A stretch of 64,000 nucleotides of DNA from Micromonospora sp. Llam0 (GTDB lineage Bacteria; Actinomycetota; Actinomycetes; Mycobacteriales; Micromonosporaceae). The DNA is taken from NCBI RefSeq assembly GCF_003751085.1, contig NZ_RJJY01000001.1, forward strand, positions 2,728,001 through 2,792,000, given 5' to 3'. The translations under genes and the position numbers were made by a program. Shown here in pieces: positions 1 to 64,000 of this stretch (the stretch's first letter is position 1; every line of letters starts with the position of its first letter). Under the pieces are notes generated by a model. The model made no database searches and was not told the origin of the DNA. It saw nothing but the letters and a program-made list of their open reading frames with translations.

Positions 1-168
1 GATCATCGCGGTCAGCTCCTCATCGCGCCTCGACCGGGCGCTGGCGGGCCGGGCCTTGGCGGCGTAATAGGTCGACGGTGCGATCCCGGCGGGCGTGTCT
101 TCAAGCGCCCGCAGGACCGACTGGACACCGTGTTCGGCCTTCTGCGAGTCGACGAACGCGACCCTCAT
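1..168 (-). pseudogene. IS3 family transposase OrfB, N-terminal part (runs off the window)
   Basis: The minus strand reads [20 protein letters not shown] followed by APSTYYAAKARPASARSRRD, the usual start of an IS3-family OrfB. The ATG at 168 overlaps the OrfA stop as ATGA. Only about 56 codons are inside the window, so the DDE catalytic core is not visible. Whether the rest is intact cannot be told. OrfA just upstream is frameshifted, so the copy is probably dead. Confidence 0.75.
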
Positions 169-483
169 CTCGACGGCCGGTCCAGTTCGGCCGCGAAGAA
201 ACTCGCCGCGGACTTCAGGATCTGGTTCGCCCGCCGCAGCTCACGGACCTCCCGTTCCAACGCGGCGAGGCGTTCCGCGTCGCCGCTGGTGGTGCCCGGC
301 CGGTCGCCGGGCGTCGGTCTCGGCCTTCTTCACCCACCCACGCAACGCCTCGGGGTGCACCCCGAGTTGGTCGGCGATCCGCCGGATCGCGCCGACCGCA
401 CTGGCCGGATCCCGGCGGGCCTCGACCACCAACCGGGTCGCACGCTCACGCAGCTCGTCGGAGTACTTCTTCGGTGCGGGCAT
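165..483 (-). pseudogene. IS3 family transposase OrfA, frameshifted
   Basis: The reading frame from ATG 483 gives MPAPKKYSDELRERATRLVV and the helix-turn-helix segment [20 protein letters not shown], typical of IS3 OrfA, the DNA-binding half of the transposase. Around 307-311 one extra base (a CCC run on the coding strand) throws the frame off. The other frame then continues correctly with the leucine-zipper part [20 protein letters not shown] and [15 protein letters not shown], ending in ATGA over the OrfB start. The IS end lies near 500-535. The defect is an internal indel, separate from the programmed slippage that joins OrfA and OrfB. Confidence 0.75.
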
Positions 484-684
484 CGCTGGTGTTCCTCCCA
501 GGTTTCGATGTCTCCATCAAACCCGGTGCGGGACAGTCTTACGGCACGACGTCCGTGAACGCCTCCCAGACGGCCACCGCTTCCCCGGCATGCTCTGGTC
601 CCCCTTCAGGTTTCCCCTCCAGGTAAGCCGGGCGACCCAAGAACCTCCCTTCGAGTCCATCCCCGCTGCGCGGGGGATACAACG
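484..684. other. Short non-coding stretch with the IS3 end and a GC hairpin
   Basis: It holds the probable outer end of the IS3 element (about 500-535) and a CCCCGCTGCGCGGGG hairpin at 660-674. No convincing gene was found. The stretch separates the IS3 piece from the group II intron tail. Confidence 0.4.
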
Positions 685-770
685 AAGCGCCTCACGGCGC
701 ACACGGAACGTGACAGTCTCCCGTCACTCCGCTCGTACCACCCTGGCCATCATCAGAGGGTTACGGACCC
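685..770 (-). other. Group II intron 3' tail (domain V/VI remnant)
   Basis: On the minus strand the region contains a domain V-like hairpin, GAGCGGAGTGACGGGAGACT with its GTCAC return arm. A short domain VI-like hairpin with a TGAG bulge follows. Positions 709-769 are identical, over 61 bases, to 48006-48066 at the 3' end of the truncated group II intron described below. No reverse transcriptase is attached here; the upstream side is an ISL3 fragment. This is a ribozyme tail stranded by deletion or recombination, and four bases of domain V present in the other copy are missing. Confidence 0.65.
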
Positions 771-1044
771 CACGCCTGGGTGTTCGCGTAGCCAGGCTTC
801 CAGGGTGTCGGCGGTGCGGTCGGGCAGTACGTCGATGCGTTCGTGTGTTTCGGCGTCGATGACGACGGTGGCGTAGCGGTGCCTGCGGCGAAGGGCGAAG
901 TCGTCGACTCCGATCACCCGGGGCGTGCGCCGGGTGGGTAGCGGGATGCGTAGCAGGGTCCGCAGGGCCGTCGACCACATCCTCGATGACCAGCGGGGAA
1001 AGACCCGAGAACATCGTCTGCGCAAGCTTGTTGGCGTCCGTCAC
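753..1044 (-). pseudogene. ISL3 family transposase fragment
   Basis: In one minus-strand frame the segment reads [20 protein letters not shown] then [20 protein letters not shown] and [11 protein letters not shown]. This is the middle of ISL3-family transposases (the DDFA-R-G/H-Y region with the first catalytic Asp). The first ~25 residues lie in a different frame, so there is a frameshift near 975. The fragment stops exactly where the group II intron tail begins, and both ends of the original gene are missing. Confidence 0.65.
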
Positions 1045-1099
1045 GCGGGTGTCAACGAGCCGGACGACTCTCCGTCACCACCGCATGTGAGACAGGGCC

Positions 1100-1655
1100 G
1101 TCAACTTGACACTCCCCTGTGGCGGATGCGTGGTGAGGCTCAGCAGCAGGTCGACCCATTCCGTGATCCGCCCGCAGTCGGAACCGGGCACACCGAGCAA
1201 CTCGCAGATCACGGCGACCGGCAGCCGGCGGGCGAAGCCGGTGACGAGGTCGGCCGGTGGCCCGGGCCGCCAGCAAGTCGTCGAGCAGCGTCCACGTCGC
1301 GACGCAGCGCCGGCCGGAGGTCCTCGATGCGGCGTGGGGTGAACGCCGGCGCGGCCAGGCGGCGCAGTCGGGTGTGCTCAGGGGGGCATGTTGAGCATCG
1401 ATCCCGGTCCGGCGGGATCGGTTGCAGCCGGGGAGCACCAAGTGCAGCAGCGGCGGCTCGGCTGAACCGCTCATCGGTCAGCACGGTCCGGTTCTCAGCG
1501 TGGCCGGTGACCAACCAGGCCTCGTCCCCGGTGGGCAACCTGACCCGGGCGACCGGCTCCTCCTCACGCAGCCGGGCAAACGCGACCGGCGGCTCGCCGG
1601 GGAACGGCGACGGCATCGGGAAGGCCGGCAGGTCGGTGGTGTCGGTGGAGCGCAT
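1100..1655 (-). pseudogene. Cytochrome P450 N-terminal half, degraded
   Basis: From ATG 1655 the frame gives MRSTDTTDLPAFPMPSPFPG and segments such as EEPVARVRLPTGDEAWLVTG and LTDERFSRAA, all typical of the N-terminal half of actinobacterial P450s. Frame changes near 1392 and 1290 are needed to continue through PPEHTRLRRLAAPAFTPRRI and LLDDLLAARATGRP. The I-helix, ExxR and heme-Cys regions are absent. With the O-methyltransferase stub next to it, this may be the residue of a secondary-metabolite cluster. It cannot make an active enzyme. Confidence 0.7.
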
Positions 1656-1814
1656 CCGCTCGGTCCCTCCGTCGGTGGCCGCCTGGAGCCTGCCGGACCT
1701 CGCTCGGCGGCGATCGAGGCCCGGTCGAAGGGGAGGGCTCGACCGCCAGTCGACCCGCACTCCAGGCCGGCCACGCAGCCTGCCTGCAGCAACTCATCGA
1801 GCGGAGGTTCCGAC

Positions 1815-2027
1815 GTGCCCGAATCCCTCGGCACGCAGCCGGTCAGTGCCGAGCCCCTGTGGCGGCTCGGCACGGCGTACTTCAGCCGTAAGGTGACGTT
1901 GACCGCCGCCGAGCTCGGTGTCTTCACCGTCCTCGCCGACGGCCCACTGACCGCCGAGCAGCTACGTCGAAGGTCTGGGCAGGCTCAATCCCGATCATCC
2001 GGCAACCGGCTGCGGAGCCGGGTCTGA
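1815..2027 (+). pseudogene. O-methyltransferase N-terminal stub
   Basis: A GTG at 1815 follows GGAGG by seven bases and starts VPESLGTQPVSAEPLWRLGT then AYFSRKVTLTAAELGVFTVL. This matches the dimerisation domain of SAM-dependent O-methyltransferases of the hydroxyneurosporene/antibiotic type. Homology breaks off near 1975, where the sequence runs into the tail of the convergent glycosyltransferase gene. The SAM-binding domain is missing, so this is a broken gene. Confidence 0.6.
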
Positions 2028-3101
2028 CACGAGCGCGCGGTAGAAGGCGAGGTGCTGCTGAGCCGCCTCGGCCCATGTGTGCCGCGCGGCAAGCTGCCGA
2101 CCCGCGGCCCGCACGGCCGGGTCGTCTTCGGCGAGCACCGCGGCAAGCTCGGTGGCGAAGGTCGGTGCGTCGCTGGCGAAGCGCGCGACCCGGGCGAAGA
2201 CCTCGCGCAGGACCGGCAGGTCACGTACAACCAACGGCACGCCGGCGGCGAGGGCTTCCATCGCCGCCAGGCCGAAGCCCTCCTTGAGGGACGGGAAGGC
2301 GAATGCCCCAGCCGCCGCGACCAGCGCCGGCAGATCATCGTCTGGCACCGCGCCGAGGACGACCGGCTCGACGCCCAATTCGACGGCGTGCGCGTCCCAG
2401 CGTGCCCGGTAGTCGCGGTAGTCGAACAAAGTCTCGCCGCCGGCGATGACCAGTCGCACGTCGGGCATTTCGGTGTGCAGCAGGGCGTACGCGTCGAGCA
2501 GGTCGAGCGATCCCTTGCGCGGCTCGATGCCGCCGACGCTGAGCACGTAGCGGCCCAGCCGGGTCCGCCAGGCGGCGCGCATGGTCGCGTCGGTCGCAGC
2601 GAACCGTTCGTAGGCGACACCGTTCGGGATGACGTCGGCTTTGACGCCCCAGCCGTGGGCGAGTTCCGCGGCGACGGCTGCTGAGACACAGATGTGCGCG
2701 TACGGCCGGACAATCGCCTTTTCGTGGCAGTCGGCCAGCTCCGGGGTGGTGAACTGGTCGATGTGGTGGACGGTACGTACGCACCGGTCGACCGCGTTGG
2801 CGCTGATGCAGTCCTGGGCGTGCACGATGTCGTACGGCGAAGGGTCGAACGCGTCGCGCAGCACCGCGATCGAACGCAGGATCCGCGTGCCGACCGCCTC
2901 GTCCTGTGGGCCGTCTGGAAACGGCACGATCCGCTGGCGTACGGCCGGGTCGAGCGGCCGGTAGAAGCCGGCGTCGCCGCCACGGCCCAGGGTCCACACA
3001 GTCACGTCCTGACCCGCAGCGGCCAGGGCTTCAGCGAGGGCAAGCGTGTGCACCACTCCGCCGCGTGGCTTGGTGGAGTAGCTGAGCAGCGCGATCCTCA
3101 C
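1995..3101 (-). CDS. Glycosyltransferase, MSMEG_0565 family (Nit1C cluster)
   Basis: A 368-residue GT-B enzyme of the GT4 type, last gene of the nitrilase operon. The N-terminal Rossmann half begins MRIALLSYSTKPRGGVVHTL. The C-terminal nucleotide-sugar half has GGIEPRKG near residue 190 and the E-x7-E motif EGFGLAAME at 274-282. The ATG overlaps the stop of the preceding nitrilase-like gene (ATGA), so the two are translationally coupled. The family is defined by its constant presence beside the MSMEG_0566-0572 genes; what it glycosylates is unknown. The 3' end meets the O-methyltransferase stub, so the cluster border is a recombination joint. Confidence 0.85.
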   Translation of the reverse strand: MRIALLSYSTKPRGGVVHTLALAEALAAAGQDVTVWTLGRGGDAGFYRPLDPAVRQRIVPFPDGPQDEAVGTRILRSIAVLRDAFDPSPYDIVHAQDCISANAVDRCVRTVHHIDQFTTPELADCHEKAIVRPYAHICVSAAVAAELAHGWGVKADVIPNGVAYERFAATDATMRAAWRTRLGRYVLSVGGIEPRKGSLDLLDAYALLHTEMPDVRLVIAGGETLFDYRDYRARWDAHAVELGVEPVVLGAVPDDDLPALVAAAGAFAFPSLKEGFGLAAMEALAAGVPLVVRDLPVLREVFARVARFASDAPTFATELAAVLAEDDPAVRAAGRQLAARHTWAEAAQQHLAFYRALVSDPAPQPVAG

Positions 3102-3931
3102 GGGCTGCTCCGGTAGGCGTCGAACCGCAGCTCGCCCAGGTGCCGCAGGACGCGGCGGGCACGCTCGATCTCGGCGGCGACGTCGATGTCAGCGACCGCG
3201 AGGCCGGCCTTGCCGAAGGTCCGGGCGAGAATGCCCCCGCCCGGTCCGACCACTTTGGACTGCCCCAGGAACCGCATCCCGCCCATGGCTCCGGTCTGGT
3301 TGGACGAGGCGAGCACGACCTGGTTCTCTGCGGCGCGGGCCTGGTCGTAAAGGTCGAACAGCCGGGCCTGGCGGTCCTGGGCCATGCGCGGGGCACGGTT
3401 GGTGATGCTGGTCGGCCAGGCGGACAGGCAGGCCAGGATTTCCGCACCGTCGAGGGCGAGGCTGCGGGCTGACTCCGGGAACGTCTTGTCGTAGTCGATG
3501 AGCATGCCGATGCGGCCGACCGGGGTGTCGAAGGCGTCGAAGCTGTCGCCGGGCGTGTAGGCGGCGACTTCACCTGCGGGAAGGTGGACTTTGCGATGCC
3601 GGCCGAGAACGCCGTCCCCGGTGACGCACGCTGCCGCGTTGTACCGGATGTTACCGTCGGCTTCGCAGTACCCGAAGCAGACGGTCAGCTCGGCGGCCAG
3701 CCGGGCGACCTCGAAGATGATCGGGTCGTCGGGCTTGAGCGCGGGCGGCAACGCGTCGGGATCCGGGTGGCGTAGATCGGCGAGGTACCCGCCCAGTGCC
3801 GCGTCAGGCAGGACGAGCAGCCCGCAGCCCTGGCTGCGGGCGTCGTCGATCAGCTTGCCGATCCGGGCGACGTCGAAGTCGAGGTCGCGGCCGAAGTGCG
3901 CGGCTGCGGCCGCGATGCGGACTGTACTCAT
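3098..3931 (-). CDS. Nitrilase-superfamily protein lacking the catalytic Cys and Glu
   Basis: 277 residues, full length for a carbon-nitrogen hydrolase and clearly a paralogue of the next gene upstream. In the Glu-Lys-Cys triad only Lys114 (HRKVHLP) survives. The Glu position is Asp43 (VLPDAALGG) and the Cys position is Asp146 (GMLIDYDKTFP). Both changes read cleanly from the DNA. The fold and the rest of the sequence are well kept and there is no frameshift, so it is probably a structural or regulatory partner (nitrilases form spirals) and not a decaying gene. ATG 3931 overlaps the upstream stop and its stop overlaps the glycosyltransferase start. Confidence 0.85.
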   Translation of the reverse strand: MSTVRIAAAAAHFGRDLDFDVARIGKLIDDARSQGCGLLVLPDAALGGYLADLRHPDPDALPPALKPDDPIIFEVARLAAELTVCFGYCEADGNIRYNAAACVTGDGVLGRHRKVHLPAGEVAAYTPGDSFDAFDTPVGRIGMLIDYDKTFPESARSLALDGAEILACLSAWPTSITNRAPRMAQDRQARLFDLYDQARAAENQVVLASSNQTGAMGGMRFLGQSKVVGPGGGILARTFGKAGLAVADIDVAAEIERARRVLRHLGELRFDAYRSSP

Positions 3932-4779
3932 GCGCTGGCCGCTCCCACGGGGTACGTGTATGTCTCCGGTCGCCGGTCGCGAAGGTGCCCCATCGACCGG
4001 CGTGCTGTCTCCAGCGCGTTGGCCACGTCGAGTTCGGCGATGGCCACACCGGCAGCCACACCGGTTTCGGCGAGGATGTCGCCGCCCGGCTCGACAACCT
4101 TGGCGCTGCCGACGAAGCGTAGCGACCCGAAGGACCCGGCCTGATTGGCAGACAGCCATACCATCTGGTTCTCCAGCGCCCGGGCACGATCGAACAGGTC
4201 GAAGCGCCGCTTCCAGCGGTCCTCGGCCAGGTCGGCTGCCTGGTTGGTCCGTGAGCCCGGCCAGGCCGAGACACAGACACCGATCTGCGCCCCATCCAGG
4301 GCCAGGGCACGCGCGGACTCGGGGAACGCCTTGTCGTAACAGATCATCATGCCGATCCGGCCGACCGGGGTGTCGAAGGCATCGAACCGGTCGCCCGATG
4401 CGTAGCTGGCGTTCTCGTTCAGCGGCTGGTGCACCTTGCGGTGGTTGCCGAGCACACCGTCACCGCTCACGCAGACCACGCTGTTGTACCGCGTGTCGCC
4501 ATCCGCCTCGCAGTACCCCGCGACCACGGTCATCTCACCGGCGAGTAAGATCAGGCGGCGGATCTCCGGGCCGTCCAGAGCCAGGGCTGGCGGGCCGGCG
4601 TCCAGATCGGTGTCGCCGTCGAGGCCGAGCAGGTATCCACCCAGGCACGCCTCGGGCAGGGCCAGCAGCTGAACACCCTGAGCCCGTGCCGCCACGATCA
4701 ACCGCTCGACGGTACGGAAGTCCACGTCAAGGTCGCGGCCGAACTCCTCGGCGACGGCGGCCATACGCAGGACGGTCAT
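3928..4779 (-). CDS. Nitrilase of the Nit1C / sll0784 type
   Basis: 283 residues with the complete nitrilase triad: Glu43 in ALPEACLGGY, Lys116 in HRKVHQP and Cys148 in GMMICYDKAFP. It should hydrolyse a nitrile to the acid and ammonia, or act as an amidase, in the cytoplasm. In Pseudomonas pseudoalcaligenes the equivalent nit1C genes are needed for growth on cyanide, where nitriles form from cyanide and keto compounds; that is family knowledge, not shown here. ATG 4779 overlaps the stop of the upstream fusion gene, and its own stop overlaps the start of the inactive paralogue. Confidence 0.88.
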   Translation of the reverse strand: MTVLRMAAVAEEFGRDLDVDFRTVERLIVAARAQGVQLLALPEACLGGYLLGLDGDTDLDAGPPALALDGPEIRRLILLAGEMTVVAGYCEADGDTRYNSVVCVSGDGVLGNHRKVHQPLNENASYASGDRFDAFDTPVGRIGMMICYDKAFPESARALALDGAQIGVCVSAWPGSRTNQAADLAEDRWKRRFDLFDRARALENQMVWLSANQAGSFGSLRFVGSAKVVEPGGDILAETGVAAGVAIAELDVANALETARRSMGHLRDRRPETYTYPVGAASA

Positions 4780-6221
4780 GCTCTCCCCATTCCGGTCACT
4801 ACACCAGTGACGGCGTGCGTAACTTCTCCGTCGGGCCAACGCAGCCCGATACCTTGACCCTCGGTCAGCTCCCCGCACACCGCGCCCACAGCCGGTCCGG
4901 CCGGCAGCGGTGGCCGCCCCGGCTCGTCGGCGGTCAGCATCGCGTACCCCGGAAAGCAGGTGAGCCAGTCGCCAGCGGTGGCGCTGCTTGGGCGCGGGAC
5001 GGCGGCGACGTCAAGAATGGCCGCACAGCCGCTCGCCTCGGCGAGCATGCCCAGCGTGCCGACGATGCCGGCCATCGACACGTCCTTGGCGGCGGCGGGG
5101 CGCGCGGCGGCCACGGCACGACTCATCGCGCGCAGCTCCGCGGTGGCGCGACCCGTGGTCGAATCCCACTGCCGACCGTGGTACCCGGGCCGCCACGCGC
5201 CGCTGAGATCGGCCGTGAGCCGGACCTGATGCCCGGGCCGGCCTCCGCCACCGGGCACCGGGTGGTGGGTGCGGCCGAAGGCGGTGACCGACAACGCGGC
5301 GGGCACCCCAAGATGTGTGTGGCCGCCGAGGACCGAGACGTCGTATGCACGCGCGGCGCGGCGCAGGCCGGCCAGGACGCGGGCCGCGTGGCTGGCGTCG
5401 CGGGCCGCAAGCGCGTCGAGCAGGCCGAGTGGTTCGGCGCCCATCGCGGCCAGATCGTTGACGTTCACCAGTACCGAGCACCAGCCGGCCCACTCCGGAT
5501 CGCGTTCCACCATCGCAGGCACGATGGCGTCGCACGCCGCGATCAGATCCGTCCCGGGCACCGGTGCCCCGTCGTCGCCGACGAACCCGTTGCCGCCAGG
5601 GGCTATTTCGGCCAGCAGCGGGCCGAGTGTCGCCTTGACCGCCGCCGCGTGCTGGGTCCGCTCGATCGGCCACCGCATCAATGTGTGCTGGCTGCCCGCC
5701 ACGGTCACCGGGCGCACGCGTGTCCAGCCCAGCCGGCGGAACATCGCCTCATTGCGGGACTGCACGGTGGCTTCGAAGCGCAGCGCACCCCGCGCCTCCG
5801 CGTGGGCGCACGCCGCCCGGACCAAGGCCGCTCCGATGCTCTGCGGGCCGCGCGCGGCGCGGGCCACGACCAGCCGCCCACCGGTCCACCAGCCGACGTC
5901 GGGACCGTCATCGACGGGGCCGAGCCGCACCCCGCCGAGTACGAGGCCGGTCGGATCGCGGGCGACCAGGACGATGGTGCGCGGGTCGTCGTCCCGGCCG
6001 TCGAGGTCGTGACCGTCGAACAGACCTTGCTCATCGACGAACACCTCGCGGCGCAGCCGCCGGTATGCGCGTACCGCGGCGGCGTCGCCGGCCGGCTCGA
6101 TGTGGAAGCGCGGCTGGCGGGCCACGGTGCTGCGATCACCGAGCAGTAGCAGGATGTCCTGCGTGGTGACGACGGTTTCGGAGGTTTGCGGGGCGGTGGG
6201 GCCGCCGTCGAGCAGTGTCAT
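4776..6221 (-). CDS. GNAT N-acetyltransferase / AIR synthase-like fusion, MSMEG_0567 family
   Basis: A two-domain protein of 481 residues. Residues ~35-190 are a GNAT domain (RFHIEPAGDAAAVRAYRRLR, then REVFVDEQGLFDG and a C-terminal FEATVQSRNEAMFRRLGWTR). Residues ~195-481 are AIR-synthase/PurM-like (NDLAAMGAEPLGLLDALAAR; RAVAAARPAAAKDVSMAGIV). In cyanobacteria these are two genes (sll0786 and sll0787); the fusion is the known mycobacterial arrangement. AIR-synthase folds bind ATP and activate an amide or formyl group, so an ATP-dependent step on the nitrilase substrate or product is plausible. ATG 6221 sits six bases after the radical SAM stop. Confidence 0.85.
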   Translation of the reverse strand: MTLLDGGPTAPQTSETVVTTQDILLLLGDRSTVARQPRFHIEPAGDAAAVRAYRRLRREVFVDEQGLFDGHDLDGRDDDPRTIVLVARDPTGLVLGGVRLGPVDDGPDVGWWTGGRLVVARAARGPQSIGAALVRAACAHAEARGALRFEATVQSRNEAMFRRLGWTRVRPVTVAGSQHTLMRWPIERTQHAAAVKATLGPLLAEIAPGGNGFVGDDGAPVPGTDLIAACDAIVPAMVERDPEWAGWCSVLVNVNDLAAMGAEPLGLLDALAARDASHAARVLAGLRRAARAYDVSVLGGHTHLGVPAALSVTAFGRTHHPVPGGGGRPGHQVRLTADLSGAWRPGYHGRQWDSTTGRATAELRAMSRAVAAARPAAAKDVSMAGIVGTLGMLAEASGCAAILDVAAVPRPSSATAGDWLTCFPGYAMLTADEPGRPPLPAGPAVGAVCGELTEGQGIGLRWPDGEVTHAVTGVVTGMGRA

Positions 6222-6226
6222 GGTGT

Positions 6227-7309
6227 TCACCCGCCCGCGGTCTGCAGCACGCTGCATGCGCCACAGGCAGCACAACCGGCCCTCTGGTCGGCGCCGGACA
6301 TGCCCGCGGCGCGCAGCTTGGCGGCGACCTGTTCGGTGACGTAGGCCAGCAGGTGCGGGTCGGGGGCGGTGACGCCGTCGTGGGCGGCCAGGGTGCCGCG
6401 CATCGGCCGGAAAGGGACGATGAACGGGTAGACGCCGCGGTCGATCAGCCGTGCGGCGCCGGCGATCAGCTCGTCGGGATTCTCGCCGAGGCCGACCAGC
6501 AGGTACGTGGACACCCCGTTGCGCCCGAAGACCCGTACCGCCTCGTCCCACGCGGCCTCGTAGTCCACCATGGCGACCGTGGACTTGCCCGGCATCCAAC
6601 GGCGGCGTACCCGGTCGTCCATGGACTCGACGTGGATGCCGATAGCGGTGGCCCCGGCCTCGTGCAGTTGCCGGATCCACGCCAGGTCGCCAGGAGGTTC
6701 ACATTGCACCTGGACAGGCAGCCCTGGGACTGCCTCCAGCACCGCCCGCACCGCACGGACGAGATTGCGCGCACCGCGGTCGGCTCCGGTCGTGGTGCCC
6801 GTCGTCATCACCATCTGCTTGACCCCGTCCAGGCGGACCGCCGCCTCGGCGACCTCGGCAAGTTGGGCCGGAGTCTTCGCGCCGACGGTCGCGCCCGAGT
6901 GCAGCGCCTCCTCGATGGTGCAGAACCGACACCGATCCGCCTCGGCGTACCGGACACAGGTCTGCACCACCGTGGTGGCGAGCACGTCTGCGCCGTGCAG
7001 CCGGGCTATCTGCTCGTAGCGCACCCCGTCCGCGGTGGTCAGGTCGTAGAACCGGGGGCGGCGCACCGGGGTCAGGGTCAGACCGGTGTCTTCGTCGCCG
7101 ACCCAGACCTTGCCGTCGCGCACGCTGTACGGGCTTGCGGGATTCGTGGGTAGCGCGGCGTTGGCACCGTCAACAAGGACGTGGTCGTCGCCGCTGGGTC
7201 CCGCACCGTCCGGCCGACGCACGCCAGCGTCCACCTGGACACCTCGCAGGGCCAGCTCGGCGCGGGTCAGGATCCGTACATCCACCGTCGTACGAGTGCC
7301 AACACTCAC
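6227..7309 (-). CDS. Radical SAM protein, MSMEG_0568 family
   Basis: 360 residues, GTG start at 7309 with AGGGG seven bases ahead. The iron-sulfur motif is C-x8-C-x2-C (TCVRYAEADRCRFCTIEE), unlike the usual Cx3Cx2C, which I believe is characteristic of this family. A second cysteine cluster, GCAACGAC, lies at the C-terminus. Glycine-rich SAM-binding and TIM-barrel strands follow (MVMTTGTTTGADRG, IGIHVESMDDRVRRRWMPGK). It is a core Nit1C member thought to act with the AIR-synthase domain on the nitrilase substrate; the reaction is unknown. It lies between the 0572-family gene and the fusion gene with gaps of 10 bases or fewer. Confidence 0.88.
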   Translation of the reverse strand: MSVGTRTTVDVRILTRAELALRGVQVDAGVRRPDGAGPSGDDHVLVDGANAALPTNPASPYSVRDGKVWVGDEDTGLTLTPVRRPRFYDLTTADGVRYEQIARLHGADVLATTVVQTCVRYAEADRCRFCTIEEALHSGATVGAKTPAQLAEVAEAAVRLDGVKQMVMTTGTTTGADRGARNLVRAVRAVLEAVPGLPVQVQCEPPGDLAWIRQLHEAGATAIGIHVESMDDRVRRRWMPGKSTVAMVDYEAAWDEAVRVFGRNGVSTYLLVGLGENPDELIAGAARLIDRGVYPFIVPFRPMRGTLAAHDGVTAPDPHLLAYVTEQVAAKLRAAGMSGADQRAGCAACGACSVLQTAGG

Positions 7310-7319
7310 GGCAAGCCCC

Positions 7320-7835
7320 TTACAACTGGTAGGTGGAATTGATGATGGCGCCCTTGCGGGCGTAGTGGATGATCGCGTCCTGCACGTCGAGCGGGTGGGT
7401 GGGGATGACTCCCTCGATCAGGTCCTCTTCCCGGGCACCGTGCAGCGACAGCCCGAACCGGCAGCAGTAAACCTTGCCGCCCTCGGCGATGAACGTCTTG
7501 AGCTGGTTGTTGATGTTGTGCTCACCGGGGAATGCCGAGGTGCCGGTGGTGGGGAAGCCACGGGTGGCCAGGCAGTTGAGGGATCCGGGCCCGTAGAAGT
7601 AGATCGCGGATTCGAATCCCTTACGTAGCGCACGCGTGGCCTGCAGGACCGCCACGAAACTCACCGACGACTCGTGCGCGATGCCGTGCACCAACGTGAA
7701 GTATGTTTCGCCGTTTTCGGCCCGATAGTCGGGGAACACCTTGGTGCTGCCGTAGATGCTGGAGCCCTCCGGCAGCGACGGGTGCGGGATCTCCACCAGG
7801 CTCTGCTTCTCAAGGTCGGTCAGGTCGACGGTCAT
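7320..7835 (-). CDS. MSMEG_0572/Sll0783 family nitrogen-starvation protein
   Basis: 171 residues with the family signatures PSLPEGSSIYGSTKVFPDYR, GIAHESSVSFVAVLQATRAL and AEGGKVYCCRFGLSLHGARE. No membrane segments or signal peptide. Family members are induced by nitrogen starvation in cyanobacteria (Sll0783) and head the nit1C operon in Pseudomonas, where the gene is called nitB. The biochemical role is unknown; the fold resembles small DsrE-like sulfur or redox proteins, which is only an impression. AGAGGAG precedes ATG 7835. Confidence 0.88.
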   Translation of the reverse strand: MTVDLTDLEKQSLVEIPHPSLPEGSSIYGSTKVFPDYRAENGETYFTLVHGIAHESSVSFVAVLQATRALRKGFESAIYFYGPGSLNCLATRGFPTTGTSAFPGEHNINNQLKTFIAEGGKVYCCRFGLSLHGAREEDLIEGVIPTHPLDVQDAIIHYARKGAIINSTYQL

Positions 7836-7864
7836 TGCGTACTCCTCTTTGGATACATTGGTGT

Positions 7865-8680
7865 CTAGCGGTAAAGGGTGGCGAAGGTGTCCCGGAAGAC
7901 GAGGTCTGCCAGTTCACCGCCGCCGGTCGCGGCGGACATCCGGGCGTACTCGCCCGCGTAGTCCCCCCATGGCTGATCGCTGGCGAACAGCACTCGGTCG
8001 TGGCCGAGGCCGCGTTGCTCGATCTGCTGTGCCAGCCAGTACGGGGCGAAGCCGATGGCCCAGGACAGGTCGGTGTAGACGCGCTTTCCGGCTGCGATCC
8101 ACTCGAAGAACCGGCTGCCGACAAGCTTGATGTGCCCGCTCATACCGCCGCCGAAATGCACCAGGTGCACAGGTACGCGGTCGGCGTACCACTCGACGAG
8201 GTTGCCGATCTCGTCGATGTCGGATGCGGCGCCCGGGGAGGTGTGCACGTGAACCACCAGGCCATGGCGCTGCGCATGGTCGAAGATCTGGTCCAGCATT
8301 GGGCGGCAGGCCGGATCCGTGGCCCGGCCGCCGAGCAGGAAGCTGAGCTTCAGTGCCCGTACTCCGTCCTCCCCCGCCAGTGCCAGAGCGCGACGTGTGC
8401 GTTCGGCATCAGCCGGACGCGGCGAAACCCACAACCCCGCCCGGATCCGCTCGTCGGTCTGCGCCGCTTCGATGACGAGTTCGTTGAAGGAGAAGGCGAT
8501 CTCCGGATCGGGTACCCCGTAGTTCGGCAGGACCAAAGCCCGCTCGGTGCCTTCGGCATCCAGATCGGCGATCAGGTGTTTGATGGTGGCGCGGGCGGTG
8601 GTGTCGGGGTTGACCGGTGGGCCGCCATAGAAGGGGTATGCGGGCAGGACACCGATGTGCCGGTGAGCGTCGGAAACCAT
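7865..8680 (-). CDS. Amidohydrolase family protein within the Nit1C operon
   Basis: 271 residues of the amidohydrolase-2 type. Visible are an N-terminal SDAHRHIG (H-x-H analogue of the first metal motif), LVVHVHTSPGAASDIDEIGN, VHLVHFGGG and a C-terminal ASDQPWGDYAGEYARM (S-D motif). These fit a metal-dependent C-N or C-C hydrolase or decarboxylase acting on a small acid or amide. The ATG at 8680 is chosen because MVSDAHRHIG aligns with family starts; a longer frame from 8755 would overlap the upstream gene. The gene lies inside the operon 13 bases after the flavoprotein. I do not recall it among the seven classical nit1C genes, so it may be a lineage-specific addition. Confidence 0.75.
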   Translation of the reverse strand: MVSDAHRHIGVLPAYPFYGGPPVNPDTTARATIKHLIADLDAEGTERALVLPNYGVPDPEIAFSFNELVIEAAQTDERIRAGLWVSPRPADAERTRRALALAGEDGVRALKLSFLLGGRATDPACRPMLDQIFDHAQRHGLVVHVHTSPGAASDIDEIGNLVEWYADRVPVHLVHFGGGMSGHIKLVGSRFFEWIAAGKRVYTDLSWAIGFAPYWLAQQIEQRGLGHDRVLFASDQPWGDYAGEYARMSAATGGGELADLVFRDTFATLYR

Positions 8681-8693
8681 GACGTGTCCTGCC

Positions 8694-10001
8694 TCAACCG
8701 ACCGGCAGAGCAACGGACAGCGTCGTCGGCGCACCGGTGAGGGTGCCGCAGACATCGGCCAGACGGCGGGATGCGTCGATATGTCCAGCCAGGAACTCGG
8801 CGTCGCGACCCACCGCTTCGAACCGGCCCGAACCCCAGCTGCGCTGCCATGGCAGGCCCAGGAAGTACAGCCCCGGGCAGTTGGTCGCGCCGCGCCAGTG
8901 CATGGGGTAGCCGCGGCCGTCGAATACGGGAACCTCGATCCAGCGGTGGTCGCGGACGAAGCCGGTCGCCCACACTACCGAGGTGATGCCGGCCGCACAC
9001 AGGTCCAGCGAGCGCGGATGGTCGGCGGACGGCTCCCACACCGGCATGTAGCGCGCTTCCCGGGGTGCGTCGATGGCGTGGGCGACGATGTGCGCGTCAA
9101 TGGCGTCCTTGATGCCCTCGGCTACCGCGTCGGCGCCGTCCAGGTTCGCCCGCAGATCGTCGGCGAACGACATCATTGAACCTGCTACGCCGGCCAGTCG
9201 GCCATAGAGCCGCATGCCGTCGCGGGCAAATGCGCGCAGGTCGATGTCCCGGCCACCGTCACGGCCGGTGACGTAGTGGTTGACCCGCATCCGTACGGCG
9301 TCAGCGTCGGCAAACTCGTCGATACCCTTGCGGTAGTAGCCCATATCGTCCAGCCACGCCACGCAGTCGCGCCCCCGGTAGAACCGGGCGACCCGTGGTG
9401 CGCTGCCGACGGCCAGGTGCACCTGCCGACCAGCCAGGTGCAGGTCCTCTGCGATCTGGCATCCGGATTGACCGGTGCCAACCACCAGCACCGCGCCGTC
9501 AGGCAGCTGGGCGGGGCTGCGGTAGTCCCCCGAATGCAGCTGCACCACGTCGGCGGGCAGCCGCTCGGCCATCCGCGGCACCGATGGCGTGTGATAGGGA
9601 CCGGTGGCCACAACCACCTGATCGGCGGTCAGCTGGCCGTGCGAGGTCGACAGCTCAAAGACTCCGGTGGCCGCACGGCGTAGCCCGTTCACGCGGACAC
9701 CCTCGATCAGCGGCGGCCCGAACGAGGCCGCGTACTCCTCCAGGTATCGCACGATCTCGTCGCGGACCATGAACCCGTCCGGATCTGGTCCCCGGTAAGG
9801 GAAGCCGGGCAGTCGGCACTGCCAGTTCGGGGTCACCAGGCAGAAGGAATCCCAACGGCGGGTACGCCACTCGTGTCCGAGCCGGTTGGCCTCCAGCACG
9901 AGGTGATCGATGCCTCGCTGCCGCAGGCAGTAGCTGGCTGCCAGGCCGGCCTGGCCCCCACCAACGACCACGACCGGATGGTGCGCACCGGAAACGTTCA
10001 C
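8694..10001 (-). CDS. FAD-dependent oxidoreductase, MSMEG_0569 family
   Basis: 435 residues resembling flavin monooxygenases. The FAD dinucleotide fold is at residues 9-14 ([20 protein letters not shown]), a second NADPH fold is near residue 150 ([17 protein letters not shown]), and the FMO-like segment is [20 protein letters not shown]. The C-terminal [20 protein letters not shown] is typical of the family. It is a core Nit1C partner expected to oxidise a nitrile- or amide-linked substrate; the reaction is not established. ATG 10001 overlaps the 0570-family stop (ATGA). Confidence 0.87.
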
Positions 10002-10303
10002 CGGGCTGCCCCGTCCGCGCGAGTGATGGCCTCCACCGTGACCGCAGCCTCAGGTGCGGAACCGAACCCGGCTGCCGCCGCCTCGATCTCGGCGAGCTGG
10101 TCGGCGGCCGAGCTACAGGCGAAGCCGTACTTCGCACGTACCCTGTCGCTGGCGACGCCGAGCGCCTGCCGGCTGCGCTCGACGAAGTCCGCGAGCGGGT
10201 ATACTTCGCCCGGCACCAGGAAGTCTTCGATGACCGTTGACGGTGAGTAACACCGCTGGATCGCACCGTCCGGCCATCGGACTAGGAAATGCATCTCAGG
10301 CAT
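9998..10303 (-). CDS. MSMEG_0570 family nitrogen-starvation protein (first gene of the operon)
   Basis: 101 residues starting [20 protein letters not shown] with [20 protein letters not shown], the recognised signature of the small MSMEG_0570 family. GGAGG lies six bases before ATG 10303, a strong start. No catalytic motif is apparent; it is probably a small soluble binding or scaffold protein. As the most upstream gene it marks the promoter end of the nine-gene operon running down to 1995, in which most adjacent genes overlap or are fewer than 15 bases apart (the largest gap is 29). Confidence 0.87.
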
Positions 10304-10558
10304 AGTGTCCTCCAGACAAGTGCCGAGGTTGTGACACCTCGCCGCCGCTCGTGGAGAGCACTTCATCAGCGCTCCGTTACGGATCGACGTCATCCGGAAC
10401 AAAGCTGCATTACCTAAACCTCACTGCGTTTGCCGATCTGGACCGGGGCGGGTACGCCCTTGCGTGCCCACCCCCGCTGTTCACCAGCACCACCGCCCAC
10501 CGGGCCGTCACCTTCACCCGCAACGCCGCCTCCCGGTACCGGAGCACCAGGACGGTCC
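10304..10558. other. Upstream region of the Nit operon
   Basis: Must hold the promoter of the nitrilase operon. No confident -10/-35 pair and no clear GlnR box (GTnAC-n6-GaAAC) could be picked out by eye. The outer part (10430-10558) has no recognisable coding content and probably belongs to the mobile-element remnant on its left. Confidence 0.3.
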
Positions 10559-10612
10559 TGTACCTGCCGAGAATGTCATCCGGGCAGGTCAGGCGGCATG
10601 TTCGTACTCGTG
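10559..10612 (-). repeat. Copy 1 of the end sequence of the rve transposase element
   Basis: The segment containing TGTACCTGCCGAGAATG then CATCCGGGCAG and the GGCGGCATG codons recurs with few changes at 58271-58325. In both places it sits directly at the 3' end of an rve-type transposase gene. It is most likely the terminal part of the same insertion element. Confidence 0.55.
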
Positions 10613-11074
10613 GAGGATGCCGCCGAGGCGGTCACGTCGGTGGATGTTCAGGTGGATGAGCCGGTCCGGGTCGCTGATCGCTTCGGGCAGTGGCGCGACT
10701 GGCCGGACGTTGGCGATGCCCTGATGAGGGCGATGCTCGTTATAGAAGACCTCGTACTCGCGGAGTGCGTGCCGCAGGTGCCGCTGGTGGAGGATCAGGG
10801 TCTGGTCGAGGAGTTCACGCCGGCAGGTCCGGACCCAGCGTTCCATCACCGCGTTCATCCTGGGTACCCGGACTCGGCTGAGGACCACGTCGATACCGGC
10901 GTCGGCGAGGACGGTGTCGAACAGAACCCGGTACCTGCCGTCCCTGTCCCGGATCATGTACTTCACCTGGCAGCCGAGATTGATGTAGCCCGGGCGACCC
11001 ACGGCCGCCAGCCCCAACCCGATCCGGGAGGCTCCGGCCAGACGGTCGATGATTGCCCTCAGCCCATCCAGCAC
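10589..11074 (-). pseudogene. Transposase with rve (integrase) core, N-terminally truncated
   Basis: The C-terminal two thirds of a DDE integrase-type transposase is present: KYMIRDRDGRYRVLFDTVLA, VPRMNAVMERWVRTCRRELL, and the tail FYNEHRPHQGIANVRPVAPL. The middle Asp and the Glu of the DDE triad are included (RDRDG and MERW). The N-terminal half with the first Asp is missing, and the first ~30 residues are unrelated. A closely related gene, itself split by an IS1182, lies at 58.1-60.9 kb. Confidence 0.72.
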
Positions 11075-11080
11075 CCTGCG

Positions 11081-13036
11081 TCACGCACTGCGGTAGCTGC
11101 CCCGCCCCACACCGGCTGGGGACACGGCGACGTGCGGGCCCGATCCTGGTCCGTGACAACGCTTCGCCTCGGTCGGCGGCACATCGAGTGCCGGGTTCTT
11201 GTCGAAGAAGTTCACCGGAAGCAGGTGAAAGCCCGCCTTCTCGACCGGCATCACGGGCCAGTCCTCGGCCCGCGGGATGTGGGTGACGCCCAGGGTGTGC
11301 CAGAGCACCACGTCGGTGTCCTCGGTCGGCCGGTTCTCCCGGGTCCACCGGGGTAGCCCGTCGCCGCTGCGGCTCTGGTTCGGGTAGTCGCCGGCCGAGC
11401 GCATCTCGCTCTGGCGGTACGGGGTGACCCACATGTTCCGGGTGCCGAAGCCCGCCCGCTTCGCGATCAGGGACGGGTCCTGCGCGAGCATGGTGGCCGA
11501 ACTCCAGCCGGGCAGGAACTTGTAGCCGACCGGCACGCCCCACCGGTTGGTCCGGCCGGGGTTGACGACGGTCCAGTTGCGCGAGCTCTGGGTGTCGGTG
11601 ACCCCGTCGCCGGCGTTCTCGGTGCCGATCACGGTCCGGCGTACGCCGATCGCGTTGCCGTTCGGGTTCTCCGGTCCGACCGGCACGCCGTACGCGTCGT
11701 TCTGGATCACCGTGTTCTGCCAGCCGTCGACCTCCATGTCCAGCCGGAACGAGAAGAGGTGCTGGTGGTACGTCGCCACGAGGTTCTGGCCGATCGGGGT
11801 GCCGTGCGGGGCGTGCTCGCCCTCCTCGACCGCGCGGGTCTGCACGATGCCGAGCAGCTTGATCTCCACCTGGATGGAGGCGTCCTGGTAGAAGTACCAG
11901 AAGAAGCCGTAGTGGTAGTTGCCGACCGTCGCGATGAAGCTGACCACCAGCCGCCGGGACCGGCGCACGTCGACGTTGCCGGTGACCCAGTCGGTGTGCT
12001 TCCAGAGGATGCCATCATCCTCCTCGTGGATGCAGATGGCGTTCTCGATCGTGGTCGGCTCGCCGTCCTCGCCGGCCAGCACCGCGTCCAGGTACACGAT
12101 CTCGCCGAGGCAGTCGCAACCGAGCCGCAGCGGGTTCGCCAGCTTGCCGAGTCCGTACTCGCCGACGTCGAACGCGCTGCGCCAGAAGTGCTCGGACGCC
12201 GGATCGCCGTAGGGGACGACCATCTCGGCGAGCGATCCACGGTGCATGATCGACCGGTACGCGTCACCGTCGCGGTATTCGACGGCATGCAGCACCAGAC
12301 CTTCGAGCGGGTGCATGCCGATCCGGAAGCGCCACTTCTGCCAGGTCAGCTCGGGACCGTCGAGCTGGAATCCGACGCCTTCCGGCTGAGTGATCTCCAA
12401 CGGCGCGACATCCGTACGCATGGGTTGGTTGGCGTCCGGGGTGTAGTTGCACAGCTCGGGGTTCATCGGGCGGCCGCCGAAGTCGTGTACCGCGACGACC
12501 TCGCCGGAAACGAGGTCGACCACGGCCAACACACCCTCGATCGGGTGGGCGTACCCGTTGTCCTCGGGGAATTCCCGGTAGTACGAAACGGATCCGGCCA
12601 TCCGGCGACCGTCGACCGGCACGTCGGGCATGTTGCCGACGCCCCACGGGTCGATCTGCACCTTCGACAGATCGGTGATGCCGCGCTTGGCGAGCGCCTC
12701 GACGTACCGCGGATCCTTCTTGATCAGCTCAGGAGCGAGGCTGAACTCCTCGAGAAGGACCGGGGCGGAGCCGTCGGTCACCTCGGCGACAGCCACCATC
12801 TTGTCATCATCCAGATCCACCACGACGTCGTACGAGCGTCCGGTGTCCCGGTCGAGGATCATCGCCCGCGCCTTGCGGGCCACCGCCTGCCCGGCTCGCA
12901 GCAGATGCTTGTCCGGCTCGTCGGTGAAGACCGCGCTGAATCCGGGCCGGGCTCCCCCGACCCCCGCATCGCGGATCACGGCGGCCACCCGGCCGATCTC
13001 ATCGGCGGTCAGCGCATCGAACAGCGGATCACGCAC
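11081..13036 (-). CDS. Copper-containing primary-amine oxidase
   Basis: 651 residues, the length of bacterial copper amine oxidases, which convert R-CH2-NH2 to aldehyde, ammonia and H2O2 using copper and a self-made TPQ cofactor. Seen are the catalytic-base motif YLDAVL, the copper ligands in YHQHLFSFRLDM, and a third copper His in LWHTLGVTHIPRAEDWPVMP. The TPQ tyrosine is Tyr374 in GNYHYGFFW; the residue after it is His where the family motif has Asp or Glu. No signal peptide, so it is cytoplasmic, as in Arthrobacter enzymes. GTG 13036 has AAGGGA eight bases ahead. The extreme C-terminus (after DVPPTEAKRC) looks unrelated and may come from the adjoining transposon joint. It probably shares a transcript with the TetR gene. 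Confidence 0.88.
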   Translation of the reverse strand: MRDPLFDALTADEIGRVAAVIRDAGVGGARPGFSAVFTDEPDKHLLRAGQAVARKARAMILDRDTGRSYDVVVDLDDDKMVAVAEVTDGSAPVLLEEFSLAPELIKKDPRYVEALAKRGITDLSKVQIDPWGVGNMPDVPVDGRRMAGSVSYYREFPEDNGYAHPIEGVLAVVDLVSGEVVAVHDFGGRPMNPELCNYTPDANQPMRTDVAPLEITQPEGVGFQLDGPELTWQKWRFRIGMHPLEGLVLHAVEYRDGDAYRSIMHRGSLAEMVVPYGDPASEHFWRSAFDVGEYGLGKLANPLRLGCDCLGEIVYLDAVLAGEDGEPTTIENAICIHEEDDGILWKHTDWVTGNVDVRRSRRLVVSFIATVGNYHYGFFWYFYQDASIQVEIKLLGIVQTRAVEEGEHAPHGTPIGQNLVATYHQHLFSFRLDMEVDGWQNTVIQNDAYGVPVGPENPNGNAIGVRRTVIGTENAGDGVTDTQSSRNWTVVNPGRTNRWGVPVGYKFLPGWSSATMLAQDPSLIAKRAGFGTRNMWVTPYRQSEMRSAGDYPNQSRSGDGLPRWTRENRPTEDTDVVLWHTLGVTHIPRAEDWPVMPVEKAGFHLLPVNFFDKNPALDVPPTEAKRCHGPGSGPHVAVSPAGVGRGSYRSA

Positions 13037-13064
13037 AGTTCGTTCCCTTCGGTCGACAGCCCGA

Positions 13065-13658
13065 TCAGCGAAGCACCTGCTGGTCGGTCCGGTCCTGGGC
13101 CCGGTCCGCTGAGCGGGCCGCGCTCTGCACGAGCATCAGGATCGAGCGCAGTTCGTCAAGGACGCGCTCGGTGCGTTCCGCGGACCGGTAGATGGAGTGC
13201 TGGAGGACGAGCCCGTCGAGCGCGGCGAAGACCAACGCGGCCAGGGGGTGGCCGGGATCCTCGACGCCGAGGTTGGCAAGCGTGCCGGAGATCTGGCCGA
13301 TGTAGTGGTCGTACAGCTCGGTCACCGGCTCGATCGGGCCGCCGCCGCGCACCGCGCGCAGCAGGAAGTCGTACTGGATGAGCTGACGGTCGGGTTCCTC
13401 GGTGATGGTGCGAACCAGGCCGGCACCGAACGACTCCACATCCTCGGCGAGCAGGCCGGTGTCGGCGGCGTCGCGCCGGGCCGCCCGTTCGAAGGCCTGG
13501 GTGAGCAGGACCTCGCGGGACCCGAAGTAGAAGCGGACCAGGCTGTGCGACAGCCCCGCCTGCGCGCCGACCGACCGATAGGTGACCTTTTCGGGTCCCT
13601 GGGTGGCCGCGATGTGGATCGCGGCGTCAAGCAGCGTCTCCCGGGCGTTCGGATACAA
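13065..13658 (-). CDS. TetR family regulator next to the amine oxidase
   Basis: About 197 residues. The N-terminal helix-turn-helix is ETLLDAAIHIAATQGPEKVT and RSVGAQAGLSHSLVRFYFGS, typical of TetR. The C-terminal half is the usual ligand-binding helices. I prefer a TTG start at 13658 (GGGG six bases ahead, LYPNARETLLDAA), since the longer frame to 13721 adds residues unlike a TetR N-terminus. It lies 28 bases upstream of the amine oxidase in the same direction, so it probably controls that gene and itself. Confidence 0.8.
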   Translation of the reverse strand: MYPNARETLLDAAIHIAATQGPEKVTYRSVGAQAGLSHSLVRFYFGSREVLLTQAFERAARRDAADTGLLAEDVESFGAGLVRTITEEPDRQLIQYDFLLRAVRGGGPIEPVTELYDHYIGQISGTLANLGVEDPGHPLAALVFAALDGLVLQHSIYRSAERTERVLDELRSILMLVQSAARSADRAQDRTDQQVLR

Positions 13659-13765
13659 GAGTGACCCCAAGATTGCACGGATCTTACGAACAGCTCTGGA
13701 CAGCCGCCACGGTAGGCGCACAGAATCCGTGTTGTCCAGTTGGAAAAAAGTGCACGGGAGCTGCG

Positions 13766-14500
13766 ATGACGGTCTCGGTCCTTGGCAAGGCGCACCAGCT
13801 TTTCGGTGCCTTCGACGGCAGCCGTACCACCCTCGGTCTGACCGACCTCAGCCGGCGGTCGGGCGTGCCCAAGGCCACGGCGTACCGCCTGGCCCAGGAG
13901 CTCGTCCAGCTGCATCTGCTGGAGCGGGTCACGGACGGCTACCAGCTGGGCTGGCGCATGTTCGAGCTCGGGCAGCTCGTCCCGGGGCCGGCGAACCTGC
14001 GCCGGGTCGCCCGACCGGCGCTGACCGATCTGCACGCGACCATCAAGGCGGTGATCCACCTCGCCGTTCCACACGGGCTGGACACGCTCTATCTTGAGCG
14101 GCTCGCCGGCCGACGAGACAAACGGATCCACACGGCGGTCGGCACTCGCCTACCGCTCTGGTTCACCGCGTCCGGCAAGCTGTTCCTGGCGCACAGCGCC
14201 GATTCCGAGTACGCGCTGAGCGTCCTCGAACGCGGCGACGTGACCGCCCGTACCCGCCGTAGTCTGCGCAGCTCCGCCCAGCTCCGCGCTCAGCTGGCCA
14301 TGATCCGGGAACGCCGGTGGGCGGAGGAGCACGAGGAGTGCCTCGACGGCTACAAGACCTACGCCGTGCCGATCACGGTTGGCGGCCCGCAGCAGGTGTC
14401 GGCTGCGGTGTCGGCGACCGTCGAGGTGGGCCGCCGTGACGATCAGCAGATCGCTCGGACGCTGTGGGCGGCCGCCACGGAGATCAGCCGCGCCCTGTGA
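13766..14500 (+). CDS. IclR family regulator 1
   Basis: 244 residues. Winged helix at residues ~1-65 with the recognition helix [20 protein letters not shown]. The IclR effector domain follows ([40 protein letters not shown]). GGGAG lies five bases before ATG 13766. Its 3' end overlaps that of the convergent aldolase gene by 17 bases. It faces the hydratase-dehydrogenase-aldolase operon, but its own upstream region lacks the palindrome found before the other island genes. It may respond to a different effector or regulate the amine-oxidase side. Confidence 0.85.
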
Positions 14501-15491
14501 GGTCCAGGGCGATGTCGACGATGAGGTCCTCCTGTCCGCCGACCAGTCGGCGACGACCGACCTCGACCAGGATGTCCCGGACGTCCACGCCGTAACGGCC
14601 CGCAGCCACCTCGGCGTGCCGCAGGAACGAGCTGTACACGCCCGCGTACCCGAGCGTCAGCGTCTCCCGGTCCACCCGGACCGGCCGGTCCTGCAACGGC
14701 CGCACCAGATCCTCCGCCGCGTCCTGCAACGCGAACAGATCACAGCCGTGCTCCCAGCCCCGCAGATTCGCCACCGCCACGAAAGGCTCGATCGGGCAGT
14801 TTCCCGCCCCCGCGCCCTGGCCCGCGAGCGAGGCGTCGACCCGATAGACGCCCTCCTCCACCGCGACGATCGAGTTGGCCACCGACAGCGACAGGTTCTC
14901 GTGCGCGTGAATGCCGATTTCGGTACCCGCGCCCAGCACGTCGCGGTAGGCGCGGATGCGGGCCCGCACGTCGTCCATCATCAGCCGCCCACCCGAGTCG
15001 GTGACGTAGACACAGTGCGCGCCGAAGGACTCCATCAGCTTCGCCTGGACGGCCAGCTCGGCCGGCTCGGCCAGGTGGCTCATCATCAGGAAACCGGCGA
15101 CGTCCATGCCCAGCTCGCGGGCGGTCGCGATGTGCTGGGCGGCCACATCCGCCTCGGTGCAGTGCGTCGCGATCCGCACCGACCGCACACCCATCTCGTT
15201 GGCGCGTTTCAGGTCCACGATGGTGCCGATGCCGGGCAGCAGCAGCGTGGTCAGCCGGGCCCGGCTGATGTTCGCGGCCGCGACCTCCAGCCACTGCCAG
15301 TCGGTGTGTGAGCCGGGGCCGTAGTTCAGGCTCCCGCCGGCCAGCCCGTCGCCGTGCGAGACCTCGATGCCGTCCACACCCGCCGCGTCCAGGGCACAGA
15401 CGATCTTCGCGACCGCGTCGAGTTCCATCCGGTGCCGCACGGCGTGCATGCCGTCTCGCAGCGTCACGTCCTGGATGAACAGCCTTGTCAT
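14484..15491 (-). CDS. 4-hydroxy-2-oxovalerate aldolase (DmpG/MhpE type)
   Basis: 335 residues of the HMG-CoA-lyase-like TIM barrel. It has [13 protein letters not shown] (catalytic Arg and metal Asp), [12 protein letters not shown] and the metal-binding [14 protein letters not shown]. The C-terminal domain expected for the aldolase that channels acetaldehyde to its partner dehydrogenase is present. It cleaves 4-hydroxy-2-oxovalerate to pyruvate and acetaldehyde, the last carbon-carbon step of meta-cleavage pathways. ATG 15491 overlaps the dehydrogenase stop, fitting the tight aldolase-dehydrogenase complex. Confidence 0.93.
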
Positions 15492-16408
15492 GCCATCGCC
15501 TCCGCCGCCGCGATCGCCGCCGACGTCATGATGTCCAGATTCCCCGCGTACGCGGGCAGATAGTGGGCCGCACCCTCGACCTCGAGGAACACCGACACTT
15601 GATGGGTCACCGGCTCACCACCGGTCAGCGTGTGCACGGGCTGGCCCTCCGGCACCGGCATGATCTGCACCTGTTGCTTGAGCCGGTAGCCGGGCACGTA
15701 CTTCGCTACCACGGCGACCATCTCCTCGACAGTCGCGCGAATCGCGTCACGCGTCTCGGCGGACGGCGCATGCACGAGGCACAGCACGGTGTCCCGCATG
15801 ATCAGCGGCGGCTCGGCCGGATTGAGCACGATGATCGCTTTTCCTCGCGTGGCACCGCCGACCGACTCGATGGCATGCGCGGTGGTCTCGGTGAACTCGT
15901 CGATGTTGGCTCGGGTGCCCGGACCAGCCGAGCGGGACGCGATCGAGGCGACGATCTCCGCGTACGGCACCGGAGCCATCCGGGACACCGCCGCCACGAT
16001 CGGGATCGTCGCCTGCCCACCGCAGGTCACCATGTTGATCTCCGGAGCCGTCCGGTGCTCGTCGAGGTTGACCGCTGGGATCACGTACGGCCCGTCCGCC
16101 GCCGGCGTCAGGTCGATCATTCGGATGCGCCGGCCCGCCAGAGCTGCCATGTTGGCCCGGTGCGCGCCCGCCGAGGTGGCGTCGAAGACGATCCTGATGT
16201 CGTCGAAGCCGGCCAAGCCGATCAGTCCGTTGACGCCGTCGGCCGTGGTGGCCACGCCGAGGCGACCGGCGCGGGCCAGACCGTCGGACGCCGGGTCGAT
16301 GCCGACCATCGCAACGATTTCCAACCGCTCCGACATCCGCAGAATCTTGATCATCAGGTCGGTGCCGATGTTCCCCGACCCGATGACGGCCACTTTGGTC
16401 TTACTCAT
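15488..16408 (-). CDS. Acetaldehyde dehydrogenase (acylating) (DmpF/MhpF type)
   Basis: 306 residues. NAD fold at the N-terminus ([20 protein letters not shown]), catalytic Cys129 in [14 protein letters not shown], and the C-terminal [20 protein letters not shown] shared by MhpF/DmpF. It oxidises acetaldehyde with CoA and NAD+ to acetyl-CoA, taking its substrate from the aldolase encoded just downstream. Four-base overlaps on both sides (hydratase stop and aldolase start) make a three-gene unit. Confidence 0.93.
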
Positions 16409-17199
16409 ACCCGGTCCTTCCCACCGAAGACGACGTCCACCGATCCGAGCGAGGAGATCTCCGCGTGCGCCCGCTCATACGGGCCAACCGCGACCATCCG
16501 GCCGAGCGCGCCGGAGAGTACGACCTGGCCCGCGCGCAGCGGATCGCCCAGGTCGGCGGCGGTGCGCGCCAGCCAGGCCAACGCGTTCAGCGGATCGCCG
16601 AGGCAGTCACGTCCAGTGCCCGCGGACACCGGTTCGCCGTCGACGGTCATCCGCATGACCACCTCGGCCGGTTCCACCTCGGCCATTGACACCGGGTGGC
16701 CGGACAGCACGAACAGGGCGCTGGACGCGTTGTCCGCAACGGTGTCGGCGAAGCTGATGTCCCAGCCCGCGATGCGGCTGTCCACGATCTCGACAGCCGC
16801 CTCCGCGTTGCTGACTGCCGCGCGGACGACCGCCGGGTCGAAGTCCGGGCCGGTCAGATCCGCGCCGAGCCGAAAGGCGATCTCGGCTTCTACCTTGGGC
16901 TGCAACAGGCCGTCGAACGGCACCTCGTCGAGGCCCGAGACGTCCATGGCGGCGAAGAGCACGCCGAAGTCCGGCCGGTCGACGCCGAGTTGCTTCTGCA
17001 CGGCCGGCGAGGTCAACCCGATCTTGCGGCCGACGATCCGGTCCCCGGCGGCGATCCGGCGGCCCACACCGATGCGCTGGGCCCGGTAGGCCAGCTCGAC
17101 GTCGTCGGTGCCGAGCAGGTCGCGGACCGGCGCGCACGGGATCCCGCTGCTCTGGGCGAGATGCAGGCGGTCGGCCGCCAACGATTCTGGTGATCTCAT
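16405..17199 (-). CDS. 2-oxopent-4-enoate (2-keto-4-pentenoate) hydratase (DmpE/MhpD type)
   Basis: 264 residues. Motifs [40 protein letters not shown] (metal-binding Glu residues) and [11 protein letters not shown] are those of the MhpD/DmpE hydratases. It adds water to 2-hydroxypenta-2,4-dienoate to give 4-hydroxy-2-oxovalerate, feeding the aldolase encoded two genes later. ATG 17199 is chosen because AGGGGAG lies five bases before it; a GTG further upstream (17235) lacks such a site. An operator-like palindrome stands at 17262-17278, 63 bases ahead. Confidence 0.92.
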
Positions 17200-17261
17200 G
17201 GCGCTCCCCTGTGTCGGGAGCGCCATTGTGCCCACCTGCGGGGCAGGGCTCGTAGCGGGAC

Positions 17262-17278
17262 GGTTCGGCTACCGGACT
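17262..17278. promoter_or_regulatory. Island palindrome before the hydratase operon
   Basis: Sequence GGTTCGGCTACCGGACT, matching the island motif GGTCCG-N5-CGGACC in the half-sites GGTTCG / CGGACT. It is 63 bases upstream of the hydratase start and just after the IclR 2 stop. Proposed IclR-type operator; inference from recurrence. Confidence 0.55.
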
Positions 17279-17286
17279 GGTGATTG

Positions 17287-18111
17287 TCAGGCAGCCACAC
17301 CGGGTAGCCGGGCGACACACGCGTCAACGGCTCGGCTGATGAAGGCGGTGGCCGCCCGCATCTGTGGAAGCAGCCGGCCGATGATCAGCCGGTTGGTGGG
17401 CAGGGTGACCGAGACCGAGGCGTACACCATGCCGTACGGATCGACGAGCGGCACGGCGAGGGTGCTGTAGCCGACCAGCATCTCCTCCAACTCGACCGCG
17501 TACCCGTGCTGCCGTACGTCGAGCAGCTGCGCCCGCAGCGCCTCAACGGTGGCCACGCTGCGCGTCGTCGGCCGGACCAGGCCCTGCCGGTCGAAGGCGG
17601 CGAAGGCCTTTGGCGCGTCCGGGCGCAGGGCGAGGAAGAGCTTGCCGGAGGCCGAGCAACTGGCAGGCAGGCGGGCACCGACCTCGGAGTAGGTGAGCAC
17701 GTCCGCAGCCCCGGCGATCTTCTCCAGGAACATGACGTGCGTGCCGTCCGGGACGACGAGGTGCACCGTGGCGCGGGTCGCCGCGTACAGGTCGACCAGG
17801 GCGGGCCGCGACACCCGGCGCAGGATCGCCGACGCCGGGACGCGCTGGCCCAGCTCGAAGACCCTCAGCCCGAGCTGGTAGCTGCTGCCGACGCGCTCAA
17901 GCAGGCCCCAGTGGACCAGCTCCTGGGCGAGCCGGTAGCATGTCGCCTTCGACACCCCGGAGCGCTGACTCAGCTCGGTCAGCCCGAGCCGGATGGCACC
18001 CGCGCCGAAGGCCGCGAGCAGTAGCTGAGTCTTACCTAGGACGGACTTCGGGCAGCCGGTCTCGTCGTCGATCTCGGTGCCGGGCGGAATCTCGATCGCG
18101 GGGTCGGACAC
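17287..18111 (-). CDS. IclR family regulator 2
   Basis: 274 residues from the GTG at 18111, which has GAGGAG five bases ahead. The frame is open far upstream, but those residues belong to the antisense of the aldehyde dehydrogenase. The recognition helix [20 protein letters not shown] is almost the same as in IclR 3. The effector domain contains [20 protein letters not shown]. It sits between the hydratase operon (same strand) and the divergent aldehyde dehydrogenase, with a perfect copy of the palindrome in the divergent gap. It is the best candidate, with IclR 3, to bind that motif. Confidence 0.87.
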   Translation of the reverse strand: MSDPAIEIPPGTEIDDETGCPKSVLGKTQLLLAAFGAGAIRLGLTELSQRSGVSKATCYRLAQELVHWGLLERVGSSYQLGLRVFELGQRVPASAILRRVSRPALVDLYAATRATVHLVVPDGTHVMFLEKIAGAADVLTYSEVGARLPASCSASGKLFLALRPDAPKAFAAFDRQGLVRPTTRSVATVEALRAQLLDVRQHGYAVELEEMLVGYSTLAVPLVDPYGMVYASVSVTLPTNRLIIGRLLPQMRAATAFISRAVDACVARLPGVAA

Positions 18112-18224
18112 AACGACTCCTCGCACTAGGAGTGGATCTAGATCCCTAGAATAACTCTGGGTAATGACGCCGGGCCTGAGCCGTCCGGCAGAACTTTCTG
18201 CACGAACGGATCCCGACCCTGGCC

Positions 18225-18241
18225 GGTCCGGTGACCGGACC
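18225..18241. promoter_or_regulatory. Island palindrome, perfect copy
   Basis: GGTCCGGTGACCGGACC is a perfect inverted repeat apart from the central base. It lies between the IclR 2 start (18111) and the divergent aldehyde dehydrogenase start (18313). It is the best match to the motif repeated through the island, and probably the operator for both genes. Confidence 0.65.
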
Positions 18242-18312
18242 GGGCTGGTTGCCGACCGTCGAGCAAAGCAATCACTCTCGGTATTCCCGACACCCGTGAC
18301 GCGAGGAGTGCC

Positions 18313-19812
18313 ATGACCACAGATCCGGTGCTGGAGAGATTCCGTCCCGGTGCGGACTACCGGATGTTCATCGGCGGCGACTGGATCGCCGCCTCGGACT
18401 CCTTCGAGGCCGTCGATCCGAGTCTGGGCACGTCGTGGGCGGCGATCGGCAACGGCACCGCAGCCGACGTCGAGACCGCCGTCGCGGCAGCCCGCAAAGC
18501 CCTGCTCGGATGGCGTCGGTCCAGCCCCTCGACCCGGCAGGCGATCCTGGCCGCGATCGCCGACCGGATCGAGGAGAACGCCCCACTGTTCGCCCGGCTG
18601 CTGCCGACCGAGAACGGCCGGCCGGTACGCGAGGTCGGCATCGCCGACGTGCCGGCCAGCGCGGCGATCTACCGCTACTACGCCGGGCTGGCCCGCTCGC
18701 ACCGCGGCGACCAGATCCCGGTGGAGGACCCGGACAGCCTGATCTACACCGTGCGGGAGCCGCTGGGCGTGATCGCGGCGATCCTGCCGTGGAACTCTCC
18801 GCTGATCACCACGGCCAACAAGCTCGCGCCGGCCCTGGCATGCGGGAACACCGTGGTGCTCAAGCCCAGCGAGTTCGCCTCGGCAAGCGTTCTCGAGTTC
18901 GTCACGCTGATCGCCGACCTGCTGCCGCCGGGCGTGGTCAACGTGGTTACCGGCTTCGGTGCCGGAGTCGGCTCGGCGCTGGTCGGGCACCCGGACGTGG
19001 CGAAGGTGACGCTCACCGGCGGCGGTCCGACCGCTCGGGCGGTGATGGCGACCGCGGCCGGGGCGCTCACCCCGACGGCCATGGAACTGGGCGGCAAGAG
19101 CGCGATGATCGTGGCCGAGGATGCCGACCTCGGCCGGGCGGTCGCCGACGCCGCCCTCGGCATCTACCTGGCCAACGGCGAGGCGTGCATCGCGTCGTCG
19201 CGACTGCTGCTGCACGAGGGCATCGCGGTCGAGTTCCTCGACCGGCTCGCCGCGTTGGCCCGCTCGATCGTGGTCGGCGACGCGCTCGACCCGGCGACCC
19301 AGGTCGGCCCGATGGTGTCCCGGCCGCACTTCGAACGGGTGCTCGGCCATGTGCGCAAGGCCCGCGAGGAGGGCGTACGCGTGCTGGCCGGCGACGAGGA
19401 CCTCGGGCTCGCACCGGTCAACGAGAAGGGATTCTTCCTACGGCCGACACTGCTGCACGACCCGTCCGGCGCCGCCGACGTGGTGACCAGCGAGGTGTTC
19501 GGCCCGGTCACGGTCGCGGAGACCTTCGTCGACTACGACGAGGCCGTCCTGCGCGCCAACGCGACCCGGTACGGGTTGGCGGCCGGCGTGTGGACCACCG
19601 ATCTCGCGCGGGCACACCGGATCGCCGGTAGCCTCCAGGCCGGGATCGTCTGGGTGAACAAGTGGTTCGACCTGCCGGCCGGCGCGCCGATGGGCGGGGT
19701 GAAGGACAGCGGCTTCGGCCGGGAACTGTCCTGGGAGACGATGCTGGAGTACAGCGCCCCGAAGACGATCAACATCGACCTCGGCGCTCCACGGTTCCCG
19801 CTCTGGGGCTGA
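18313..19812 (+). CDS. Aldehyde dehydrogenase 1
   Basis: 499 residues of the NAD(P)-dependent aldehyde dehydrogenase superfamily. Motifs: the PWNSPLITTANKLAPALACG cofactor segment, catalytic Glu in TAMELGGKSA and catalytic Cys in NGEACIASSR. The C-terminus KDSGFGRELSWETMLEYSAP resembles enzymes acting on aromatic or alkyl aldehydes. GAGGAG is five bases before ATG 18313. It is transcribed alone, away from IclR 2, with a strong terminator after it. Likely substrate: the aldehyde made by the GMC oxidoreductases of the island (inference). Confidence 0.9.
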   Translation: MTTDPVLERFRPGADYRMFIGGDWIAASDSFEAVDPSLGTSWAAIGNGTAADVETAVAAARKALLGWRRSSPSTRQAILAAIADRIEENAPLFARLLPTENGRPVREVGIADVPASAAIYRYYAGLARSHRGDQIPVEDPDSLIYTVREPLGVIAAILPWNSPLITTANKLAPALACGNTVVLKPSEFASASVLEFVTLIADLLPPGVVNVVTGFGAGVGSALVGHPDVAKVTLTGGGPTARAVMATAAGALTPTAMELGGKSAMIVAEDADLGRAVADAALGIYLANGEACIASSRLLLHEGIAVEFLDRLAALARSIVVGDALDPATQVGPMVSRPHFERVLGHVRKAREEGVRVLAGDEDLGLAPVNEKGFFLRPTLLHDPSGAADVVTSEVFGPVTVAETFVDYDEAVLRANATRYGLAAGVWTTDLARAHRIAGSLQAGIVWVNKWFDLPAGAPMGGVKDSGFGRELSWETMLEYSAPKTINIDLGAPRFPLWG

Positions 19813-19821
19813 CCCGACGAA

Positions 19822-19851
19822 AGCGCCCCGGTCGTCGTTGACCGGGGCGCT
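19822..19851. terminator. Bidirectional terminator
   Basis: A 12-bp perfect stem, AGCGCCCCGGTC and its complement, with a 6-base loop. It lies 10 bases after the aldehyde dehydrogenase stop and 15 before the stop of the convergent binding-protein gene. Intrinsic terminators in high-GC actinomycetes often lack a U-tract, as here. Confidence 0.8.
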
Positions 19852-19865
19852 CTCGGGCTATCGGG

Positions 19866-20894
19866 TCACTTCACGCTCACCGGGATGTTCGCCAGGGTGT
19901 AGCCACGCTCGGCGGGCTCCTTGTAGTCGGCGATGTTGGACTTGTCCCAGTACTTCGCCGTCACGACGTAGTTCTTGCTGCTCGTACCCTTCTTGGCATC
20001 GTCGATCGCCTTCAGCACGCACATGCCGGTGGCGTACGCGTCCGGGTCCCAGGTGCCGGTCAGCCGGCCCTGCTTGATCGCCTCGATCGCGTCCGAGTCG
20101 CCGTTGGCGCCCTGGATGATCACGCCCTCACTGGTGCCATCGGAGATCATCAATCCAGCCTGCTGCGCCGAGGTCGAGGCACCGAGCGCGGTCGCGTCGT
20201 TGTACGCCCACACCGCGTCGACGTCCTTGTACTTGGTGAACAGGTCGGCGGTCAGCGCCGCCGCCTCGGCCGAGGTGTCCTTGGTGTTGTCGGTCTGGTT
20301 GACGATGGTCAGCCCGGCCGCCGTCGCCGCATCGCTGAAGCACTTGACGTTCTGCTGGATCGACGGCACCGGCGGACCGCCCATCACGATCACCTTGCCG
20401 CCCGGGCGTGCCGTGGCGATCTGCTTGGCCGCCTGCTTGAACGGCGCGTCCTCGCTGTCGCAGAGATTGAAGCCCCACCACACGGTCGAGGTGACGTTCT
20501 GGCCGGTCGAGTTGACCCCGATGACCGGGATGTTGGCGTCCTTCGCCCGGGCGTACGCGCCCTCCATGGCGCCCGCGTCGAGTGCCCACAGGCCGATTCC
20601 GGCGACGTTCTGCTGGATCATGGTCTGCACGTTGGACACCTGCGCGTCGGGCGAGAGGTTCGCGTCCACGACGCTCACGGTCCAGCCGAGTTCCTTCGCG
20701 GCGAGATTGAGGCCATCGGTGAGCAGCGCCTGGCTCGGTTGGGAGGCGACCGGGCTGGAGTAGCCGATCTTCAGCCCGCTCGTGCCACCGGGCGACTCGG
20801 GGTCGTCGGCATCGCCGCAGGCGGCGGTGACGGCCAGGACAGCGACGGCGCCAAGGGCGATCACGGGGGTCAGTTTCCGTCGGGAAATGCGCAT
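19866..20894 (-). CDS. ABC transporter substrate-binding lipoprotein (ribose/PBP1 type)
   Basis: 342 residues. Signal peptide with lipobox (VIALGAVAVLAVTAACGDAD, lipidated Cys near residue 26), then a type 1 periplasmic-binding fold (GLKIGYSSPVASQPSQALLT, GIGLWALDAGAMEGAYARAK, VDAVWAYNDATALGASTSAQ). GGAGG precedes ATG 20894. It belongs to the same unit as the ATPase, permease and GMC oxidoreductase upstream. Ribose-type systems are also used for aromatic and other non-sugar solutes, so the context suggests import of the island substrate. It is the last gene, and the terminator at 19822-19851 follows. Confidence 0.88.
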   Translation of the reverse strand: MRISRRKLTPVIALGAVAVLAVTAACGDADDPESPGGTSGLKIGYSSPVASQPSQALLTDGLNLAAKELGWTVSVVDANLSPDAQVSNVQTMIQQNVAGIGLWALDAGAMEGAYARAKDANIPVIGVNSTGQNVTSTVWWGFNLCDSEDAPFKQAAKQIATARPGGKVIVMGGPPVPSIQQNVKCFSDAATAAGLTIVNQTDNTKDTSAEAAALTADLFTKYKDVDAVWAYNDATALGASTSAQQAGLMISDGTSEGVIIQGANGDSDAIEAIKQGRLTGTWDPDAYATGMCVLKAIDDAKKGTSSKNYVVTAKYWDKSNIADYKEPAERGYTLANIPVSVK

Positions 20895-20949
20895 GGTTGT
20901 ACCTCCAGAGGGGTGCAGATCGCCGTGCTGCCGGATCGGCCCGGCACCA

Positions 20950-22923
20950 TCAGCGCGGTGAGGCAAAGTCGGTGGTGACTGGTCGGCCGGTCAAGGTCGG
21001 CGTCATGGACCGGACCAGGGCGGACGCGGTCCGCTCGGCCAGCGCCATGACAGTGATCATCGGATTGACGCCGGGCGCGGTCGGCAGCGCGGATGCGTCA
21101 CCGATCCAGACCCCAGCGGTGTCGTGCAACTGGCCCCAGCCGTCGGCCACCGAGGTGGCCGGGTCGGCACCGAGCCGGCAGGAGCCCATCTGGTGGGCCG
21201 AGAAAGCGGTGTGGTCGCCGATCGGCGAGTCGGCCAGCCGGCTCAGATACGCCTCGAAGTCCTCGCCGCGTCGCCAACGCTTGTCACTCCAATGGAAGGT
21301 GAAGATCTCGATGGCCCCGGCCGCACGGTGCATGCGGGCCAGTTCGGTATGCGCGCGGACGGCGATCTCGTGGTCGACCGGGTCGTCGAGGTTCCAGTGC
21401 ACCGCCGCCCGGCCGTCGGCGTCCAGGTACACCTGCCCGCTGCCGTGGTCGTGCGACACGCCGTGCCAGGTGGCGTAGTAAGGCAGGTTCCGTAACTGGT
21501 CGCGGGTGGTCCGGCCGTCCACGAACGGCGACTGGCCGGCCCATGTGCCGGGGTTGAGGGCCAGGCTCTCCACCAGGAACCCGCCGCCCCTCACGACCTG
21601 GGTCAGGTCGAAGCTGACCGCCGACTGGATCTGGCCGTGCCAGGCCTGGATCGGCTCCTCGTACCGGCCGGTGACGATCCACGCGGGGTGCAGGGTCAGG
21701 TGACGGCCGACGGCGGGGCCGCCGATGCCCGAGCGCAGCAGCACCGCAGGCGACTCGATGCCACCGGCGGCCAGCACGACGGTCCGAGCGCCGACGGTGA
21801 GCGCGCACGGTCCGGTATCGGTGGCGGCGGTCGCCTCGACGCCGGTGGCCCGCCCGCCCGCGGTGGTGATCCGGTCGACGTGGGCACCGGTGACGATGCG
21901 GGCGCCGGCGTCCACCGCGTCCCGCAGGTACGTGTGCAGCGTCGACCGCTTGCTGCCCTGCTGGCACCCGGCGTTGCAGTAGCCGCAGAGCCCGGAGTCG
22001 TCGTCCGGTGCCGCGTTGCGGGGCAGCCGCTCGTGACGGTAACCCAGCGATGCCAGCCCGGTGATCATCGCCCGGGTGTTGGCGTTGTACGTGGTGGCGT
22101 CAGTGTTCACCCCGATCCGGTCCCAGACCAGGTCGGTGAACCTGTCGAAGTCCGGCCCGTCCAGGCCGGTGAGCCCCTGTTCGGTCCACAACTCCCGGAT
22201 GTGCTGCGGGGTACGCAGACAGACCATCGAGTTGATCACTGTGCCGCCGCCAAGGGTGGCCCCGGCCAGCAGACCCATCTGCCCGGACGTCGACCACATC
22301 GAGCCGCCGCGCAGGAACATTGCCGCGCCGAGCGAGTCGATCTGCCGGAAGTCGGCCTCGTTGCGGTATTGCGCGGCCTCGAGCACCAGCACGGAGAGCC
22401 CGGCCTGGGCGGCCCGCGCGGCGACGATCGAGCCGCCCGCCCCGGACCCGATCACCACGACATCCGCGTCCAGGCTCGCCGTGCCGGCCGGCAGCGGCAG
22501 CACGGGCAGTGTTTTCGGGGTGTTCGGCGGCGCGCTGCCCGGGCCCGGGTAGCCCAGCGCCGGCCAGGTCGGGTTGACGCCGCTGTCGTCGACCGCACCG
22601 ACGAAGGTCGCCAGGGTCATCGCCTTGAGCTGGCGCACGGCCAACCGCAGCCGCATCGACTCGTCCGCCACCGCCCGCAGTGTGGCGGTGCGAGTCTCGA
22701 GCGACGCTTGCGCGAACGCCGGCCCGAGTCTGGTCACCAGGTCGGCGACCGCACCGCGGGTGAGCGCGTCGAGCGAACCCACCGCAGTGGCGACAGCCGC
22801 GTCGATGCCGCGAGCCGCCGCACCGTCACGGTAGTAGGTGACCGTGGCCTCGTCGGCGCCGTCGGGGGCAGTCAGCGACGGCGCGAACGTGTCGCACACG
22901 GCGCGGACGATCTCGGTGGTCAT
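20950..22923 (-). CDS. GMC oxidoreductase 1 (long-chain-alcohol-oxidase-like)
   Basis: 657 residues. Residues 1-~130 are the helical N-terminal domain seen in plant and bacterial FAO-type alcohol oxidases (IVRAVCDTFAPSLTAPDGAD). The FAD fold is VVVIGSGAGGSIVAARAAQA near 155. Next come the GMC signature GGGTVINSMVCLRTPQHIRE, a cysteine-rich CGYCNAGCQQGSK and the C-terminal His/Asn pair region SAHQMGSCRLGADPATSVAD with GVNPMITVMAL. It would oxidise an alcohol to the aldehyde. ATG 22923 overlaps the permease stop, so the oxidase is embedded in the importer operon. It is paralogous to the second GMC gene at 26557. Confidence 0.88.
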   Translation of the reverse strand: MTTEIVRAVCDTFAPSLTAPDGADEATVTYYRDGAAARGIDAAVATAVGSLDALTRGAVADLVTRLGPAFAQASLETRTATLRAVADESMRLRLAVRQLKAMTLATFVGAVDDSGVNPTWPALGYPGPGSAPPNTPKTLPVLPLPAGTASLDADVVVIGSGAGGSIVAARAAQAGLSVLVLEAAQYRNEADFRQIDSLGAAMFLRGGSMWSTSGQMGLLAGATLGGGTVINSMVCLRTPQHIRELWTEQGLTGLDGPDFDRFTDLVWDRIGVNTDATTYNANTRAMITGLASLGYRHERLPRNAAPDDDSGLCGYCNAGCQQGSKRSTLHTYLRDAVDAGARIVTGAHVDRITTAGGRATGVEATAATDTGPCALTVGARTVVLAAGGIESPAVLLRSGIGGPAVGRHLTLHPAWIVTGRYEEPIQAWHGQIQSAVSFDLTQVVRGGGFLVESLALNPGTWAGQSPFVDGRTTRDQLRNLPYYATWHGVSHDHGSGQVYLDADGRAAVHWNLDDPVDHEIAVRAHTELARMHRAAGAIEIFTFHWSDKRWRRGEDFEAYLSRLADSPIGDHTAFSAHQMGSCRLGADPATSVADGWGQLHDTAGVWIGDASALPTAPGVNPMITVMALAERTASALVRSMTPTLTGRPVTTDFASPR

Positions 22924-24008
22924 GCGGTCTCCGTCTCTCGCGCTGTGGCCGGCTTCCTGGTCCGGTTGAACCTGAGCCAGCCGCGGTCGCGGGCGACGCC
23001 GAGCGTCACCGCGAGGATGAGCACCACGCCGTTGACCGTGCCCCGCCAGAAGGTGGACACGTCGCTGAGCGTCAGCCCGTTCTGGATCACGCCGAGAAAC
23101 AGCACGCCCAGCACCGTGCCGCCAACCCCGCCCTCACCGCCGGTGTACGAGGTGCCGCCGATCAGCACCGCGGCCACGACCGTGAGCAGCAGGGTCGAGT
23201 CGACGCCGGGACCGGCGCCGGTGAGCCGGCCGACCTGGATCAGGCTGGCGACCGCCGCGGCCAGGCCGGCGATCAGGAACACGCTGAGGGTGGTCCGGGC
23301 GACGTTGACACCGTTGAGCCGGGCCGCTTCCCGGTTCGAACCGAGGGCGTACACGCTGCGCCCGAATGTGGTGTAGCGCAACGCCAGCGCGGCGACGACC
23401 ACCAGCACCACGTCGAAGATCAACAGGTACGGAACTCCGCCCACGCCGCCGTTGGTGATCTTGTAGATCGGTTGGAAACCGGGCATCGAGAACACGTTGA
23501 TCGTCCTGCCCTGGGTCATCACCAGCGCCGCGCTCGCGAAGATCGAGAGCGTGCCGAGGGTGACGACCAAGAACGAGACCTTCACGTACGCGATGAGCAC
23601 CCCGTTGATCACGCCCAGCAACAGGCCCACGAGCAACGCCCCGGCGACCGCGGTCAGGGCACCCTGGCCGTGCTGCAGCAGCAGGCCGTACGTCATGCCG
23701 GTGACCGCCGCCGCCGAGGCGGTGGAGAGGTCGAGCGCGCCCGAGATGATCACGAAGGTCGCGCCCACCGCCAGCACCAGGATGACGCTGTTGCTGGCCA
23801 CGATATTCGTGATGTTTCCCCAGGTGGGAAAGATTGGCTGGGTGATGCTCAGGTAGAGGCAGAGCAGGATCAGGCCGGCCAGCACGCCGGTGCTCCGGGC
23901 GGAGGCCCGCCACAGACTCGTCAGCCGGCCGGTGGCGCCCGCCGGCCGGTGGGCCGGCGCCGGCGCGGTCACCGGCTCGTCCGGACGGGTCGTGGTGTCA
24001 TGGCTCAT
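22920..24008 (-). CDS. ABC transporter permease (RbsC-like)
   Basis: 362 residues with about nine or ten hydrophobic helices (e.g. LILLCLYLSITQPIFPTWGN, SVILVLAVGATFVIISGALD) and the BPD-transp-2 signatures ISGALDLSTASAAAVTG and LIGGTSYTGGEGGVGGTVLG. It forms the channel with the RbsA-like ATPase. Four-base overlaps link it to the ATPase upstream and to GMC oxidoreductase 1 downstream. Confidence 0.9.
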   Translation of the reverse strand: MSHDTTTRPDEPVTAPAPAHRPAGATGRLTSLWRASARSTGVLAGLILLCLYLSITQPIFPTWGNITNIVASNSVILVLAVGATFVIISGALDLSTASAAAVTGMTYGLLLQHGQGALTAVAGALLVGLLLGVINGVLIAYVKVSFLVVTLGTLSIFASAALVMTQGRTINVFSMPGFQPIYKITNGGVGGVPYLLIFDVVLVVVAALALRYTTFGRSVYALGSNREAARLNGVNVARTTLSVFLIAGLAAAVASLIQVGRLTGAGPGVDSTLLLTVVAAVLIGGTSYTGGEGGVGGTVLGVLFLGVIQNGLTLSDVSTFWRGTVNGVVLILAVTLGVARDRGWLRFNRTRKPATARETETA

Positions 24009-25531
24009 GCCGCTTCTCCGGATTCGTCGCCGTGGAGGTGGCCACTGACCGCGATCGCGTTCAGCGCCTGTTCCGTGAGGTCGTCGCCGTCGACCTCGCC
24101 GTGCACCCGGCCCTGGAAACAGACCAGCACCCGGTCGGCCAGGCCGATCAACTCGGGCAGCTCGGAACTGACGATCACGAGAGCCGCTCCGCTCTCAGCC
24201 AGCCGCTGCAACAGGGCGTAGATCTGACTTTTCGAGCCGACGTCCACCCCGCGGGTCGGCTCGCTGAGCACATACACCGCACAGCCGAGCGCGAAGATGC
24301 GGCCCAGAACCACCTTCTGCTGGTTGCCGCCGGAAAGCTGGGTGACCAGCTTGGCCGGCGAGGACGTCCGCACGCCGTACTCGTCGATCGCCGCACGGAC
24401 CCGGCGCCGCTCCGCCCGGCTGCGCACCACACCGAACCGGGACAGGGTCGGCAGCCAGGTCAGCGTCATGTTGTGGGCGACGCTGCGGGTCGGCAGCAGA
24501 GCGGCACGCTTGCGGTCGTCGGGAACCAGACCGATACCGGCCCGCAGCGAGCGGCGCGGATCGCCCAGCACGACCCGCTCACCGTTGACCCGGACCTGGC
24601 CGGTGGCCGCGATGGCCCCACCCAGCGCCATGGCGATCTCGGCCTTGCCGGAGCCGACCAGGCCGGCGATGCCGACGATCTCGCCGCTGCGCACCTGGAA
24701 CGACGTCGGTGCCAGCGAGCCGTCGACCGAGGCCAGGTCCCGGACCTCAAGCACGACCTCGCCCGGAGTCGCCGTCCGGCTGCCGTAGTAGTCGTTGAGT
24801 TCGCGGCCGACCATCATGTGCACGAGCCGCGACTCCGGCGTCTCCGGCAGCGGCACACGGCCGACCATCCGGCCGTCCCGCAGCACCGCCGCGGCACCCG
24901 CCGCCGCGTACAGCTCCGGCATCCGGTGCGAGATCATCAGCACCGCGACGCCGCGCAGGGCCTGTTCCCGGACCAGTTCCAGCAGGCGCGCGGTGGCACT
25001 CTCGGAGAGCGAACTGGTCGCCTCGTCGAGGATGAGCAGCCGGGCCCGCGCGGAGATCGCACGGGCGATCTCGACCTCCTGCTGCAGTTCCACCGACAGA
25101 TCGCCGACCCGCGCCCCCACGTCGACGTGCACGCTGAGCGCGTCCAACTCTTCCCGCGCCCTGGCGTGCACCGTGGGCCAGTCGACGATCCCGCCGCGTC
25201 GCGGCAGCCGCCCCAGGAAGACATTCTCGGCGACGGTCAGGTGCGGGGCCAGCGTCAGTTCCTGGCTGATCATCACGATGCCGAGTCGCAGCGCGGTGGC
25301 CGGGTTGGCGATGACCATGGGCTGGCCGTCGACCAGGACCGTCCCACCGTCCGGCTGCTCCACCCCACCAATGATCTTCGAGAGGGTCGACTTGCCGGAG
25401 CCGTTCTCCCCCGTCAGCGCCAACACCTCGCCCGGGCGGACGGTCAGGCTGACATCGTCGAGGGCCAGCACGCCGGGATAGCGCTTGGAAACGCCACGAA
25501 CCTCAACCACAGGCGCCGCACCTTCGTTCAT
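24005..25531 (-). CDS. ABC transporter ATP-binding protein, two-domain (RbsA-like)
   Basis: 508 residues with two nucleotide-binding domains. The first has Walker A GENGSGKST and the ABC signature region LSVELQQEVEIARAISARAR; the second has the degenerate Walker A GLVGSGKAE and LSGGNQQKVVLGRIFALGCA, as usual for RbsA/XylG. ATG 25531 is preferred over 25567 because AGGGAGG lies directly ahead. It is the first gene of the importer operon. Two palindromes (25627 and 25654) occupy the divergent promoter region shared with the hydrolase on the other strand. Confidence 0.9.
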   Translation of the reverse strand: MNEGAAPVVEVRGVSKRYPGVLALDDVSLTVRPGEVLALTGENGSGKSTLSKIIGGVEQPDGGTVLVDGQPMVIANPATALRLGIVMISQELTLAPHLTVAENVFLGRLPRRGGIVDWPTVHARAREELDALSVHVDVGARVGDLSVELQQEVEIARAISARARLLILDEATSSLSESATARLLELVREQALRGVAVLMISHRMPELYAAAGAAAVLRDGRMVGRVPLPETPESRLVHMMVGRELNDYYGSRTATPGEVVLEVRDLASVDGSLAPTSFQVRSGEIVGIAGLVGSGKAEIAMALGGAIAATGQVRVNGERVVLGDPRRSLRAGIGLVPDDRKRAALLPTRSVAHNMTLTWLPTLSRFGVVRSRAERRRVRAAIDEYGVRTSSPAKLVTQLSGGNQQKVVLGRIFALGCAVYVLSEPTRGVDVGSKSQIYALLQRLAESGAALVIVSSELPELIGLADRVLVCFQGRVHGEVDGDDLTEQALNAIAVSGHLHGDESGEAA

Positions 25532-25626
25532 CCGCGTACCTCCCTGGGGCTGGGCCGGCGAGTTCATCCGCCGGCTACCGGATTGGCGTCACCCTGGCAC
25601 CGGGAGGTTGCCGCAAGTAGCAACCC

Positions 25627-25643
25627 GGTCCGCTGAACGAACT
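25627..25643. promoter_or_regulatory. Island palindrome, importer/hydrolase divergent promoter, site 1
   Basis: GGTCCGCTGAACGAACT, half-sites GGTCCG / CGAACT. It is 27 bases centre to centre from site 2, between the divergent starts at 25531 and 25748. Proposed IclR operator. Confidence 0.55.
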
Positions 25644-25653
25644 GGTCACACCG

Positions 25654-25670
25654 GGTTCGGTGAACGGACC
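25654..25670. promoter_or_regulatory. Island palindrome, importer/hydrolase divergent promoter, site 2
   Basis: GGTTCGGTGAACGGACC, half-sites GGTTCG / CGGACC around GTGAA, one of the better copies of the motif. It lies 78 bases before the alpha/beta-hydrolase start. Confidence 0.6.
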
Positions 25671-25747
25671 GTTCGACGGGCGTGACGGACGCCGAAGCGG
25701 TCAAGTGGTGGCAGCACGTGACCCGGACCACCCTGGGAGGACGCCCG

Positions 25748-26560
25748 ATGACCCCTGTGCCGACCCGCGGCTATGCGGGCACGCCGCACGGCCAGATGCA
25801 CTACGCCGAGCTGGGTGAGGGACCCGCAGTCCTGCTGTTGCACCAGACGCCCCGCTCCTACGACGAGTTCCGCGAGGTGCAACCGCTGCTCGCCGGCGGC
25901 CATCGGGTGATCGCGATGGACATGCGTGGCTTCGGGTTGAGCGCACCGCTACCCGCGCCACAGACCATCGAGGCCATCGCCGAGGGCGCGTTCGCACTGC
26001 TCGACGCGCTCGGCGAGAACCAGGCGGTGGTACTCGGGCACCACACCGGGGGCGCGGTCGCCATCGAGATGGCCGCCTCCGCGCCGGACCGGGTGCCCGC
26101 GCTCGTGCTGTCCTCGGCGCCCTGGACCGACGCGGCATACCGCGAGGCCCACGCGGGCGGACCCGGCGTGGACGAGGCCGAGACCGCCGTCGACGGCACA
26201 CATCTGACCACGCTGTGGGCGCTCCGCCAGCCGTACTACCCCGCCGACCGGCCCGACCTGCTCGACCGGTTCATCCGCGACGCGCTCGCCCCCGGTGTCG
26301 ACCCGGCCGAGGGACACCTCGCCTGTTCCCGGTACGTGATGGAGGACCGGATCGGCAGGATCGAGGCGCCGACGCTGCTCCTCGGCGCCTCCGACGACCC
26401 CTTCGCGCTGCCCGACGTGGAACGGCTGCGCGCCAAGCTCACCGGTGCCGCGCGCGTCGAGGTCGCGGTCGTCGACGGCGGGACCATCCCGCTGATGGAA
26501 CAGAAGGCACCCGAGGTGGCCGAGATCGTGCTCGCGTTTCTAAGAAGAGGTACGTGGTGA
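25748..26560 (+). CDS. Alpha/beta-hydrolase with a His at the nucleophile elbow
   Basis: 270 residues of the alpha/beta-hydrolase fold: oxyanion region LLLHQTPRSYDEF and elbow VVLGHHTGGAVAIEMA. The nucleophile position of G-x-S-x-G is His99, so the usual Ser (or Asp) is absent. Late acid and base motifs are also weak (LLLGASDDPFALPDVERL; no clear C-terminal GH). It may be a C-C hydrolase or cofactor-less enzyme that needs no nucleophile, or a catalytically altered member. GGGAGG is seven bases before ATG 25748. Its stop overlaps the GTG of GMC oxidoreductase 2 (GTGA), so the two are co-translated. Confidence 0.8.
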   Translation: MTPVPTRGYAGTPHGQMHYAELGEGPAVLLLHQTPRSYDEFREVQPLLAGGHRVIAMDMRGFGLSAPLPAPQTIEAIAEGAFALLDALGENQAVVLGHHTGGAVAIEMAASAPDRVPALVLSSAPWTDAAYREAHAGGPGVDEAETAVDGTHLTTLWALRQPYYPADRPDLLDRFIRDALAPGVDPAEGHLACSRYVMEDRIGRIEAPTLLLGASDDPFALPDVERLRAKLTGAARVEVAVVDGGTIPLMEQKAPEVAEIVLAFLRRGTW

Positions 26561-28488
26561 ACACCTTCGACCCGGCGCTCGTGCGCGCCGTCTGCGACAC
26601 CCTGCTCCCCCGCGTCGCGGCGAACGCCGCCGATTCGGCCGACGCTGCGACGCTGCTCGGCCTGAGCGCCTCGGACGCCGGCATCGACACGATCCTGTCG
26701 GCTGTGCTGCCCGGCTTCGCGCCACACGTCCGCGAGTCGGTGGCGGCGACACTGACCGCCCTGGGCGACGACTTCGTGAACGCCGGTGCGGCTGAGCGCA
26801 CCGCAGCCTGGCGCGGCGTCCTGGCGAAGCAGGAGACCTACCCGGGCGCGATCATCCTGCAGAGCACCGCGCTGGCGATGTTCTACACCGCGCCGGACGC
26901 CGAGGCGAAGAACCCGACCTGGCCGGCGATCGGCTATCCCGGCCCGCTGCTGCCGGTGCCGACCGAGGCTGAGTTTCCGAGGACCCTCCGTACGATCGGA
27001 GCGGACGACGACCTCAGCGCCGACGCGATAGTGGTCGGTTCGGGCGCGGGCGGCGGGGTGGCGGCGGCCCGGCTCAGCGCGGCCGGGCTGCGCGTCCTGG
27101 TGCTGGAGAAGGGCTCGTACCGCAACGAGCCGGACCTGCCGCAGCTCGAGGCGCTGGCCTTCCCCAACCTCTACCTGGGTGGCGGCTTCCTCTGGTCGAC
27201 CAGCGCCTCGGTGGGACTACTGGCCGGCTCCACCGTCGGCGGCGGCACCACGGTCAACTCGATGGCCTGCCTACCCACCCCGGGCTACGTCGTCGACGAG
27301 TGGCGGGCATACGGGATGACCGGTCTCGACGCCTACGACGAGCACGTACGCGCGGTGCTGGAGCGGATCAACGCCACCCCGGCCAACACCGTGCACAACC
27401 GGGTCAACCAGATCCTCATCCGTGGGTTCGAGGCGGCCGGACTGGCGTACGCCACGCTGGCCCGCAACGCACGCGACAACGACGACCGCTACTGCGGCGA
27501 GTGCAACGCGGGCTGCCTGACCGGATGCAAGCAGTCGACGATGAAGACGTTCCTGCAGGACGCCAGCGACACCGGCACCCGTCTGCTGCCGGACTGCGAC
27601 GTGCGGGAGATCCTCACCTCCGACGGCCGCGCGGTCGGTGTACGCGCGGTGGTGGCCGGCCGGGAGATCGTGGCGCACGCCCCAATCGTGGTGGTCGCGG
27701 CCGGTGCCCTGGCCACTCCGACCCTGCTGCTCGCCTCGGCGATTGGCGGCCCGGCGGTCGGCCACAACCTGCACGTGCACCCGTCGTACTTCATGAGTGG
27801 CGTCTTCGACGAGGACGTGCGGGGCTGGGCCGGACAGATCCTGACCAGCGTCAGCCACGAGTTCGACCACGTCGAGGGCGACCACGGCTTCGTGGTCGAG
27901 GCGGCACCGATGGGCCTGGGCTTCTGGACCGCGCTGACCCCGTGGCACGACGGTGCCTCGCACAAGCGGGAGCAGTTGCGGCTGCGGCACGTGTCCGGGG
28001 TGTGGGGCTTCACCCGCGACCACGGCTCAGGCCGGGTCGAGCTGGGCCCAGACGGCATGCCGTTGATCCACTGGGAGCTGGCCGACGAGGTCGACCTGGC
28101 GATCGTCCGGCGCTGCCACATCGAGCTGGCCCGGCTGCTGCGCGCGGCGGGCGCCCGGGAGATCTTCACGTTCCTGCCCGGCGATCCGCGCTGGCGCGAA
28201 GGCGAGGACTTCGACGCGTTCCTCGGTGTGCTCGGCGCACTTGACGGTCCGGAGGTGTTGACCCTGTCGGCACACCAGTCGGGCACCTGCCCGACCGGCA
28301 CCGATCCGGCCACGTCGGTGGTCGACGGGCGGGGGCAGTTGCACGACGTCCGCGGCGTCTACGTGGCCGACGCGGCGGCGCTGCCGACTGCGCCCGGGGT
28401 GAACCCGATGGTGTCGATCGAGGCGTACGCGGCGAGGACCGCCGGGCACATCATCGAGGACTGGACGGCGGGCACTCAGATCTGCTGA
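26557..28488 (+). CDS. GMC oxidoreductase 2 (long-chain-alcohol-oxidase-like)
   Basis: 643 residues from GTG 26557, which has an AAGAAGAGG site and overlaps the hydrolase stop. The N-terminal domain is VRAVCDTLLPRVAANAADSA, the FAD fold IVVGSGAGGGVAAARLSAAG is at ~165, the GMC signature is VGGGTTVNSMACLPTP, and the cysteine-rich segment is CGECNAGCLTGCKQS. The C-terminus SAHQSGTCPTGTDPATSVVD with GVNPMVSIEAYAA carries the catalytic His region. It is a diverged paralogue of GMC 1. Two such oxidases in one island suggest two alcohol intermediates or two side-chain positions (inference). The 3' end overlaps the convergent IclR 3 by 13 bases. Confidence 0.88.
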   Translation: MNTFDPALVRAVCDTLLPRVAANAADSADAATLLGLSASDAGIDTILSAVLPGFAPHVRESVAATLTALGDDFVNAGAAERTAAWRGVLAKQETYPGAIILQSTALAMFYTAPDAEAKNPTWPAIGYPGPLLPVPTEAEFPRTLRTIGADDDLSADAIVVGSGAGGGVAAARLSAAGLRVLVLEKGSYRNEPDLPQLEALAFPNLYLGGGFLWSTSASVGLLAGSTVGGGTTVNSMACLPTPGYVVDEWRAYGMTGLDAYDEHVRAVLERINATPANTVHNRVNQILIRGFEAAGLAYATLARNARDNDDRYCGECNAGCLTGCKQSTMKTFLQDASDTGTRLLPDCDVREILTSDGRAVGVRAVVAGREIVAHAPIVVVAAGALATPTLLLASAIGGPAVGHNLHVHPSYFMSGVFDEDVRGWAGQILTSVSHEFDHVEGDHGFVVEAAPMGLGFWTALTPWHDGASHKREQLRLRHVSGVWGFTRDHGSGRVELGPDGMPLIHWELADEVDLAIVRRCHIELARLLRAAGAREIFTFLPGDPRWREGEDFDAFLGVLGALDGPEVLTLSAHQSGTCPTGTDPATSVVDGRGQLHDVRGVYVADAAALPTAPGVNPMVSIEAYAARTAGHIIEDWTAGTQIC

Positions 28489-29282
28489 GCGCTCAGCAGT
28501 TTGGTGATCCGGCGGCCCACCAGGCTCAGCAGGCCGGCGAACCGGTCCGGTTTGGCCCGCACCGTCGGCGCGGTCACCGCCAAGGCCGCGACGGTGGTGC
28601 CGGTGGCACCGGCCAGCGGGATGGCCACGCTCATGTAACCCAGCCGGGCCTGCTCGAACTCGGCCGCGTAACCCAGCTCGCGGGCGCGTCGCAGTTCGCC
28701 GGCGAGCAGGCCCGGCGCCACCGTGGTGCGCGGCGTGACCCGCGCCAGCGGCGCCGCCATCACCTCCTCGAGCAGGGCGCGCGGGCCGAACGCCAGTAGC
28801 GCCTTGCCGGTGGCGGTGCAGTGCAGCGGCATCCGGCCGGCGACCCGCGAGGGGCTGCTGATCCGACTGTTCTGACCGCTCACCTTGTCCAGGTAGAGCA
28901 CCTCGAGACCGTCCACCACGGCCAGGTGGACGGTCTCGTTGGTCGCCTGCACCAGATCGACCATCAGCGGCCGGGCCAGGTCACGCAGGATCCGCTGACG
29001 CGGCACCCGCTGCCCGATCTCGAACAGCCGCATGCCGAGCCGGTACTCCCCGTTGCTGCGCTCCAACAGTCCCCAGTGCACCAGCTCCTGGCTCAGCCGG
29101 TACACCGACGCCTTGGCCAGGCCGGTGCGCCGGGCCAGGCCGGAAAGGCTGAGCGTCTCGTCCTCGAAGCCGAAGGCCTCCAGGATCCGCTGCACCTTGC
29201 GCAGCACACTGTTGTTGTCCGGAGCGGCGGACTCGCTCTCGAACAGGAAACCGGTGGCCGTGGCGGTGGGTAGAGCCTCCAT
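28476..29282 (-). CDS. IclR family regulator 3
   Basis: About 268 residues. Winged-helix motif GLAKASVYRLSQELVHWGLL, sharing the KA-x2-YRL-x-QELVHWGLLER core with IclR 2. Effector domain RPLMVDLVQATNETVHLAVV and RMPLHCTATGKALLAFGPRA. ATG 29282 follows a possible GTG at 29285; neither has a strong ribosome site. Two palindromes (29324 and 29342) lie 42-76 bases upstream, which fits autoregulation. It ends against GMC oxidoreductase 2. Confidence 0.86.
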   Translation of the reverse strand: MEALPTATATGFLFESESAAPDNNSVLRKVQRILEAFGFEDETLSLSGLARRTGLAKASVYRLSQELVHWGLLERSNGEYRLGMRLFEIGQRVPRQRILRDLARPLMVDLVQATNETVHLAVVDGLEVLYLDKVSGQNSRISSPSRVAGRMPLHCTATGKALLAFGPRALLEEVMAAPLARVTPRTTVAPGLLAGELRRARELGYAAEFEQARLGYMSVAIPLAGATGTTVAALAVTAPTVRAKPDRFAGLLSLVGRRITKLLSAQQI

Positions 29283-29323
29283 CACCCGAGGCTCGTTCAG
29301 CGCTGCCCGCCTATCAACAGATC

Positions 29324-29358
29324 GGTCCGGTCACCGGAACAGGTCCACCGACCGGACC
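29324..29358. promoter_or_regulatory. Two island palindromes before IclR 3
   Basis: Site A is GGTCCGGTCACCGGAAC (29324-29340) and site B is GGTCCACCGACCGGACC (29342-29358), with starts 18 bases apart. They lie between the stop of the zinc-type dehydrogenase (29361) and IclR 3, so they can only serve IclR 3 or terminate readthrough. This supports autoregulation. Confidence 0.6.
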
Positions 29359-29360
29359 GC

Positions 29361-30290
29361 TCAAAACCGCAGCACGGCCCGTCCGCGCACCCGGCCGGTG
29401 GCCATTCGCTCGAGCGCGTCGGCACCGTCCTCCGCCGGCACCGTCTCGGTCGTCACGCTCAGCTCGCCCGCGGCCAGCCGTCGGATCATCTCCGGGCCGA
29501 GTTCCCGGGCCCGCCGCTCATGCCGGATCATGTTGACCGGCAGCAGCGCCACGTCGGCGAGCAACCAGTTGGGCAAGTCGAGCGTGGTCTGCGTACCGGC
29601 CACGTAGCCGATCACCACGGCCCTGCCGCCGGACCGTACCCAACCGGTGCGCACGCTCAGATCGGTGCCGCCCAGCGTGTCGACCAGCAGGTCGAACGGG
29701 CGTTCCTCGGCCCAGCCAGCCGGGACATCGCCGAGCAGAACGCCGCCCGGCACGTCGGCGAGCTGCTCGGCGCGCCCGACCAGACCGGTGACCGTGGCAC
29801 CGGCCAGCAGCGCCTGTTGCACCACACTGGCACCCACCGCACCGGCCGCACCGACCACGGCGACCTTCTCCCCCGGCTCGAGCCGGGCGATGTCCCGCAG
29901 CACGACGGCGGCGGTCGTGGTGGGAACGAAGAAGGTGGCCGCCACCTCTGCGGGCAGCCAGGGATCCAGCACGGTGACCGCCTTGCGTGACACACTGACC
30001 CGCTCCTGCCAGGTGCCGCCGCGCAGCAGTCCAAGGCCAGCCCCGCGCAGCATCACCTGAGTGCCCGACGGCAGGTCGTCCGACTCCAGCACCACACCGC
30101 TGCCCTCCACCCCGCCGGTGTACGGCAGCGTCGGCTTCATGCCGAAGCTCCCGGACGCCACCGTGAGATCGAGATGCGCCAGCGCGGCAGCCTCGATCTG
30201 GACCAGCACCTGGCCGTCGCCACGGACCGGTTCGTCGATGTCGTCGAGGACCGGAGGTGTGCCCCAGCCGTGGAACCGCAGCGCGCGCAT
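29361..30290 (-). CDS. Zinc-type alcohol dehydrogenase / quinone oxidoreductase family (MDR)
   Basis: 309 residues. GroES-like N-terminal domain (MRALRFHGWGTPPVLDDIDE, TLPYTGGVEGSGVVLESD) and Rossmann domain with VAVVGAAGAVGASVVQQALL. The catalytic-zinc Cys/His set is not evident, so it belongs with NAD(P)H:quinone or enone reductases. It is the last gene of the ring-cleavage operon; its ATG overlaps the preceding hydrolase stop (TGATG). Possible role: reducing an enone or quinone intermediate. Confidence 0.85.
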   Translation of the reverse strand: MRALRFHGWGTPPVLDDIDEPVRGDGQVLVQIEAAALAHLDLTVASGSFGMKPTLPYTGGVEGSGVVLESDDLPSGTQVMLRGAGLGLLRGGTWQERVSVSRKAVTVLDPWLPAEVAATFFVPTTTAAVVLRDIARLEPGEKVAVVGAAGAVGASVVQQALLAGATVTGLVGRAEQLADVPGGVLLGDVPAGWAEERPFDLLVDTLGGTDLSVRTGWVRSGGRAVVIGYVAGTQTTLDLPNWLLADVALLPVNMIRHERRARELGPEMIRRLAAGELSVTTETVPAEDGADALERMATGRVRGRAVLRF

Positions 30291-31159
30291 CAGCCCGCCG
30301 CCTTTGCGAGGCCCGCCGCCTTTGCGAGGAACTCCAGGCTGAGCGGGTTGTAGCGGACCGCCTGCTCGTGCTGCGGCCAGTGCCCGGTGTCGTCGAACAG
30401 TTCCAGCTGCGACCCGGCGATCGCGGCGTGCATGGCCTGCGCCTCGGGCACGTCGCCGAACGGGTTCTTGCGCCCCCAGACGATCAGGGTGGGTTGGGTG
30501 ATCCGGCCCATCTGCTCGGGCGTCAGCAGGTTGCGGAGCCGGATCTCCATCTTCTGCAACGAGAGCAGGTTGTCGATGTTCGCGACGAAGTCCGGCTCGT
30601 GGTAGATCCGGTGCCGCACCTCGACCAGTTCCTCGGTGGCGTTCGCCGGGTCGGCCATCAGCAGCCGCAGCCGCTTGCGGGTCAGCTCAACGTCGTCGGT
30701 GGCCACCGCCTGCCGGGTGCTGCTGTCGATCCGATGCATCACCTCGGGGTTGGCGACCGTGCCGCCGGCGCAGAGCAACTGGAGGCTCGCCACCCGCTCC
30801 GGATGTTCGACCGCGGCTCTGGCACCGACCCAACCACCGAGCGACTCCCCGATGATGTGCGCCCTGTCGATGCCCGTCGCGTCGAGGTAGGCGATCAGAT
30901 GCTCGACGTAGCCGGGGATCTCGTACGGATGCGACGGTTTGCCGGTGTAACCGTGACCGACCATGTCGATCGCGTGCACCGCGTAATGCTCGGCGTGGCT
31001 GACGACGTTGCGGCTGAACGCCTCCAGGTGCCCGCTGGTGCCGTGCAGGAACACCACCGCGGGCCCGGCACCGGCGCGCAGTGTACGGGTGGCCACGCCA
31101 CCGGCGTCCACATATGACAATGAGAGGGGCAGCGGCGAGAGGTCGGTCCAGATGGACAT
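30290..31159 (-). CDS. Alpha/beta-hydrolase, meta-cleavage-product-hydrolase-like (MhpC/BphD type)
   Basis: 289 residues. Oxyanion motif VVFLHGTSGHLEAFSRNVVS, nucleophile elbow IIGESLGGWVGA (Ser), acid in IVWGRKNPFGDVP and catalytic His in DDTGHWPQHE. It fits C-C hydrolases that split the ring-opened product of extradiol cleavage to 2-hydroxypenta-2,4-dienoate plus an acid. The C-terminus AKAAGLAKAAG comes from a small tandem duplication of about 18 bases. AGGAG lies four bases before ATG 31159, overlapping the stop of the small upstream gene. Confidence 0.87.
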   Translation of the reverse strand: MSIWTDLSPLPLSLSYVDAGGVATRTLRAGAGPAVVFLHGTSGHLEAFSRNVVSHAEHYAVHAIDMVGHGYTGKPSHPYEIPGYVEHLIAYLDATGIDRAHIIGESLGGWVGARAAVEHPERVASLQLLCAGGTVANPEVMHRIDSSTRQAVATDDVELTRKRLRLLMADPANATEELVEVRHRIYHEPDFVANIDNLLSLQKMEIRLRNLLTPEQMGRITQPTLIVWGRKNPFGDVPEAQAMHAAIAGSQLELFDDTGHWPQHEQAVRYNPLSLEFLAKAAGLAKAAG

Positions 31160-31166
31160 GGTTCTC

Positions 31167-31271
31167 CTAGGACTGGTTGATTCGGTGGACTTGGGTGTTG
31201 CTGCGGCGGGCCAGCCGACTCGCCAGCACCACGAGCAGGCCCACGCAGGTGAGCCCGAGCAGGATCTTCAC
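31167..31271 (-). CDS. 34-residue single-pass membrane protein between two hydrolase genes
   Basis: GTG at 31271 follows the upstream hydrolase stop by one base (TGACGTG), with GGCGAG ahead. The product starts VKILLGLTCVGLLVVLASRL and ends ARRSNTQVHRINQS, one clear hydrophobic helix (residues ~2-17) with a positively charged tail, so N-out/C-in is likely. Its stop TAG lies within the ribosome site of the next gene. Tight coupling on both sides argues that it is a real gene. No known family is recognised. It may anchor or assist an island enzyme or transporter (inference). Confidence 0.55.
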   Translation of the reverse strand: MKILLGLTCVGLLVVLASRLARRSNTQVHRINQS

Positions 31272-31272
31272 G

Positions 31273-32136
31273 TCACTCGCCTTTCAGGTCGCGGTCGCGG
31301 CGGGCCGCGTCGGCCAGGAAGGCGGACACGGCGGCGTAGTAGCGCTCGGGCTGTTCCTCCTGCAGGTGGTGCGACACGTGGTCCATCACGTGCAGATTCC
31401 CCTGCGGAACCATCCGAGCGAGCATCATCGGGTAGTCCGGGGTGAGAAACGCGTCCTCGCGGCCCCAGATGAACAGCACGGGCGCCTGGATGAGGCCCAG
31501 TTCGGCGGTGAGGTCCTGCCAGTCGCCGCGCGGCGAGTCGGACATCGCGGCCAACTCCCGCTCCCCCGGGTCCAGGCTCTGCCGATAGCGCAGTTCGACG
31601 GTCTCCTCGGGGAGCCGGTCGCCGTCGTACCACTCCAGGCGGGTGATCAGCTGCCGCATCTTGTCCCGGGTCGGCCCCTCGCCGCCGTAGTAGGCGTCCC
31701 GCGCGGCACGGCCCCGGCGGCCGTTCTCCGGCAGCGGGGCCAGCGGGCCGTAGAAGACCGGCATGCTGCCGGTCACCACCAGCGAACGGACCCGCTCCGG
31801 ATACCTGGCGGCGAGGTTGAGCGCGATCGTGCCGCCCCACGAGTTGCAGACGAAGTCGGCGCGCTCGACGCCGAGGGTGTCCAGCAGGCCGACCGTACGC
31901 TTCGCGTGGAAGTCCCACATCGGCCCGATGATGCGTACCTTGTCGGAGCGGCCGTACTGCAGGATGTCCGGGATCAGCACCCGCCGCTCGGCCGCGAACA
32001 TCTCGGCCACTGGCCCGAAGTCGGACCAGCCAGTGCAGCCCGGACCGCCACCGTGCAGGAACACCGTGTCCAGCCCGGCACCCAGGTCGAGGTAGTGGTA
32101 GCCGTCGGCGTACCTGCCGTCGGGAGCGTGGCTCAT
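31273..32136 (-). CDS. Alpha/beta-hydrolase 2 of the ring-cleavage operon
   Basis: 287 residues. Motifs FLHGGGPGCTGWSDFGPVAE (a GGGPG oxyanion loop typical of MhpC-type C-C hydrolases), elbow FVCNSWGGTIALN (Ser), LFIWGREDAFLTPDYP (Asp) and MDHVSHHLQEEQPE (His). ATG 32136 with AGGAGG four bases ahead, overlapping the M20-like stop (ATGA). Of the two hydrolases in this operon, the GGGPG loop makes this one the better candidate for the meta-cleavage-product hydrolase. Confidence 0.87.
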   Translation of the reverse strand: MSHAPDGRYADGYHYLDLGAGLDTVFLHGGGPGCTGWSDFGPVAEMFAAERRVLIPDILQYGRSDKVRIIGPMWDFHAKRTVGLLDTLGVERADFVCNSWGGTIALNLAARYPERVRSLVVTGSMPVFYGPLAPLPENGRRGRAARDAYYGGEGPTRDKMRQLITRLEWYDGDRLPEETVELRYRQSLDPGERELAAMSDSPRGDWQDLTAELGLIQAPVLFIWGREDAFLTPDYPMMLARMVPQGNLHVMDHVSHHLQEEQPERYYAAVSAFLADAARRDRDLKGE

Positions 32137-33410
32137 CGGACCTCCTGAAGGTTGGCCACCGCGACACGGGCCAGCACTTCGCACAACCGGCGCATCTCGG
32201 TCACCTCGACGGTGTTCATGCCGAGCGCGAAGTCGATGCCGGGCAGCGGTGCCTTCGGCATGCCGACCCGCGCGGTGGGGATTCCCCTGGCGCGCAGAAT
32301 GTTCGCGTCGGTGGCGCCGCTGTTCTCCGGCACCGGCACGTGCGGACGGCCGGCGGCGGCCTCCCACGCTCTGATCGTCTCGGTGATCACCCAGCTGTCC
32401 GGGTCGGTCGCCGAGGCGGGGATGTGGTTCACCAACTCGCAGTCGATCCGGACATCCAGTTCCCCGGCCACCTCGGCGAGAAAGGACTCGAGCTCCCGGC
32501 GTACCGCCAAGGGTTTCTGCCCCGGCGCGACCCGAAGGTCCAGACGCAGGCGGCAGACGGCGGGCGTGACCGCGAGCATTCGCTCCCAGCCGCCGGCGAC
32601 CGCGCCGATGACACCCTGCGGGGCTGCGGTGCGGGTGCGGTGCCGGATCGGGAAGTCGGCCAACCACCGTTCCAGGCGGGTGGTCAGCTCGGCCGCGGTG
32701 ACTATCGGATTGGCGTACGGCAACCGGTGCCGGCTACCGACGTACGTGTGGATGCCGTGCACGGTGATCTCGAACCAGCAGAGCCCGACCTCGTCGTGGG
32801 CGACGAAGTCCCCCGGCTTGGCGATGATCGCGTGATCGGTGTACCAGCCGCGTTCGAGCAGGAACGACACGCCGACGCCGTGGCCGGTGTTGGCCCGGCC
32901 CGGTCCGATCGCGTTGGTCGGCATGCCGCCGGCACCGAACGCCAGCACCAGATCCCCGGCGGACACGGTGCCGGTGGCGGCCAGCGCCTCGGCGTACGCC
33001 TGCCCGGTGACCAGCACGCACGCCGCGTGCCCCTTGGGATTGCCCGCGCCGAGCCCCTGGACGAGGTCGCCGTGCACGAACCCCTCAGGCCGCATGTCCG
33101 GCCGCAGCTCCGGCCCGATCCACGGCACGTCCTCGTCCGCCTCACCGGTGGTGAGCGTGTCGATCGGCGCGTACAGCATGAGGTCCGGACCGGTCCGGTT
33201 GCCCCGCACCCGGCCTGCCGCGTTGGCCTGTTCGACGTCGATCGGCTGCACCACCGCGTCGATGCCCGCAGCTCGCATCTGCCCGGCCAACCAGCCGGCC
33301 AGCGGAGCCTCCCGCCCGGTGGGGCTGGGGATCGAGGTGACCGCCACGGCCGCCGACCGCAGCCGATCGGGGGTGATCCGACGCAGCATCTCGGCGAGCA
33401 GGTCAGTCAT
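32133..33410 (-). CDS. M20 peptidase-like protein without metal ligands
   Basis: 425 residues with the overall M20/ArgE/DapE architecture, including the dimerisation-domain segment EVGLCWFEITVHGIHTYVGS and the late ENSGATDANILRARGIPTAR. The zinc motifs are altered. The H-x-D is Pro82-Ile-Asp84 (LYAPIDTLT), the bridging Asp is Asn124 (GAGNPKGHAA), and the Glu-Glu pair falls on Gly-Gly (FGAGGMPTN, ~161-162). It is therefore unlikely to be a zinc peptidase. It may use the fold for another C-N or isomerisation reaction or act as a partner. Coupled by overlaps to the extradiol dioxygenase and hydrolase genes. Confidence 0.78.
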   Translation of the reverse strand: MTDLLAEMLRRITPDRLRSAAVAVTSIPSPTGREAPLAGWLAGQMRAAGIDAVVQPIDVEQANAAGRVRGNRTGPDLMLYAPIDTLTTGEADEDVPWIGPELRPDMRPEGFVHGDLVQGLGAGNPKGHAACVLVTGQAYAEALAATGTVSAGDLVLAFGAGGMPTNAIGPGRANTGHGVGVSFLLERGWYTDHAIIAKPGDFVAHDEVGLCWFEITVHGIHTYVGSRHRLPYANPIVTAAELTTRLERWLADFPIRHRTRTAAPQGVIGAVAGGWERMLAVTPAVCRLRLDLRVAPGQKPLAVRRELESFLAEVAGELDVRIDCELVNHIPASATDPDSWVITETIRAWEAAAGRPHVPVPENSGATDANILRARGIPTARVGMPKAPLPGIDFALGMNTVEVTEMRRLCEVLARVAVANLQEVR

Positions 33411-34339
33411 GGGCGGATCACCGCGACGCCCATTCCGGTCAGCCACTCCGGCATCGCGCTGTACGCCAGCGTCCGGCCGGGCGCGAAACCGAGGGCCGCG
33501 GCCATCGTCAGCCAGGTGCGTACCTCCTGGCCGCCGTTGCCGGCCGCCGCGGCGACCTGCGCGGTGCTCCAGTTCTCGTAGTGCCGTAGTTCGCCACGAT
33601 CGAGCCGGCCGAGGAACTCCTCGTCGAACTCCGGGAACAGGGTAGGCCGCGCGGCCACGATGATCTCCCGGCGTCGCTTGTCGTACTTCTCCCACTCGCC
33701 CCGGCCGTTGCGCCACGCCTCGACGAGAAACTCCTCGTCGTCGTTCTCCGGATCCTGCCACCGGCTCGGCCAGGGCAGTTGGTGCGACAGACCGCCGGAG
33801 GCGATCACCACGACCCGCGCGTCGCCCGGCACGGCGGCGACCGCGCGGGCGATGCCCGCACCCAGCTCGACGCAGCGGCGGACCCGTGGCAGCGGCGCGG
33901 CGAACACGTTGATCACCAGCGGCACGATGGGCACGTCGATGTCGCGCAGCAGATACTGCACCGCGTGGCTCTGCCCGTGGTCGATCTGCATCCTGACCGA
34001 GATCGCCACCTCGGTGCCGTGCTCGACCAGGTCCTCGGCGATCGCCTGGGCGAACGTCGGGTCGGTGCGCTGCGGCCCCTTCGGGGTGCCGGACTCACCG
34101 GCCGCCTCCACGACGTCCACCCCGAGCGTGAACGACGGGATCAGGTCGAGCCAGAAGCCCCGGAAATGGTTGGACCCGATGACGATCGCGACGTCCGGGC
34201 GCGCCTGTGCGATCTGGTCCCGGGCCTCGCCCAGGGCGGCCCGGAACCGTTCGGCGCGGTCCACCCCGGCGACCCTGTCCCAGTGGGTGTTCATCAGCGT
34301 CGAGTGCGACGCCCCGACGCCGAGTACGACGCGCGCCAT
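33407..34339 (-). CDS. Class III extradiol dioxygenase, LigB family
   Basis: 310 residues. Metal His residues are visible in GVGASHSTLMN (near 11) and VIGSNHFRGFW (near 57). Further conserved parts are IDHGQSHAVQYLL and ASGGLSHQLPWP with the catalytic His. The LigB family opens catechol-type rings next to a hydroxyl using Fe(II). No LigA-like small subunit is seen, as in MhpB and homoprotocatechuate 2,3-dioxygenase relatives. Its ATG shares a base with the Rieske stop (TGATG). This is the ring-opening enzyme of the island. Confidence 0.88.
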   Translation of the reverse strand: MARVVLGVGASHSTLMNTHWDRVAGVDRAERFRAALGEARDQIAQARPDVAIVIGSNHFRGFWLDLIPSFTLGVDVVEAAGESGTPKGPQRTDPTFAQAIAEDLVEHGTEVAISVRMQIDHGQSHAVQYLLRDIDVPIVPLVINVFAAPLPRVRRCVELGAGIARAVAAVPGDARVVVIASGGLSHQLPWPSRWQDPENDDEEFLVEAWRNGRGEWEKYDKRRREIIVAARPTLFPEFDEEFLGRLDRGELRHYENWSTAQVAAAAGNGGQEVRTWLTMAAALGFAPGRTLAYSAMPEWLTGMGVAVIRP

Positions 34340-35577
34340 CAGCGCGTCACCTCAGGCTGCCCGTCCTCGGGCGTGAGGCCCTGCTCCTTCAGCCGGGCGG
34401 CGCGTTCCTCGGAGACATCCTCGGCGAGCTTGCGCCACTGCAGCAACGACTCGTCCGGGCGGTAGAGCCGCTCCGGCGGGGCGTCGGTCACCTCGACCAT
34501 CCACTTGTCCTGACCGGAGAACTGGCCGTGGAACAGCCATCGGATCGCGCCCAGGTACTTCGCGTAGAACGGCAGCGTGGCCACGCCGTTGCCGAAGTTG
34601 ACCATCATGCCGACATACAGGTGGTGGTCGGCGTCGACCGGGACGTAGAACTCGTAGTGGATGAACGTGGGGTACACGATGCGCAGCACGCCCGGCATCG
34701 AGATGGACGCGAAGCCGGGGAATTCCTGGGCCGCGATCACCTCGTTGATCTTCGCGGCCCCGCCGGTGTTGCCGATGTTGCTGTTGCCCCGGCCGGGCTC
34801 GGCCGACGCCGGGTTGAGCTTGTACCAGGCCTTGCCGGTCCAGGTGCCGAGGCCGGGGAAGTCGGCTTCCCAGTACTGGTGGTCCTGCACCCGGTAGATC
34901 CACCGGCCGCGCCGGACGATCCGGGTGTCGTTGTAGACCGGCATCGCCTTGAACAGCCGCCACAGCGCGGTGCGGTGCAGATACTTGGCGTGTCCCTCGT
35001 CGTAACCGTTCTCGGCCGCGAACCGCCAGTTGCCTTCGCGCGACTGGATGCGGACGCCGACCACGCCCGCGTTGGACACCAACTCCTCGGGCAACTGCTC
35101 GTCGATCGGCTGGGCTTCCTCGCCGTCACCGACGAACAGCCAGACCAGGCCGAGGCGTTCCGCGGTCTCGAAGGTGGGTTGGGTGACCTTGCCGCAGATC
35201 GGCGAGGCCGGCCCGTCGGTGATGGCCGCGGCCAGGTCGCCGGTCTGCAGATCGAAGGTCCAGCCGTGGTAGACGCAGCTGACCGTGCCGGGGAACTGCT
35301 GGTTGCCGTAGCTGAGCGGGACCCCTCGGTGCGGGCAGCGGTCCTTCAGCGCGTAGACGGTGCCGCTGTCGCGCATCAGCATGATCCGTTCACCGAGCAG
35401 CGTGATGCCGGTCGGTTTGCCGGTGATCTGCGAGGAGAACGCCACCGGGTACCAGTAGCCGCGGAAGCCGGCGGCGGCAGCCTGGTAGTGCGGCCAGCTC
35501 GACCAGTCCTGCCGGCCGGGAAGCCGCCCGCGCCGGTTGCGCCACGCCGGCGGCCTACGTGTGGGTTCTGCGACCAT
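34339..35577 (-). CDS. Rieske non-heme iron oxygenase, large subunit (alpha-only type)
   Basis: 412 residues. Rieske cluster C-x-H/C-x2-H in LKDRCPHRGVPLSYGN and VSCVYHGWTFD. Mononuclear iron site D-x2-H-x4-H in NGYDEGHAKYLHR near residue 200. No small (beta) subunit gene is present, as in phthalate- and ketosteroid-type oxygenases. GGGAGG precedes ATG 35577. It begins the operon 35577-29361 and shares a divergent promoter with its likely electron-transfer genes, a reductase and ferredoxin on the plus strand. Likely reaction: ring hydroxylation or O-demethylation giving a catechol for the LigB enzyme. Confidence 0.9.
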   Translation of the reverse strand: MVAEPTRRPPAWRNRRGRLPGRQDWSSWPHYQAAAAGFRGYWYPVAFSSQITGKPTGITLLGERIMLMRDSGTVYALKDRCPHRGVPLSYGNQQFPGTVSCVYHGWTFDLQTGDLAAAITDGPASPICGKVTQPTFETAERLGLVWLFVGDGEEAQPIDEQLPEELVSNAGVVGVRIQSREGNWRFAAENGYDEGHAKYLHRTALWRLFKAMPVYNDTRIVRRGRWIYRVQDHQYWEADFPGLGTWTGKAWYKLNPASAEPGRGNSNIGNTGGAAKINEVIAAQEFPGFASISMPGVLRIVYPTFIHYEFYVPVDADHHLYVGMMVNFGNGVATLPFYAKYLGAIRWLFHGQFSGQDKWMVEVTDAPPERLYRPDESLLQWRKLAEDVSEERAARLKEQGLTPEDGQPEVTR

Positions 35578-35637
35578 CGGTCCTCCCTCGTCGATGACGC
35601 GAGCACACCATCACCGGGCGGCCGGTCCCAGCAGGCG

Positions 35638-35692
35638 AGTTCGTCCACCGAACCGCGTTCCGTTCAGCGGTCCACGGTCCGTCCAGCGGTCC
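35638..35692. promoter_or_regulatory. Triple palindrome array at the Rieske/reductase divergent promoter
   Basis: Three 17-bp elements start at 35638, 35657 and 35676, exactly 19 bases apart: AGTTCGTCCACCGAACC, GTTCCGTTCAGCGGTCC and GGTCCGTCCAGCGGTCC. The first is a near-perfect palindrome; the others keep the left half-site and a modified right half. The even spacing of just under two helical turns fits cooperative binding of IclR tetramers between the divergent starts at 35577 and 35736. Confidence 0.6.
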
Positions 35693-35735
35693 ACGACCGT
35701 CGCTCCCAGGGATCGCGAGTTCCTACCGTTCCGGC

Positions 35736-36695
35736 ATGACCATCCACGCCGACCTGGCCATCGTTGGGGCCGGTCCGACCGGCCTGTACGGCGCCTTCTG
35801 CGCCGGATTCCGCGGTCTGAGCACCGTGCTGATCGACGCGTTGCCACAGGTCGGCGGGCAGATCGCGGCGCTGTATCCGGAAAAGGTGGTACGCGACGTG
35901 GCCGGGCTACCCGGCCTCACCGGCCGGCACCTGGTCGACGGGCTCGCCGTGCAGGCGGACGCGTTCGATACCCGGTACCTGCTGGAACGGCAGGCGGTCG
36001 GGTTGGCGTACGAGGCCGGGCGTCCGCAGCTGACCCTGTCGGACGGCACCGTGGTGGACACCGGCGCGGTGGTGCTCACTGCGGGCATCGGGTCGTTCAC
36101 CCCGCGGGCTCTGCCGGCCGGTGAGGCGTTCCTCGGCCGCGGCCTTTCGTATTTCGTGCCCGACCTGAGCGCACACACCGGCCGGGACGTGATCATCGTC
36201 GGCGGCGGGGACAGCGCCATCGACTGGGCCAACGCCCTGGTGCCCCTGGCCCGCAGCGTGACGGTGGTGCACCGCCGCGCCCGGTTCCGGGCGCACGCGG
36301 CGAGCGTGGTCGAGGCCGAGCGGGCCGGCGTCGCGTTCCGGATCAACTGCGAGGTCTCCGAGTTGCTCGGCGGCGACTGGGTGGAGCAGGTCCGGCTCGG
36401 CGGGACCGAGGTGCTCCCCGCGACCAGCGTGATCGCCGCGCTCGGCTTCGTCTCCGACCTCGGCCCGCTCGCCGCCTGGGGGCTCGATCTCTCCGGGCGC
36501 ACCATCCGGGTGGACCAGCGCATGCACACCAGCCTCACCTCGGTGTACGCGGCCGGCGACGTCACCGACTACCCGGGCAAGGTCCGGCTGATGTCGGTCG
36601 GCTTCGGCGAGGTCGCCACCGCGGTGAACAACGCCGCCGTCGAGCTCGACCCCGAGGCGTCGCTGTTCCCGGGTCACTCCACCGACCCCGCCTAG
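35736..36695 (+). CDS. Thioredoxin-reductase-like ferredoxin-NADP+ reductase (FNR type 2)
   Basis: 319 residues. FAD fold ADLAIVGAGPTGLYGAFCAG, GGQIAALYPEKVVRDVAGLP, NADPH fold VIIVGGGDSAIDWANALVPL and C-terminal VYAAGDVTDYPGKVRLMSVG. It lacks the CxxC redox disulfide of true thioredoxin reductases, which fits the YumC-like FNR group. It is followed by the ferredoxin gene and divergent from the Rieske oxygenase, so it probably supplies electrons NADPH to ferredoxin to oxygenase. Confidence 0.88.
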   Translation: MTIHADLAIVGAGPTGLYGAFCAGFRGLSTVLIDALPQVGGQIAALYPEKVVRDVAGLPGLTGRHLVDGLAVQADAFDTRYLLERQAVGLAYEAGRPQLTLSDGTVVDTGAVVLTAGIGSFTPRALPAGEAFLGRGLSYFVPDLSAHTGRDVIIVGGGDSAIDWANALVPLARSVTVVHRRARFRAHAASVVEAERAGVAFRINCEVSELLGGDWVEQVRLGGTEVLPATSVIAALGFVSDLGPLAAWGLDLSGRTIRVDQRMHTSLTSVYAAGDVTDYPGKVRLMSVGFGEVATAVNNAAVELDPEASLFPGHSTDPA

Positions 36696-36713
36696 AACCC
36701 AAGGAGCACTGCC

Positions 36714-37049
36714 GTGCCGTACGTGATCGGTAAAGACTGCGTCGATGTCAACGACCGCGCCTGCATGGATATGTGCCCGGTCGACTGCATCTACGTCGGC
36801 GACCGGAAGAGCTACATCAACGCGGCCGAGTGCATCGACTGCGGCGCCTGCGAACCGGAGTGCCCGGTCGACGCGATCTTCGTAGACCGTTCGGCTCGTG
36901 GGAACGAGCTCAAGACGTTCTTCGTCGAGGACTCCCGGAACTTCTTTCAGATCACCCTGCCGGGCCGGAACGCCCCGATCGGTGCCCCCGGCGGTGCCGG
37001 CAAGGTCGGCGACATCGGCGTGGACACGCCGTACGTCAGCGACCTGTGA
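36714..37049 (+). CDS. 7Fe ferredoxin (FdxA type)
   Basis: 111 residues, GTG start with AAGGAG ahead. Cysteines: NDRACMDMCPVDCIYVGD then AAECIDCGACEPECPVDAIF, giving a [3Fe-4S] plus [4Fe-4S] set, and the FdxA-type C-terminal extension. It is 18 bases after the reductase gene. Low-potential bacterial ferredoxins are uncommon donors to Rieske oxygenases, which more often use [2Fe-2S] ferredoxins. It overlaps the convergent enoyl-CoA hydratase by 14 bases. Confidence 0.92.
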   Translation: MPYVIGKDCVDVNDRACMDMCPVDCIYVGDRKSYINAAECIDCGACEPECPVDAIFVDRSARGNELKTFFVEDSRNFFQITLPGRNAPIGAPGGAGKVGDIGVDTPYVSDL

Positions 37050-37797
37050 AGCGCGGCACGCGCTTGTCCAGGAAGGACTGAAGGCCCTCGGCCGCGTCCT
37101 CGGTGGCGATCACCTGCTGCACGGCCGCCCACTCGACATCCATGGCGGCGTCCAGGCCGAGCGGGGCACCGGCATCCATCGACCGCTTGAGCAGCCCGAT
37201 CGCTGCCGTCGGACGCTCGGCCATGGTCCGCGCCCGGTCGGCCACCGCTGCCCCGAACTCGATGTCCGGGACGACCTCGTCGATCAGGCCGATCTGCAGC
37301 GCCTCGGCCGCGCTCAACCGCCGCCCCTCGATCATCATCAGCCTCGCCCGGTGCGTGCCGAGCAGCCGAGGCAGCCGCTGGCTGCCACCCGCGCCCGGAA
37401 ACAGGCCGAGCTTCATCTCCGGGAAGCCGACCGATGCCGAAGCTGCGGCCATCCGCAGGTCGCAGGCCAGCGACAGCTCCGCGCCCCCGCCGAGCGCGTG
37501 CCCGTTGATCGCCGCGATCACCGGCTTCGGCGCGAGTTCGAGCAGGCGCTGCACCTCGATCCAACGACGCATCAGCACCTGGTTGTCCAGCGACAGGTCA
37601 CGCATGACGCCGATGTCCGCGCCGGCAATGAAGTACCGCCCGGTCCCAGTGATCACGATGCAGCGCACCGTCGGGTCGTCGGCGAGACCCGGCAGCACCG
37701 TGAGGAACTCCTCGATCAGTGCCGGGTTCACCGCGTTCGCCGGTGGCCGGTCGATCACGACGGTTCCGATGCCATCGACGATTGCCACTGCCAGCAT
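37036..37797 (-). CDS. Enoyl-CoA hydratase/isomerase family protein
   Basis: 253 residues, crotonase fold. Oxyanion segments AGADIGVM and NGHALGGGAELSLACD, with Glu in GAEL and in GFPEMKLGLFPGAGG. Both catalytic Glu positions of hydratases are present. ATG 37797 is chosen since GGAG lies five bases ahead; a GTG six bases earlier has no room for a site. In the CoA block it may hydrate, or hydrate and cleave, an arylpropenoyl- or alkenoyl-CoA. Confidence 0.9.
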   Translation of the reverse strand: MLAVAIVDGIGTVVIDRPPANAVNPALIEEFLTVLPGLADDPTVRCIVITGTGRYFIAGADIGVMRDLSLDNQVLMRRWIEVQRLLELAPKPVIAAINGHALGGGAELSLACDLRMAAASASVGFPEMKLGLFPGAGGSQRLPRLLGTHRARLMMIEGRRLSAAEALQIGLIDEVVPDIEFGAAVADRARTMAERPTAAIGLLKRSMDAGAPLGLDAAMDVEWAAVQQVIATEDAAEGLQSFLDKRVPRFTGR

Positions 37798-37799
37798 GT

Positions 37800-39965
37800 T
37801 CACTCCAGGACGGTCGGGCCGGCGGTCACGCCGCCGAGCAGTTCTTCGAGTACTTCTGCGGTGTGCTCACCCAGCAGCGGCGCTGGACGGTCGATTCGGG
37901 CCGGGGTACGCGACAGCCGCACCACGGTCCCCTCGTGCCGGACCTCGCCGGCGAGCGGATGACGCAGCACCGGGTAGAAGCCGCGTGCGGCAAGATGCCG
38001 ATCGTGTTCGGTGAGGTCCTCGCCGGTCGCGACCACGGCCGCGGCGACACCCGCACGCTGCAACAGCTCGGCGGTTTCGGCCGCGTCCCGGGTACGGGTC
38101 CAGGTCCCGAGTGCGGCGTCCAAGTGGTCCTCATGCCGCTTGCGTTCGGTCAGGCGGAGCTCGGGATCCAAACCGACAAGATCCGCGAGGGTACGCCACT
38201 GAGCGTCGTCCAGGACGGCGATGGCGATCCACCGGTCCTCGCCGCACGCGGGATAGACGCCGTGCGGCGCCCGGTCCGCGTGACGGTTCGGCCGCTCCGC
38301 TGTGGCACCAATCTCCGGCGCGCCCAGCTGCTGTTCGAGCAGCGCCGGCCCCATCGCCGACGCCATCGCCTCCAGCTGCGACAGATCCACAAAGCCGCCC
38401 CGCCCTTCGGACCGCATCGCCACCACCGCGAGCACGGCCGCGTTGGCGGCCACCATGTCCCCCAACCCGAACGTGAGCCCCTGCGGGTCGCCGCCCGGAT
38501 CGGCGGTCTCGTGGGTGAGCCCCGACATGGCCGCCAGGGTGTCGGCGAAGGTGACCGCGTTGCGCCACGGCCCGCTCTGCCCGACGCCGGACATCGACAC
38601 CGCGACCAGCCCCGGGTTTATACGGGCCAGCGACGCGTGATCGAGCCCCCAGCGGGCCATCGTCCCCGGGCTGTAGTTGTCGATGATCACATCGCACTCG
38701 GCGGCGAGCCGCCGGACGATTTCCTGCCCCTCAACGAGGCGCATGTTGACCGCGATGCTGCGCTTGCCGCGGTTGAAGTTGAGGAAGTAGCCGCCGTCGT
38801 CGACACCGGCGTCCGGCCGCAGCCGCATCGAGGGCTGGAACCGCGTCGGGTCCTGTCGGTGCCGCGACTCCACCTTGATCACGTCAGCGCCGTGCTCGGC
38901 GAGTTGGCGCGTCGCGTACGGCCCGGCCAGCACCCAGGTCAGGTCGAGTACCCGCAGCCCGCTCAGCGGCTGCATCCGGTTCGCACCAACGCAGGGCCGG
39001 ACCGCCGGGCTTGCCGGCAGCCTGACCGCGTAGCCCACGTCGGTGTAGCCGTCCACCTCGATGAAGAAGTCCCGGTCCCGCAGTTGCGGGTTGTCGGCCA
39101 GCCGGTCGGCGCGGCTCACCTCGGCCCACGGCAGCGCCCGCCGTCGGCCCTCCGCACCCAGCTCGGCAGCGGTACGTCGGGCAGCGAATCGGGCCACCAC
39201 GGCGTCCACGTGCGGGCGGGAGTTCCACCGGAACACCGGCTCGGCGTACTTCTCGTCGGTCAGGTCCTCAGCCTCACCGGTCTCGGACATCCAGGCCAAC
39301 AGGTCCGTCCACATCCGGTTGCTGCCCGAATAGCCACCACCGACGTGCCCGTCGGCGGCCCGGAAGACGCGGTGCGCCACGTGCGCGTAGATCCCGCCGC
39401 TTCGCCGCGGAAACGCCCCGGCGTGGATCCACGAGATCGCGCCGGTCTCCAGAGTCGCGGCCACGGCCTCCTGCGCCGACACCTCGATGAGCTGCCCGCC
39501 GCCGGCCAGCAGGCCCAGATACGCGCCGATCGCCGCGTGCACACCCGCGAGCTGCAGCGCTGACTCACGCGGCGGTGGTTTCGGTGGCCCGTCGGCGCGA
39601 CCGCCCAGCCAGGTCATACCACCCGCAGAGGCGGCGATCAGGTCGTCGGCGAGCCAGTCCCGGCGCGGTCCGGTCAGCCCGAACGGCGTGACCACCACGT
39701 ACACGAGATCCGGCCAGCGCGAGACGCCGTCCGGCGTAAGCCCGCGCAGCTTGTGCCGCGGCCCACTCTCCACCACGACGTCCACCTCGGCCGCCAACGA
39801 GTCGAGGTCGACGTCGGCCACTGTCCTGGTGCCCGCGTACCAGTGCAGCTCGTAGGCCCGGCTGCCGGGCGGACCGGCCGGGACGCGGACCACGTCGGCG
39901 CCGAGACCCATCAGGGCACGGATCGCCGCCGCGCCGAGTTCGTCGGTCAGGTCAAGAACTCGCAC
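37800..39965 (-). CDS. Two-domain CaiB/BaiF (class III) CoA-transferase
   Basis: 721 residues, two CaiB/BaiF-like halves. Half 1 (1-~330) is short and has Glu at the catalytic-Asp position (LIEVSAQEAVAATLE). Half 2 (~335-721) is complete, with RVLDLTWVLAGPYATRQLAE and Asp in FVDLSQLEAMASAMGPALLE. Class III CoA-transferases move CoA through an aspartyl-CoA ester, so only half 2 seems classical. GTG start at 39965 with GGAGAGGA ahead, overlapping the CoA ligase by 19 bases. It would activate an acid of the pathway using a CoA donor. Confidence 0.87.
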   Translation of the reverse strand: MRVLDLTDELGAAAIRALMGLGADVVRVPAGPPGSRAYELHWYAGTRTVADVDLDSLAAEVDVVVESGPRHKLRGLTPDGVSRWPDLVYVVVTPFGLTGPRRDWLADDLIAASAGGMTWLGGRADGPPKPPPRESALQLAGVHAAIGAYLGLLAGGGQLIEVSAQEAVAATLETGAISWIHAGAFPRRSGGIYAHVAHRVFRAADGHVGGGYSGSNRMWTDLLAWMSETGEAEDLTDEKYAEPVFRWNSRPHVDAVVARFAARRTAAELGAEGRRRALPWAEVSRADRLADNPQLRDRDFFIEVDGYTDVGYAVRLPASPAVRPCVGANRMQPLSGLRVLDLTWVLAGPYATRQLAEHGADVIKVESRHRQDPTRFQPSMRLRPDAGVDDGGYFLNFNRGKRSIAVNMRLVEGQEIVRRLAAECDVIIDNYSPGTMARWGLDHASLARINPGLVAVSMSGVGQSGPWRNAVTFADTLAAMSGLTHETADPGGDPQGLTFGLGDMVAANAAVLAVVAMRSEGRGGFVDLSQLEAMASAMGPALLEQQLGAPEIGATAERPNRHADRAPHGVYPACGEDRWIAIAVLDDAQWRTLADLVGLDPELRLTERKRHEDHLDAALGTWTRTRDAAETAELLQRAGVAAAVVATGEDLTEHDRHLAARGFYPVLRHPLAGEVRHEGTVVRLSRTPARIDRPAPLLGEHTAEVLEELLGGVTAGPTVLE

Positions 39966-41491
39966 GAAAGTTCCTCTCCAGCGTTGCGTCTGAGGTGTTC
40001 GAGGTCGGTCGCCACCGACAGCACGGCCGGGGCTCGCAGGGCGGGCTTGCTGACCTTGCTGGAGGCGTTGCGCGGCAGTTCGTCAAGGACTGCGACGTAA
40101 CGCGGCCAGGCATACCGGGGCAGCCGCTCGCGGCACCACGCGTGCACGTCCTGCGCGGTGACCCTGGGATCGGCCGGGACGACCGCGACCAGCAGGTCCT
40201 GCTCGGTGAACTCGGAATCGACCCCGACCGCCGCCGCCTCGCCGACGCCGGGCATCGCGGCGACGACCGCCTCGACGTCCCAGGCCGAGAGGTTCTCGCC
40301 GCGGCGACGCACCACGTCGTCGTGCCGGCCGCAGAAGGTCAACCGTCCGTCCGGGCCGAGCCGGCCGAGGTCGCCGGTGGCGATCCACTCCGGGACCGGG
40401 TCCGGCGCACCGCGGTAGCCGAGCGTACTGATGTGCGGGTGCCGCGCACGCACCGTGATCCTTCCGGTCGCACCGGAAGGCACAGACGCCCCCGTGGCGT
40501 CGCGCAGCTGAAGGTCGTACTCGGGCAGGGGGTGTCCGGCGGTGCCCGGCACCACGTCGCCGACCCGATTGGACGCGACATCGCCGAGTTCGGTGCAGGC
40601 GTACGCCTCGATCAGCTCCACCCCGAAGCGGTCCCGGAACCGCTCGGCCAGCCACTGTGGTGCCGGTCCGCCGTACGCCCGAGTCACTCGATGGTCCCGA
40701 TCCTGCGGATCGACCGGCGCACGCAGCAGGATCGCCGCGACCGCGCCCATGAAGTTGAACGCGGTGACCTGCTGCTCCCGGCACAGCGTCCAGAACGCGG
40801 AGGCGGAGAAACGGGGCACCGCTAGTAGCCGCGCACCGCTGACCAGCGCCGCGAACAGCCCGGTGTGCCGGATGTTGACGTGGTTCCAGGGGAACGCGTT
40901 GTAGAGCACGTCGTCCGGGCCGTAGGCCATCGAGTCGCTGACCCGCCGCGCGTGCCGCACCCCGGCGAAGTGCGGCAGGATCACGCCTTTCGGCCGTCCG
41001 GTCGTGCCCGAGGTGCTCAACACCACCGCCGGATCCCCTGGGCCGGGCAGCCGGCGCAACGGCCCCGCCGGTAGCTCGTCGAGGTCACCGGGGCCGCCGC
41101 CGTCGTCCACGGTACGGATCACCGGGGCGACCCTGGCCAACCCGGGATCGGCGGCCAAGGCGGCGGTTCCCAGCACGGCCATCCGGGCCCCGGCGGCACG
41201 CCACGCGCCCGGCGGTGTCCCCTCGGCCAGCGGCACCTCCACCAGCCCGGCCCGCGCCACGCCGGCCAGCACGTGCACCAGCGTCGGTCCCGGGCGCAGA
41301 CAGGTGACGACCGGATCGCCCGGGCGCAGACCGAGCCGCGCCGAGGCGAGCAGGCGAGCGATGCGTTCACTTTCCGCCGTCAGCGCGCCCGCGGGTACGT
41401 CCCGGTCCCCGAAGCGGGCCACGACCCGATCGGGTTCGCACCGGGCCAGGAGGTCGATCAGGGTTTCCGGCCGGTCCGCGACCCGGGTCAT
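39947..41491 (-). CDS. Acyl/aryl-CoA ligase (AMP-forming)
   Basis: 514 residues. AMP-binding signature VVLSTSGTTGRPKGVILPHF, adenylation motifs YGGPAPQWLAERFRDRFGVE, WIATGDLGRLGPDGRLTFCG and a C-terminal Lys in NASSKVSK, where the usual Gly-Lys is Ser-Lys. Though the frame is open through the upstream gene, ATG 41491 overlaps the dehydrogenase stop (ATGA) and gives a normal-length enzyme. It should convert a carboxylic acid of the pathway to its CoA ester. With the hydratase and aldehyde dehydrogenase beside it, the set resembles the feruloyl-CoA route (ligase, hydratase/lyase, aldehyde dehydrogenase); this is inference. Confidence 0.88.
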   Translation of the reverse strand: MTRVADRPETLIDLLARCEPDRVVARFGDRDVPAGALTAESERIARLLASARLGLRPGDPVVTCLRPGPTLVHVLAGVARAGLVEVPLAEGTPPGAWRAAGARMAVLGTAALAADPGLARVAPVIRTVDDGGGPGDLDELPAGPLRRLPGPGDPAVVLSTSGTTGRPKGVILPHFAGVRHARRVSDSMAYGPDDVLYNAFPWNHVNIRHTGLFAALVSGARLLAVPRFSASAFWTLCREQQVTAFNFMGAVAAILLRAPVDPQDRDHRVTRAYGGPAPQWLAERFRDRFGVELIEAYACTELGDVASNRVGDVVPGTAGHPLPEYDLQLRDATGASVPSGATGRITVRARHPHISTLGYRGAPDPVPEWIATGDLGRLGPDGRLTFCGRHDDVVRRRGENLSAWDVEAVVAAMPGVGEAAAVGVDSEFTEQDLLVAVVPADPRVTAQDVHAWCRERLPRYAWPRYVAVLDELPRNASSKVSKPALRAPAVLSVATDLEHLRRNAGEELSCEFLT

Positions 41492-42942
41492 CGGGCCAGG
41501 TTGACCCATACGCCCTTGGTCTCGGTGAACTCGTCGAGCGCGAAGGTGCCCATCTCGCGGCCCCAGCCGGACAGACCGAACCCGCCCCAGGGTGCGCCCG
41601 GATCGATCAGCGGCAACTGGTTGACGAAGACCGTACCGGCGTGGATCCGCGCGGCGAGCCGGTGCGCGGCGGTCAGGTCGTGGGTCCAGAGCACCGCGGC
41701 CAAGCCGTAGTCGGTGTCGTTGGCTCGGGCCACGACCTCGTCCTCGTCCTCGTAGCTGAAGATCGACAGGACCGGTCCGAAGATCTCCTCCCGGGCGATC
41801 GTCATGTCGTCGCGGACACCGGCGAACACGGTCGGGCTGAAGAAGTAGCCGTCGTCCAGGCCCCGCCCGGTGGCCCGGGTGCCGCCGGTGACCAGCTGGG
41901 CGCCCTGGGCCACGCCGCCGTCGACGTAGCCGGTCACCCGGTCCAGCTGCTCCTGGGAGACCAGTGGGCCGAGCACGGTGTCCGGCTCGATACCGGGCCC
42001 GATCTTGAGGGTCTGCGCGGCGGCTGCGATCTTCTCGGTGAACTCCGCGGCCCGCTTGGCGTCGACGTAGAAGCGGGTGTAGGCCCCGCACGCCTGCCCG
42101 GTGTTGAACAGTGCGCCCTGGAGGTTGCCGGTGACCGCGGCGTCGATGTCGGCGTCGCGGGTGATGATGCTCGGTGCCTTCCCGCCCAGCTCCAGGCCGA
42201 CCCGCTTGAGGTCGGCGGCGGCAGCGGCGGCGATCTGCTGACCGACCTCGGTCGAGCCGGTGAACGAGATCTTGGCGACGCCCCGGTGCGCGACCAGCGC
42301 CTTGCCCGCCTCGGGGCCGCCGGTCAGCACGTTGACCACACCGGCCGGGATCCCGGCCTCCAGGCATAGTCCGCCGAGCCGCAGCGTGCTCAGTGGTGTC
42401 TGCTCGGCCGGCTTCAGGACGACCGTGTTTCCGGTCGCCAGAGCGGGGGCGAGCTTCCACGCGGCGATCGCGAACGGGAAGTTCCACGGGGTGATCAGGC
42501 CGACTACGCCGAGCGGCTCGCGGCGGGTGTAGTGCAGGGTGTGCGGGACCGAGACCGACGACAACTTGCCCTCGATCTTGGTGGCCCAGCCCGCGTAGTA
42601 CCGGAACACCTGGGCGGCCAGCACTACGTTGACGCCGCTGGACATCGCGATCGGCTGGCCCTGGTCGTGAGTCTCCAGCTCGGCCAGCTCGGCGGCGTCC
42701 CGCTCGATCAGGTCGGCGACCTTCCAGAGCAGCCGTCCGCGGGCGTCCGGGGTCAGGTCCCGCCACGCCGGGTCCTCGAACGCGGCCCGCGCGGCGGCGA
42801 CCGCGGCATCCACGTCGGCGGCACTGGCCTCGGCGAAGCCGGCCAGCTCGGTTCCGGTCGCCGGGTCGTACGTCGTGCTGGTCCGCCCCGATGCCGCCGG
42901 AACCCACTCCCCGGCGATCAACAGTCGCTCCGCCTGCGTCAC
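41488..42942 (-). CDS. Aldehyde dehydrogenase 2
   Basis: 484 residues. Motifs PWNFPFAIAAWKLAPALATG, FTGSTEVGQQIA, catalytic Glu in GLELGGKAPS, and Cys in NTGQACGAYTR. The C-terminal GFGLSGWGREMGTFALDEFT matches betaine/phenylacetaldehyde-type enzymes. GTG 42942 with GGGAGG ahead. First gene of the four-gene CoA block (dehydrogenase, ligase, transferase, hydratase), transcribed from a region with palindrome half-sites. Confidence 0.9.
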   Translation of the reverse strand: MTQAERLLIAGEWVPAASGRTSTTYDPATGTELAGFAEASAADVDAAVAAARAAFEDPAWRDLTPDARGRLLWKVADLIERDAAELAELETHDQGQPIAMSSGVNVVLAAQVFRYYAGWATKIEGKLSSVSVPHTLHYTRREPLGVVGLITPWNFPFAIAAWKLAPALATGNTVVLKPAEQTPLSTLRLGGLCLEAGIPAGVVNVLTGGPEAGKALVAHRGVAKISFTGSTEVGQQIAAAAAADLKRVGLELGGKAPSIITRDADIDAAVTGNLQGALFNTGQACGAYTRFYVDAKRAAEFTEKIAAAAQTLKIGPGIEPDTVLGPLVSQEQLDRVTGYVDGGVAQGAQLVTGGTRATGRGLDDGYFFSPTVFAGVRDDMTIAREEIFGPVLSIFSYEDEDEVVARANDTDYGLAAVLWTHDLTAAHRLAARIHAGTVFVNQLPLIDPGAPWGGFGLSGWGREMGTFALDEFTETKGVWVNLAR

Positions 42943-43023
42943 GGTGCCCTCCCACTTCCACGGGCACGTCCACCGTGCCGCCGCTCGATCGTCGGCCCGG
43001 CCCGGTACCCGGTCAAAGCATCT

Positions 43024-43057
43024 GGACCACCCACCGGACCGGTCCGGTTCACCCTCG
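43024..43057. promoter_or_regulatory. Island palindrome-like sites before aldehyde dehydrogenase 2
   Basis: GGACCACCCACCGGACC (43024-43040) keeps the right half-site and spacing. GGTCCGGTTCACCCTCG (43041-43057) directly follows and keeps the left half, running into the last codons of the formamidase gene. Weaker than other copies, but placed 80-115 bases before the dehydrogenase start as expected. Confidence 0.45.
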
Positions 43058-45178
43058 GTTGAAGGGAAGCCGATCCTGGGTCAGGAAATGCTGAAGTACA
43101 TTCCTGGTCACCCGCGAGACGTCGTTTCCGCCGCCGTCCACCAGCAGCGAGCCGGACCAGGCGATGCTGGCGGTGGAGAAGACCGCACCCTGGCGGGGTT
43201 TCGGCTCCAGCACCAGGTCCGCGCGGACCTTGTCGCTTGTCGTCCCGTCGTAGCAGCCGTCCGGCAGCGTCACCTCGATCGGATCGAGGCCGTACGAGCG
43301 GCTGAACCCGGTAGCGGTGGCGAGGATGACGGCGTCGTGCGAGGTGCCGAGGGCGGGATCGGCCCGGTCGATCTCGACTCCCGCCGCGCCGGCACCATTG
43401 ACCATCGAGGCAAAGGCACCCAACTGCCCGCCGGGCAGCTCGGCCCCCTCGAAAACGAACGACCAGCGCGGATCCGCGACGTCGACGACGACGTCGTACG
43501 GGCGGTTGATGTCGAAGCCCTGGGACGCCATCCCGACGCCCACCAGCCGCTGCGGCGGGATCCCGCGGGTGCGCCACAGGCCGCCCAGTTCCCCGGTGGT
43601 CAGATGGTGCCACTCTCCGGGTTCGGGCTGCCACGCCCGGATCCCCGCAGTGCGCCGGATCTCGATGGTGTGCCCCTGCTCGGGATCGATGGAGGTCACC
43701 CAGTAGAAGCCGTTGCCGCCCAGGTACATCAACCGGCCCCCCTGGTCGAGGTAGGCGTGATAGGCGCGCAGCATCGCGGTCGTCGGGTACTCGGGGTGGC
43801 TGCCGGTCAGCACCACCCGGTAGGCCGAGAGCAGGTCGGCTCCGCCCTGGTGCACCTCCTCGTCGGTCACCACGTCGAACTCGTACCCCTGCTGGGTCAG
43901 CCAGGCAACGATGTGCAGGTCGGCGCTGAACTGGTGGGCCGAGGTGTCGCCGCCCGCGACGGCTGCCCAGCGGTGGTCGTGCCGCACGTTCGGCAGCGGC
44001 TTGCGGGACGACGCGAAGCAGACGCCGGTGCGGTCGGTGTGCACGTCGTAGAGGCTGCGTAACCCCGTGTTCAGGAGGTACGCGTCGTGCTTGTTGCCAC
44101 CGAACTCGGGTACGTCCAGCACGCCGACGCCGGTGAGGTAGTCGCGGGCGCCCGGGTCGGCCATCACGTGTTCGCAGCTGTACGCGAGATAGCTGAACGT
44201 GGGCAGCACGAGGAGCAGGGGCGCGGTCGGACGGAGGGGTGTGACCGCGAACGGCAACGTGTCCTCGGTGCCGTCGGCCGCGACCACCGCGACGCCGTAC
44301 ACGCCGCTGGGCAGGTCCGCGGGCAGGGTCAGGGTCAGGTCGTCCTGCCAGCGGGCGTCGTCGAGGTCGTCGTCGTGGAAATGAATGGTGTCGTAGGCCT
44401 GCGGCGCCAGCCGGGGATCCATGTCGTCTCCCGCACCGGCGTGCCCCAGGCAGGCACGCAGCGGAAAGTTGTGGCTGCGCCCGGCGAACGACGCGCCGAG
44501 CCGGTTGCCGATCCGCCGGGGCGTGCTCGTCGGCCCGAAGTCCCACTCCGCCAGGCCGTCCAGCACCGGCGACTCGATTCGGCCGTTGAAGAAACCGGTG
44601 AACCAGTCGCCGTCCGGACGGGCCGCGAAGACCAGTCCGGCAGCGTCGACCCGTCCGACCTCGGCGCGCAGTTCGACATCCCGCAGCTGTGGCGACGAGA
44701 TGACCACCCGGGCCGTTCCGTCCCCACCTATCGCCAGCGTCGCCCGATACCAGCGCTGGGGGTCGGCGGCTTCGCTGGACACGTCGTCGCCCAACACCCA
44801 CCGGCCGTCCTCGGCCAGCGTGAGATCGATGACCGTCGCGCCGTCATGGGTGATGGCCACCAGGGTCTGCGGGTGTGGGCACGGCAGCAGCGTCGGCCTG
44901 GCCCAGAAGCTCAGGCTCAGGTCTTCGCCGTCGAGCGGGGACTGGTCGATCTCGACGCAGGAGCCGGCCCGGATCGGCTGGACCCGGCCGGTGAACGCCC
45001 GCCCATCCAGGGCGGAGGGAACGTCCCGAATGTCGACGCCCGGCCCCAACGGGTGCGGATCGCCGTTTACGATCCGCACCAATCGTGCCGTGAAGGTCTC
45101 AGCGGTGGTGCTGAACCGCGCGTGCACCGTCTGGCCCGGCCGGTAGCTGAGACGATCGCTGTATCCGATGATGTTCAT
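43049..45178 (-). CDS. N,N-dimethylformamidase large-subunit-like hydrolase
   Basis: 709 residues from ATG 45178 (MNIIGYSDRLSYRPGQTVHA), with AGGTGG ahead. The first ~330 residues are two beta-rich lectin/LamG-like domains (SFWARPTLLPCPHPQTLVAI; FTGFFNGRIESPVLDGLAEW). The rest is the DMFA2 catalytic domain with LPTFSYLAYSCEHVMADPGA and GSHPEYPTTAMLRAYHAYLD near residue 460. As I recall, the enzyme from DMF degraders binds one iron through a Tyr and an H-x-E pair; the Tyr and HPE here fit. No small-subunit gene is nearby. Expected to cleave an amide of a small N-alkyl or acyl amide. The open frame continues upstream into a permease remnant, but an operator lies in that part, so 45178 is the true start. 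Confidence 0.82.
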   Translation of the reverse strand: MNIIGYSDRLSYRPGQTVHARFSTTAETFTARLVRIVNGDPHPLGPGVDIRDVPSALDGRAFTGRVQPIRAGSCVEIDQSPLDGEDLSLSFWARPTLLPCPHPQTLVAITHDGATVIDLTLAEDGRWVLGDDVSSEAADPQRWYRATLAIGGDGTARVVISSPQLRDVELRAEVGRVDAAGLVFAARPDGDWFTGFFNGRIESPVLDGLAEWDFGPTSTPRRIGNRLGASFAGRSHNFPLRACLGHAGAGDDMDPRLAPQAYDTIHFHDDDLDDARWQDDLTLTLPADLPSGVYGVAVVAADGTEDTLPFAVTPLRPTAPLLLVLPTFSYLAYSCEHVMADPGARDYLTGVGVLDVPEFGGNKHDAYLLNTGLRSLYDVHTDRTGVCFASSRKPLPNVRHDHRWAAVAGGDTSAHQFSADLHIVAWLTQQGYEFDVVTDEEVHQGGADLLSAYRVVLTGSHPEYPTTAMLRAYHAYLDQGGRLMYLGGNGFYWVTSIDPEQGHTIEIRRTAGIRAWQPEPGEWHHLTTGELGGLWRTRGIPPQRLVGVGMASQGFDINRPYDVVVDVADPRWSFVFEGAELPGGQLGAFASMVNGAGAAGVEIDRADPALGTSHDAVILATATGFSRSYGLDPIEVTLPDGCYDGTTSDKVRADLVLEPKPRQGAVFSTASIAWSGSLLVDGGGNDVSRVTRNVLQHFLTQDRLPFNRG

Positions 45179-45219
45179 AAGCCACCTTCCCGCCGTGGTC
45201 ATGGTCGGAGAAACGTCGC

Positions 45220-45236
45220 GGTCTGGTGACCGGACC
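45220..45236. promoter_or_regulatory. Island palindrome before the formamidase-like gene
   Basis: GGTCTGGTGACCGGACC, one mismatch from the perfect copy at 18225. It lies 42-58 bases upstream of ATG 45178. It places this hydrolase in the same regulon and marks the gap between the permease remnant and the hydrolase gene. Confidence 0.62.
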
Positions 45237-45245
45237 GGTCGGTCG

Positions 45246-45770
45246 ACGAGCGTCTGACCCATCCGGGCGTATACCTCGGGGCGTCGGGTACGCGCCTGGA
45301 GGGCCGCCACCACCGCCCCGACGACGATGAGTACGTGCAGCCACGGCAGGCTGTTGATGACCGTGGACGTGGTGCCGGTGAGCGCCTCGTAGTCGACCAG
45401 CGCCAGGATGGTGGCGGTGCCGAGCGCCAGCGTGGCCAGGGCCGGTGCTCCGGTACGGACCCAGCCGAACTCGCCGCGCCACCATAAGAACACGAACACG
45501 GCCGCCGGCGTGACGGTGACCAGGCTGAGCAGGCCGACCGCGCCGAAGCCGGTCAGCGTCGAGGTGAGGGTGGTGAGCGGATCCAGCCCGGCCACCGCGA
45601 ACGCGATGACGATCGCGGTCATGGCCACATAGCTGACCGACGCGGCAGCTTCGGCCGAAGCAACTGCTCCGGAGCACCCTGGGCTTCCGGTAGCGCGGCT
45701 GCGGTCGCCTGCGCAAGAGAGCAGAACGTGATACGTGGTAACAAGCCTTGACCATCGTGGCCGGCACGAT
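45246..45770 (-). pseudogene. APC amino acid/amine permease, C-terminal remnant
   Basis: Three hydrophobic helices (TAIVIAFAVAGLDPLTTLTS, FGAVGLLSLVTVTPAAVFVF, LPWLHVLIVVGAVVAALQAR) match the C-terminal quarter of actinobacterial APC-superfamily permeases. Upstream of ~45640 the coding continues only with frame changes (a PRYRKPRV-like segment), and nothing earlier is present. It probably once paired with the amide or amine enzymes of the island. Confidence 0.55.
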
Positions 45771-46018
45771 CATGGTCACCTCCCGGACAGGTGCCCGCGA
45801 GACCGTGACCCGGCAAGGGCATCTGCGCCTACGCGCCTCGGTGCGGCACGCCTACCGGCTCCGACCCGAGTGAGGTTCACCGCCTCGAGTGGTGTTCCTC
45901 CGCCGTCTCGACAAGCCATCGGTCGCGCCCCAACTGCAATCGGGTTGCCCGCCACCACGGCGCTGCGTAGGTTCCTTGGCGTGTCGCTGCTCGCTAACCT
46001 CGCCGGCCCGGTGGATCC
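45771..46018. other. Intergenic, no gene seen
   Basis: Contains the presumed promoter of the PARG gene. The rest is without recognisable coding or repeat content. It separates the catabolic island from the PARG pair. Confidence 0.35.
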
Positions 46019-46855
46019 GTGAGCGGCCGTCTTCGAGAGATCGCGCGACACACGGTGACGATCACGGAGTCGGGCCGCTACCGCAACGACATCGGTGACG
46101 AGGTCGTCATCGCTGACGCGGTCCGCGCCGCAGTCTCCGGGACCCGGCACCACCTGCCCGATGAGAGAATCACTCTCGCGCACCGCCAAGCGGGTGCCCG
46201 CACGGTGGAGGTGACGGACGAGTCGACGCTGCTCGCGGCACGCCGTCTCGGCCCCGGAGCGGCGGCTCTGGTGTTCGCCTCGGCCAAGAACCCCGGCGGC
46301 GGGTTCCTCAGCGGCGCACAGGCGCAGGAGGAGAGCATCGCCCGCTCCTCAGCCCTGTACGCATGTCTGCGGGCCGCACCCGACTTCTACGCCTTCCACC
46401 GCGCTCAACGGGACCTGCGCTACAGCGACCGGGTCGTCTACTCCCCCGACGTGCCGGTGTTCCGCGACGACAACGGCAACCTGCTCGACCAGCCGTACAC
46501 CACCTCGCTGCTGACCGCGGCCGCGCCGAACCTCGGCGCGATCGTACGCACCCAGCCCGAACACGCCGCCGACGTGCCAGCCGTACTCGCCCGGCGGGCA
46601 CGGCGGATCCTCGAGGTCGCCGCCGCGCACGGGCATCGCGGCCTCGTGCTCGGCGCATGGGGGTGTGGGCTGTTCCGCAACGACCCCGCGACCGTAGCCG
46701 ACGCGTTCACCCACGCCTTGAACGCGGTCGCTCACTTCGACCACGTCGTCTTCGCCATCCACGACAACCTGCCAGGAACACCGGTCCACACGGCGTTCGC
46801 CCAACGCTTCAGCCCCACCACCGACGAACGCACCAGCGGCGAACCTCGTGACTGA
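46019..46855 (+). CDS. Microbial-type PARG (TIGR02452 family) ADP-ribosyl hydrolase
   Basis: 278 residues. The PARG macrodomain signature is complete: NPGGGFLSGAQAQEES with GGG at 93-95 and the catalytic Gln-Glu-Glu at 103-105. LVLGAWGCGLFRNDPATVAD in the C-terminal half is typical of the family. These enzymes remove ADP-ribose chains or related adducts and are often found near defence or NAD-linked genes. GTG 46019 is the earliest plausible start; no strong ribosome site. It overlaps the next gene by eight bases. Confidence 0.87.
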   Translation: MSGRLREIARHTVTITESGRYRNDIGDEVVIADAVRAAVSGTRHHLPDERITLAHRQAGARTVEVTDESTLLAARRLGPGAAALVFASAKNPGGGFLSGAQAQEESIARSSALYACLRAAPDFYAFHRAQRDLRYSDRVVYSPDVPVFRDDNGNLLDQPYTTSLLTAAAPNLGAIVRTQPEHAADVPAVLARRARRILEVAAAHGHRGLVLGAWGCGLFRNDPATVADAFTHALNAVAHFDHVVFAIHDNLPGTPVHTAFAQRFSPTTDERTSGEPRD

Positions 46856-47651
46856 CCACCGCCCGGTACGCCGGACACCACCGGCAATCCGCTTCCAGTT
46901 CCAGCTCCGCCCGCTGGACCAGGTACACCCCTGGGGTCGGGACAAACAGACGCTCCACTGGTTCGGACTCACCGAAGGCTGGTACTGGCTCGACCTCACC
47001 GGACACCAGCTGCTGCGCTACTCCGCCGAGACGGTACGCCGCCGGCAAGCCGACGGCCACGACGATCCACCGTACGCCGACTACTACATCGCACGGCTCT
47101 GGGAAGACCTGCTGCAGCTACTCCCTACCATTCTGGAACCGGTGCCCGCCGACCTGCTGCCCTTCATCGAAGCGGATGCCACGACCTGGACCACCCGAGA
47201 CAACGAGTCCGATGCAGATACCACGGCCGAGGAGTGGTACGGCGACCACTACCTGGACTTCGGCTACCTGCGTAACGCCCCGAATGTTCGCTGCTGGCGC
47301 ACCATCAGCACCGACGACACAGTGACAATCGACTGGTGGAACCAGCGACCCGACCCGAACGACGACATCATCTTCACCGGCCCAGCACGCGGACGTACGG
47401 CTTTCTGCACTCAGCAGCTCACCGACGCGGTGCGCGACCTGGATCACCAACTGATGGCCGCCATGGACAAACGGGTCAGTGAGCTTGAGGGACGCGGTTC
47501 ACCGCCCGGCGTCGAACTGGACCTGGTCGCGCTGCGCAACGAGCACCGCGAGCGCATGACCTGGCTCACCCACGCCCTGGACCGGACGCCAGCGACTGAC
47601 TGGGCAGCAACCCGAGCAGGCGCGGCCAGGCTACGAAACCGGCCGACCTGA
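46848..47651 (+). CDS. DUF5984-like protein coupled to PARG
   Basis: 267 residues starting at GTG 46848 inside the PARG end. The N-terminal IRFQFQLRPLDQVHPWGRDK and LHWFGLTEGWYWLDLTGHQL match what I remember of DUF5984 proteins. It is rich in Trp and acidic residues (EEWYGDHYLDFGYLRNAPNV; DDTVTIDWWNQRPDPNDDII), soluble, with no membrane segment. Function unknown. The eight-base overlap implies co-translation with PARG and hence a shared role. Confidence 0.65.
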   Translation: MTDHRPVRRTPPAIRFQFQLRPLDQVHPWGRDKQTLHWFGLTEGWYWLDLTGHQLLRYSAETVRRRQADGHDDPPYADYYIARLWEDLLQLLPTILEPVPADLLPFIEADATTWTTRDNESDADTTAEEWYGDHYLDFGYLRNAPNVRCWRTISTDDTVTIDWWNQRPDPNDDIIFTGPARGRTAFCTQQLTDAVRDLDHQLMAAMDKRVSELEGRGSPPGVELDLVALRNEHRERMTWLTHALDRTPATDWAATRAGAARLRNRPT

Positions 47652-47692
47652 CCGCAGCCGCCGCGCACCTCGTCAGCCCACCGGGACGGCAC

Positions 47693-47785
47693 TCACTTCC
47701 GCTGCTGCGCCGACAGCGGCGGACCCGTGCCCTGACTCCACAGGTAGACGGCGACATCATCGGGCACGCAGACACTCAGCTCCAC
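47693..47785 (-). CDS. 30-codon ORF with a strong ribosome site; possible antitoxin stub
   Basis: GTG 47785 with GGGAGGAGG five bases ahead begins VELSVCVPDDVAVYLWSQGT and stops after GPPLSAQQRK. The first 20 residues resemble the N-terminus of RHH-type antitoxins (VELSV-x-PDDVA-x-YL). The body is missing, so it is probably the front end of a truncated antitoxin gene. It may still be translated. Confidence 0.35.
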   Translation of the reverse strand: MELSVCVPDDVAVYLWSQGTGPPLSAQQRK

Positions 47786-47955
47786 AGTCACCTCCTCCCA
47801 CCGCTGAGGGCCCGAAGGCCACACCCTGCAATGCGTTCTCGCTACGTGAGCACCAGTTCCTCGCGAAGAACGATCATGGAGTTGGAGATCAACTCCAGCC
47901 TCGGACACCAGCCGATAGGCCACAAACGTGCAGCTCAGCCCCACTACGAAGAGTA

Positions 47956-49460
47956 GGGTCGGGTCGCCCGGAGGGATCTCACCTCCGGGCTCCCACGGAA
48001 CGGAGCGTGACAGTCTCCCGTCACTCCGCTCGTACCACCCTGGCCATCATCAGAGGGTTACGGACCGGCGGTGGATCTGCCATCGCCGGACGGTACGGCT
48101 GAGTCGTTTGAGAGCGTCCTTGCTGACCGCCGGGAGGAACGCGGTGAACACGTCCCCTCGACGATCCTTGGCCCCGCGAGGACGGAACGTGTACCCGAGG
48201 AACGTGAACGAGGTGTCCGGATGGGCTCCTCGCCGGTTGGTGTCCTTGCAGTACACGATTCGGGTCTTGTCCGGGTGCAGACGCAGCCCGACCTCGACCA
48301 TCCTGTCCTCGATCGCCTGGCGCACCAGGTGCGCCTGGCGTTCGCTGGCGCAGTGCACCATCGCGTCGTCGGCGTAGCGTTCGAACGGCACGGACGGGAA
48401 CGTCCGGGCCATCCAGGTGTCGAACGCGTAGTGCAGGAACAGGTTCGCCAGCACGGGTGAGACCGCGGACCCTTGCGGGGTTCCCCGGTCTCGGGGTTGC
48501 AGGCTACCGTCGGGCTGCTGCATCGGGGCGATGAGCCACCGTTTGACGTACAGCAGTACCCACGGCAGGTCGGTGTTCGCCTCCACCGCTTTGATCATGA
48601 GGTCGTGGTCGACGCTGTCGAAGAACGCCTGGACGTCCAGATCGACGACCCAGTCGTAGCGCCAGCACCGTTGCCGGCATGCCGCTACCGCGTCCAGCGC
48701 CGACCGTCGCGGCCGGTAGCCGTAGGAGTCGGGGTGGAAGATCGGTTCGACCTTCTCCTCGATCCTGCGGGCCACCACGGTCTGCGCCACCCGGTCACCC
48801 ACATTGGGCACACCGAGTGTTCTGACCCCACCCTGCGGTTTTGGTATCCGCACCGCTTTCACCGGAGGCGGGAAGTAGCTGCCCGAGGACATCCGATTCC
48901 AGATCTTGTACAGATTTGCTTTCAGATCCTTCTCGAACTCCCCCAGGCTGACGTCGTCGACTCCGGGCGCTCCCTTGTTCGCCTTGACTCTTTCGTACGC
49001 TTCCCAGACTTCCCACTTCGAAATCTCGAATGGCTTCTCTGACAATGTCAGCTCGCTCCTCACAGTTCCTCCCAGACCGTTATGCGTTCTGGTTGACCAG
49101 ACGAACCAACTGTGGATGGCCCGGCCCCTTCGCTCGACCCCGATTACCGGGGCTTCGTCACTACTACGGGCCGGTCCGCCAGCGCGTCTCGCTACGGTAC
49201 TCACACCTCGCGGGCACATCCCGCTCGGCTACTCCCTCTCGCCCGGCTACCCGGGGCGGTATCGAGACACGCCTTCCCACGTTCCATGCAGAAGCCGCAG
49301 ACCAGGCTCATGCCGCCTCCATGCCGAGCACCGCCTGGCCAGTCGTCGGGCACCCGCCAGATTCATCCCGCAGCCAACAGCAAGGACCACGGTTCTGATG
49401 CCACCTAAAACGTAACGACACGTCAACAGCGGTTCGGTTTCACTCATCTTCCTGGTCCGC
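47956..49460 (-). mobile_element. Group II intron copy A (maturase-truncated), 3' of copy B
   Basis: Read on the minus strand. The 5' ribozyme part (~49460 to 49070) resembles that of copy B (shared GCTG-TGACGTGTCG). The intron-encoded protein frame follows, then domain V at 47996-48031 (GAGCGGAGTGACGGGAGACT with its return arm) and domain VI at 47966-47990 with the GTGAGAT bulge region. The element starts almost exactly where copy B ends, a head-to-tail pair. Exact ends are uncertain by some tens of bases. Confidence 0.6.
48050..49063 (-). pseudogene. Group II intron reverse transcriptase, maturase (X) domain deleted
   Basis: 337 residues from GTG 49063 with GGGAGGA ahead. RT motifs are intact: KANKGAPGVDDVSLGEFEKD, WVVDLDVQAFFDSVDHDLMI, RGTPQGSAVSPVLANLFLHY and the active-site YADD in FERYADDAMVHC. 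After RRWQIHRRS the frame runs straight into ribozyme sequence and stops. About 90 residues present in copy B, including the RNA-splicing X domain (MNPIVRGWMNYYG), are missing. It may still polymerise but probably cannot splice its intron alone. Confidence 0.75.
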
Positions 49461-51215
49461 CGAGTAGCCCGGGGGAATCTCACCCCCGGGCCCTCACAGA
49501 ACCGTACGTAACAGTCGCCCGTTATACGGCTCTTGTCGCTCTGGTCACCAGACCGTGGGAGCGTGGGTGACCCACGCCCAGTGGGCGAAAGCCCTCGGGC
49601 GTTTCTGAACGGCTCTGTTCCATGCCGACCGGGCTTTCCTCTTGCCCCGCAACCGTTTGTACTTTCGACGGACCCACCGCAGCAGGTAGGCGTTGATACG
49701 TTCCAGGAGGGGATACAGGGCCGATCGGTAGAACGCCCCGTAATAGTTCATCCAACCCCGTACGATCGGGTTCATCCAATCGGCGAGGTCCGCTTCGGTT
49801 AGGCATGTGCGATGGTGCAGCCGCCAGGACCGCACCTGGGCACTGATCTTCTTCAGGGCCTGGCTACTGATCGCCGGCAGGAACGACAGGAACATCGCTC
49901 CTTCCTTTGTTCGCGCGGAGCGTCTCCGGAAGCTGTAGCCGAGGAAAACGAACTCGGTGTGCTCGGATGAATCTGCACGCCGGTTGTCGTCCTGACAGTA
50001 GACGATCCGGGTCTTCTCCGGGTGTAGAGCAAGCCCAACCCCAGTCATCCGTTTCGTGATCTCGGCCAGCACGTATTTAGCTTGCCGTTCACTGACGCAG
50101 TGCACGACCACGTCATCCACGTAACGCTCGAACCGGACGACCGGGAACACCTTGGCCATCCACGCGTCGAACGCGTAATGGAGAAACAGATTAGCCAGGA
50201 CCGGTGAAATCGCGGACCCTTGCGGAGTACCACGATCTCTTTCCTGTAGCACGCCGTCGGGTAGTTGCAGTGGCGCCTTCAACCAGCGTCCCACATACAA
50301 CAGAACCCAGGGCTTATCAGTATGCGCGGTGACTGCTTTTAGTAGCAGTTCCCACGGAACCGTGTCGAAGAACTTCCGGATGTCCAAATCGATCACCCAG
50401 TCGTTCTGCCAGCACCGCCTACGGCAAACAGCTACCGCGTCGACCGCCGACCGCCCAGGCCGGTAGCCATACGAGTCAGGGTGGAAGATCGGTTCGACCC
50501 GCGCTTCCAGCTCCCGCGCTGCCACCGCCTGCGCGATCCGGTCCGCGACCGTGGGCACGCCTAAAACCCGGACGCCTCCCCCAGTCCTGGGAATTTCCAC
50601 CGCACGCACCGGAGGCGGAAAGTATGTTCCCGACGACATTCGATTCCAGATCTTGTACAGATTGTTCTTCAGATCCTGCTCGAAGTCCGCCAGGGACACC
50701 GCATCCACGCCCGGGGCACCCTTGTTCGCTTTCACCTTCTCGTACGCCTCCCAGACAGCCCGCTTCGAAATCATGAACGGCTTGCCCAGTGCTTTCAACT
50801 CATCCACGCGACTCCTCCCAACCACAAGGCTGGTTGATCGAGTAAACCAGTCACGAACGACCCGACCCCTTCGCTCCACCCCTATTACAGGAGCTTCGCC
50901 ACTACTACGAGTCGGTCCGCCAGCGCGATCGGCAACGGTACTCAGTTCCTCACGGCTTCGGGCCGCCCGGAACGCTCCCTCTCACCCGCCCCAGCAGCGG
51001 CGGGTAGTTTCCTCACACGCCTTCTCCCGTTCCGCACGAAAGCCGCAGGTCGGGCTCGCGTCGCCTGTATGCCGGACACCGCCTGGCCAGTAAACTGGTC
51101 CCCGCCAGACTCATCCCGGGATCGCATTGACACCCCGGTTTCGATGTCGCCTTCTAATTTTCGACACGTCATCAGCGATTCGCTTTCGCTCGCCTTCCCG
51201 ACCCCCACCTGACAT
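49461..51215 (-). mobile_element. Group II intron copy B, apparently complete
   Basis: 5' end near 51215 (minus strand GGTGGGGGTCGGGAAGGCGA). It has a ribozyme 5' region to ~50810, an RT/maturase gene, domain V at 49499-49532 (GAGCCGTATAACGGGCGACT and return arm) and domain VI at 49468-49490 (CCCGGGGGTGAGATTCCCCC). No endonuclease domain is encoded. It is followed at once by copy A. Boundaries are inferred from comparison of the two copies. Confidence 0.62.
49545..50807 (-). CDS. Group II intron reverse transcriptase/maturase
   Basis: 420 residues from GTG 50807 (GGGAGGA five bases ahead). RT motifs: AYEKVKANKGAPGVDAVSLA, WVIDLDIRKFFDTVPWELLL, RGTPQGSAISPVLANLFLHY and the active-site box YVDD (FERYVDDVVVHC) where copy A has YADD. 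The X domain is present (WMNPIVRGWMNYYGAFYRSA), then a basic C-terminus (RRKYKRLRGKRKARSAWNRA). No HNH endonuclease. It can supply both reverse transcription and splicing, possibly in trans for copy A. Confidence 0.87.
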   Translation of the reverse strand: MDELKALGKPFMISKRAVWEAYEKVKANKGAPGVDAVSLADFEQDLKNNLYKIWNRMSSGTYFPPPVRAVEIPRTGGGVRVLGVPTVADRIAQAVAARELEARVEPIFHPDSYGYRPGRSAVDAVAVCRRRCWQNDWVIDLDIRKFFDTVPWELLLKAVTAHTDKPWVLLYVGRWLKAPLQLPDGVLQERDRGTPQGSAISPVLANLFLHYAFDAWMAKVFPVVRFERYVDDVVVHCVSERQAKYVLAEITKRMTGVGLALHPEKTRIVYCQDDNRRADSSEHTEFVFLGYSFRRRSARTKEGAMFLSFLPAISSQALKKISAQVRSWRLHHRTCLTEADLADWMNPIVRGWMNYYGAFYRSALYPLLERINAYLLRWVRRKYKRLRGKRKARSAWNRAVQKRPRAFAHWAWVTHAPTVW

Positions 51216-51224
51216 CTCGAATGG

Positions 51225-51343
51225 ATGCCTTTTCCCCATCGTTCACCACAACAGTCTTCAGCTAATGCAGCATGAGGTGGTTTGAAGCCTCCCCCAGCAG
51301 AGCGACTCCGAAGGGCCAAACCTTCATCTTCCGTACAGCATCG
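51225..51343. repeat. Diverged 120-bp repeat, copy 1
   Basis: Shares with 57901-58025 a colinear stretch (CCTTTTCC-CATCG-TCACCAC, TGGTTTGAAGCCTCC, GCGACTCCGAAGGGCCAAAC, TTCATCT, GTACAGCATCG), roughly 80% identical by eye. It borders intron copy B here and IS66 there. Not coding in any consistent frame. Nature unknown; possibly the end of a further element. Confidence 0.55.
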
Positions 51344-51608
51344 CCGCAAGACAGATATTCCTACATATTCCTGTCCTTTCGCGTTCGGGACACAACAATG
51401 CCACGTAGCCTAGGTTGATCTTGATGGTGGCTGGACCCGATGGATGTGGATGGTCGGTGGACGCTGGTGGCGGATGCTGGCCGGTTCGTGGGGTTTCTTG
51501 ACCCGGTACTGGTTGTGGCGGGCGCGTTTGACCGCGCGGGGGCAGGTGCGTTCGCGTCGGGTGGGGATCAGGAGAGCGGCGATCCGGGCGAGGTGGGTCG
51601 GTAGCTGG

Positions 51609-51851
51609 TCAGCCCAGTCCTGAGGGGGGAATGTCCGCCGTGCCGGTGGCGGTGCGGCGGATCAGGCGCAGGGCTCTGGTGAAGGAGATCCTGTCCGGAT
51701 CGAGGTCGGCGGCGGCGGACGCTTTCGCTGTCAGCGCGCTGATCGCGTGGTGGACGATCAGGTAGGCCCAGATCTCCTGATGGGCCAGGTCCGGCAGACG
51801 GGACCGCAGCACCCGTCCGGGACCACGGAGGTGGGTTTTGAGCTGGTCGTT
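51609..51851 (-). pseudogene. IS4 transposase, C-terminal part (split by IS1182)
   Basis: Continues the frame broken at 53651: after excision the codons read ...TAND-QLKTHLRGP, then RVLRSRLPDLAHQEIWAYLI and DPDRISFTRALRLIRRTATG, the usual IS4 C-terminus. The joint is in frame, so the gene was intact before the insertion. Confidence 0.78.
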
Positions 51852-53650
51852 GACCCTGATGGCTTATTCGGCCGTGTACCCGTCTCCTTCGGTGGGTCAG
51901 TAGGGTTGTTGTGGTCATGTCGATGCAACCGAGGCCGTGGCCAGACGTTCCGGAGCAGACCGCGCGGATGGCGCGGGCGGCGTTCCGGAAAGGGAACCTG
52001 GCGACGCGGATCCGTGACGAACTCGGCCAGGTGTACGAGGACGCCCGGTTCTCGGCGGCGTTCGGGCTCCGGGGACGGCCGGGGATCTCCCCGGCACAGT
52101 TGATGACCGCCAGCGTGTTGCAGTTCTCGGAGAACCTGACCGACCGTCAGGCCGCCGACGCGGTCCGGGACCGAATCACCTGGAAATACGCCCTCGGTCT
52201 GGAACTCGACGATCCGGGTTTCGACCCCACCGTCCTGTCGGAGTTCCGGGACCGGCTGGTCGCCGGTGACCTGACCAGCCTGGCCCTGGACGCCCTGCTG
52301 CGACGCCTGGCCGGGCTCGGACTGGTCAAGGCCCGGGGCCGCCAACGCACCGATTCCACCCACGTACTCGGCGCGATCCGCGACCTCAACCGCCTCGAAC
52401 TGGCCGGAGAGACACTACGGGCGGCGTTGGAAGCCCTCGCCGCGGCGGCACCGCACTGGCTCACCTCGGTCATCGACGATTCCTGGACCGGCGTCTACGG
52501 CACCCGCGTCGACAACCTACGCCTGCCCGAGAGCCAGACCAGACGTGACGAGTTGACGGTCCGCTACGGCATCGACGGCTACCACCTGCTCGACGCGGCG
52601 CACCACCCGGACGCACCGGAATGGCTGGCACAGATCCCAGCGACACAGACGTTACGCCTGATCTGGATCCAGCAGTTCTACCGCGACACCGACGGCGCCG
52701 GACAGGAGGCGCGACGGCGGGAACACGCCCCGGACGGGGACGGTGTCCCGCCCGGCAGAGACCGCCTCATCTCCCCATACGACCCGGACGCCCGATACAG
52801 CGTCAAACGCGACACCGGCTGGGGCGGCTACAAGGTCCACTTCACCGAGACCTGCGACCCACCGACCGGCACCACCGGCCGGGAAACCGGACGCGGAGAA
52901 CACCCGAACCTGATCACGAACGTGGCCACCACCACCGCGACCGTCCCGGACTCGGCCATGACCGCCATCATCCACCAGCGACTGGCCGACAAGGCACTGA
53001 CTCCCGCCGAGCACCTCGTCGACTCCGGATACCCGTCCGCCGAGATCACCGCCGCCCGCCGCCCGCCGGCACGGGATCACCCTGACCTCCCCGATGCTGA
53101 TCGACCCGTCCGCGCAGGCCCGCGCCGGGCGAGGCTACGACAAAGCGGCGTTCACCTTCGACTTCGACACCCGCCACGGCGTCTGTCCCCAGGGCAACAC
53201 CAGCACAAGCTGGTCACCCTGCCGACAACGCGACACCGACACCATCGTGGTGTCCTGGCCGAAGAGCGTCTGCCAGCCCTGCCCCACCCGCCAGGAATGC
53301 ACCCGAGGCACCCGCCGCCAGATCACCATCCACCCCCGTGACCTACACGAAGCCCTCACCGCTGCCCGCATCCAGCAGAACACCTCCGAGTGGAAGGCCC
53401 GCTACGCCGTCCGCGCCGGAGTCGAGGGCACCATGCGCCAAAGCACCCATGTCACCGGGATCCGTACCGCCCGTTACCGAGGCCTGCCCAAGACCAGACT
53501 CGAACACACCCTCACGGCCACCGCGATCAACATCATCCGCCTCGACAGCTACTGGACCGGACACCCCCTCGACCGCACCCGGACAACACACCTCCAACGC
53601 CTCGACTTCACCCTCGCCGCCTGACCTACACCGAATAAGCCATCAGGGTC
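51852..53650 (+). mobile_element. IS1182 family element 1 (inside IS4), 1799 bp
   Basis: Perfect 20-bp terminal inverted repeats GACCCTGATGGCTTATTCGG at 51852-51871 and 53631-53650. Direct duplications GTCGTT flank it at 51846-51851 and 53651-53656. The transposase gene fills most of the element. Clean ends and duplications mark it as a single, relatively recent insertion. Confidence 0.88.
51917..53624 (+). pseudogene. IS1182 family transposase, frameshifted
   Basis: N-terminal DUF772-like part (RDELGQVYEDARFSAAFGLR, RQRTDSTHVLGAIRDLNRLE) and DDE part (SPYDPDARYSVKRDTGWGGY, VDSGYPSAEITAA). Near 53050-53075 the frame slips at a run of C. The remainder (LIDPSAQARAGRGYDKAAFT to AGVEGTMRQSTHVTGIRTAR) continues in the other frame to 53624. 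One indel has therefore inactivated it, unless the sequence call is wrong. Confidence 0.8.
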
Positions 53651-54745
53651 GTCGTTGGCGGTTTCCTCCTCCCACCGCTCGTGGTAGCCGCCAGCTAGTT
53701 CGTCGGCGTGGGCGTCGGCGGGGTCGACGATGGTGGTGATCAGGGCGATCAACTCGCCGGTGCCGTCGCCGACGCGGTCGGGAATGTCGTACTCGACCAC
53801 CCGGGCGAGGTGGACGACCGGCAGGCCCCGGTCGTCGAACGCGTCGGGAACGCTGTTGATGTCGGTCAGGTCAGCTCCGGCGCGGGCGGCCGCGAGCAGT
53901 CGTTCCCGTCGACCGCCACGGACGGTCGGTTTGATCAGGACGGTGAGATAGGTGCCGTCGGACAGGATCTTGACCACGGGCAGGTCGAGCTGGGTCGGGG
54001 CCCGCCACAGCAGCGCGGCGCCGGTCGCGGCGGCGGTGTCCCACGCCTGCCAGGAGTAGAACCCCCGGTCGGCGGTGAGTAGTTCGTCGGACCGTAGCCG
54101 TGGGTACAGCCGCTGCGCGAGGGTCTTCTCCCCTTCCGGGTAGGCGCCGATCTCGGCGGCGACGAAGGCGTGGGTGCCGCACTCCGCGAGGGCCACGACC
54201 CGGGCCTTCGGAAACGCGGAACGGTTCCCCCCTGACCCGGCGTAGCCGAACTCGGCCGCGTTGGCCGTGCTGTCGGGCACATCGACGGTGAACCCGTCGA
54301 TCGCCAGCAGCCGCCACCGGCGTAGGAACGACCCCCGCGCGGTCCCCAACGCGCCCGCCGGCGCTGTCGGGCCCGCCTCGCCCGCGACCGGCCCGCACGT
54401 GCGCTCGAACAGCTCGGCGAACACCCGGCGGCCCAACCGTTTCCGCGCCTGGCTGATGGCACTCGAGGTCGGCACGCTCCACGCCGCGTCCCAGCACCCG
54501 AACCGGTCCAACGACCCGGTGACCCTGGTCGCGACCTCGGTGTAGTCATCGTCGGGGAACAACGCCAACCCCAACGTCAGGTAGGTGCTCACGTGCGCCG
54601 GCAGTTTCCCGTCCGACCGCTGCTCCCGCACCCCGCACACCTCGATCGCGGCGTCGACCTCCTCCCGCGACACCTGCGAGATCAGCACCCCGAGCGTCAC
54701 CTGATCCGGCCGTACCACTGGACGGTCCACCACATCCACCGACAT
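53651..54745 (-). pseudogene. IS4 family transposase, N-terminal part (split by IS1182)
   Basis: ATG 54745. IS4 N-terminal domain (VCGVREQRSDGKLPAHVSTY then LGLALFPDDDYTEVATRVTG) and the first part of the DDE fold with AIDGFTVDVPDSTANAAEFG (first Asp) and LLTADRGFYSWQAWDTAAAT (second Asp). The catalytic Glu region GYHERWEEETAND lies directly at the IS1182 insertion point. The rest of the gene is at 51609-51851. Confidence 0.82.
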
Positions 54746-54991
54746 GACCCGTGATCAAAACAGTCAGCCGAGCCGTGGTCGTCCCGCCACGCCGCACCGC
54801 CCAGGAGTCCACATCAAACCCGCAGGTCAAACCCAAGATCAACTTAGGCTACGTGGCATTGTTCCTGGTCCCTACCTGACACCTCTCACGGCAAACATTC
54901 AGGTGGTGGGCGTAGGGTTCCGTGCGGTGGCATAGCGTGATGGCCGGTTGGCTGGTGGCCGCCGGCTGATGTTTACCTGGGTGGGTCGGGG

Positions 54992-55784
54992 TCAGGTGGG
55001 TACGGGTAGGTCCGGCATCCAGGGCCGTCCGAGGATGGCGTCGCGGAGGACCTGCATCTTGTCGAGGCCGTTCTTCGCCGCGCTGGACACATAGCCGAGA
55101 ATTCTGTAGCGGTCTTTCGTGCGTTGCTCGCTGGTGAGCCGCCCGGAGATCTTCTGCTGGATCTTCGCTGGTCGTAGGTCCCGTTCGGCCTGGTTCGAGG
55201 TCGGCGGAACCTGTAGGTCGTCGACGAAGCGCAGCACGTCGGCGCGACGGTCCCGGAAGACTTCCAGCAGCAGGCGGGCTTTACGCTCACCGGGACGGTT
55301 GCCGGTGGTGGTGGTGTCACAGGCCAACCAGGACACCGTGGTGCAGGTTGTACAGCAGTTTGGCCTTGACCTGCGGGTCGATGCCGGGCCGGTTCTGTTC
55401 CCGGGCCACGTTCGTCTCGTGGATCAGAGCACGCGGGGCGTCGGAGATCCGCTTCGGCCAGACCGCGTCGGGGTACACCTCGGCCGCACCGTCGAGATCA
55501 CGGAGGAGGTGGGCACAACACAACTGGTGTACCAGGGTGCCCAACCCGGCCGAGTCGTAGTTCTGGTAGCGGTCGTGCACGACCACCGAGGCGGTCAGGT
55601 CCTTGACCACGAACGCGGTGAACGTGGCCAGGTCCCGATCACCGACCTGGTAGTGAGTCCACCACTGGGTACAGGCCACGAGCAGGTACTTGTCCGCTTT
55701 CTTGCGGCCCGGCTTCGGCTCCTTCGGCCCGACCCGCAGCGGCGTCTCGTCACAGCACACCGCGTACGTGAGGGGCCTCGCGTT
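54992..55784 (-). pseudogene. IS66 transposase, C-terminal part with a further frameshift
   Basis: After the IS3, the frame resumes with VCCDETPLRVGPKEPKPGRK (first catalytic Asp) and ASVVVHDRYQNYDSAGLGTL. It ends at 55317 after YNLHHGV, and the next frame carries on with RKARLLLEVFRDRRADVLRF and PTSNQAERDLRPAKIQQKIS (catalytic Glu region) to 54992. So the gene is broken both by IS3 and by an indel near 55330. Confidence 0.78.
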
Positions 55785-55811
55785 TTCCGGACAGTGGTTC
55801 GGCCGGTTCTT

Positions 55812-56696
55812 TCACGCCGCGATTTGAAGGTTCTCGAACTCTGCGTGGACTTCCCGGGGAGGTCGGTAGCCCACCGCTGAATGCAGACGCTGACGATTGT
55901 GCCAGAATTCGATGTAGGCAGTAACGTCCCGACGTGCCGCCTCACGCGTGGGATACTTCACACGCGACACGCGTTCGTTCTTCAGTGCACCGAAGAACGA
56001 TTCCGCCATCGCATTGTCGAAACAAATTCCGGTCCGGCCAGCGGATCGCCGCAACCTCAGATCCCGAAGCGTTCTGCCGTAGTCGTCCGACATGTAGTTG
56101 CTGCCCCGGTCCGAATGAAAGATGGCGTTCTTCCTGAGTTCGCGATTCCGGGCGGCGTTACGGATGGCGCGGGAGATCAACGGCGTCTGGTAGTGGTCGT
56201 CCATCGCGTACCCGATGACTTCCTTCGTGCAGCAGTCGATGACGGTCGCCAGATACAGCCACCCCTCGCCGGTCGGGATGTACGTGATGTCGCCGACGAG
56301 CTTCTCCCCAGGCGCGTCGGCGGTGAACTCCCGGCCGACGAGGTCAGGCACCGTGCCGGACGACGACTGGGTGAGTCCCCACCGCCTCGGGCGGGGCTGG
56401 CACGGCACGAGCCCGAGCTCGCGCATCAGCTGGCGGACGAGTTCCGGCCCGGCGGACACGCCCTGGCGCCGCAGTTGCGCGTGGACACGTCGATGCCCGT
56501 AGGTGCCGTCAGACGCGGCGAACACCTCCTCGATGGCCGATCGAAGGTGGGCGCGGCGGGTGGCGGTCGCGGAGTCGGGGCGGGTTCGCCATTCGTAGTA
56601 TCCGGACCTGGACACGCCGAGTTGTTCGCACATGAAGTCGACGGGGTAGGCGTACTTCGCGGTGTCGAGTCGCATCGTCTCGATGAACTCGTACAA
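55812..56696 (-). CDS. IS3 family transposase OrfB (DDE catalytic part)
   Basis: 294 residues, TTG start at 56696 five bases after the OrfA stop. HTH_21 region (RAHLRSAIEEVFAASDGTYG), then the rve core with Asp in LVGDITYIPTGEGWLYLATV, Asp in FHSDRGSNYMS, and Glu in NAMAESFFGALKNERV. C-terminal HNRQRLHSAVGYRPPREVHA. Usually made as an OrfAB fusion by -1 frameshifting; a slippery site was not pinned down. Confidence 0.9.
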   Translation of the reverse strand: MYEFIETMRLDTAKYAYPVDFMCEQLGVSRSGYYEWRTRPDSATATRRAHLRSAIEEVFAASDGTYGHRRVHAQLRRQGVSAGPELVRQLMRELGLVPCQPRPRRWGLTQSSSGTVPDLVGREFTADAPGEKLVGDITYIPTGEGWLYLATVIDCCTKEVIGYAMDDHYQTPLISRAIRNAARNRELRKNAIFHSDRGSNYMSDDYGRTLRDLRLRRSAGRTGICFDNAMAESFFGALKNERVSRVKYPTREAARRDVTAYIEFWHNRQRLHSAVGYRPPREVHAEFENLQIAA

Positions 56697-56701
56697 GCTC
56701 G

Positions 56702-56995
56702 TTACCGAGGGTCCTTCGCGAAGTACGCCGCGGCTTTTTTCAGGAAGCTGTTCTCCATTTCGAGTTCCCGGTTGCGGCGTTCGAGTTCCTTCAGTCGAGC
56801 GCGCTCGTCGATGCCGATCTGTGGGCTGTTCTGGGCGCCGCTGTTTTCCCGCCGGTACTGGCGGACCCAGGAACGCAGCGTCTCCGGATGAACGTCGATC
56901 TCCCGGGCAACCTGCGACACTGGCTTGTTCGACTGTAGAACGAGTTGCACTGCTTCTTCACGGAACTCTGGGGTGTATGAGCTTATGCGTGCCAT
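56702..56995 (-). CDS. IS3 family transposase OrfA
   Basis: 97 residues. Helix-turn-helix SNKPVSQVAREIDVHPETLR and a C-terminal leucine zipper (ARLKELERRNRELEMENSFL). ATG 56995. DNA-binding partner of OrfB. Confidence 0.9.
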   Translation of the reverse strand: MARISSYTPEFREEAVQLVLQSNKPVSQVAREIDVHPETLRSWVRQYRRENSGAQNSPQIGIDERARLKELERRNRELEMENSFLKKAAAYFAKDPR

Positions 56996-57052
56996 CGCGC
57001 TTCTTCCCTCGACTTTCCTAACAGGGTAACCTTATTGGCTCCCTGTCCGGAA

Positions 57053-57795
57053 TCCTCGGGGCACCTCAACGCCAAGGTGATCAGCGTTCGGATCCGTTTG
57101 TCGACCTCACTGGTCAACGCGGCGGCCCGGCTCAGCATGCCGTGCACGAACCCCGGCGACGGTGTCGCCCCCGTCAACGACTGGAGCATCCGCACACACC
57201 GCTGCACCGGAATGAAATGCACGACCATCAGATAGACAGCCCACGCCTGCGGGTTCGGGCCGTACCCCACCGGACCGGCTCCCGCGCCTTGCGGGCGGGC
57301 CGCGGTGTGCAACGTCCCGCACCCGCACCGCACCGCGTGCTGGTCGTACTGGGTCAGCGTCGCGGTCATCAACGGGACCTCGACCTGCTGATACCGGTCC
57401 ACCACACCCAGATCCCGCGCGTGCGTCAACTGCGCTCCGCACCCGCACACGCCTTCGGGGAACCGGTCCCGCCGCTGATCAGGGGCATCCGACCAGGCCA
57501 GGTTCGACCCCGGCGCACCCCGCTGTTTACCCCGCGTACCCGCCGGAGTGTCCCGCTTCTTCCTGACCGCCGGTGGCGTTCGACCCGGATCGTCGTCCTT
57601 CGACGGCGGAGACGACGAGTTCGACGAGTTCCGCGACAGCAGATGCTCCAACCGTGCCAACCGCGCCGCAAGAGCTTCGTTCGCCGCCGTCAACTCCGCG
57701 ATCCGAACGTCCTGAGCAGCGATCCGCTCCGCCTGCGTCCGAGCGAGCGAGATCAGCTCTTCACGAGAAAGATCACCCAACGCCGGCACACCCAA
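57053..57795 (-). pseudogene. IS66 transposase, N-terminal part (split by IS3)
   Basis: Residues 1-~245: coiled-coil N-terminus AAQDVRIAELTAANEALAAR then LLSRNSSNSSSPPSKDDDPG, the zinc-finger segment (CGCGAQLTHARDLGVVDRYQ, VRCGCGTLHTAARP) and PSPGFVHGMLSRAAALTSEV, all typical of IS66 TnpC. Coding stops being IS66 at the IS3 end (57052) after LITLALRCPED. Confidence 0.82.
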
Positions 57796-57900
57796 GATGA
57801 AACCACATCGGACAGGGCCCCGCCGAACCAGCCAAGCCCCGTCACTCAGCCCGCACTGACCATCACGCTTCGAGAACCACGTGAATGTTTACCTCTCACG

Positions 57901-58025
57901 GCGCCTTTTCCACATCGCTCACCACGACGGTCTTCAGCCAACGCAGCATATGCGTGGTGGTTTGAAGCCTCCTCCCGAAAGGCGACTCCGAAGGGCCAAA
58001 CCTTCATCTCCTGCACAGCATCGAT
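57901..58025. repeat. Diverged 120-bp repeat, copy 2
   Basis: Partner of the repeat at 51225-51343, with shared blocks GGTTTGAAGCCTCC, GCGACTCCGAAGGGCCAAAC and CAGCATCG. The IS66 insertion sits exactly at its left edge, so the original sequence context was cut there. Confidence 0.55.
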
Positions 58026-58106
58026 TCCTGACATCGCTCCTACATTGCGATCACCATTCCTCGTTCGTGGCACACGCTGCTGCGTGGTAGGGGCCAGGTA
58101 GGGGAA

Positions 58107-58702
58107 TCAGATCCGCCGCACCACCCCACCCGGCTCGGACTCCCGCACGGCGGCCAGGGCGCGCGCGTAGCCGCGGGCCTCGGCGTCAGCGATTCGCTGC
58201 GGCAGGGCCGACCACTCGGCGACCAGACGAGACAGGATCTCGTCCCGATCCCGCTCGGCAGCGCGCAGACGTTGTACCTGCCGAGAATGACATCCGGGCA
58301 GCTCAGGCGGCATGCTCGTACTCGTGAGGATGCCGCCTGAGCGGTCGCGTCGGTGGATGTTCAGGTGGGCGAGCCGGTCGGGGTCGGTGATCGGTTCGGG
58401 TAGCGGGGCGAGTGGTCGGACGTTAGCGATGCCCTGATGCGGGCGGTGTTCGTTGTAGAACGTCTCGTACTGGCGCAACGCGTGCAGCAGGTGCCGCTGG
58501 TTGAGGATCAATGTCCGGTCGAGGAATTCGCGCCGGCAGCTCCGGATCCAGCGCTCCATGATCGCGTTCATCCGAGGAACCTGGACACCGGTGCGTACCA
58601 CGGTGATGCCAGCGTCGGCCAGGATCGTGTCGAACAGGGCCGGTACTTGCCGTCCCGGTCGCGGATCAGGTACTTCACCCGGCAGCCGGTGTCTTCGAGG
58701 TC
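58107..58702 (-). pseudogene. rve-core transposase, C-terminal part (split by IS1182 element 2)
   Basis: Begins at the IS1182 edge with VKDLEDTGCRVKYLIRDRDG. It changes frame near 58635, then runs VPRMNAIMERWIRSCRREFL, NQRHLLHALRQYETFYNEHR, and ends with an added basic/acidic tail to 58107 (AERDRDEILSRLVAEWSALP). It is a close relative of the truncated gene at 10589-11074; the N-terminal part is at 60531-60859. Confidence 0.75.
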
Positions 58703-60530
58703 CTTGACAATCCTCCCCGCCCTAAACGACTCCGTTGGGGAATGGCCAAACCCGTTGGTTCCGTCCGTTGGCATGATTACCGGGTCGATCGGGTGGAAAG
58801 GGTTCAGTATGTCGCTGCAGTCGTGGGACGACCGTGGGGTGCCGGAGTGGACCGCGCGGGTGGTCAGGGCGTCGTTCCCGAAGGGCACCCTGGCCATGCG
58901 GATCCGTGACGCGCTGGGCCCGGTGTTCACCGATGACATGTTCACGGAGGCGTTCCCGGCGGGAGGCCGTCCGGCGGCGTCGCCGGGGGCGTTGGCGCTG
59001 GTGTCGGTGCTGCAGTACGCCGAAGGGCTCAGCGACCGTCAGGCCGCCGACCAGGTCCGGGCGAGGATGGACTGGAAGTATCTGCTCGGCCTGGAACTCG
59101 ACGATCCCGGGTTCGACTTCACGGTGCTCAGCGACTTCCGCGCCCGGCTGATCAAGCACGGCATCGAGGAGAAGGTACTGGACGTGGTCCTGGACCGGTG
59201 CGCGCGGCACGGACTGCTGCGCGCTGGCGGCCGGCAACGGACGGACTCCACGCATGTCCTCGCGGCGGTGCACACGCTGAACCGGATGGAGTTCGTCGGG
59301 GAGACCCTGCGGGCGGCACTGGAGGTCCTGGCCGCAACCGTACCGGCGTGGCTGACGCCGCTGATCGACGCCGGCTGGGTCGAACGCTACGGCGCCCGGG
59401 TCGACTCCTACCGGTTCCCCAAGGGCGACGACGTGCGTACCCGCTGGGCTGAACAGGTCGGCCGGGACGGCTACCTGATCCTGGACGCGATCGCCGCCAG
59501 CGCAGCGCCCGCGTGGCTGCGCGAGATCCCCGCGGTCCAGGTCCTGGCCCTGGCATGGCAGCAGCAGTACCACCGTGACGGCGAGGAGGTGCGCTGGCGG
59601 GAGGGCAAAGACCTCCCGCCGAGCAGAGACCGGCTGTCCTCGCCGTATGACACCGACGCCTGCTACGGCCTCAAACGCGGCAAGGGCTGGTGCGGCTACA
59701 AGGTGCACCTGAGCGAGACCTGCGACCCGCAGATGCCGCATCTGATCACCAACGTGGCCACCACGGACGCGACGGTCACCGACACCGAGATGACCGGGAA
59801 CATCCACCAGAACCTGGCGACGCGCAGGCTGACGCCCGAACAGCATGTGGTCGACGCGGGCTACGTCACCGCCGCGCATGTTCTGACCGCCCGCGATGAG
59901 CACCGGATTGACCTGCTCGGACCCGTCGGGCCCGATACCCACCAGGGTGAACGCCTCCCGCGGTCGGCGTTCCGCGTCGACTGGCAGGCCAGGACCGTGA
60001 CCTGCCCGCAGGGCAAGGCCAGCATCAGCTGGTCCACCCAGCGCAGGAACAGTGGCACCGAGCTGGCCCGGGTCCACTTCGCCGCCACCGACTGCACCGG
60101 CTGCACCGTCCGCGCGGCCTGCACCACGGCCGCCGTCAACAGCAAATGGGGACGCAGTCTCACCCTGCTTCCCGCAGCCCAGCAGCAGATCCTGGACACC
60201 CGGCGCCGCGAACAGACCACCGAAGCCTGGCAACAGAGCTACCACATCCGCGCCGGTGTCGAGGCCACCATCTCCCAGACGACCCGACGCACCGGCATCC
60301 GGCGCACCCGCTACCTCGGCATGGACAAAACACACCTCGGTCACCTCCTCGCCGCGACCGCCATCAACGTCATCCGCATCGACGCCTGGCTCACCGACAC
60401 ACCCCTCGGCCGCACCAGAACCAGTCACCTCACCCAACTCCACCTCGCCGGCTGACAGGCGGTACATCATGTCTTGGCCATTCCCCAACGGAGTCCTGAA
60501 GGCCGGAGTATCCACGGAAGGAATCCGATG
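58703..60530 (+). mobile_element. IS1182 family element 2
   Basis: Inverted repeats GACTCCGTTGGGGAATGGCC at 58728-58747 and (inverted) 60476-60495. Imperfect similarity extends outward on both sides to about 58703 and 60530, where the two halves of the rve transposase gene resume. No clear target duplication. The outer limits are therefore approximate. Confidence 0.68.
58809..60455 (+). CDS. IS1182 family transposase, intact
   Basis: 548 residues from ATG 58809. DUF772 N-terminal part (RIRDALGPVFTDDMFTEAFP, ARMDWKYLLGLELDDPGFDF), RTDSTHVLAAVHTLNRMEFV, DDE core (SPYDTDACYGLKRGKGWCGY, VVDAGYVTAAHVLTARDEHR), a cysteine group ATDCTGCTVRAACTTA and the C-terminal RAGVEATISQTTRRTGIRRT. No frameshift, in contrast to element 1, from which it is clearly diverged. 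Confidence 0.9.
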   Translation: MSLQSWDDRGVPEWTARVVRASFPKGTLAMRIRDALGPVFTDDMFTEAFPAGGRPAASPGALALVSVLQYAEGLSDRQAADQVRARMDWKYLLGLELDDPGFDFTVLSDFRARLIKHGIEEKVLDVVLDRCARHGLLRAGGRQRTDSTHVLAAVHTLNRMEFVGETLRAALEVLAATVPAWLTPLIDAGWVERYGARVDSYRFPKGDDVRTRWAEQVGRDGYLILDAIAASAAPAWLREIPAVQVLALAWQQQYHRDGEEVRWREGKDLPPSRDRLSSPYDTDACYGLKRGKGWCGYKVHLSETCDPQMPHLITNVATTDATVTDTEMTGNIHQNLATRRLTPEQHVVDAGYVTAAHVLTARDEHRIDLLGPVGPDTHQGERLPRSAFRVDWQARTVTCPQGKASISWSTQRRNSGTELARVHFAATDCTGCTVRAACTTAAVNSKWGRSLTLLPAAQQQILDTRRREQTTEAWQQSYHIRAGVEATISQTTRRTGIRRTRYLGMDKTHLGHLLAATAINVIRIDAWLTDTPLGRTRTSHLTQLHLAG

Positions 60531-60859
60531 ACCAGGTTGCGGGCGGCCTGGGACACCCAGGCCGCAGTGGGGTGCGCGGTCGCGCCGAGGATCCGGATCC
60601 GGCGGCTGGCATGGTCGATGGCCGCGAGGATGTACAGGCGGGTGCCGCTGAGGGTGATCGTGTCGAGGAAGTCGACGGCCAGGAGCGTCTCGGCCCGTGA
60701 CCGCAGGAACTGGGTCCAGGTCGTGGTCGCGCGGTCCAGGGCTGGATCGATCCCCGCCGTGTGAAGCATCTCCCAGACCGTGGATGCGGCGACCTTGACC
60801 CCGAGGGTCAGGAGTTCGCCGTGCACGCGCCGGTATCCCCAGGAAGGGTTCTCCGCCAC
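60531..60859 (-). pseudogene. rve-core transposase, N-terminal part (split by IS1182 element 2)
   Basis: Reads AENPSWGYRRVHGELLTLGV, VWEMLHTAGIDPALDRATTT, LLAVDFLDTITLSGTRLYIL (first catalytic Asp) and RILGATAHPTAAWVSQAARN, ending at the IS1182 edge. Upstream it is cut by the IS5 fragment at ~60860, so the first ~60 residues of the gene are also missing. Confidence 0.78.
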
Positions 60860-61290
60860 GAGGCCGCAAGCGGGGCCTCGCCGTGGACGCGTTGGGGCTG
60901 GTCATCGCGGTCGTGGTCACCGCCGCGTCGGTCACCGACAACGCCATCGGCATCCGGCTGCTCGACCAGGTCGTCGCGCACACCCCCACCGTGACCCGCG
61001 CGTGGGTCGACGCAGGGTTCAAACAGGACATGGCGCTGCACGGCGCCCTGGTCGGCGTCGACGTCGAGGTCGAGGTCGTCAAACGCTCCGACACCCGGCC
61101 CGGGTTCGTACCGGTCCGCAGACGCTGGATCGTCGAACAGACCCTCGGCACCCTCATGCTGCACCGCCGCCTCGTCCGCGAGTACGAGAGCCGACCGGAG
61201 TCCAGCGTGTCACGGACCTGGTGGGCGTCCACCGCGAACCTGGTCCGCCGACTGACCGGGACCAGCACCCCCACCTGGCGGCAGCGGTGA
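60858..61290 (+). pseudogene. IS5 family transposase, C-terminal half
   Basis: Starts abruptly with RGRKRGLAVDALGLVIAVVV and continues NAIGIRLLDQVVAHTPTVTR, AWVDAGFKQDMALHGALVGV, VPVRRRWIVEQTLGTLMLHR (catalytic Glu) to the stop at 61290. This is the IS112-like group of IS5. The N-terminal half and left end are gone, replaced by the rve transposase fragment. Confidence 0.8.
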
Positions 61291-61694
61291 ACCTCACCAC
61301 GGTCATCGACCTGATCGCCCACCAGAAGGCCGCCGCCGGCCAGACAGCCGACCGGCTACGCGAGCAGATCGCCAACCTCACCACCGAACTCGGCCGCGTC
61401 GACAGCGAACTGGCCGCCCTGGCGACCACCCGCACCACCCTACGCACGCTCGCCGCCACCGAGTTCACCGCCGACGACCCGACGATCGCCAGCACCCCCT
61501 ACCAGCAGATCCTGGACGTCCTCGCCGCCACACCCGCCGGGATGCGGGCGAAGGGCATCTGCCTCGCACTCGGCGTCGAACCCTCACCGAAACACGTCGA
61601 AGGCACCCGCGCGAAGCTCAAACGCATGGTCAACCGCCAGGTCCTCACCGAAGACGAACCCGGAGTGTTCACTCTCGCCCCGAAAAGGACGTAA
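61287..61694 (+). CDS. IS-associated small protein: coiled coil plus winged helix
   Basis: 135 residues, GTG start overlapping the transposase stop (GTGA). Residues ~5-50 form a coiled coil (DRLREQIANLTTELGRVDSE). Residues ~70-135 resemble a winged helix (YQQILDVLAATPAGMRAKGI and HVEGTRAKLKRMVNRQVLTE). Similar genes follow IS112-like transposases in actinomycetes, as far as I remember, and may modulate transposition. The gene itself looks intact although its transposase is truncated. Confidence 0.65.
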   Translation: MNLTTVIDLIAHQKAAAGQTADRLREQIANLTTELGRVDSELAALATTRTTLRTLAATEFTADDPTIASTPYQQILDVLAATPAGMRAKGICLALGVEPSPKHVEGTRAKLKRMVNRQVLTEDEPGVFTLAPKRT

Positions 61695-61724
61695 TCTTCC
61701 GAACTGCCCTCTGAATCCGCCGGA

Positions 61725-61749
61725 CGGCCCTCAGCGTGGCTGAGGGCCG
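61725..61749. terminator. Hairpin terminator
   Basis: CGGCCCTCAGC-GTG-GCTGAGGGCCG, an 11-bp perfect stem with a 3-base loop, 31 bases after the preceding stop. No U-tract, as usual in high-GC actinomycetes. Confidence 0.7.
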
Positions 61750-62056
61750 CCCGGCCGTCGCGATGGTTGACGACCATCCGTAGTGCGAGACGTGGGACCG
61801 GCGTGCCTCGGCCGCGCTCACGACGCGGACCGCCTGCGCGGCGACTAAGTCCTTTCCGCCGACCAGCGGCGGGTGGACGACCTTCGTCGAGATCACCCAG
61901 TCCCGTGTCTGGTTCCACCGGTGGCCTTCCGTGTACTGCCGCTGACCATCGACAGCCTCGACCGGTTCCGGTCGGCGCGCGGAATCCACACAGGATTAAC
62001 GCAGCCACCACCGTGCACGCTGAGTGATTGGCGAACGGATATGGTTGGAGGAGCAG
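61750..62056. other. No gene recognised
   Basis: About 300 bases between the terminator and the epimerase stop. Short frames exist but none has a convincing ribosome site or family resemblance. Probably the outer remains of the IS5-type element. Confidence 0.35.
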
Positions 62057-63028
62057 TCACGGTCGGTCGAGTGTCGGTTCGACCGGTGCCGAGGCGCGCA
62101 GATAGGCGATCATGTCGGCAACCCCCTCGTCGAACGACACGTGGGCCCGCCAGCCGAGCCGCTCCGCCGCCCGGTCCGGGCACAAGCGGACCCGCTGCAC
62201 CTCACCCGGCAGCGCGGGGCCGTACCTCGGCGCCCCGTCGAACCCCACATGCCGGGCGACCGTCGCGTAGACGCCGGCCACGGAGGTTCCGATACCAGTG
62301 CCCACATTGATCAAGCCATGCCCGCGGCTCATGGACCGCACGAACGCGTCCACGACATCCGAGACGTGCACGTAGTCGCGGATGACTGCGCCGTCGCCGT
62401 TGATCGTGCAGTCCGCGCCCCTCAGCAGATTGTTCGCGAAGATGGTGACCACGCCCGCCTCACCGTTCGGGTCCTGCCGAGGACCATAGACGTTGCCCAG
62501 CGCCAGCGCGACGTAGTCGATGTCCCGGTACCGGCGGTACAGCCGCAGATAGTCGCAGCCGACCCGCTTGGTGAGGCCGTAGAAGGACGACGGCCTCCCC
62601 CAGGACTCCTCGGTGAGCGCTGGATCGCCGGGCGGCGGGTCTCCGTAGATCGTGCCTCCACTGGATGCGAAGACGACCTTGTGCACACCGGCGTCGGCCG
62701 CGGCCTCCATGAGGTTGACGAGACCGAGGACGTTGCAGCGGACATCCAACAACGGGTCGCGCATGGAGACGTTGACGCCTGGCTGCGCGCCAATGAGCAT
62801 GATCAACTCTGGCCGCAAGGACCGTACCAGTGCGGCCGCCGCAGGTTCCGCGATGTCCAGCCGGTGGAACTGCTTCTCGGCGAGCCCACGGGCCCGGGCG
62901 GCGTCGAGGTTCTCCGGGCGTCCGGTGGACAGGTCGTCGATAACAGACACATCGTGCGACGCGGCGAGCAGTGCGTCCACCACGTGTGAGCCGATGAAAC
63001 CTGCACCTCCGGTGACCAGTACCTTCAC
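62057..63028 (-). CDS. NAD-dependent sugar-nucleotide epimerase/dehydratase (GalE-like SDR)
   Basis: 323 residues from GTG 63028 with GGGAGGA ahead. Rossmann motif VLVTGGAGFIGSHVVDALLA, IDDLSTGRPENLDAARARGL, the SDR catalytic Ser and Tyr-x3-Lys in ASSGGTIYGD and SSFYGLTKRVG, and NVYGPRQDPNGEAGVVTIFA with IRDYVHVSDVVDAFVRSMS. It acts on a UDP- or dTDP-sugar (4-epimerisation is likeliest). It is probably cotranscribed with the gene on its right or part of a surface-sugar or glycosylation locus continuing outside the window. Confidence 0.88.
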   Translation of the reverse strand: MKVLVTGGAGFIGSHVVDALLAASHDVSVIDDLSTGRPENLDAARARGLAEKQFHRLDIAEPAAAALVRSLRPELIMLIGAQPGVNVSMRDPLLDVRCNVLGLVNLMEAAADAGVHKVVFASSGGTIYGDPPPGDPALTEESWGRPSSFYGLTKRVGCDYLRLYRRYRDIDYVALALGNVYGPRQDPNGEAGVVTIFANNLLRGADCTINGDGAVIRDYVHVSDVVDAFVRSMSRGHGLINVGTGIGTSVAGVYATVARHVGFDGAPRYGPALPGEVQRVRLCPDRAAERLGWRAHVSFDEGVADMIAYLRASAPVEPTLDRP

Positions 63029-63321
63029 GAGTTCCTCCCGTAGCAACGTCACCTGGTACGTCTGAGGCCGGCGCCGTGCTTCCGCCACCGGTGCGGACGA
63101 TCACCGCTCGCCAGCCGTCAGCCGCCCGCACGCGGGTCGGCGCCGATCCACGTTGCGCCTGTCGAACTACACCAGGAGCCACGTTGGAGCATCCACGTGG
63201 CCTTCGGCCGACAGCAATTTTAGACCGACCTTCGTCAATGTATAGGCACCGCTGCCGCTCGTCAATTTCCGAAATGCCGTTTTCCGCCCATGGAAACAGG
63301 TCACCGAACACCGGGTGACTC
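63029..63321. other. Intergenic region before the epimerase gene
   Basis: Includes a stretch around 63205-63275 of lower GC than the surroundings, a plausible promoter region for the epimerase, and a short GGTCACC/GGGTGAC hairpin near 63299-63319 that could end the right-hand gene. No coding sequence seen. Confidence 0.35.
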
Positions 63322-64000
63322 TCACCCAGTCAATACAGTGGCGAGTCGCCAGATCTGAAGCCTGGCTGGGTAGCTGTGACGAATGTGGGCCGGGTCGGCG
63401 TCGAGGAGCTCTTTCACCCGATCGATGTCAAGGTATTTCCAGACGGGGTGATCCTTCGATGCCGGTATCCGATCCATAATCCGGCGCTGTATACCCGCGA
63501 TAGGATCCGTTGCGGGATCCGAATCGGCACGATCAGCGAGTTCCGTGCGGTGGATCAGCCACTCGCGGTCACGTACACGCTCTTGGCGCCCCCCGTAGCG
63601 ACCGCTCCGGCTGCAGTACGGGGTATCGTGAAGATCCGGGCCGAGCAGTGCGGTCAATTCCCGGTGAAAGCGTGCGCCCATCCGATCCTCAAGTGGCTGG
63701 CTCAGCATTGCCGGCCACAGTCGCCTGCTGACCAGTGGCGAAATCCCGTCCTGCCGGTAGTCGTACGGCACCGTTTTCATACCGTGCCAAGTCCCGAAGT
63801 ATTCGAGGAAGCACAATTCCGGCACATCGGAGAGCGCGAAGCCTTCGTCGACCGCCCGCTCGACGAAAGACGTCAACCATTTGCGAAACATGTTGAGGGC
63901 TGATGGCGATGCGATCGAGCGCACATGGGTCGGAACATATCGGCGCATCATCCCCTCGATCATCTCCTGTGGGGTCCGGGCATCCCGGTACTGATCGAAG
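63322..64000 (-). CDS. Probable asparagine-synthase-like protein, C-terminal part (partial)
   Basis: The frame is open to the window edge, so the start is outside (an internal ATG lies at 63963). Visible 226 residues include FDQYRDARTPQEMIEGMMRR, LCFLEYFGTWHGMKTVPYDY and a C-terminus HSYPARLQIWRLATVLTG. The last part resembles the end of asparagine-synthase or lasso-cyclase type ATP-dependent amide-forming enzymes. The ATP-binding SGGxDS loop would be outside the window, so the assignment is tentative. GC content and codon use are less extreme than in the island. Confidence 0.4.
   Translation of the reverse strand, partial: FDQYRDARTPQEMIEGMMRRYVPTHVRSIASPSALNMFRKWLTSFVERAVDEGFALSDVPELCFLEYFGTWHGMKTVPYDYRQDGISPLVSRRLWPAMLSQPLEDRMGARFHRELTALLGPDLHDTPYCSRSGRYGGRQERVRDREWLIHRTELADRADSDPATDPIAGIQRRIMDRIPASKDHPVWKYLDIDRVKELLDADPAHIRHSYPARLQIWRLATVLTG

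Follow-up and report, generated by a model that had tools for sequence, protein, structure and literature searches.

A 17-bp palindrome recurs in front of the operons of a putative aromatic-catabolic gene island in Micromonospora sp. Llam0, and its copies probably serve as operators for a regulator of the IclR family, with IclR3 the best candidate. The original prediction proposed one regulon under an IclR-type regulator, and this is supported as the best reading of the sequence: the motif also stands at the corresponding operons of other genomes, and it fits the consensus of group 1 IclR operators. The window (the whole stretch that we analyzed) is 64,000 nt of assembly GCF_003751085.1, contig NZ_RJJY01000001.1, positions 2,728,001–2,792,000 of the forward strand.

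Table 1. Putative operators and genes of the island, in window coordinates.
Feature	Position	Strand	Remarks
Copper amine oxidase	11081..13036	-	added to regulon here
Putative operator before copper amine oxidase	13103..13119		newly added; centre -75; score 14.8; inside TetR gene 3' end
IclR1	13766..14500	+	paralogue of IclR2, 49%
Aldolase, acetaldehyde dehydrogenase, hydratase operon	14484..17235	-	
Putative operator, hydratase - acetaldehyde dehydrogenase - aldolase operon	17262..17278		centre -35 from GTG 17235; rank 8; held-out 13.5
IclR2, possible second reader	17287..18111	-	
Putative operator, perfect 8-1-8	18225..18241		between divergent IclR2 and aldehyde dehydrogenase 1
Aldehyde dehydrogenase 1 (ALDH1)	18313..19812	+	
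ABC importer (binding protein, permease, ATPase) and GMC oxidoreductase	19866..25567	-	
Putative operator, divergent importer / hydrolase-GMC region	25627..25643		
Second putative operator, same region	25654..25670		27 bp from 25627 site
Alpha/beta hydrolase and GMC oxidoreductase	25682..28488	+	
IclR3, proposed main regulator	28476..29282	-	HTH_IclR 47.4 bits, IclR_C 111.5 bits, both over cut-off
Putative operator before IclR3	29324..29340		centre -50
Tandem putative operator before IclR3	29342..29358		centre -68; 18 bp from 29324 site
Rieske oxygenase, LigB dioxygenase, M20 aminohydrolase-like, two BphD/HsaD-like hydrolases, dehydrogenase	29361..35577	-	
Putative operator 1/3, Rieske / FAD reductase divergent region	35638..35654		
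Putative operator 2/3, same region	35657..35673		
Putative operator 3/3, same region	35676..35692		
FAD reductase and 4Fe-4S ferredoxin	35736..37049	+	
Enoyl-CoA hydratase, CoA transferase III, CoA ligase, aldehyde dehydrogenase 2	37036..42942	-	
Putative operator, aldehyde dehydrogenase 2 - CoA ligase - CoA transferase - enoyl-CoA hydratase operon	43024..43040		centre -90; rank 11
Dimethylformamidase-like gene	43049..45202	-	
Putative operator before dimethylformamidase-like gene	45220..45236		centre -26 from ATG 45202

The original prediction listed 12 palindromes close to GGTCCG-N5-CGGACC. When a symmetrised matrix built from these sites was applied to the 64-kb window, 11 of them took ranks 1–11, and the same 11 ranked 1–14 in leave-one-out scoring; the remaining one, at 43041, fell to rank 684 and was dropped. 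As had been claimed, all 11 retained sites are intergenic and precede transcription units, and intergenic DNA makes up 6% of 10–48 kb in our gene table. For the site at 45220, this holds only if ATG 45202 is the start of the formamidase: a longer in-frame ORF covers the site, which falls between that ATG and the end of a permease fragment, where homology stops at 45242.

The bare 6-5-6 pattern did not hold up as a descriptor, and we dropped it because it is close to background: with up to 3 mismatches it has 175 matches in the window versus 149 ± 13 in shuffles, and with up to 1 mismatch it has 309 matches genome-wide versus 217 for a reversed-pattern control. After refinement, the motif is an 8-1-8 palindrome of 17 bp, GKTYCGBTSAVCGRAMC. 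This strict pattern has just 3 exact matches in the whole 8.9-Mb genome, and all 3 are inside the window. At a matrix score of at least 15, there are 11 matches in 10–48 kb of the window (11/11 intergenic), and 5 matches (2 intergenic) in sampled stretches totalling 400 kb from elsewhere in the genome; column-permuted symmetric matrices (500 draws) gave a mean of 0.04 and a maximum of 4. The refined motif thus clusters in the island and is close to background in the stretches sampled elsewhere, so the regulon looks local. The held-out scores of the sites at 17262 (13.5) and 43024 are modest, as 10 equally good places are found per 400 kb; related genomes back both sites. The two intergenic matches in the background sample are C1:3519459 (20.0) and C1:2001681 (15.6). 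In the surroundings of 18 other places in the genome, chosen from matches to the pattern or to a model, there were 19 matrix matches above 13, of which 17 were within called genes and two (C1:5237327 and L038:131) were outside them. A sequence-only covariance model was also run over the whole genome, with 150 of 26,563 candidates scored. Since the strict pattern is matched in 86 of 250 family genomes, other regulators may use similar sites.

The absence of sites before the Nit operon and PARG was borne out (best upstream matrix scores of 9.8 and 1.1, respectively). A site had also been reported as absent before the amine oxidase, which was incorrect, and we place the copper amine oxidase in the predicted regulon. 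(A nearby candidate at 13170 scored 10.4 and was dropped.) At the amine-oxidase loci, the best upstream score was 12.1–19.7 in 8 of 8.

To describe conservation, we surveyed upstream sites at 80 named loci, with a site defined as a matrix score of at least 13. The Rieske gene has an upstream site in 77 of the 80 loci (76 at or above the threshold, and L134, where the start of the gene had been called wrongly), versus 4.5% of 4800 random 300-bp stretches from the same loci. The three Rieske loci below threshold scored 12.7, 12.7, and 7.0. No sites were found upstream of operon-internal genes (LigB, 0/77; M20, 0/78; aBH2, 0/77; ECH, 0/37; Fdx, 0/53). Other unit heads have sites more rarely than Rieske does: FAD reductase 37/53, ABC 4/6, CuAO 4/8, aBH1 16/44, CaiB 15/52, AMP ligase 8/33, IclR3-type 17/73, hydratase 2/16, and ALDH1 1/12, where genes were labelled by best hit and paralogues and operon-internal genes are included.

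The order of the operons differs among genomes, and the sites travel with their operons. The hydratase operons of G219, G231, and G336 carry sites; the position equivalent to 18225 holds a site in G324, G366, and G350; and paired sites like 25627/25654 occur in L104, L105, L107, and L108. Three sites at 19-bp steps are found in the Rieske / FAD reductase region of G219 and G231. In Paractinoplanes deccanensis, the CoA ligase is preceded by a 17-mer identical, on the other strand, to that at 43024, and orthologues of the dimethylformamidase-like gene have sites 50–52 bp upstream in all 4 genomes that we read. Among 49 spacings upstream of Rieske genes at the 80 loci, 13 are 18–19 bp and the others cluster near 38 and 59. 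Rieske relatives below ~62% identity are mostly without a site: among genomes with homologs at 55–62%, G139 and G062 had no site above 12.5 in the 19–20 kb read, G059 had one site (12.6) away from Rieske, and G021 had one (15.4) before the M20 gene.

Which regulator reads the motif? As is expected for group 1 operators, a linked IclR gene co-occurs with it. We compared 12 hand-picked genomes: all 8 with a Rieske protein of at least 84% identity have IclR3 or an orthologue at 79–82% (7/7 besides Llam0 itself), as do 0 of 3 without a close Rieske gene; in the twelfth, the Rieske protein is 72% identical and the IclR protein is 55% identical. In contrast, IclR2 orthologues are found in 3 of the 7 other genomes with close Rieske genes. 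In a phylogenetic tree, IclR3 falls in a clade of 24 rows, with a site within 150 bp upstream in 15 of 22 scored rows, versus 21 of 82 scored rows in the tree overall. A match above 13 was found at 6 of 29 other loci of IclR3 relatives, and some loci (e.g., L110, L122, and L133) have the motif without an IclR3-type gene in the stretch examined. Co-occurrence makes IclR3 a better candidate for the general reader than IclR2, and IclR3 is the likeliest reader on these comparisons.

A less likely reading, at slightly below even odds, is that IclR2 and IclR3 are both true readers and share or divide the sites. IclR2 orthologues are divergent to ALDH1 with a site between them in 3 of 3 genomes, and loci in Amycolatopsis and Nonomuraea have both types of regulator next to the motif. 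Also, the recognition helices of IclR2 (12 protein letters) and IclR3 (KASVYRLSQELV) are similar, as originally noted, and the helix of IclR1 is much the same. However, 4 of the 8 close islands lack an IclR2 orthologue (best match at most 50%; two of these, G231 and G336, are draft assemblies) and still keep their sites, and G314 keeps the ALDH1 site without an adjacent IclR2. TetR proteins bind palindromes of similar length, and the TetR gene adjoins the amine oxidase here and is near it in Rhodococcus-type loci, yet it is very unlikely that this TetR protein is the reader: the motif carries the IclR consensus, a TetR match is present in only 9 of 80 stretches, and 0 of those 9 genes have an upstream site of at least 13 (although G314 has one before a TetR gene). 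That these are chance GC-rich palindromes chosen by eye would agree with the bare pattern being hardly above background, but is contradicted by the conservation at 77 of 80 loci, the enrichment, the permuted matrices, and the strict-pattern counts, so we give it almost no credence.

The motif also fits known IclR operators. Group 1 operators are 17-bp palindromes with the consensus GKTYCRYW3-4RYGRAMC, are mostly at -20 to -80 upstream of regulated genes, and have tandem spacings of 18–22 bp center to center, and aromatic catabolism is a frequent target of these regulators (Suvorova and Gelfand 2021, PMC8222616). All 12 kept sites fit GKTYCRYW3RYGRAMC at 13–15 of 17 positions; just 24 of 20,000 random background 17-mers reach at least 13. 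The tandem spacings of 18, 19, and 19 bp are within the range, while 25627/25654 is outside it. Site centers are at -20 to -122 from gene starts, several past -80, which we consider to agree in location. Relative to group 1 as presented in the main-text parts of PMC8222616, the island shares the 17-bp palindrome, most tandem spacings, and the link to aromatic catabolism, but its sites have GGT-11-ACC edges and a center that is mostly G/C instead of W, and one divergent region has three sites. Those parts do not name the island's gene set, and among the papers listed in literature searches, none was evidently about this regulon or pathway.

We propose that each 17-bp site would be bound by an IclR3 dimer, and that at sites 18–19 bp apart two such dimers would join into a dimer of dimers on one face of the DNA. 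A pathway intermediate would alter IclR3 and so turn on all of the operons together. The location of the Rieske-side sites, 69–107 bp before the ATG, would suit activation, and the sites upstream of IclR3 would suit self-repression. A search for promoters in the Rieske region detected no sigma-70 promoter, so these signs of control are guesses. In genomes that have IclR2, its set of sites may coincide or overlap with that of IclR3.

The co-induced set would include uptake by the ABC importer; side-chain oxidation by the amine oxidase and the GMC and aldehyde dehydrogenases; ring hydroxylation by the Rieske protein, reductase, and ferredoxin; and meta-cleavage by LigB, the BphD-like hydrolases, hydratase, aldolase, and acetaldehyde dehydrogenase. 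The CoA branch would be co-induced with the other operons.

The Mhp gene set for 3-hydroxyphenylpropionate comprises the LigB-type MhpB, a meta-cleavage hydrolase, a hydratase, an aldolase, and an acetaldehyde dehydrogenase. The island has the last four functions, an MhpB-like LigB enzyme, and, as with MhpR, an IclR regulator. Unlike Mhp, it adds a Rieske oxygenase, an M20 aminohydrolase-like protein, and a CoA branch, spread across many operons, and the MhpR operator is listed as GGTGCACCTGGTGCACA, which differs from the island's sites. The Rieske protein has PF00355 and PF11723 over cut-off (a Rieske center and a homotrimeric-type catalytic domain), and its nearest PDB match is carbazole 1,9a-dioxygenase (E = 2.3e-45). 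In the carbazole (Car) pathway, the Rieske step is followed by extradiol cleavage and then by a C-C hydrolase, and the island has candidate genes for both. Unlike the Car pathway, the island has the M20 aminohydrolase-like protein, the amine oxidase, the importer, and the CoA genes. We speculate, with low confidence, that this is a widespread and undescribed actinomycete pathway, in which a carbazole-type Rieske protein cleaves the ring-N bond of an N-heteroaromatic acid or amine, indole-like or otherwise, ammonia is released by the M20 aminohydrolase, ring opening is by LigB, and a single set of operators serves two IclR paralogues.

The regulon appears to be new, whereas its type of operator (IclR group 1) is already known. 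The putative operator delimits the catabolic system, which from gene order looks like loose operons. It can also be used to find missing members elsewhere, as Rieske operons across many actinomycete families have similar sites. The analysis names a candidate regulator and promoters for testing, and because a reporter for the Rieske promoter should respond to the substrate, the substrate becomes approachable.

We built a symmetrised matrix from the 12 sites of the original prediction and scanned the window with it. Eleven of these are the window's eleven best 17-mers, and all eleven are intergenic. The other one, at 43041, retains a single half of the palindrome, and its leave-one-out rank was 684, so we dropped it. 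The motif is indeed a palindrome, but it is wider than GGTCCG-N5-CGGACC: it has an 8-1-8 structure, near GGTCCGGTNACCGGACC. If whole units were withheld from the matrix, all of the sites still scored 13.5–23.5, and this genome has 0–10 equally good places per 400 kb. With the cut-off set to 15, the island (the window's aromatic-catabolic operons) had 11 matches, versus 5 in 400 kb of evenly spaced genome background. No score above 11 was found in the flanks (20 kb on either side of the window). In its strict form, GKTYCGBTSAVCGRAMC, the pattern matches 3 times in the entire 8.9 Mb genome and likewise 3 times in the window.

Gene content of the island, the IclR genes, and the added predicted operator site
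Feature	Coordinates (strand)	Basis	Remarks
Operon: aldolase, acetaldehyde dehydrogenase, hydratase		Pfam
Aldehyde dehydrogenase 1 (ALDH1)		Pfam
ABC importer and GMC oxidoreductase		Pfam
Hydrolase and second GMC enzyme		Pfam
Operon: Rieske, LigB, M20, two alpha/beta hydrolases, dehydrogenase		Pfam
FAD reductase and ferredoxin		Pfam
CoA operon		Pfam	First gene is aldehyde dehydrogenase 2
Dimethylformamidase-like gene		Pfam
Copper amine oxidase		Pfam
IclR1	13766–14500 (+)
IclR2	17287–18111 (-)
IclR3	28476–29282 (-)
Added site GGTCCGCTGAGCGGGCC	13103–13119		Centre at -75 from the amine oxidase start; lies within a TetR gene, at its 3' end

Elsewhere in the genome, the stretches scanned include two strong solitary intergenic matches, at L010:19459 (20.0) and L024:5001 (20.3). 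The related palindromes AGTTCGCTAAGCGAAC and CGTTCGGTCAGCGAAC lie either side of one gene, at about 5000 and 6325 of locus L034 (C1:571649 and 572974), near another IclR gene (C1:565691); this is perhaps a second local IclR regulon. Within the window, 48050–57000 encodes several transposases and a pair of reverse transcriptases, of which one carries a group II maturase domain. One of the transposase genes contains GGTCCGGCCAGCGGATC (56031–56047), and the identical 17-mer is at four further places among the genome-scan matches listed. This is probably a repeat, not an operator.

The motif is found in related genomes. Searching 299 relatives for the Rieske gene gave 9 positives (E ≤ 1e-90), including this genome. 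Five aligned Rieske proteins, used as the query against a genome collection, gave 191 relatives, of which the best 80 were kept and all 80 used (65–89% identity). A site with a score of at least 13 was upstream of the Rieske gene in 76 of these 80 loci, and the 76 span 23 of 25 genus-level labels. Of the other four, L134 has a pair of sites but its gene start was miscalled, and the rest scored 12.7, 12.7, and 7.0. As a control, the rate was 4.5% for 4800 random 300-bp stretches of the same loci, with true sites not removed. Operon-internal genes, used as negatives, lacked upstream sites: LigB (0/77), M20 (0/78), the second alpha/beta hydrolase (0/77), enoyl-CoA hydratase (0/37), and ferredoxin (0/53).

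Across the 80 loci, other genes that are first in their units in the window had a site scoring at least 13 less often than the Rieske gene: FAD reductase (37/53), ABC importer (4/6), copper amine oxidase (4/8), the first alpha/beta hydrolase (16/44), CaiB (15/52), AMP ligase (8/33), IclR3-type (17/73), hydratase (2/16), and ALDH1 (1/12); these labels are best matches, and include paralogues and operon-internal genes. The formamidase-like orthologues have a site 50–52 bp upstream in 4/4 genomes examined (two further relatives at 43% were left out), and the divergent site common to ALDH1 and IclR2 is present in 3/3 genomes. Two relatives (G219 and G231) have three sites in 19-bp steps in the Rieske/FAD reductase region, as in the window. 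Their operon order has changed, yet sites precede the hydratase operon, IclR3, and the CoA operon.

Among genomes with more distant Rieske homologues (55–62%), G139 and G062 had no site above 12.5 in the stretch examined, G059 had one 12.6 site that was not next to the Rieske gene, and G021 had one 15.4 site before the M20 gene. Scores above 13 were found in 6 of 29 other loci around relatives of IclR3. One or more matches to the strict pattern are present in 86 of 250 genomes from the family, with 4, 5, and 6 matches in the island-bearing G219, G231, and G336.

The copper amine oxidase had been thought to lack a site, but it has one (see table), which brings the sites kept to 12. A similar site is found in Paractinoplanes ferrugineus (L107), where it directly follows a TetR gene and lies 73 bp ahead of an amine oxidase with 88% identity. 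In all eight amine-oxidase loci within the 80, the best upstream match was 12.1–19.7. In another relative (G314), the formamidase and amine oxidase genes adjoin on the same strand, with a single site ahead of both.

The absence of an operator before the Nit operon was borne out: nothing scored 13 or more ahead of the starts that we checked (4779 and 10303). The genes at 3098–10001 (-) encode two nitrilases, a GNAT/AIR-synthase protein, a radical SAM protein, an amidohydrolase, and an FAD protein, which we take to resemble a Nit1C-type cluster. At the other end, 45242–45631 (-) encodes the C-terminal 130 residues of a permease of about 480 residues, and reads in frame into the formamidase ORF. 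This piece is 54–58% identical to permeases that, in loci of the Rhodococcus and Mycolicibacterium types, lie close to the amine oxidase. A search of 45000–46100 did not turn up the remainder of the gene. The right edge of the island may be a deletion junction.

All 12 sites kept match the IclR group-1 operator consensus, as given in PMC8222616, at 13–15 of its 17 positions. The same source describes tandem sites 18–22 bp apart as frequent in the family. The window has three IclR genes, and the genome has at least 30 HTH_IclR matches (E ≤ 0.001; 150 of 488 candidates scored), although some of the weaker matches may represent winged-helix proteins of other kinds. The recognition helices of IclR2 and IclR3 are nearly alike, as noted originally, and that of IclR1 is closely similar too.

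To compare co-occurrence, we used 12 hand-picked genomes. IclR3 or an orthologue (79–82%) is present in all 8 genomes (this one included) that have a Rieske protein of at least 84% identity. The best IclR in three genomes without the Rieske gene was not above 41% identity to IclR3, and the twelfth genome (G049) has a Rieske protein at 72% and an IclR at 55%. Orthologues of IclR2 (74–76%) are in only 3/7 of the other genomes with a close Rieske protein. In a tree of 87 IclR proteins, IclR3 groups with those adjoining the Rieske operon; IclR1 and IclR2 are in a separate clade, of which 4 members likewise have an upstream site. Co-occurrence and placement in the tree make IclR3 the parsimonious predicted reader of the sites. 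IclR2 may be a second reader.

We propose that one dimer would bind each site, that dimers of dimers would hold the tandem sites, and that a single effector would serve all of the operons. The sites are 69–107 bp before the ATG of the Rieske gene and 52–90 bp before that of the FAD reductase, and conserved blocks separate the sites from the Rieske genes. This layout leaves space for a promoter in each direction, as would fit activation. The close-in sites (-20 to -68), which precede IclR3, the hydrolase, and the formamidase, would instead fit repression. Such spacings are weak evidence on the sign of control.

The nearest PDB entries are carbazole 1,9a-dioxygenase for the Rieske protein, 2,3-dihydroxyphenylpropionate dioxygenase for LigB, 5-nitroanthranilic acid aminohydrolase for the M20 protein (E = 5.7e-22), and BphD for one hydrolase. 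Together with the amine oxidase and the aldehyde dehydrogenases, these similarities suggest that the substrate is a nitrogen-bearing aromatic. We conjecture an indole-type substrate with cleavage at the ring-N bond.

The original prediction of a shared operator is correct in substance, and conservation of the motif among actinomycetes with a close Rieske gene makes it stronger than first put. Regulons of this type are well known; what is new is this predicted one.
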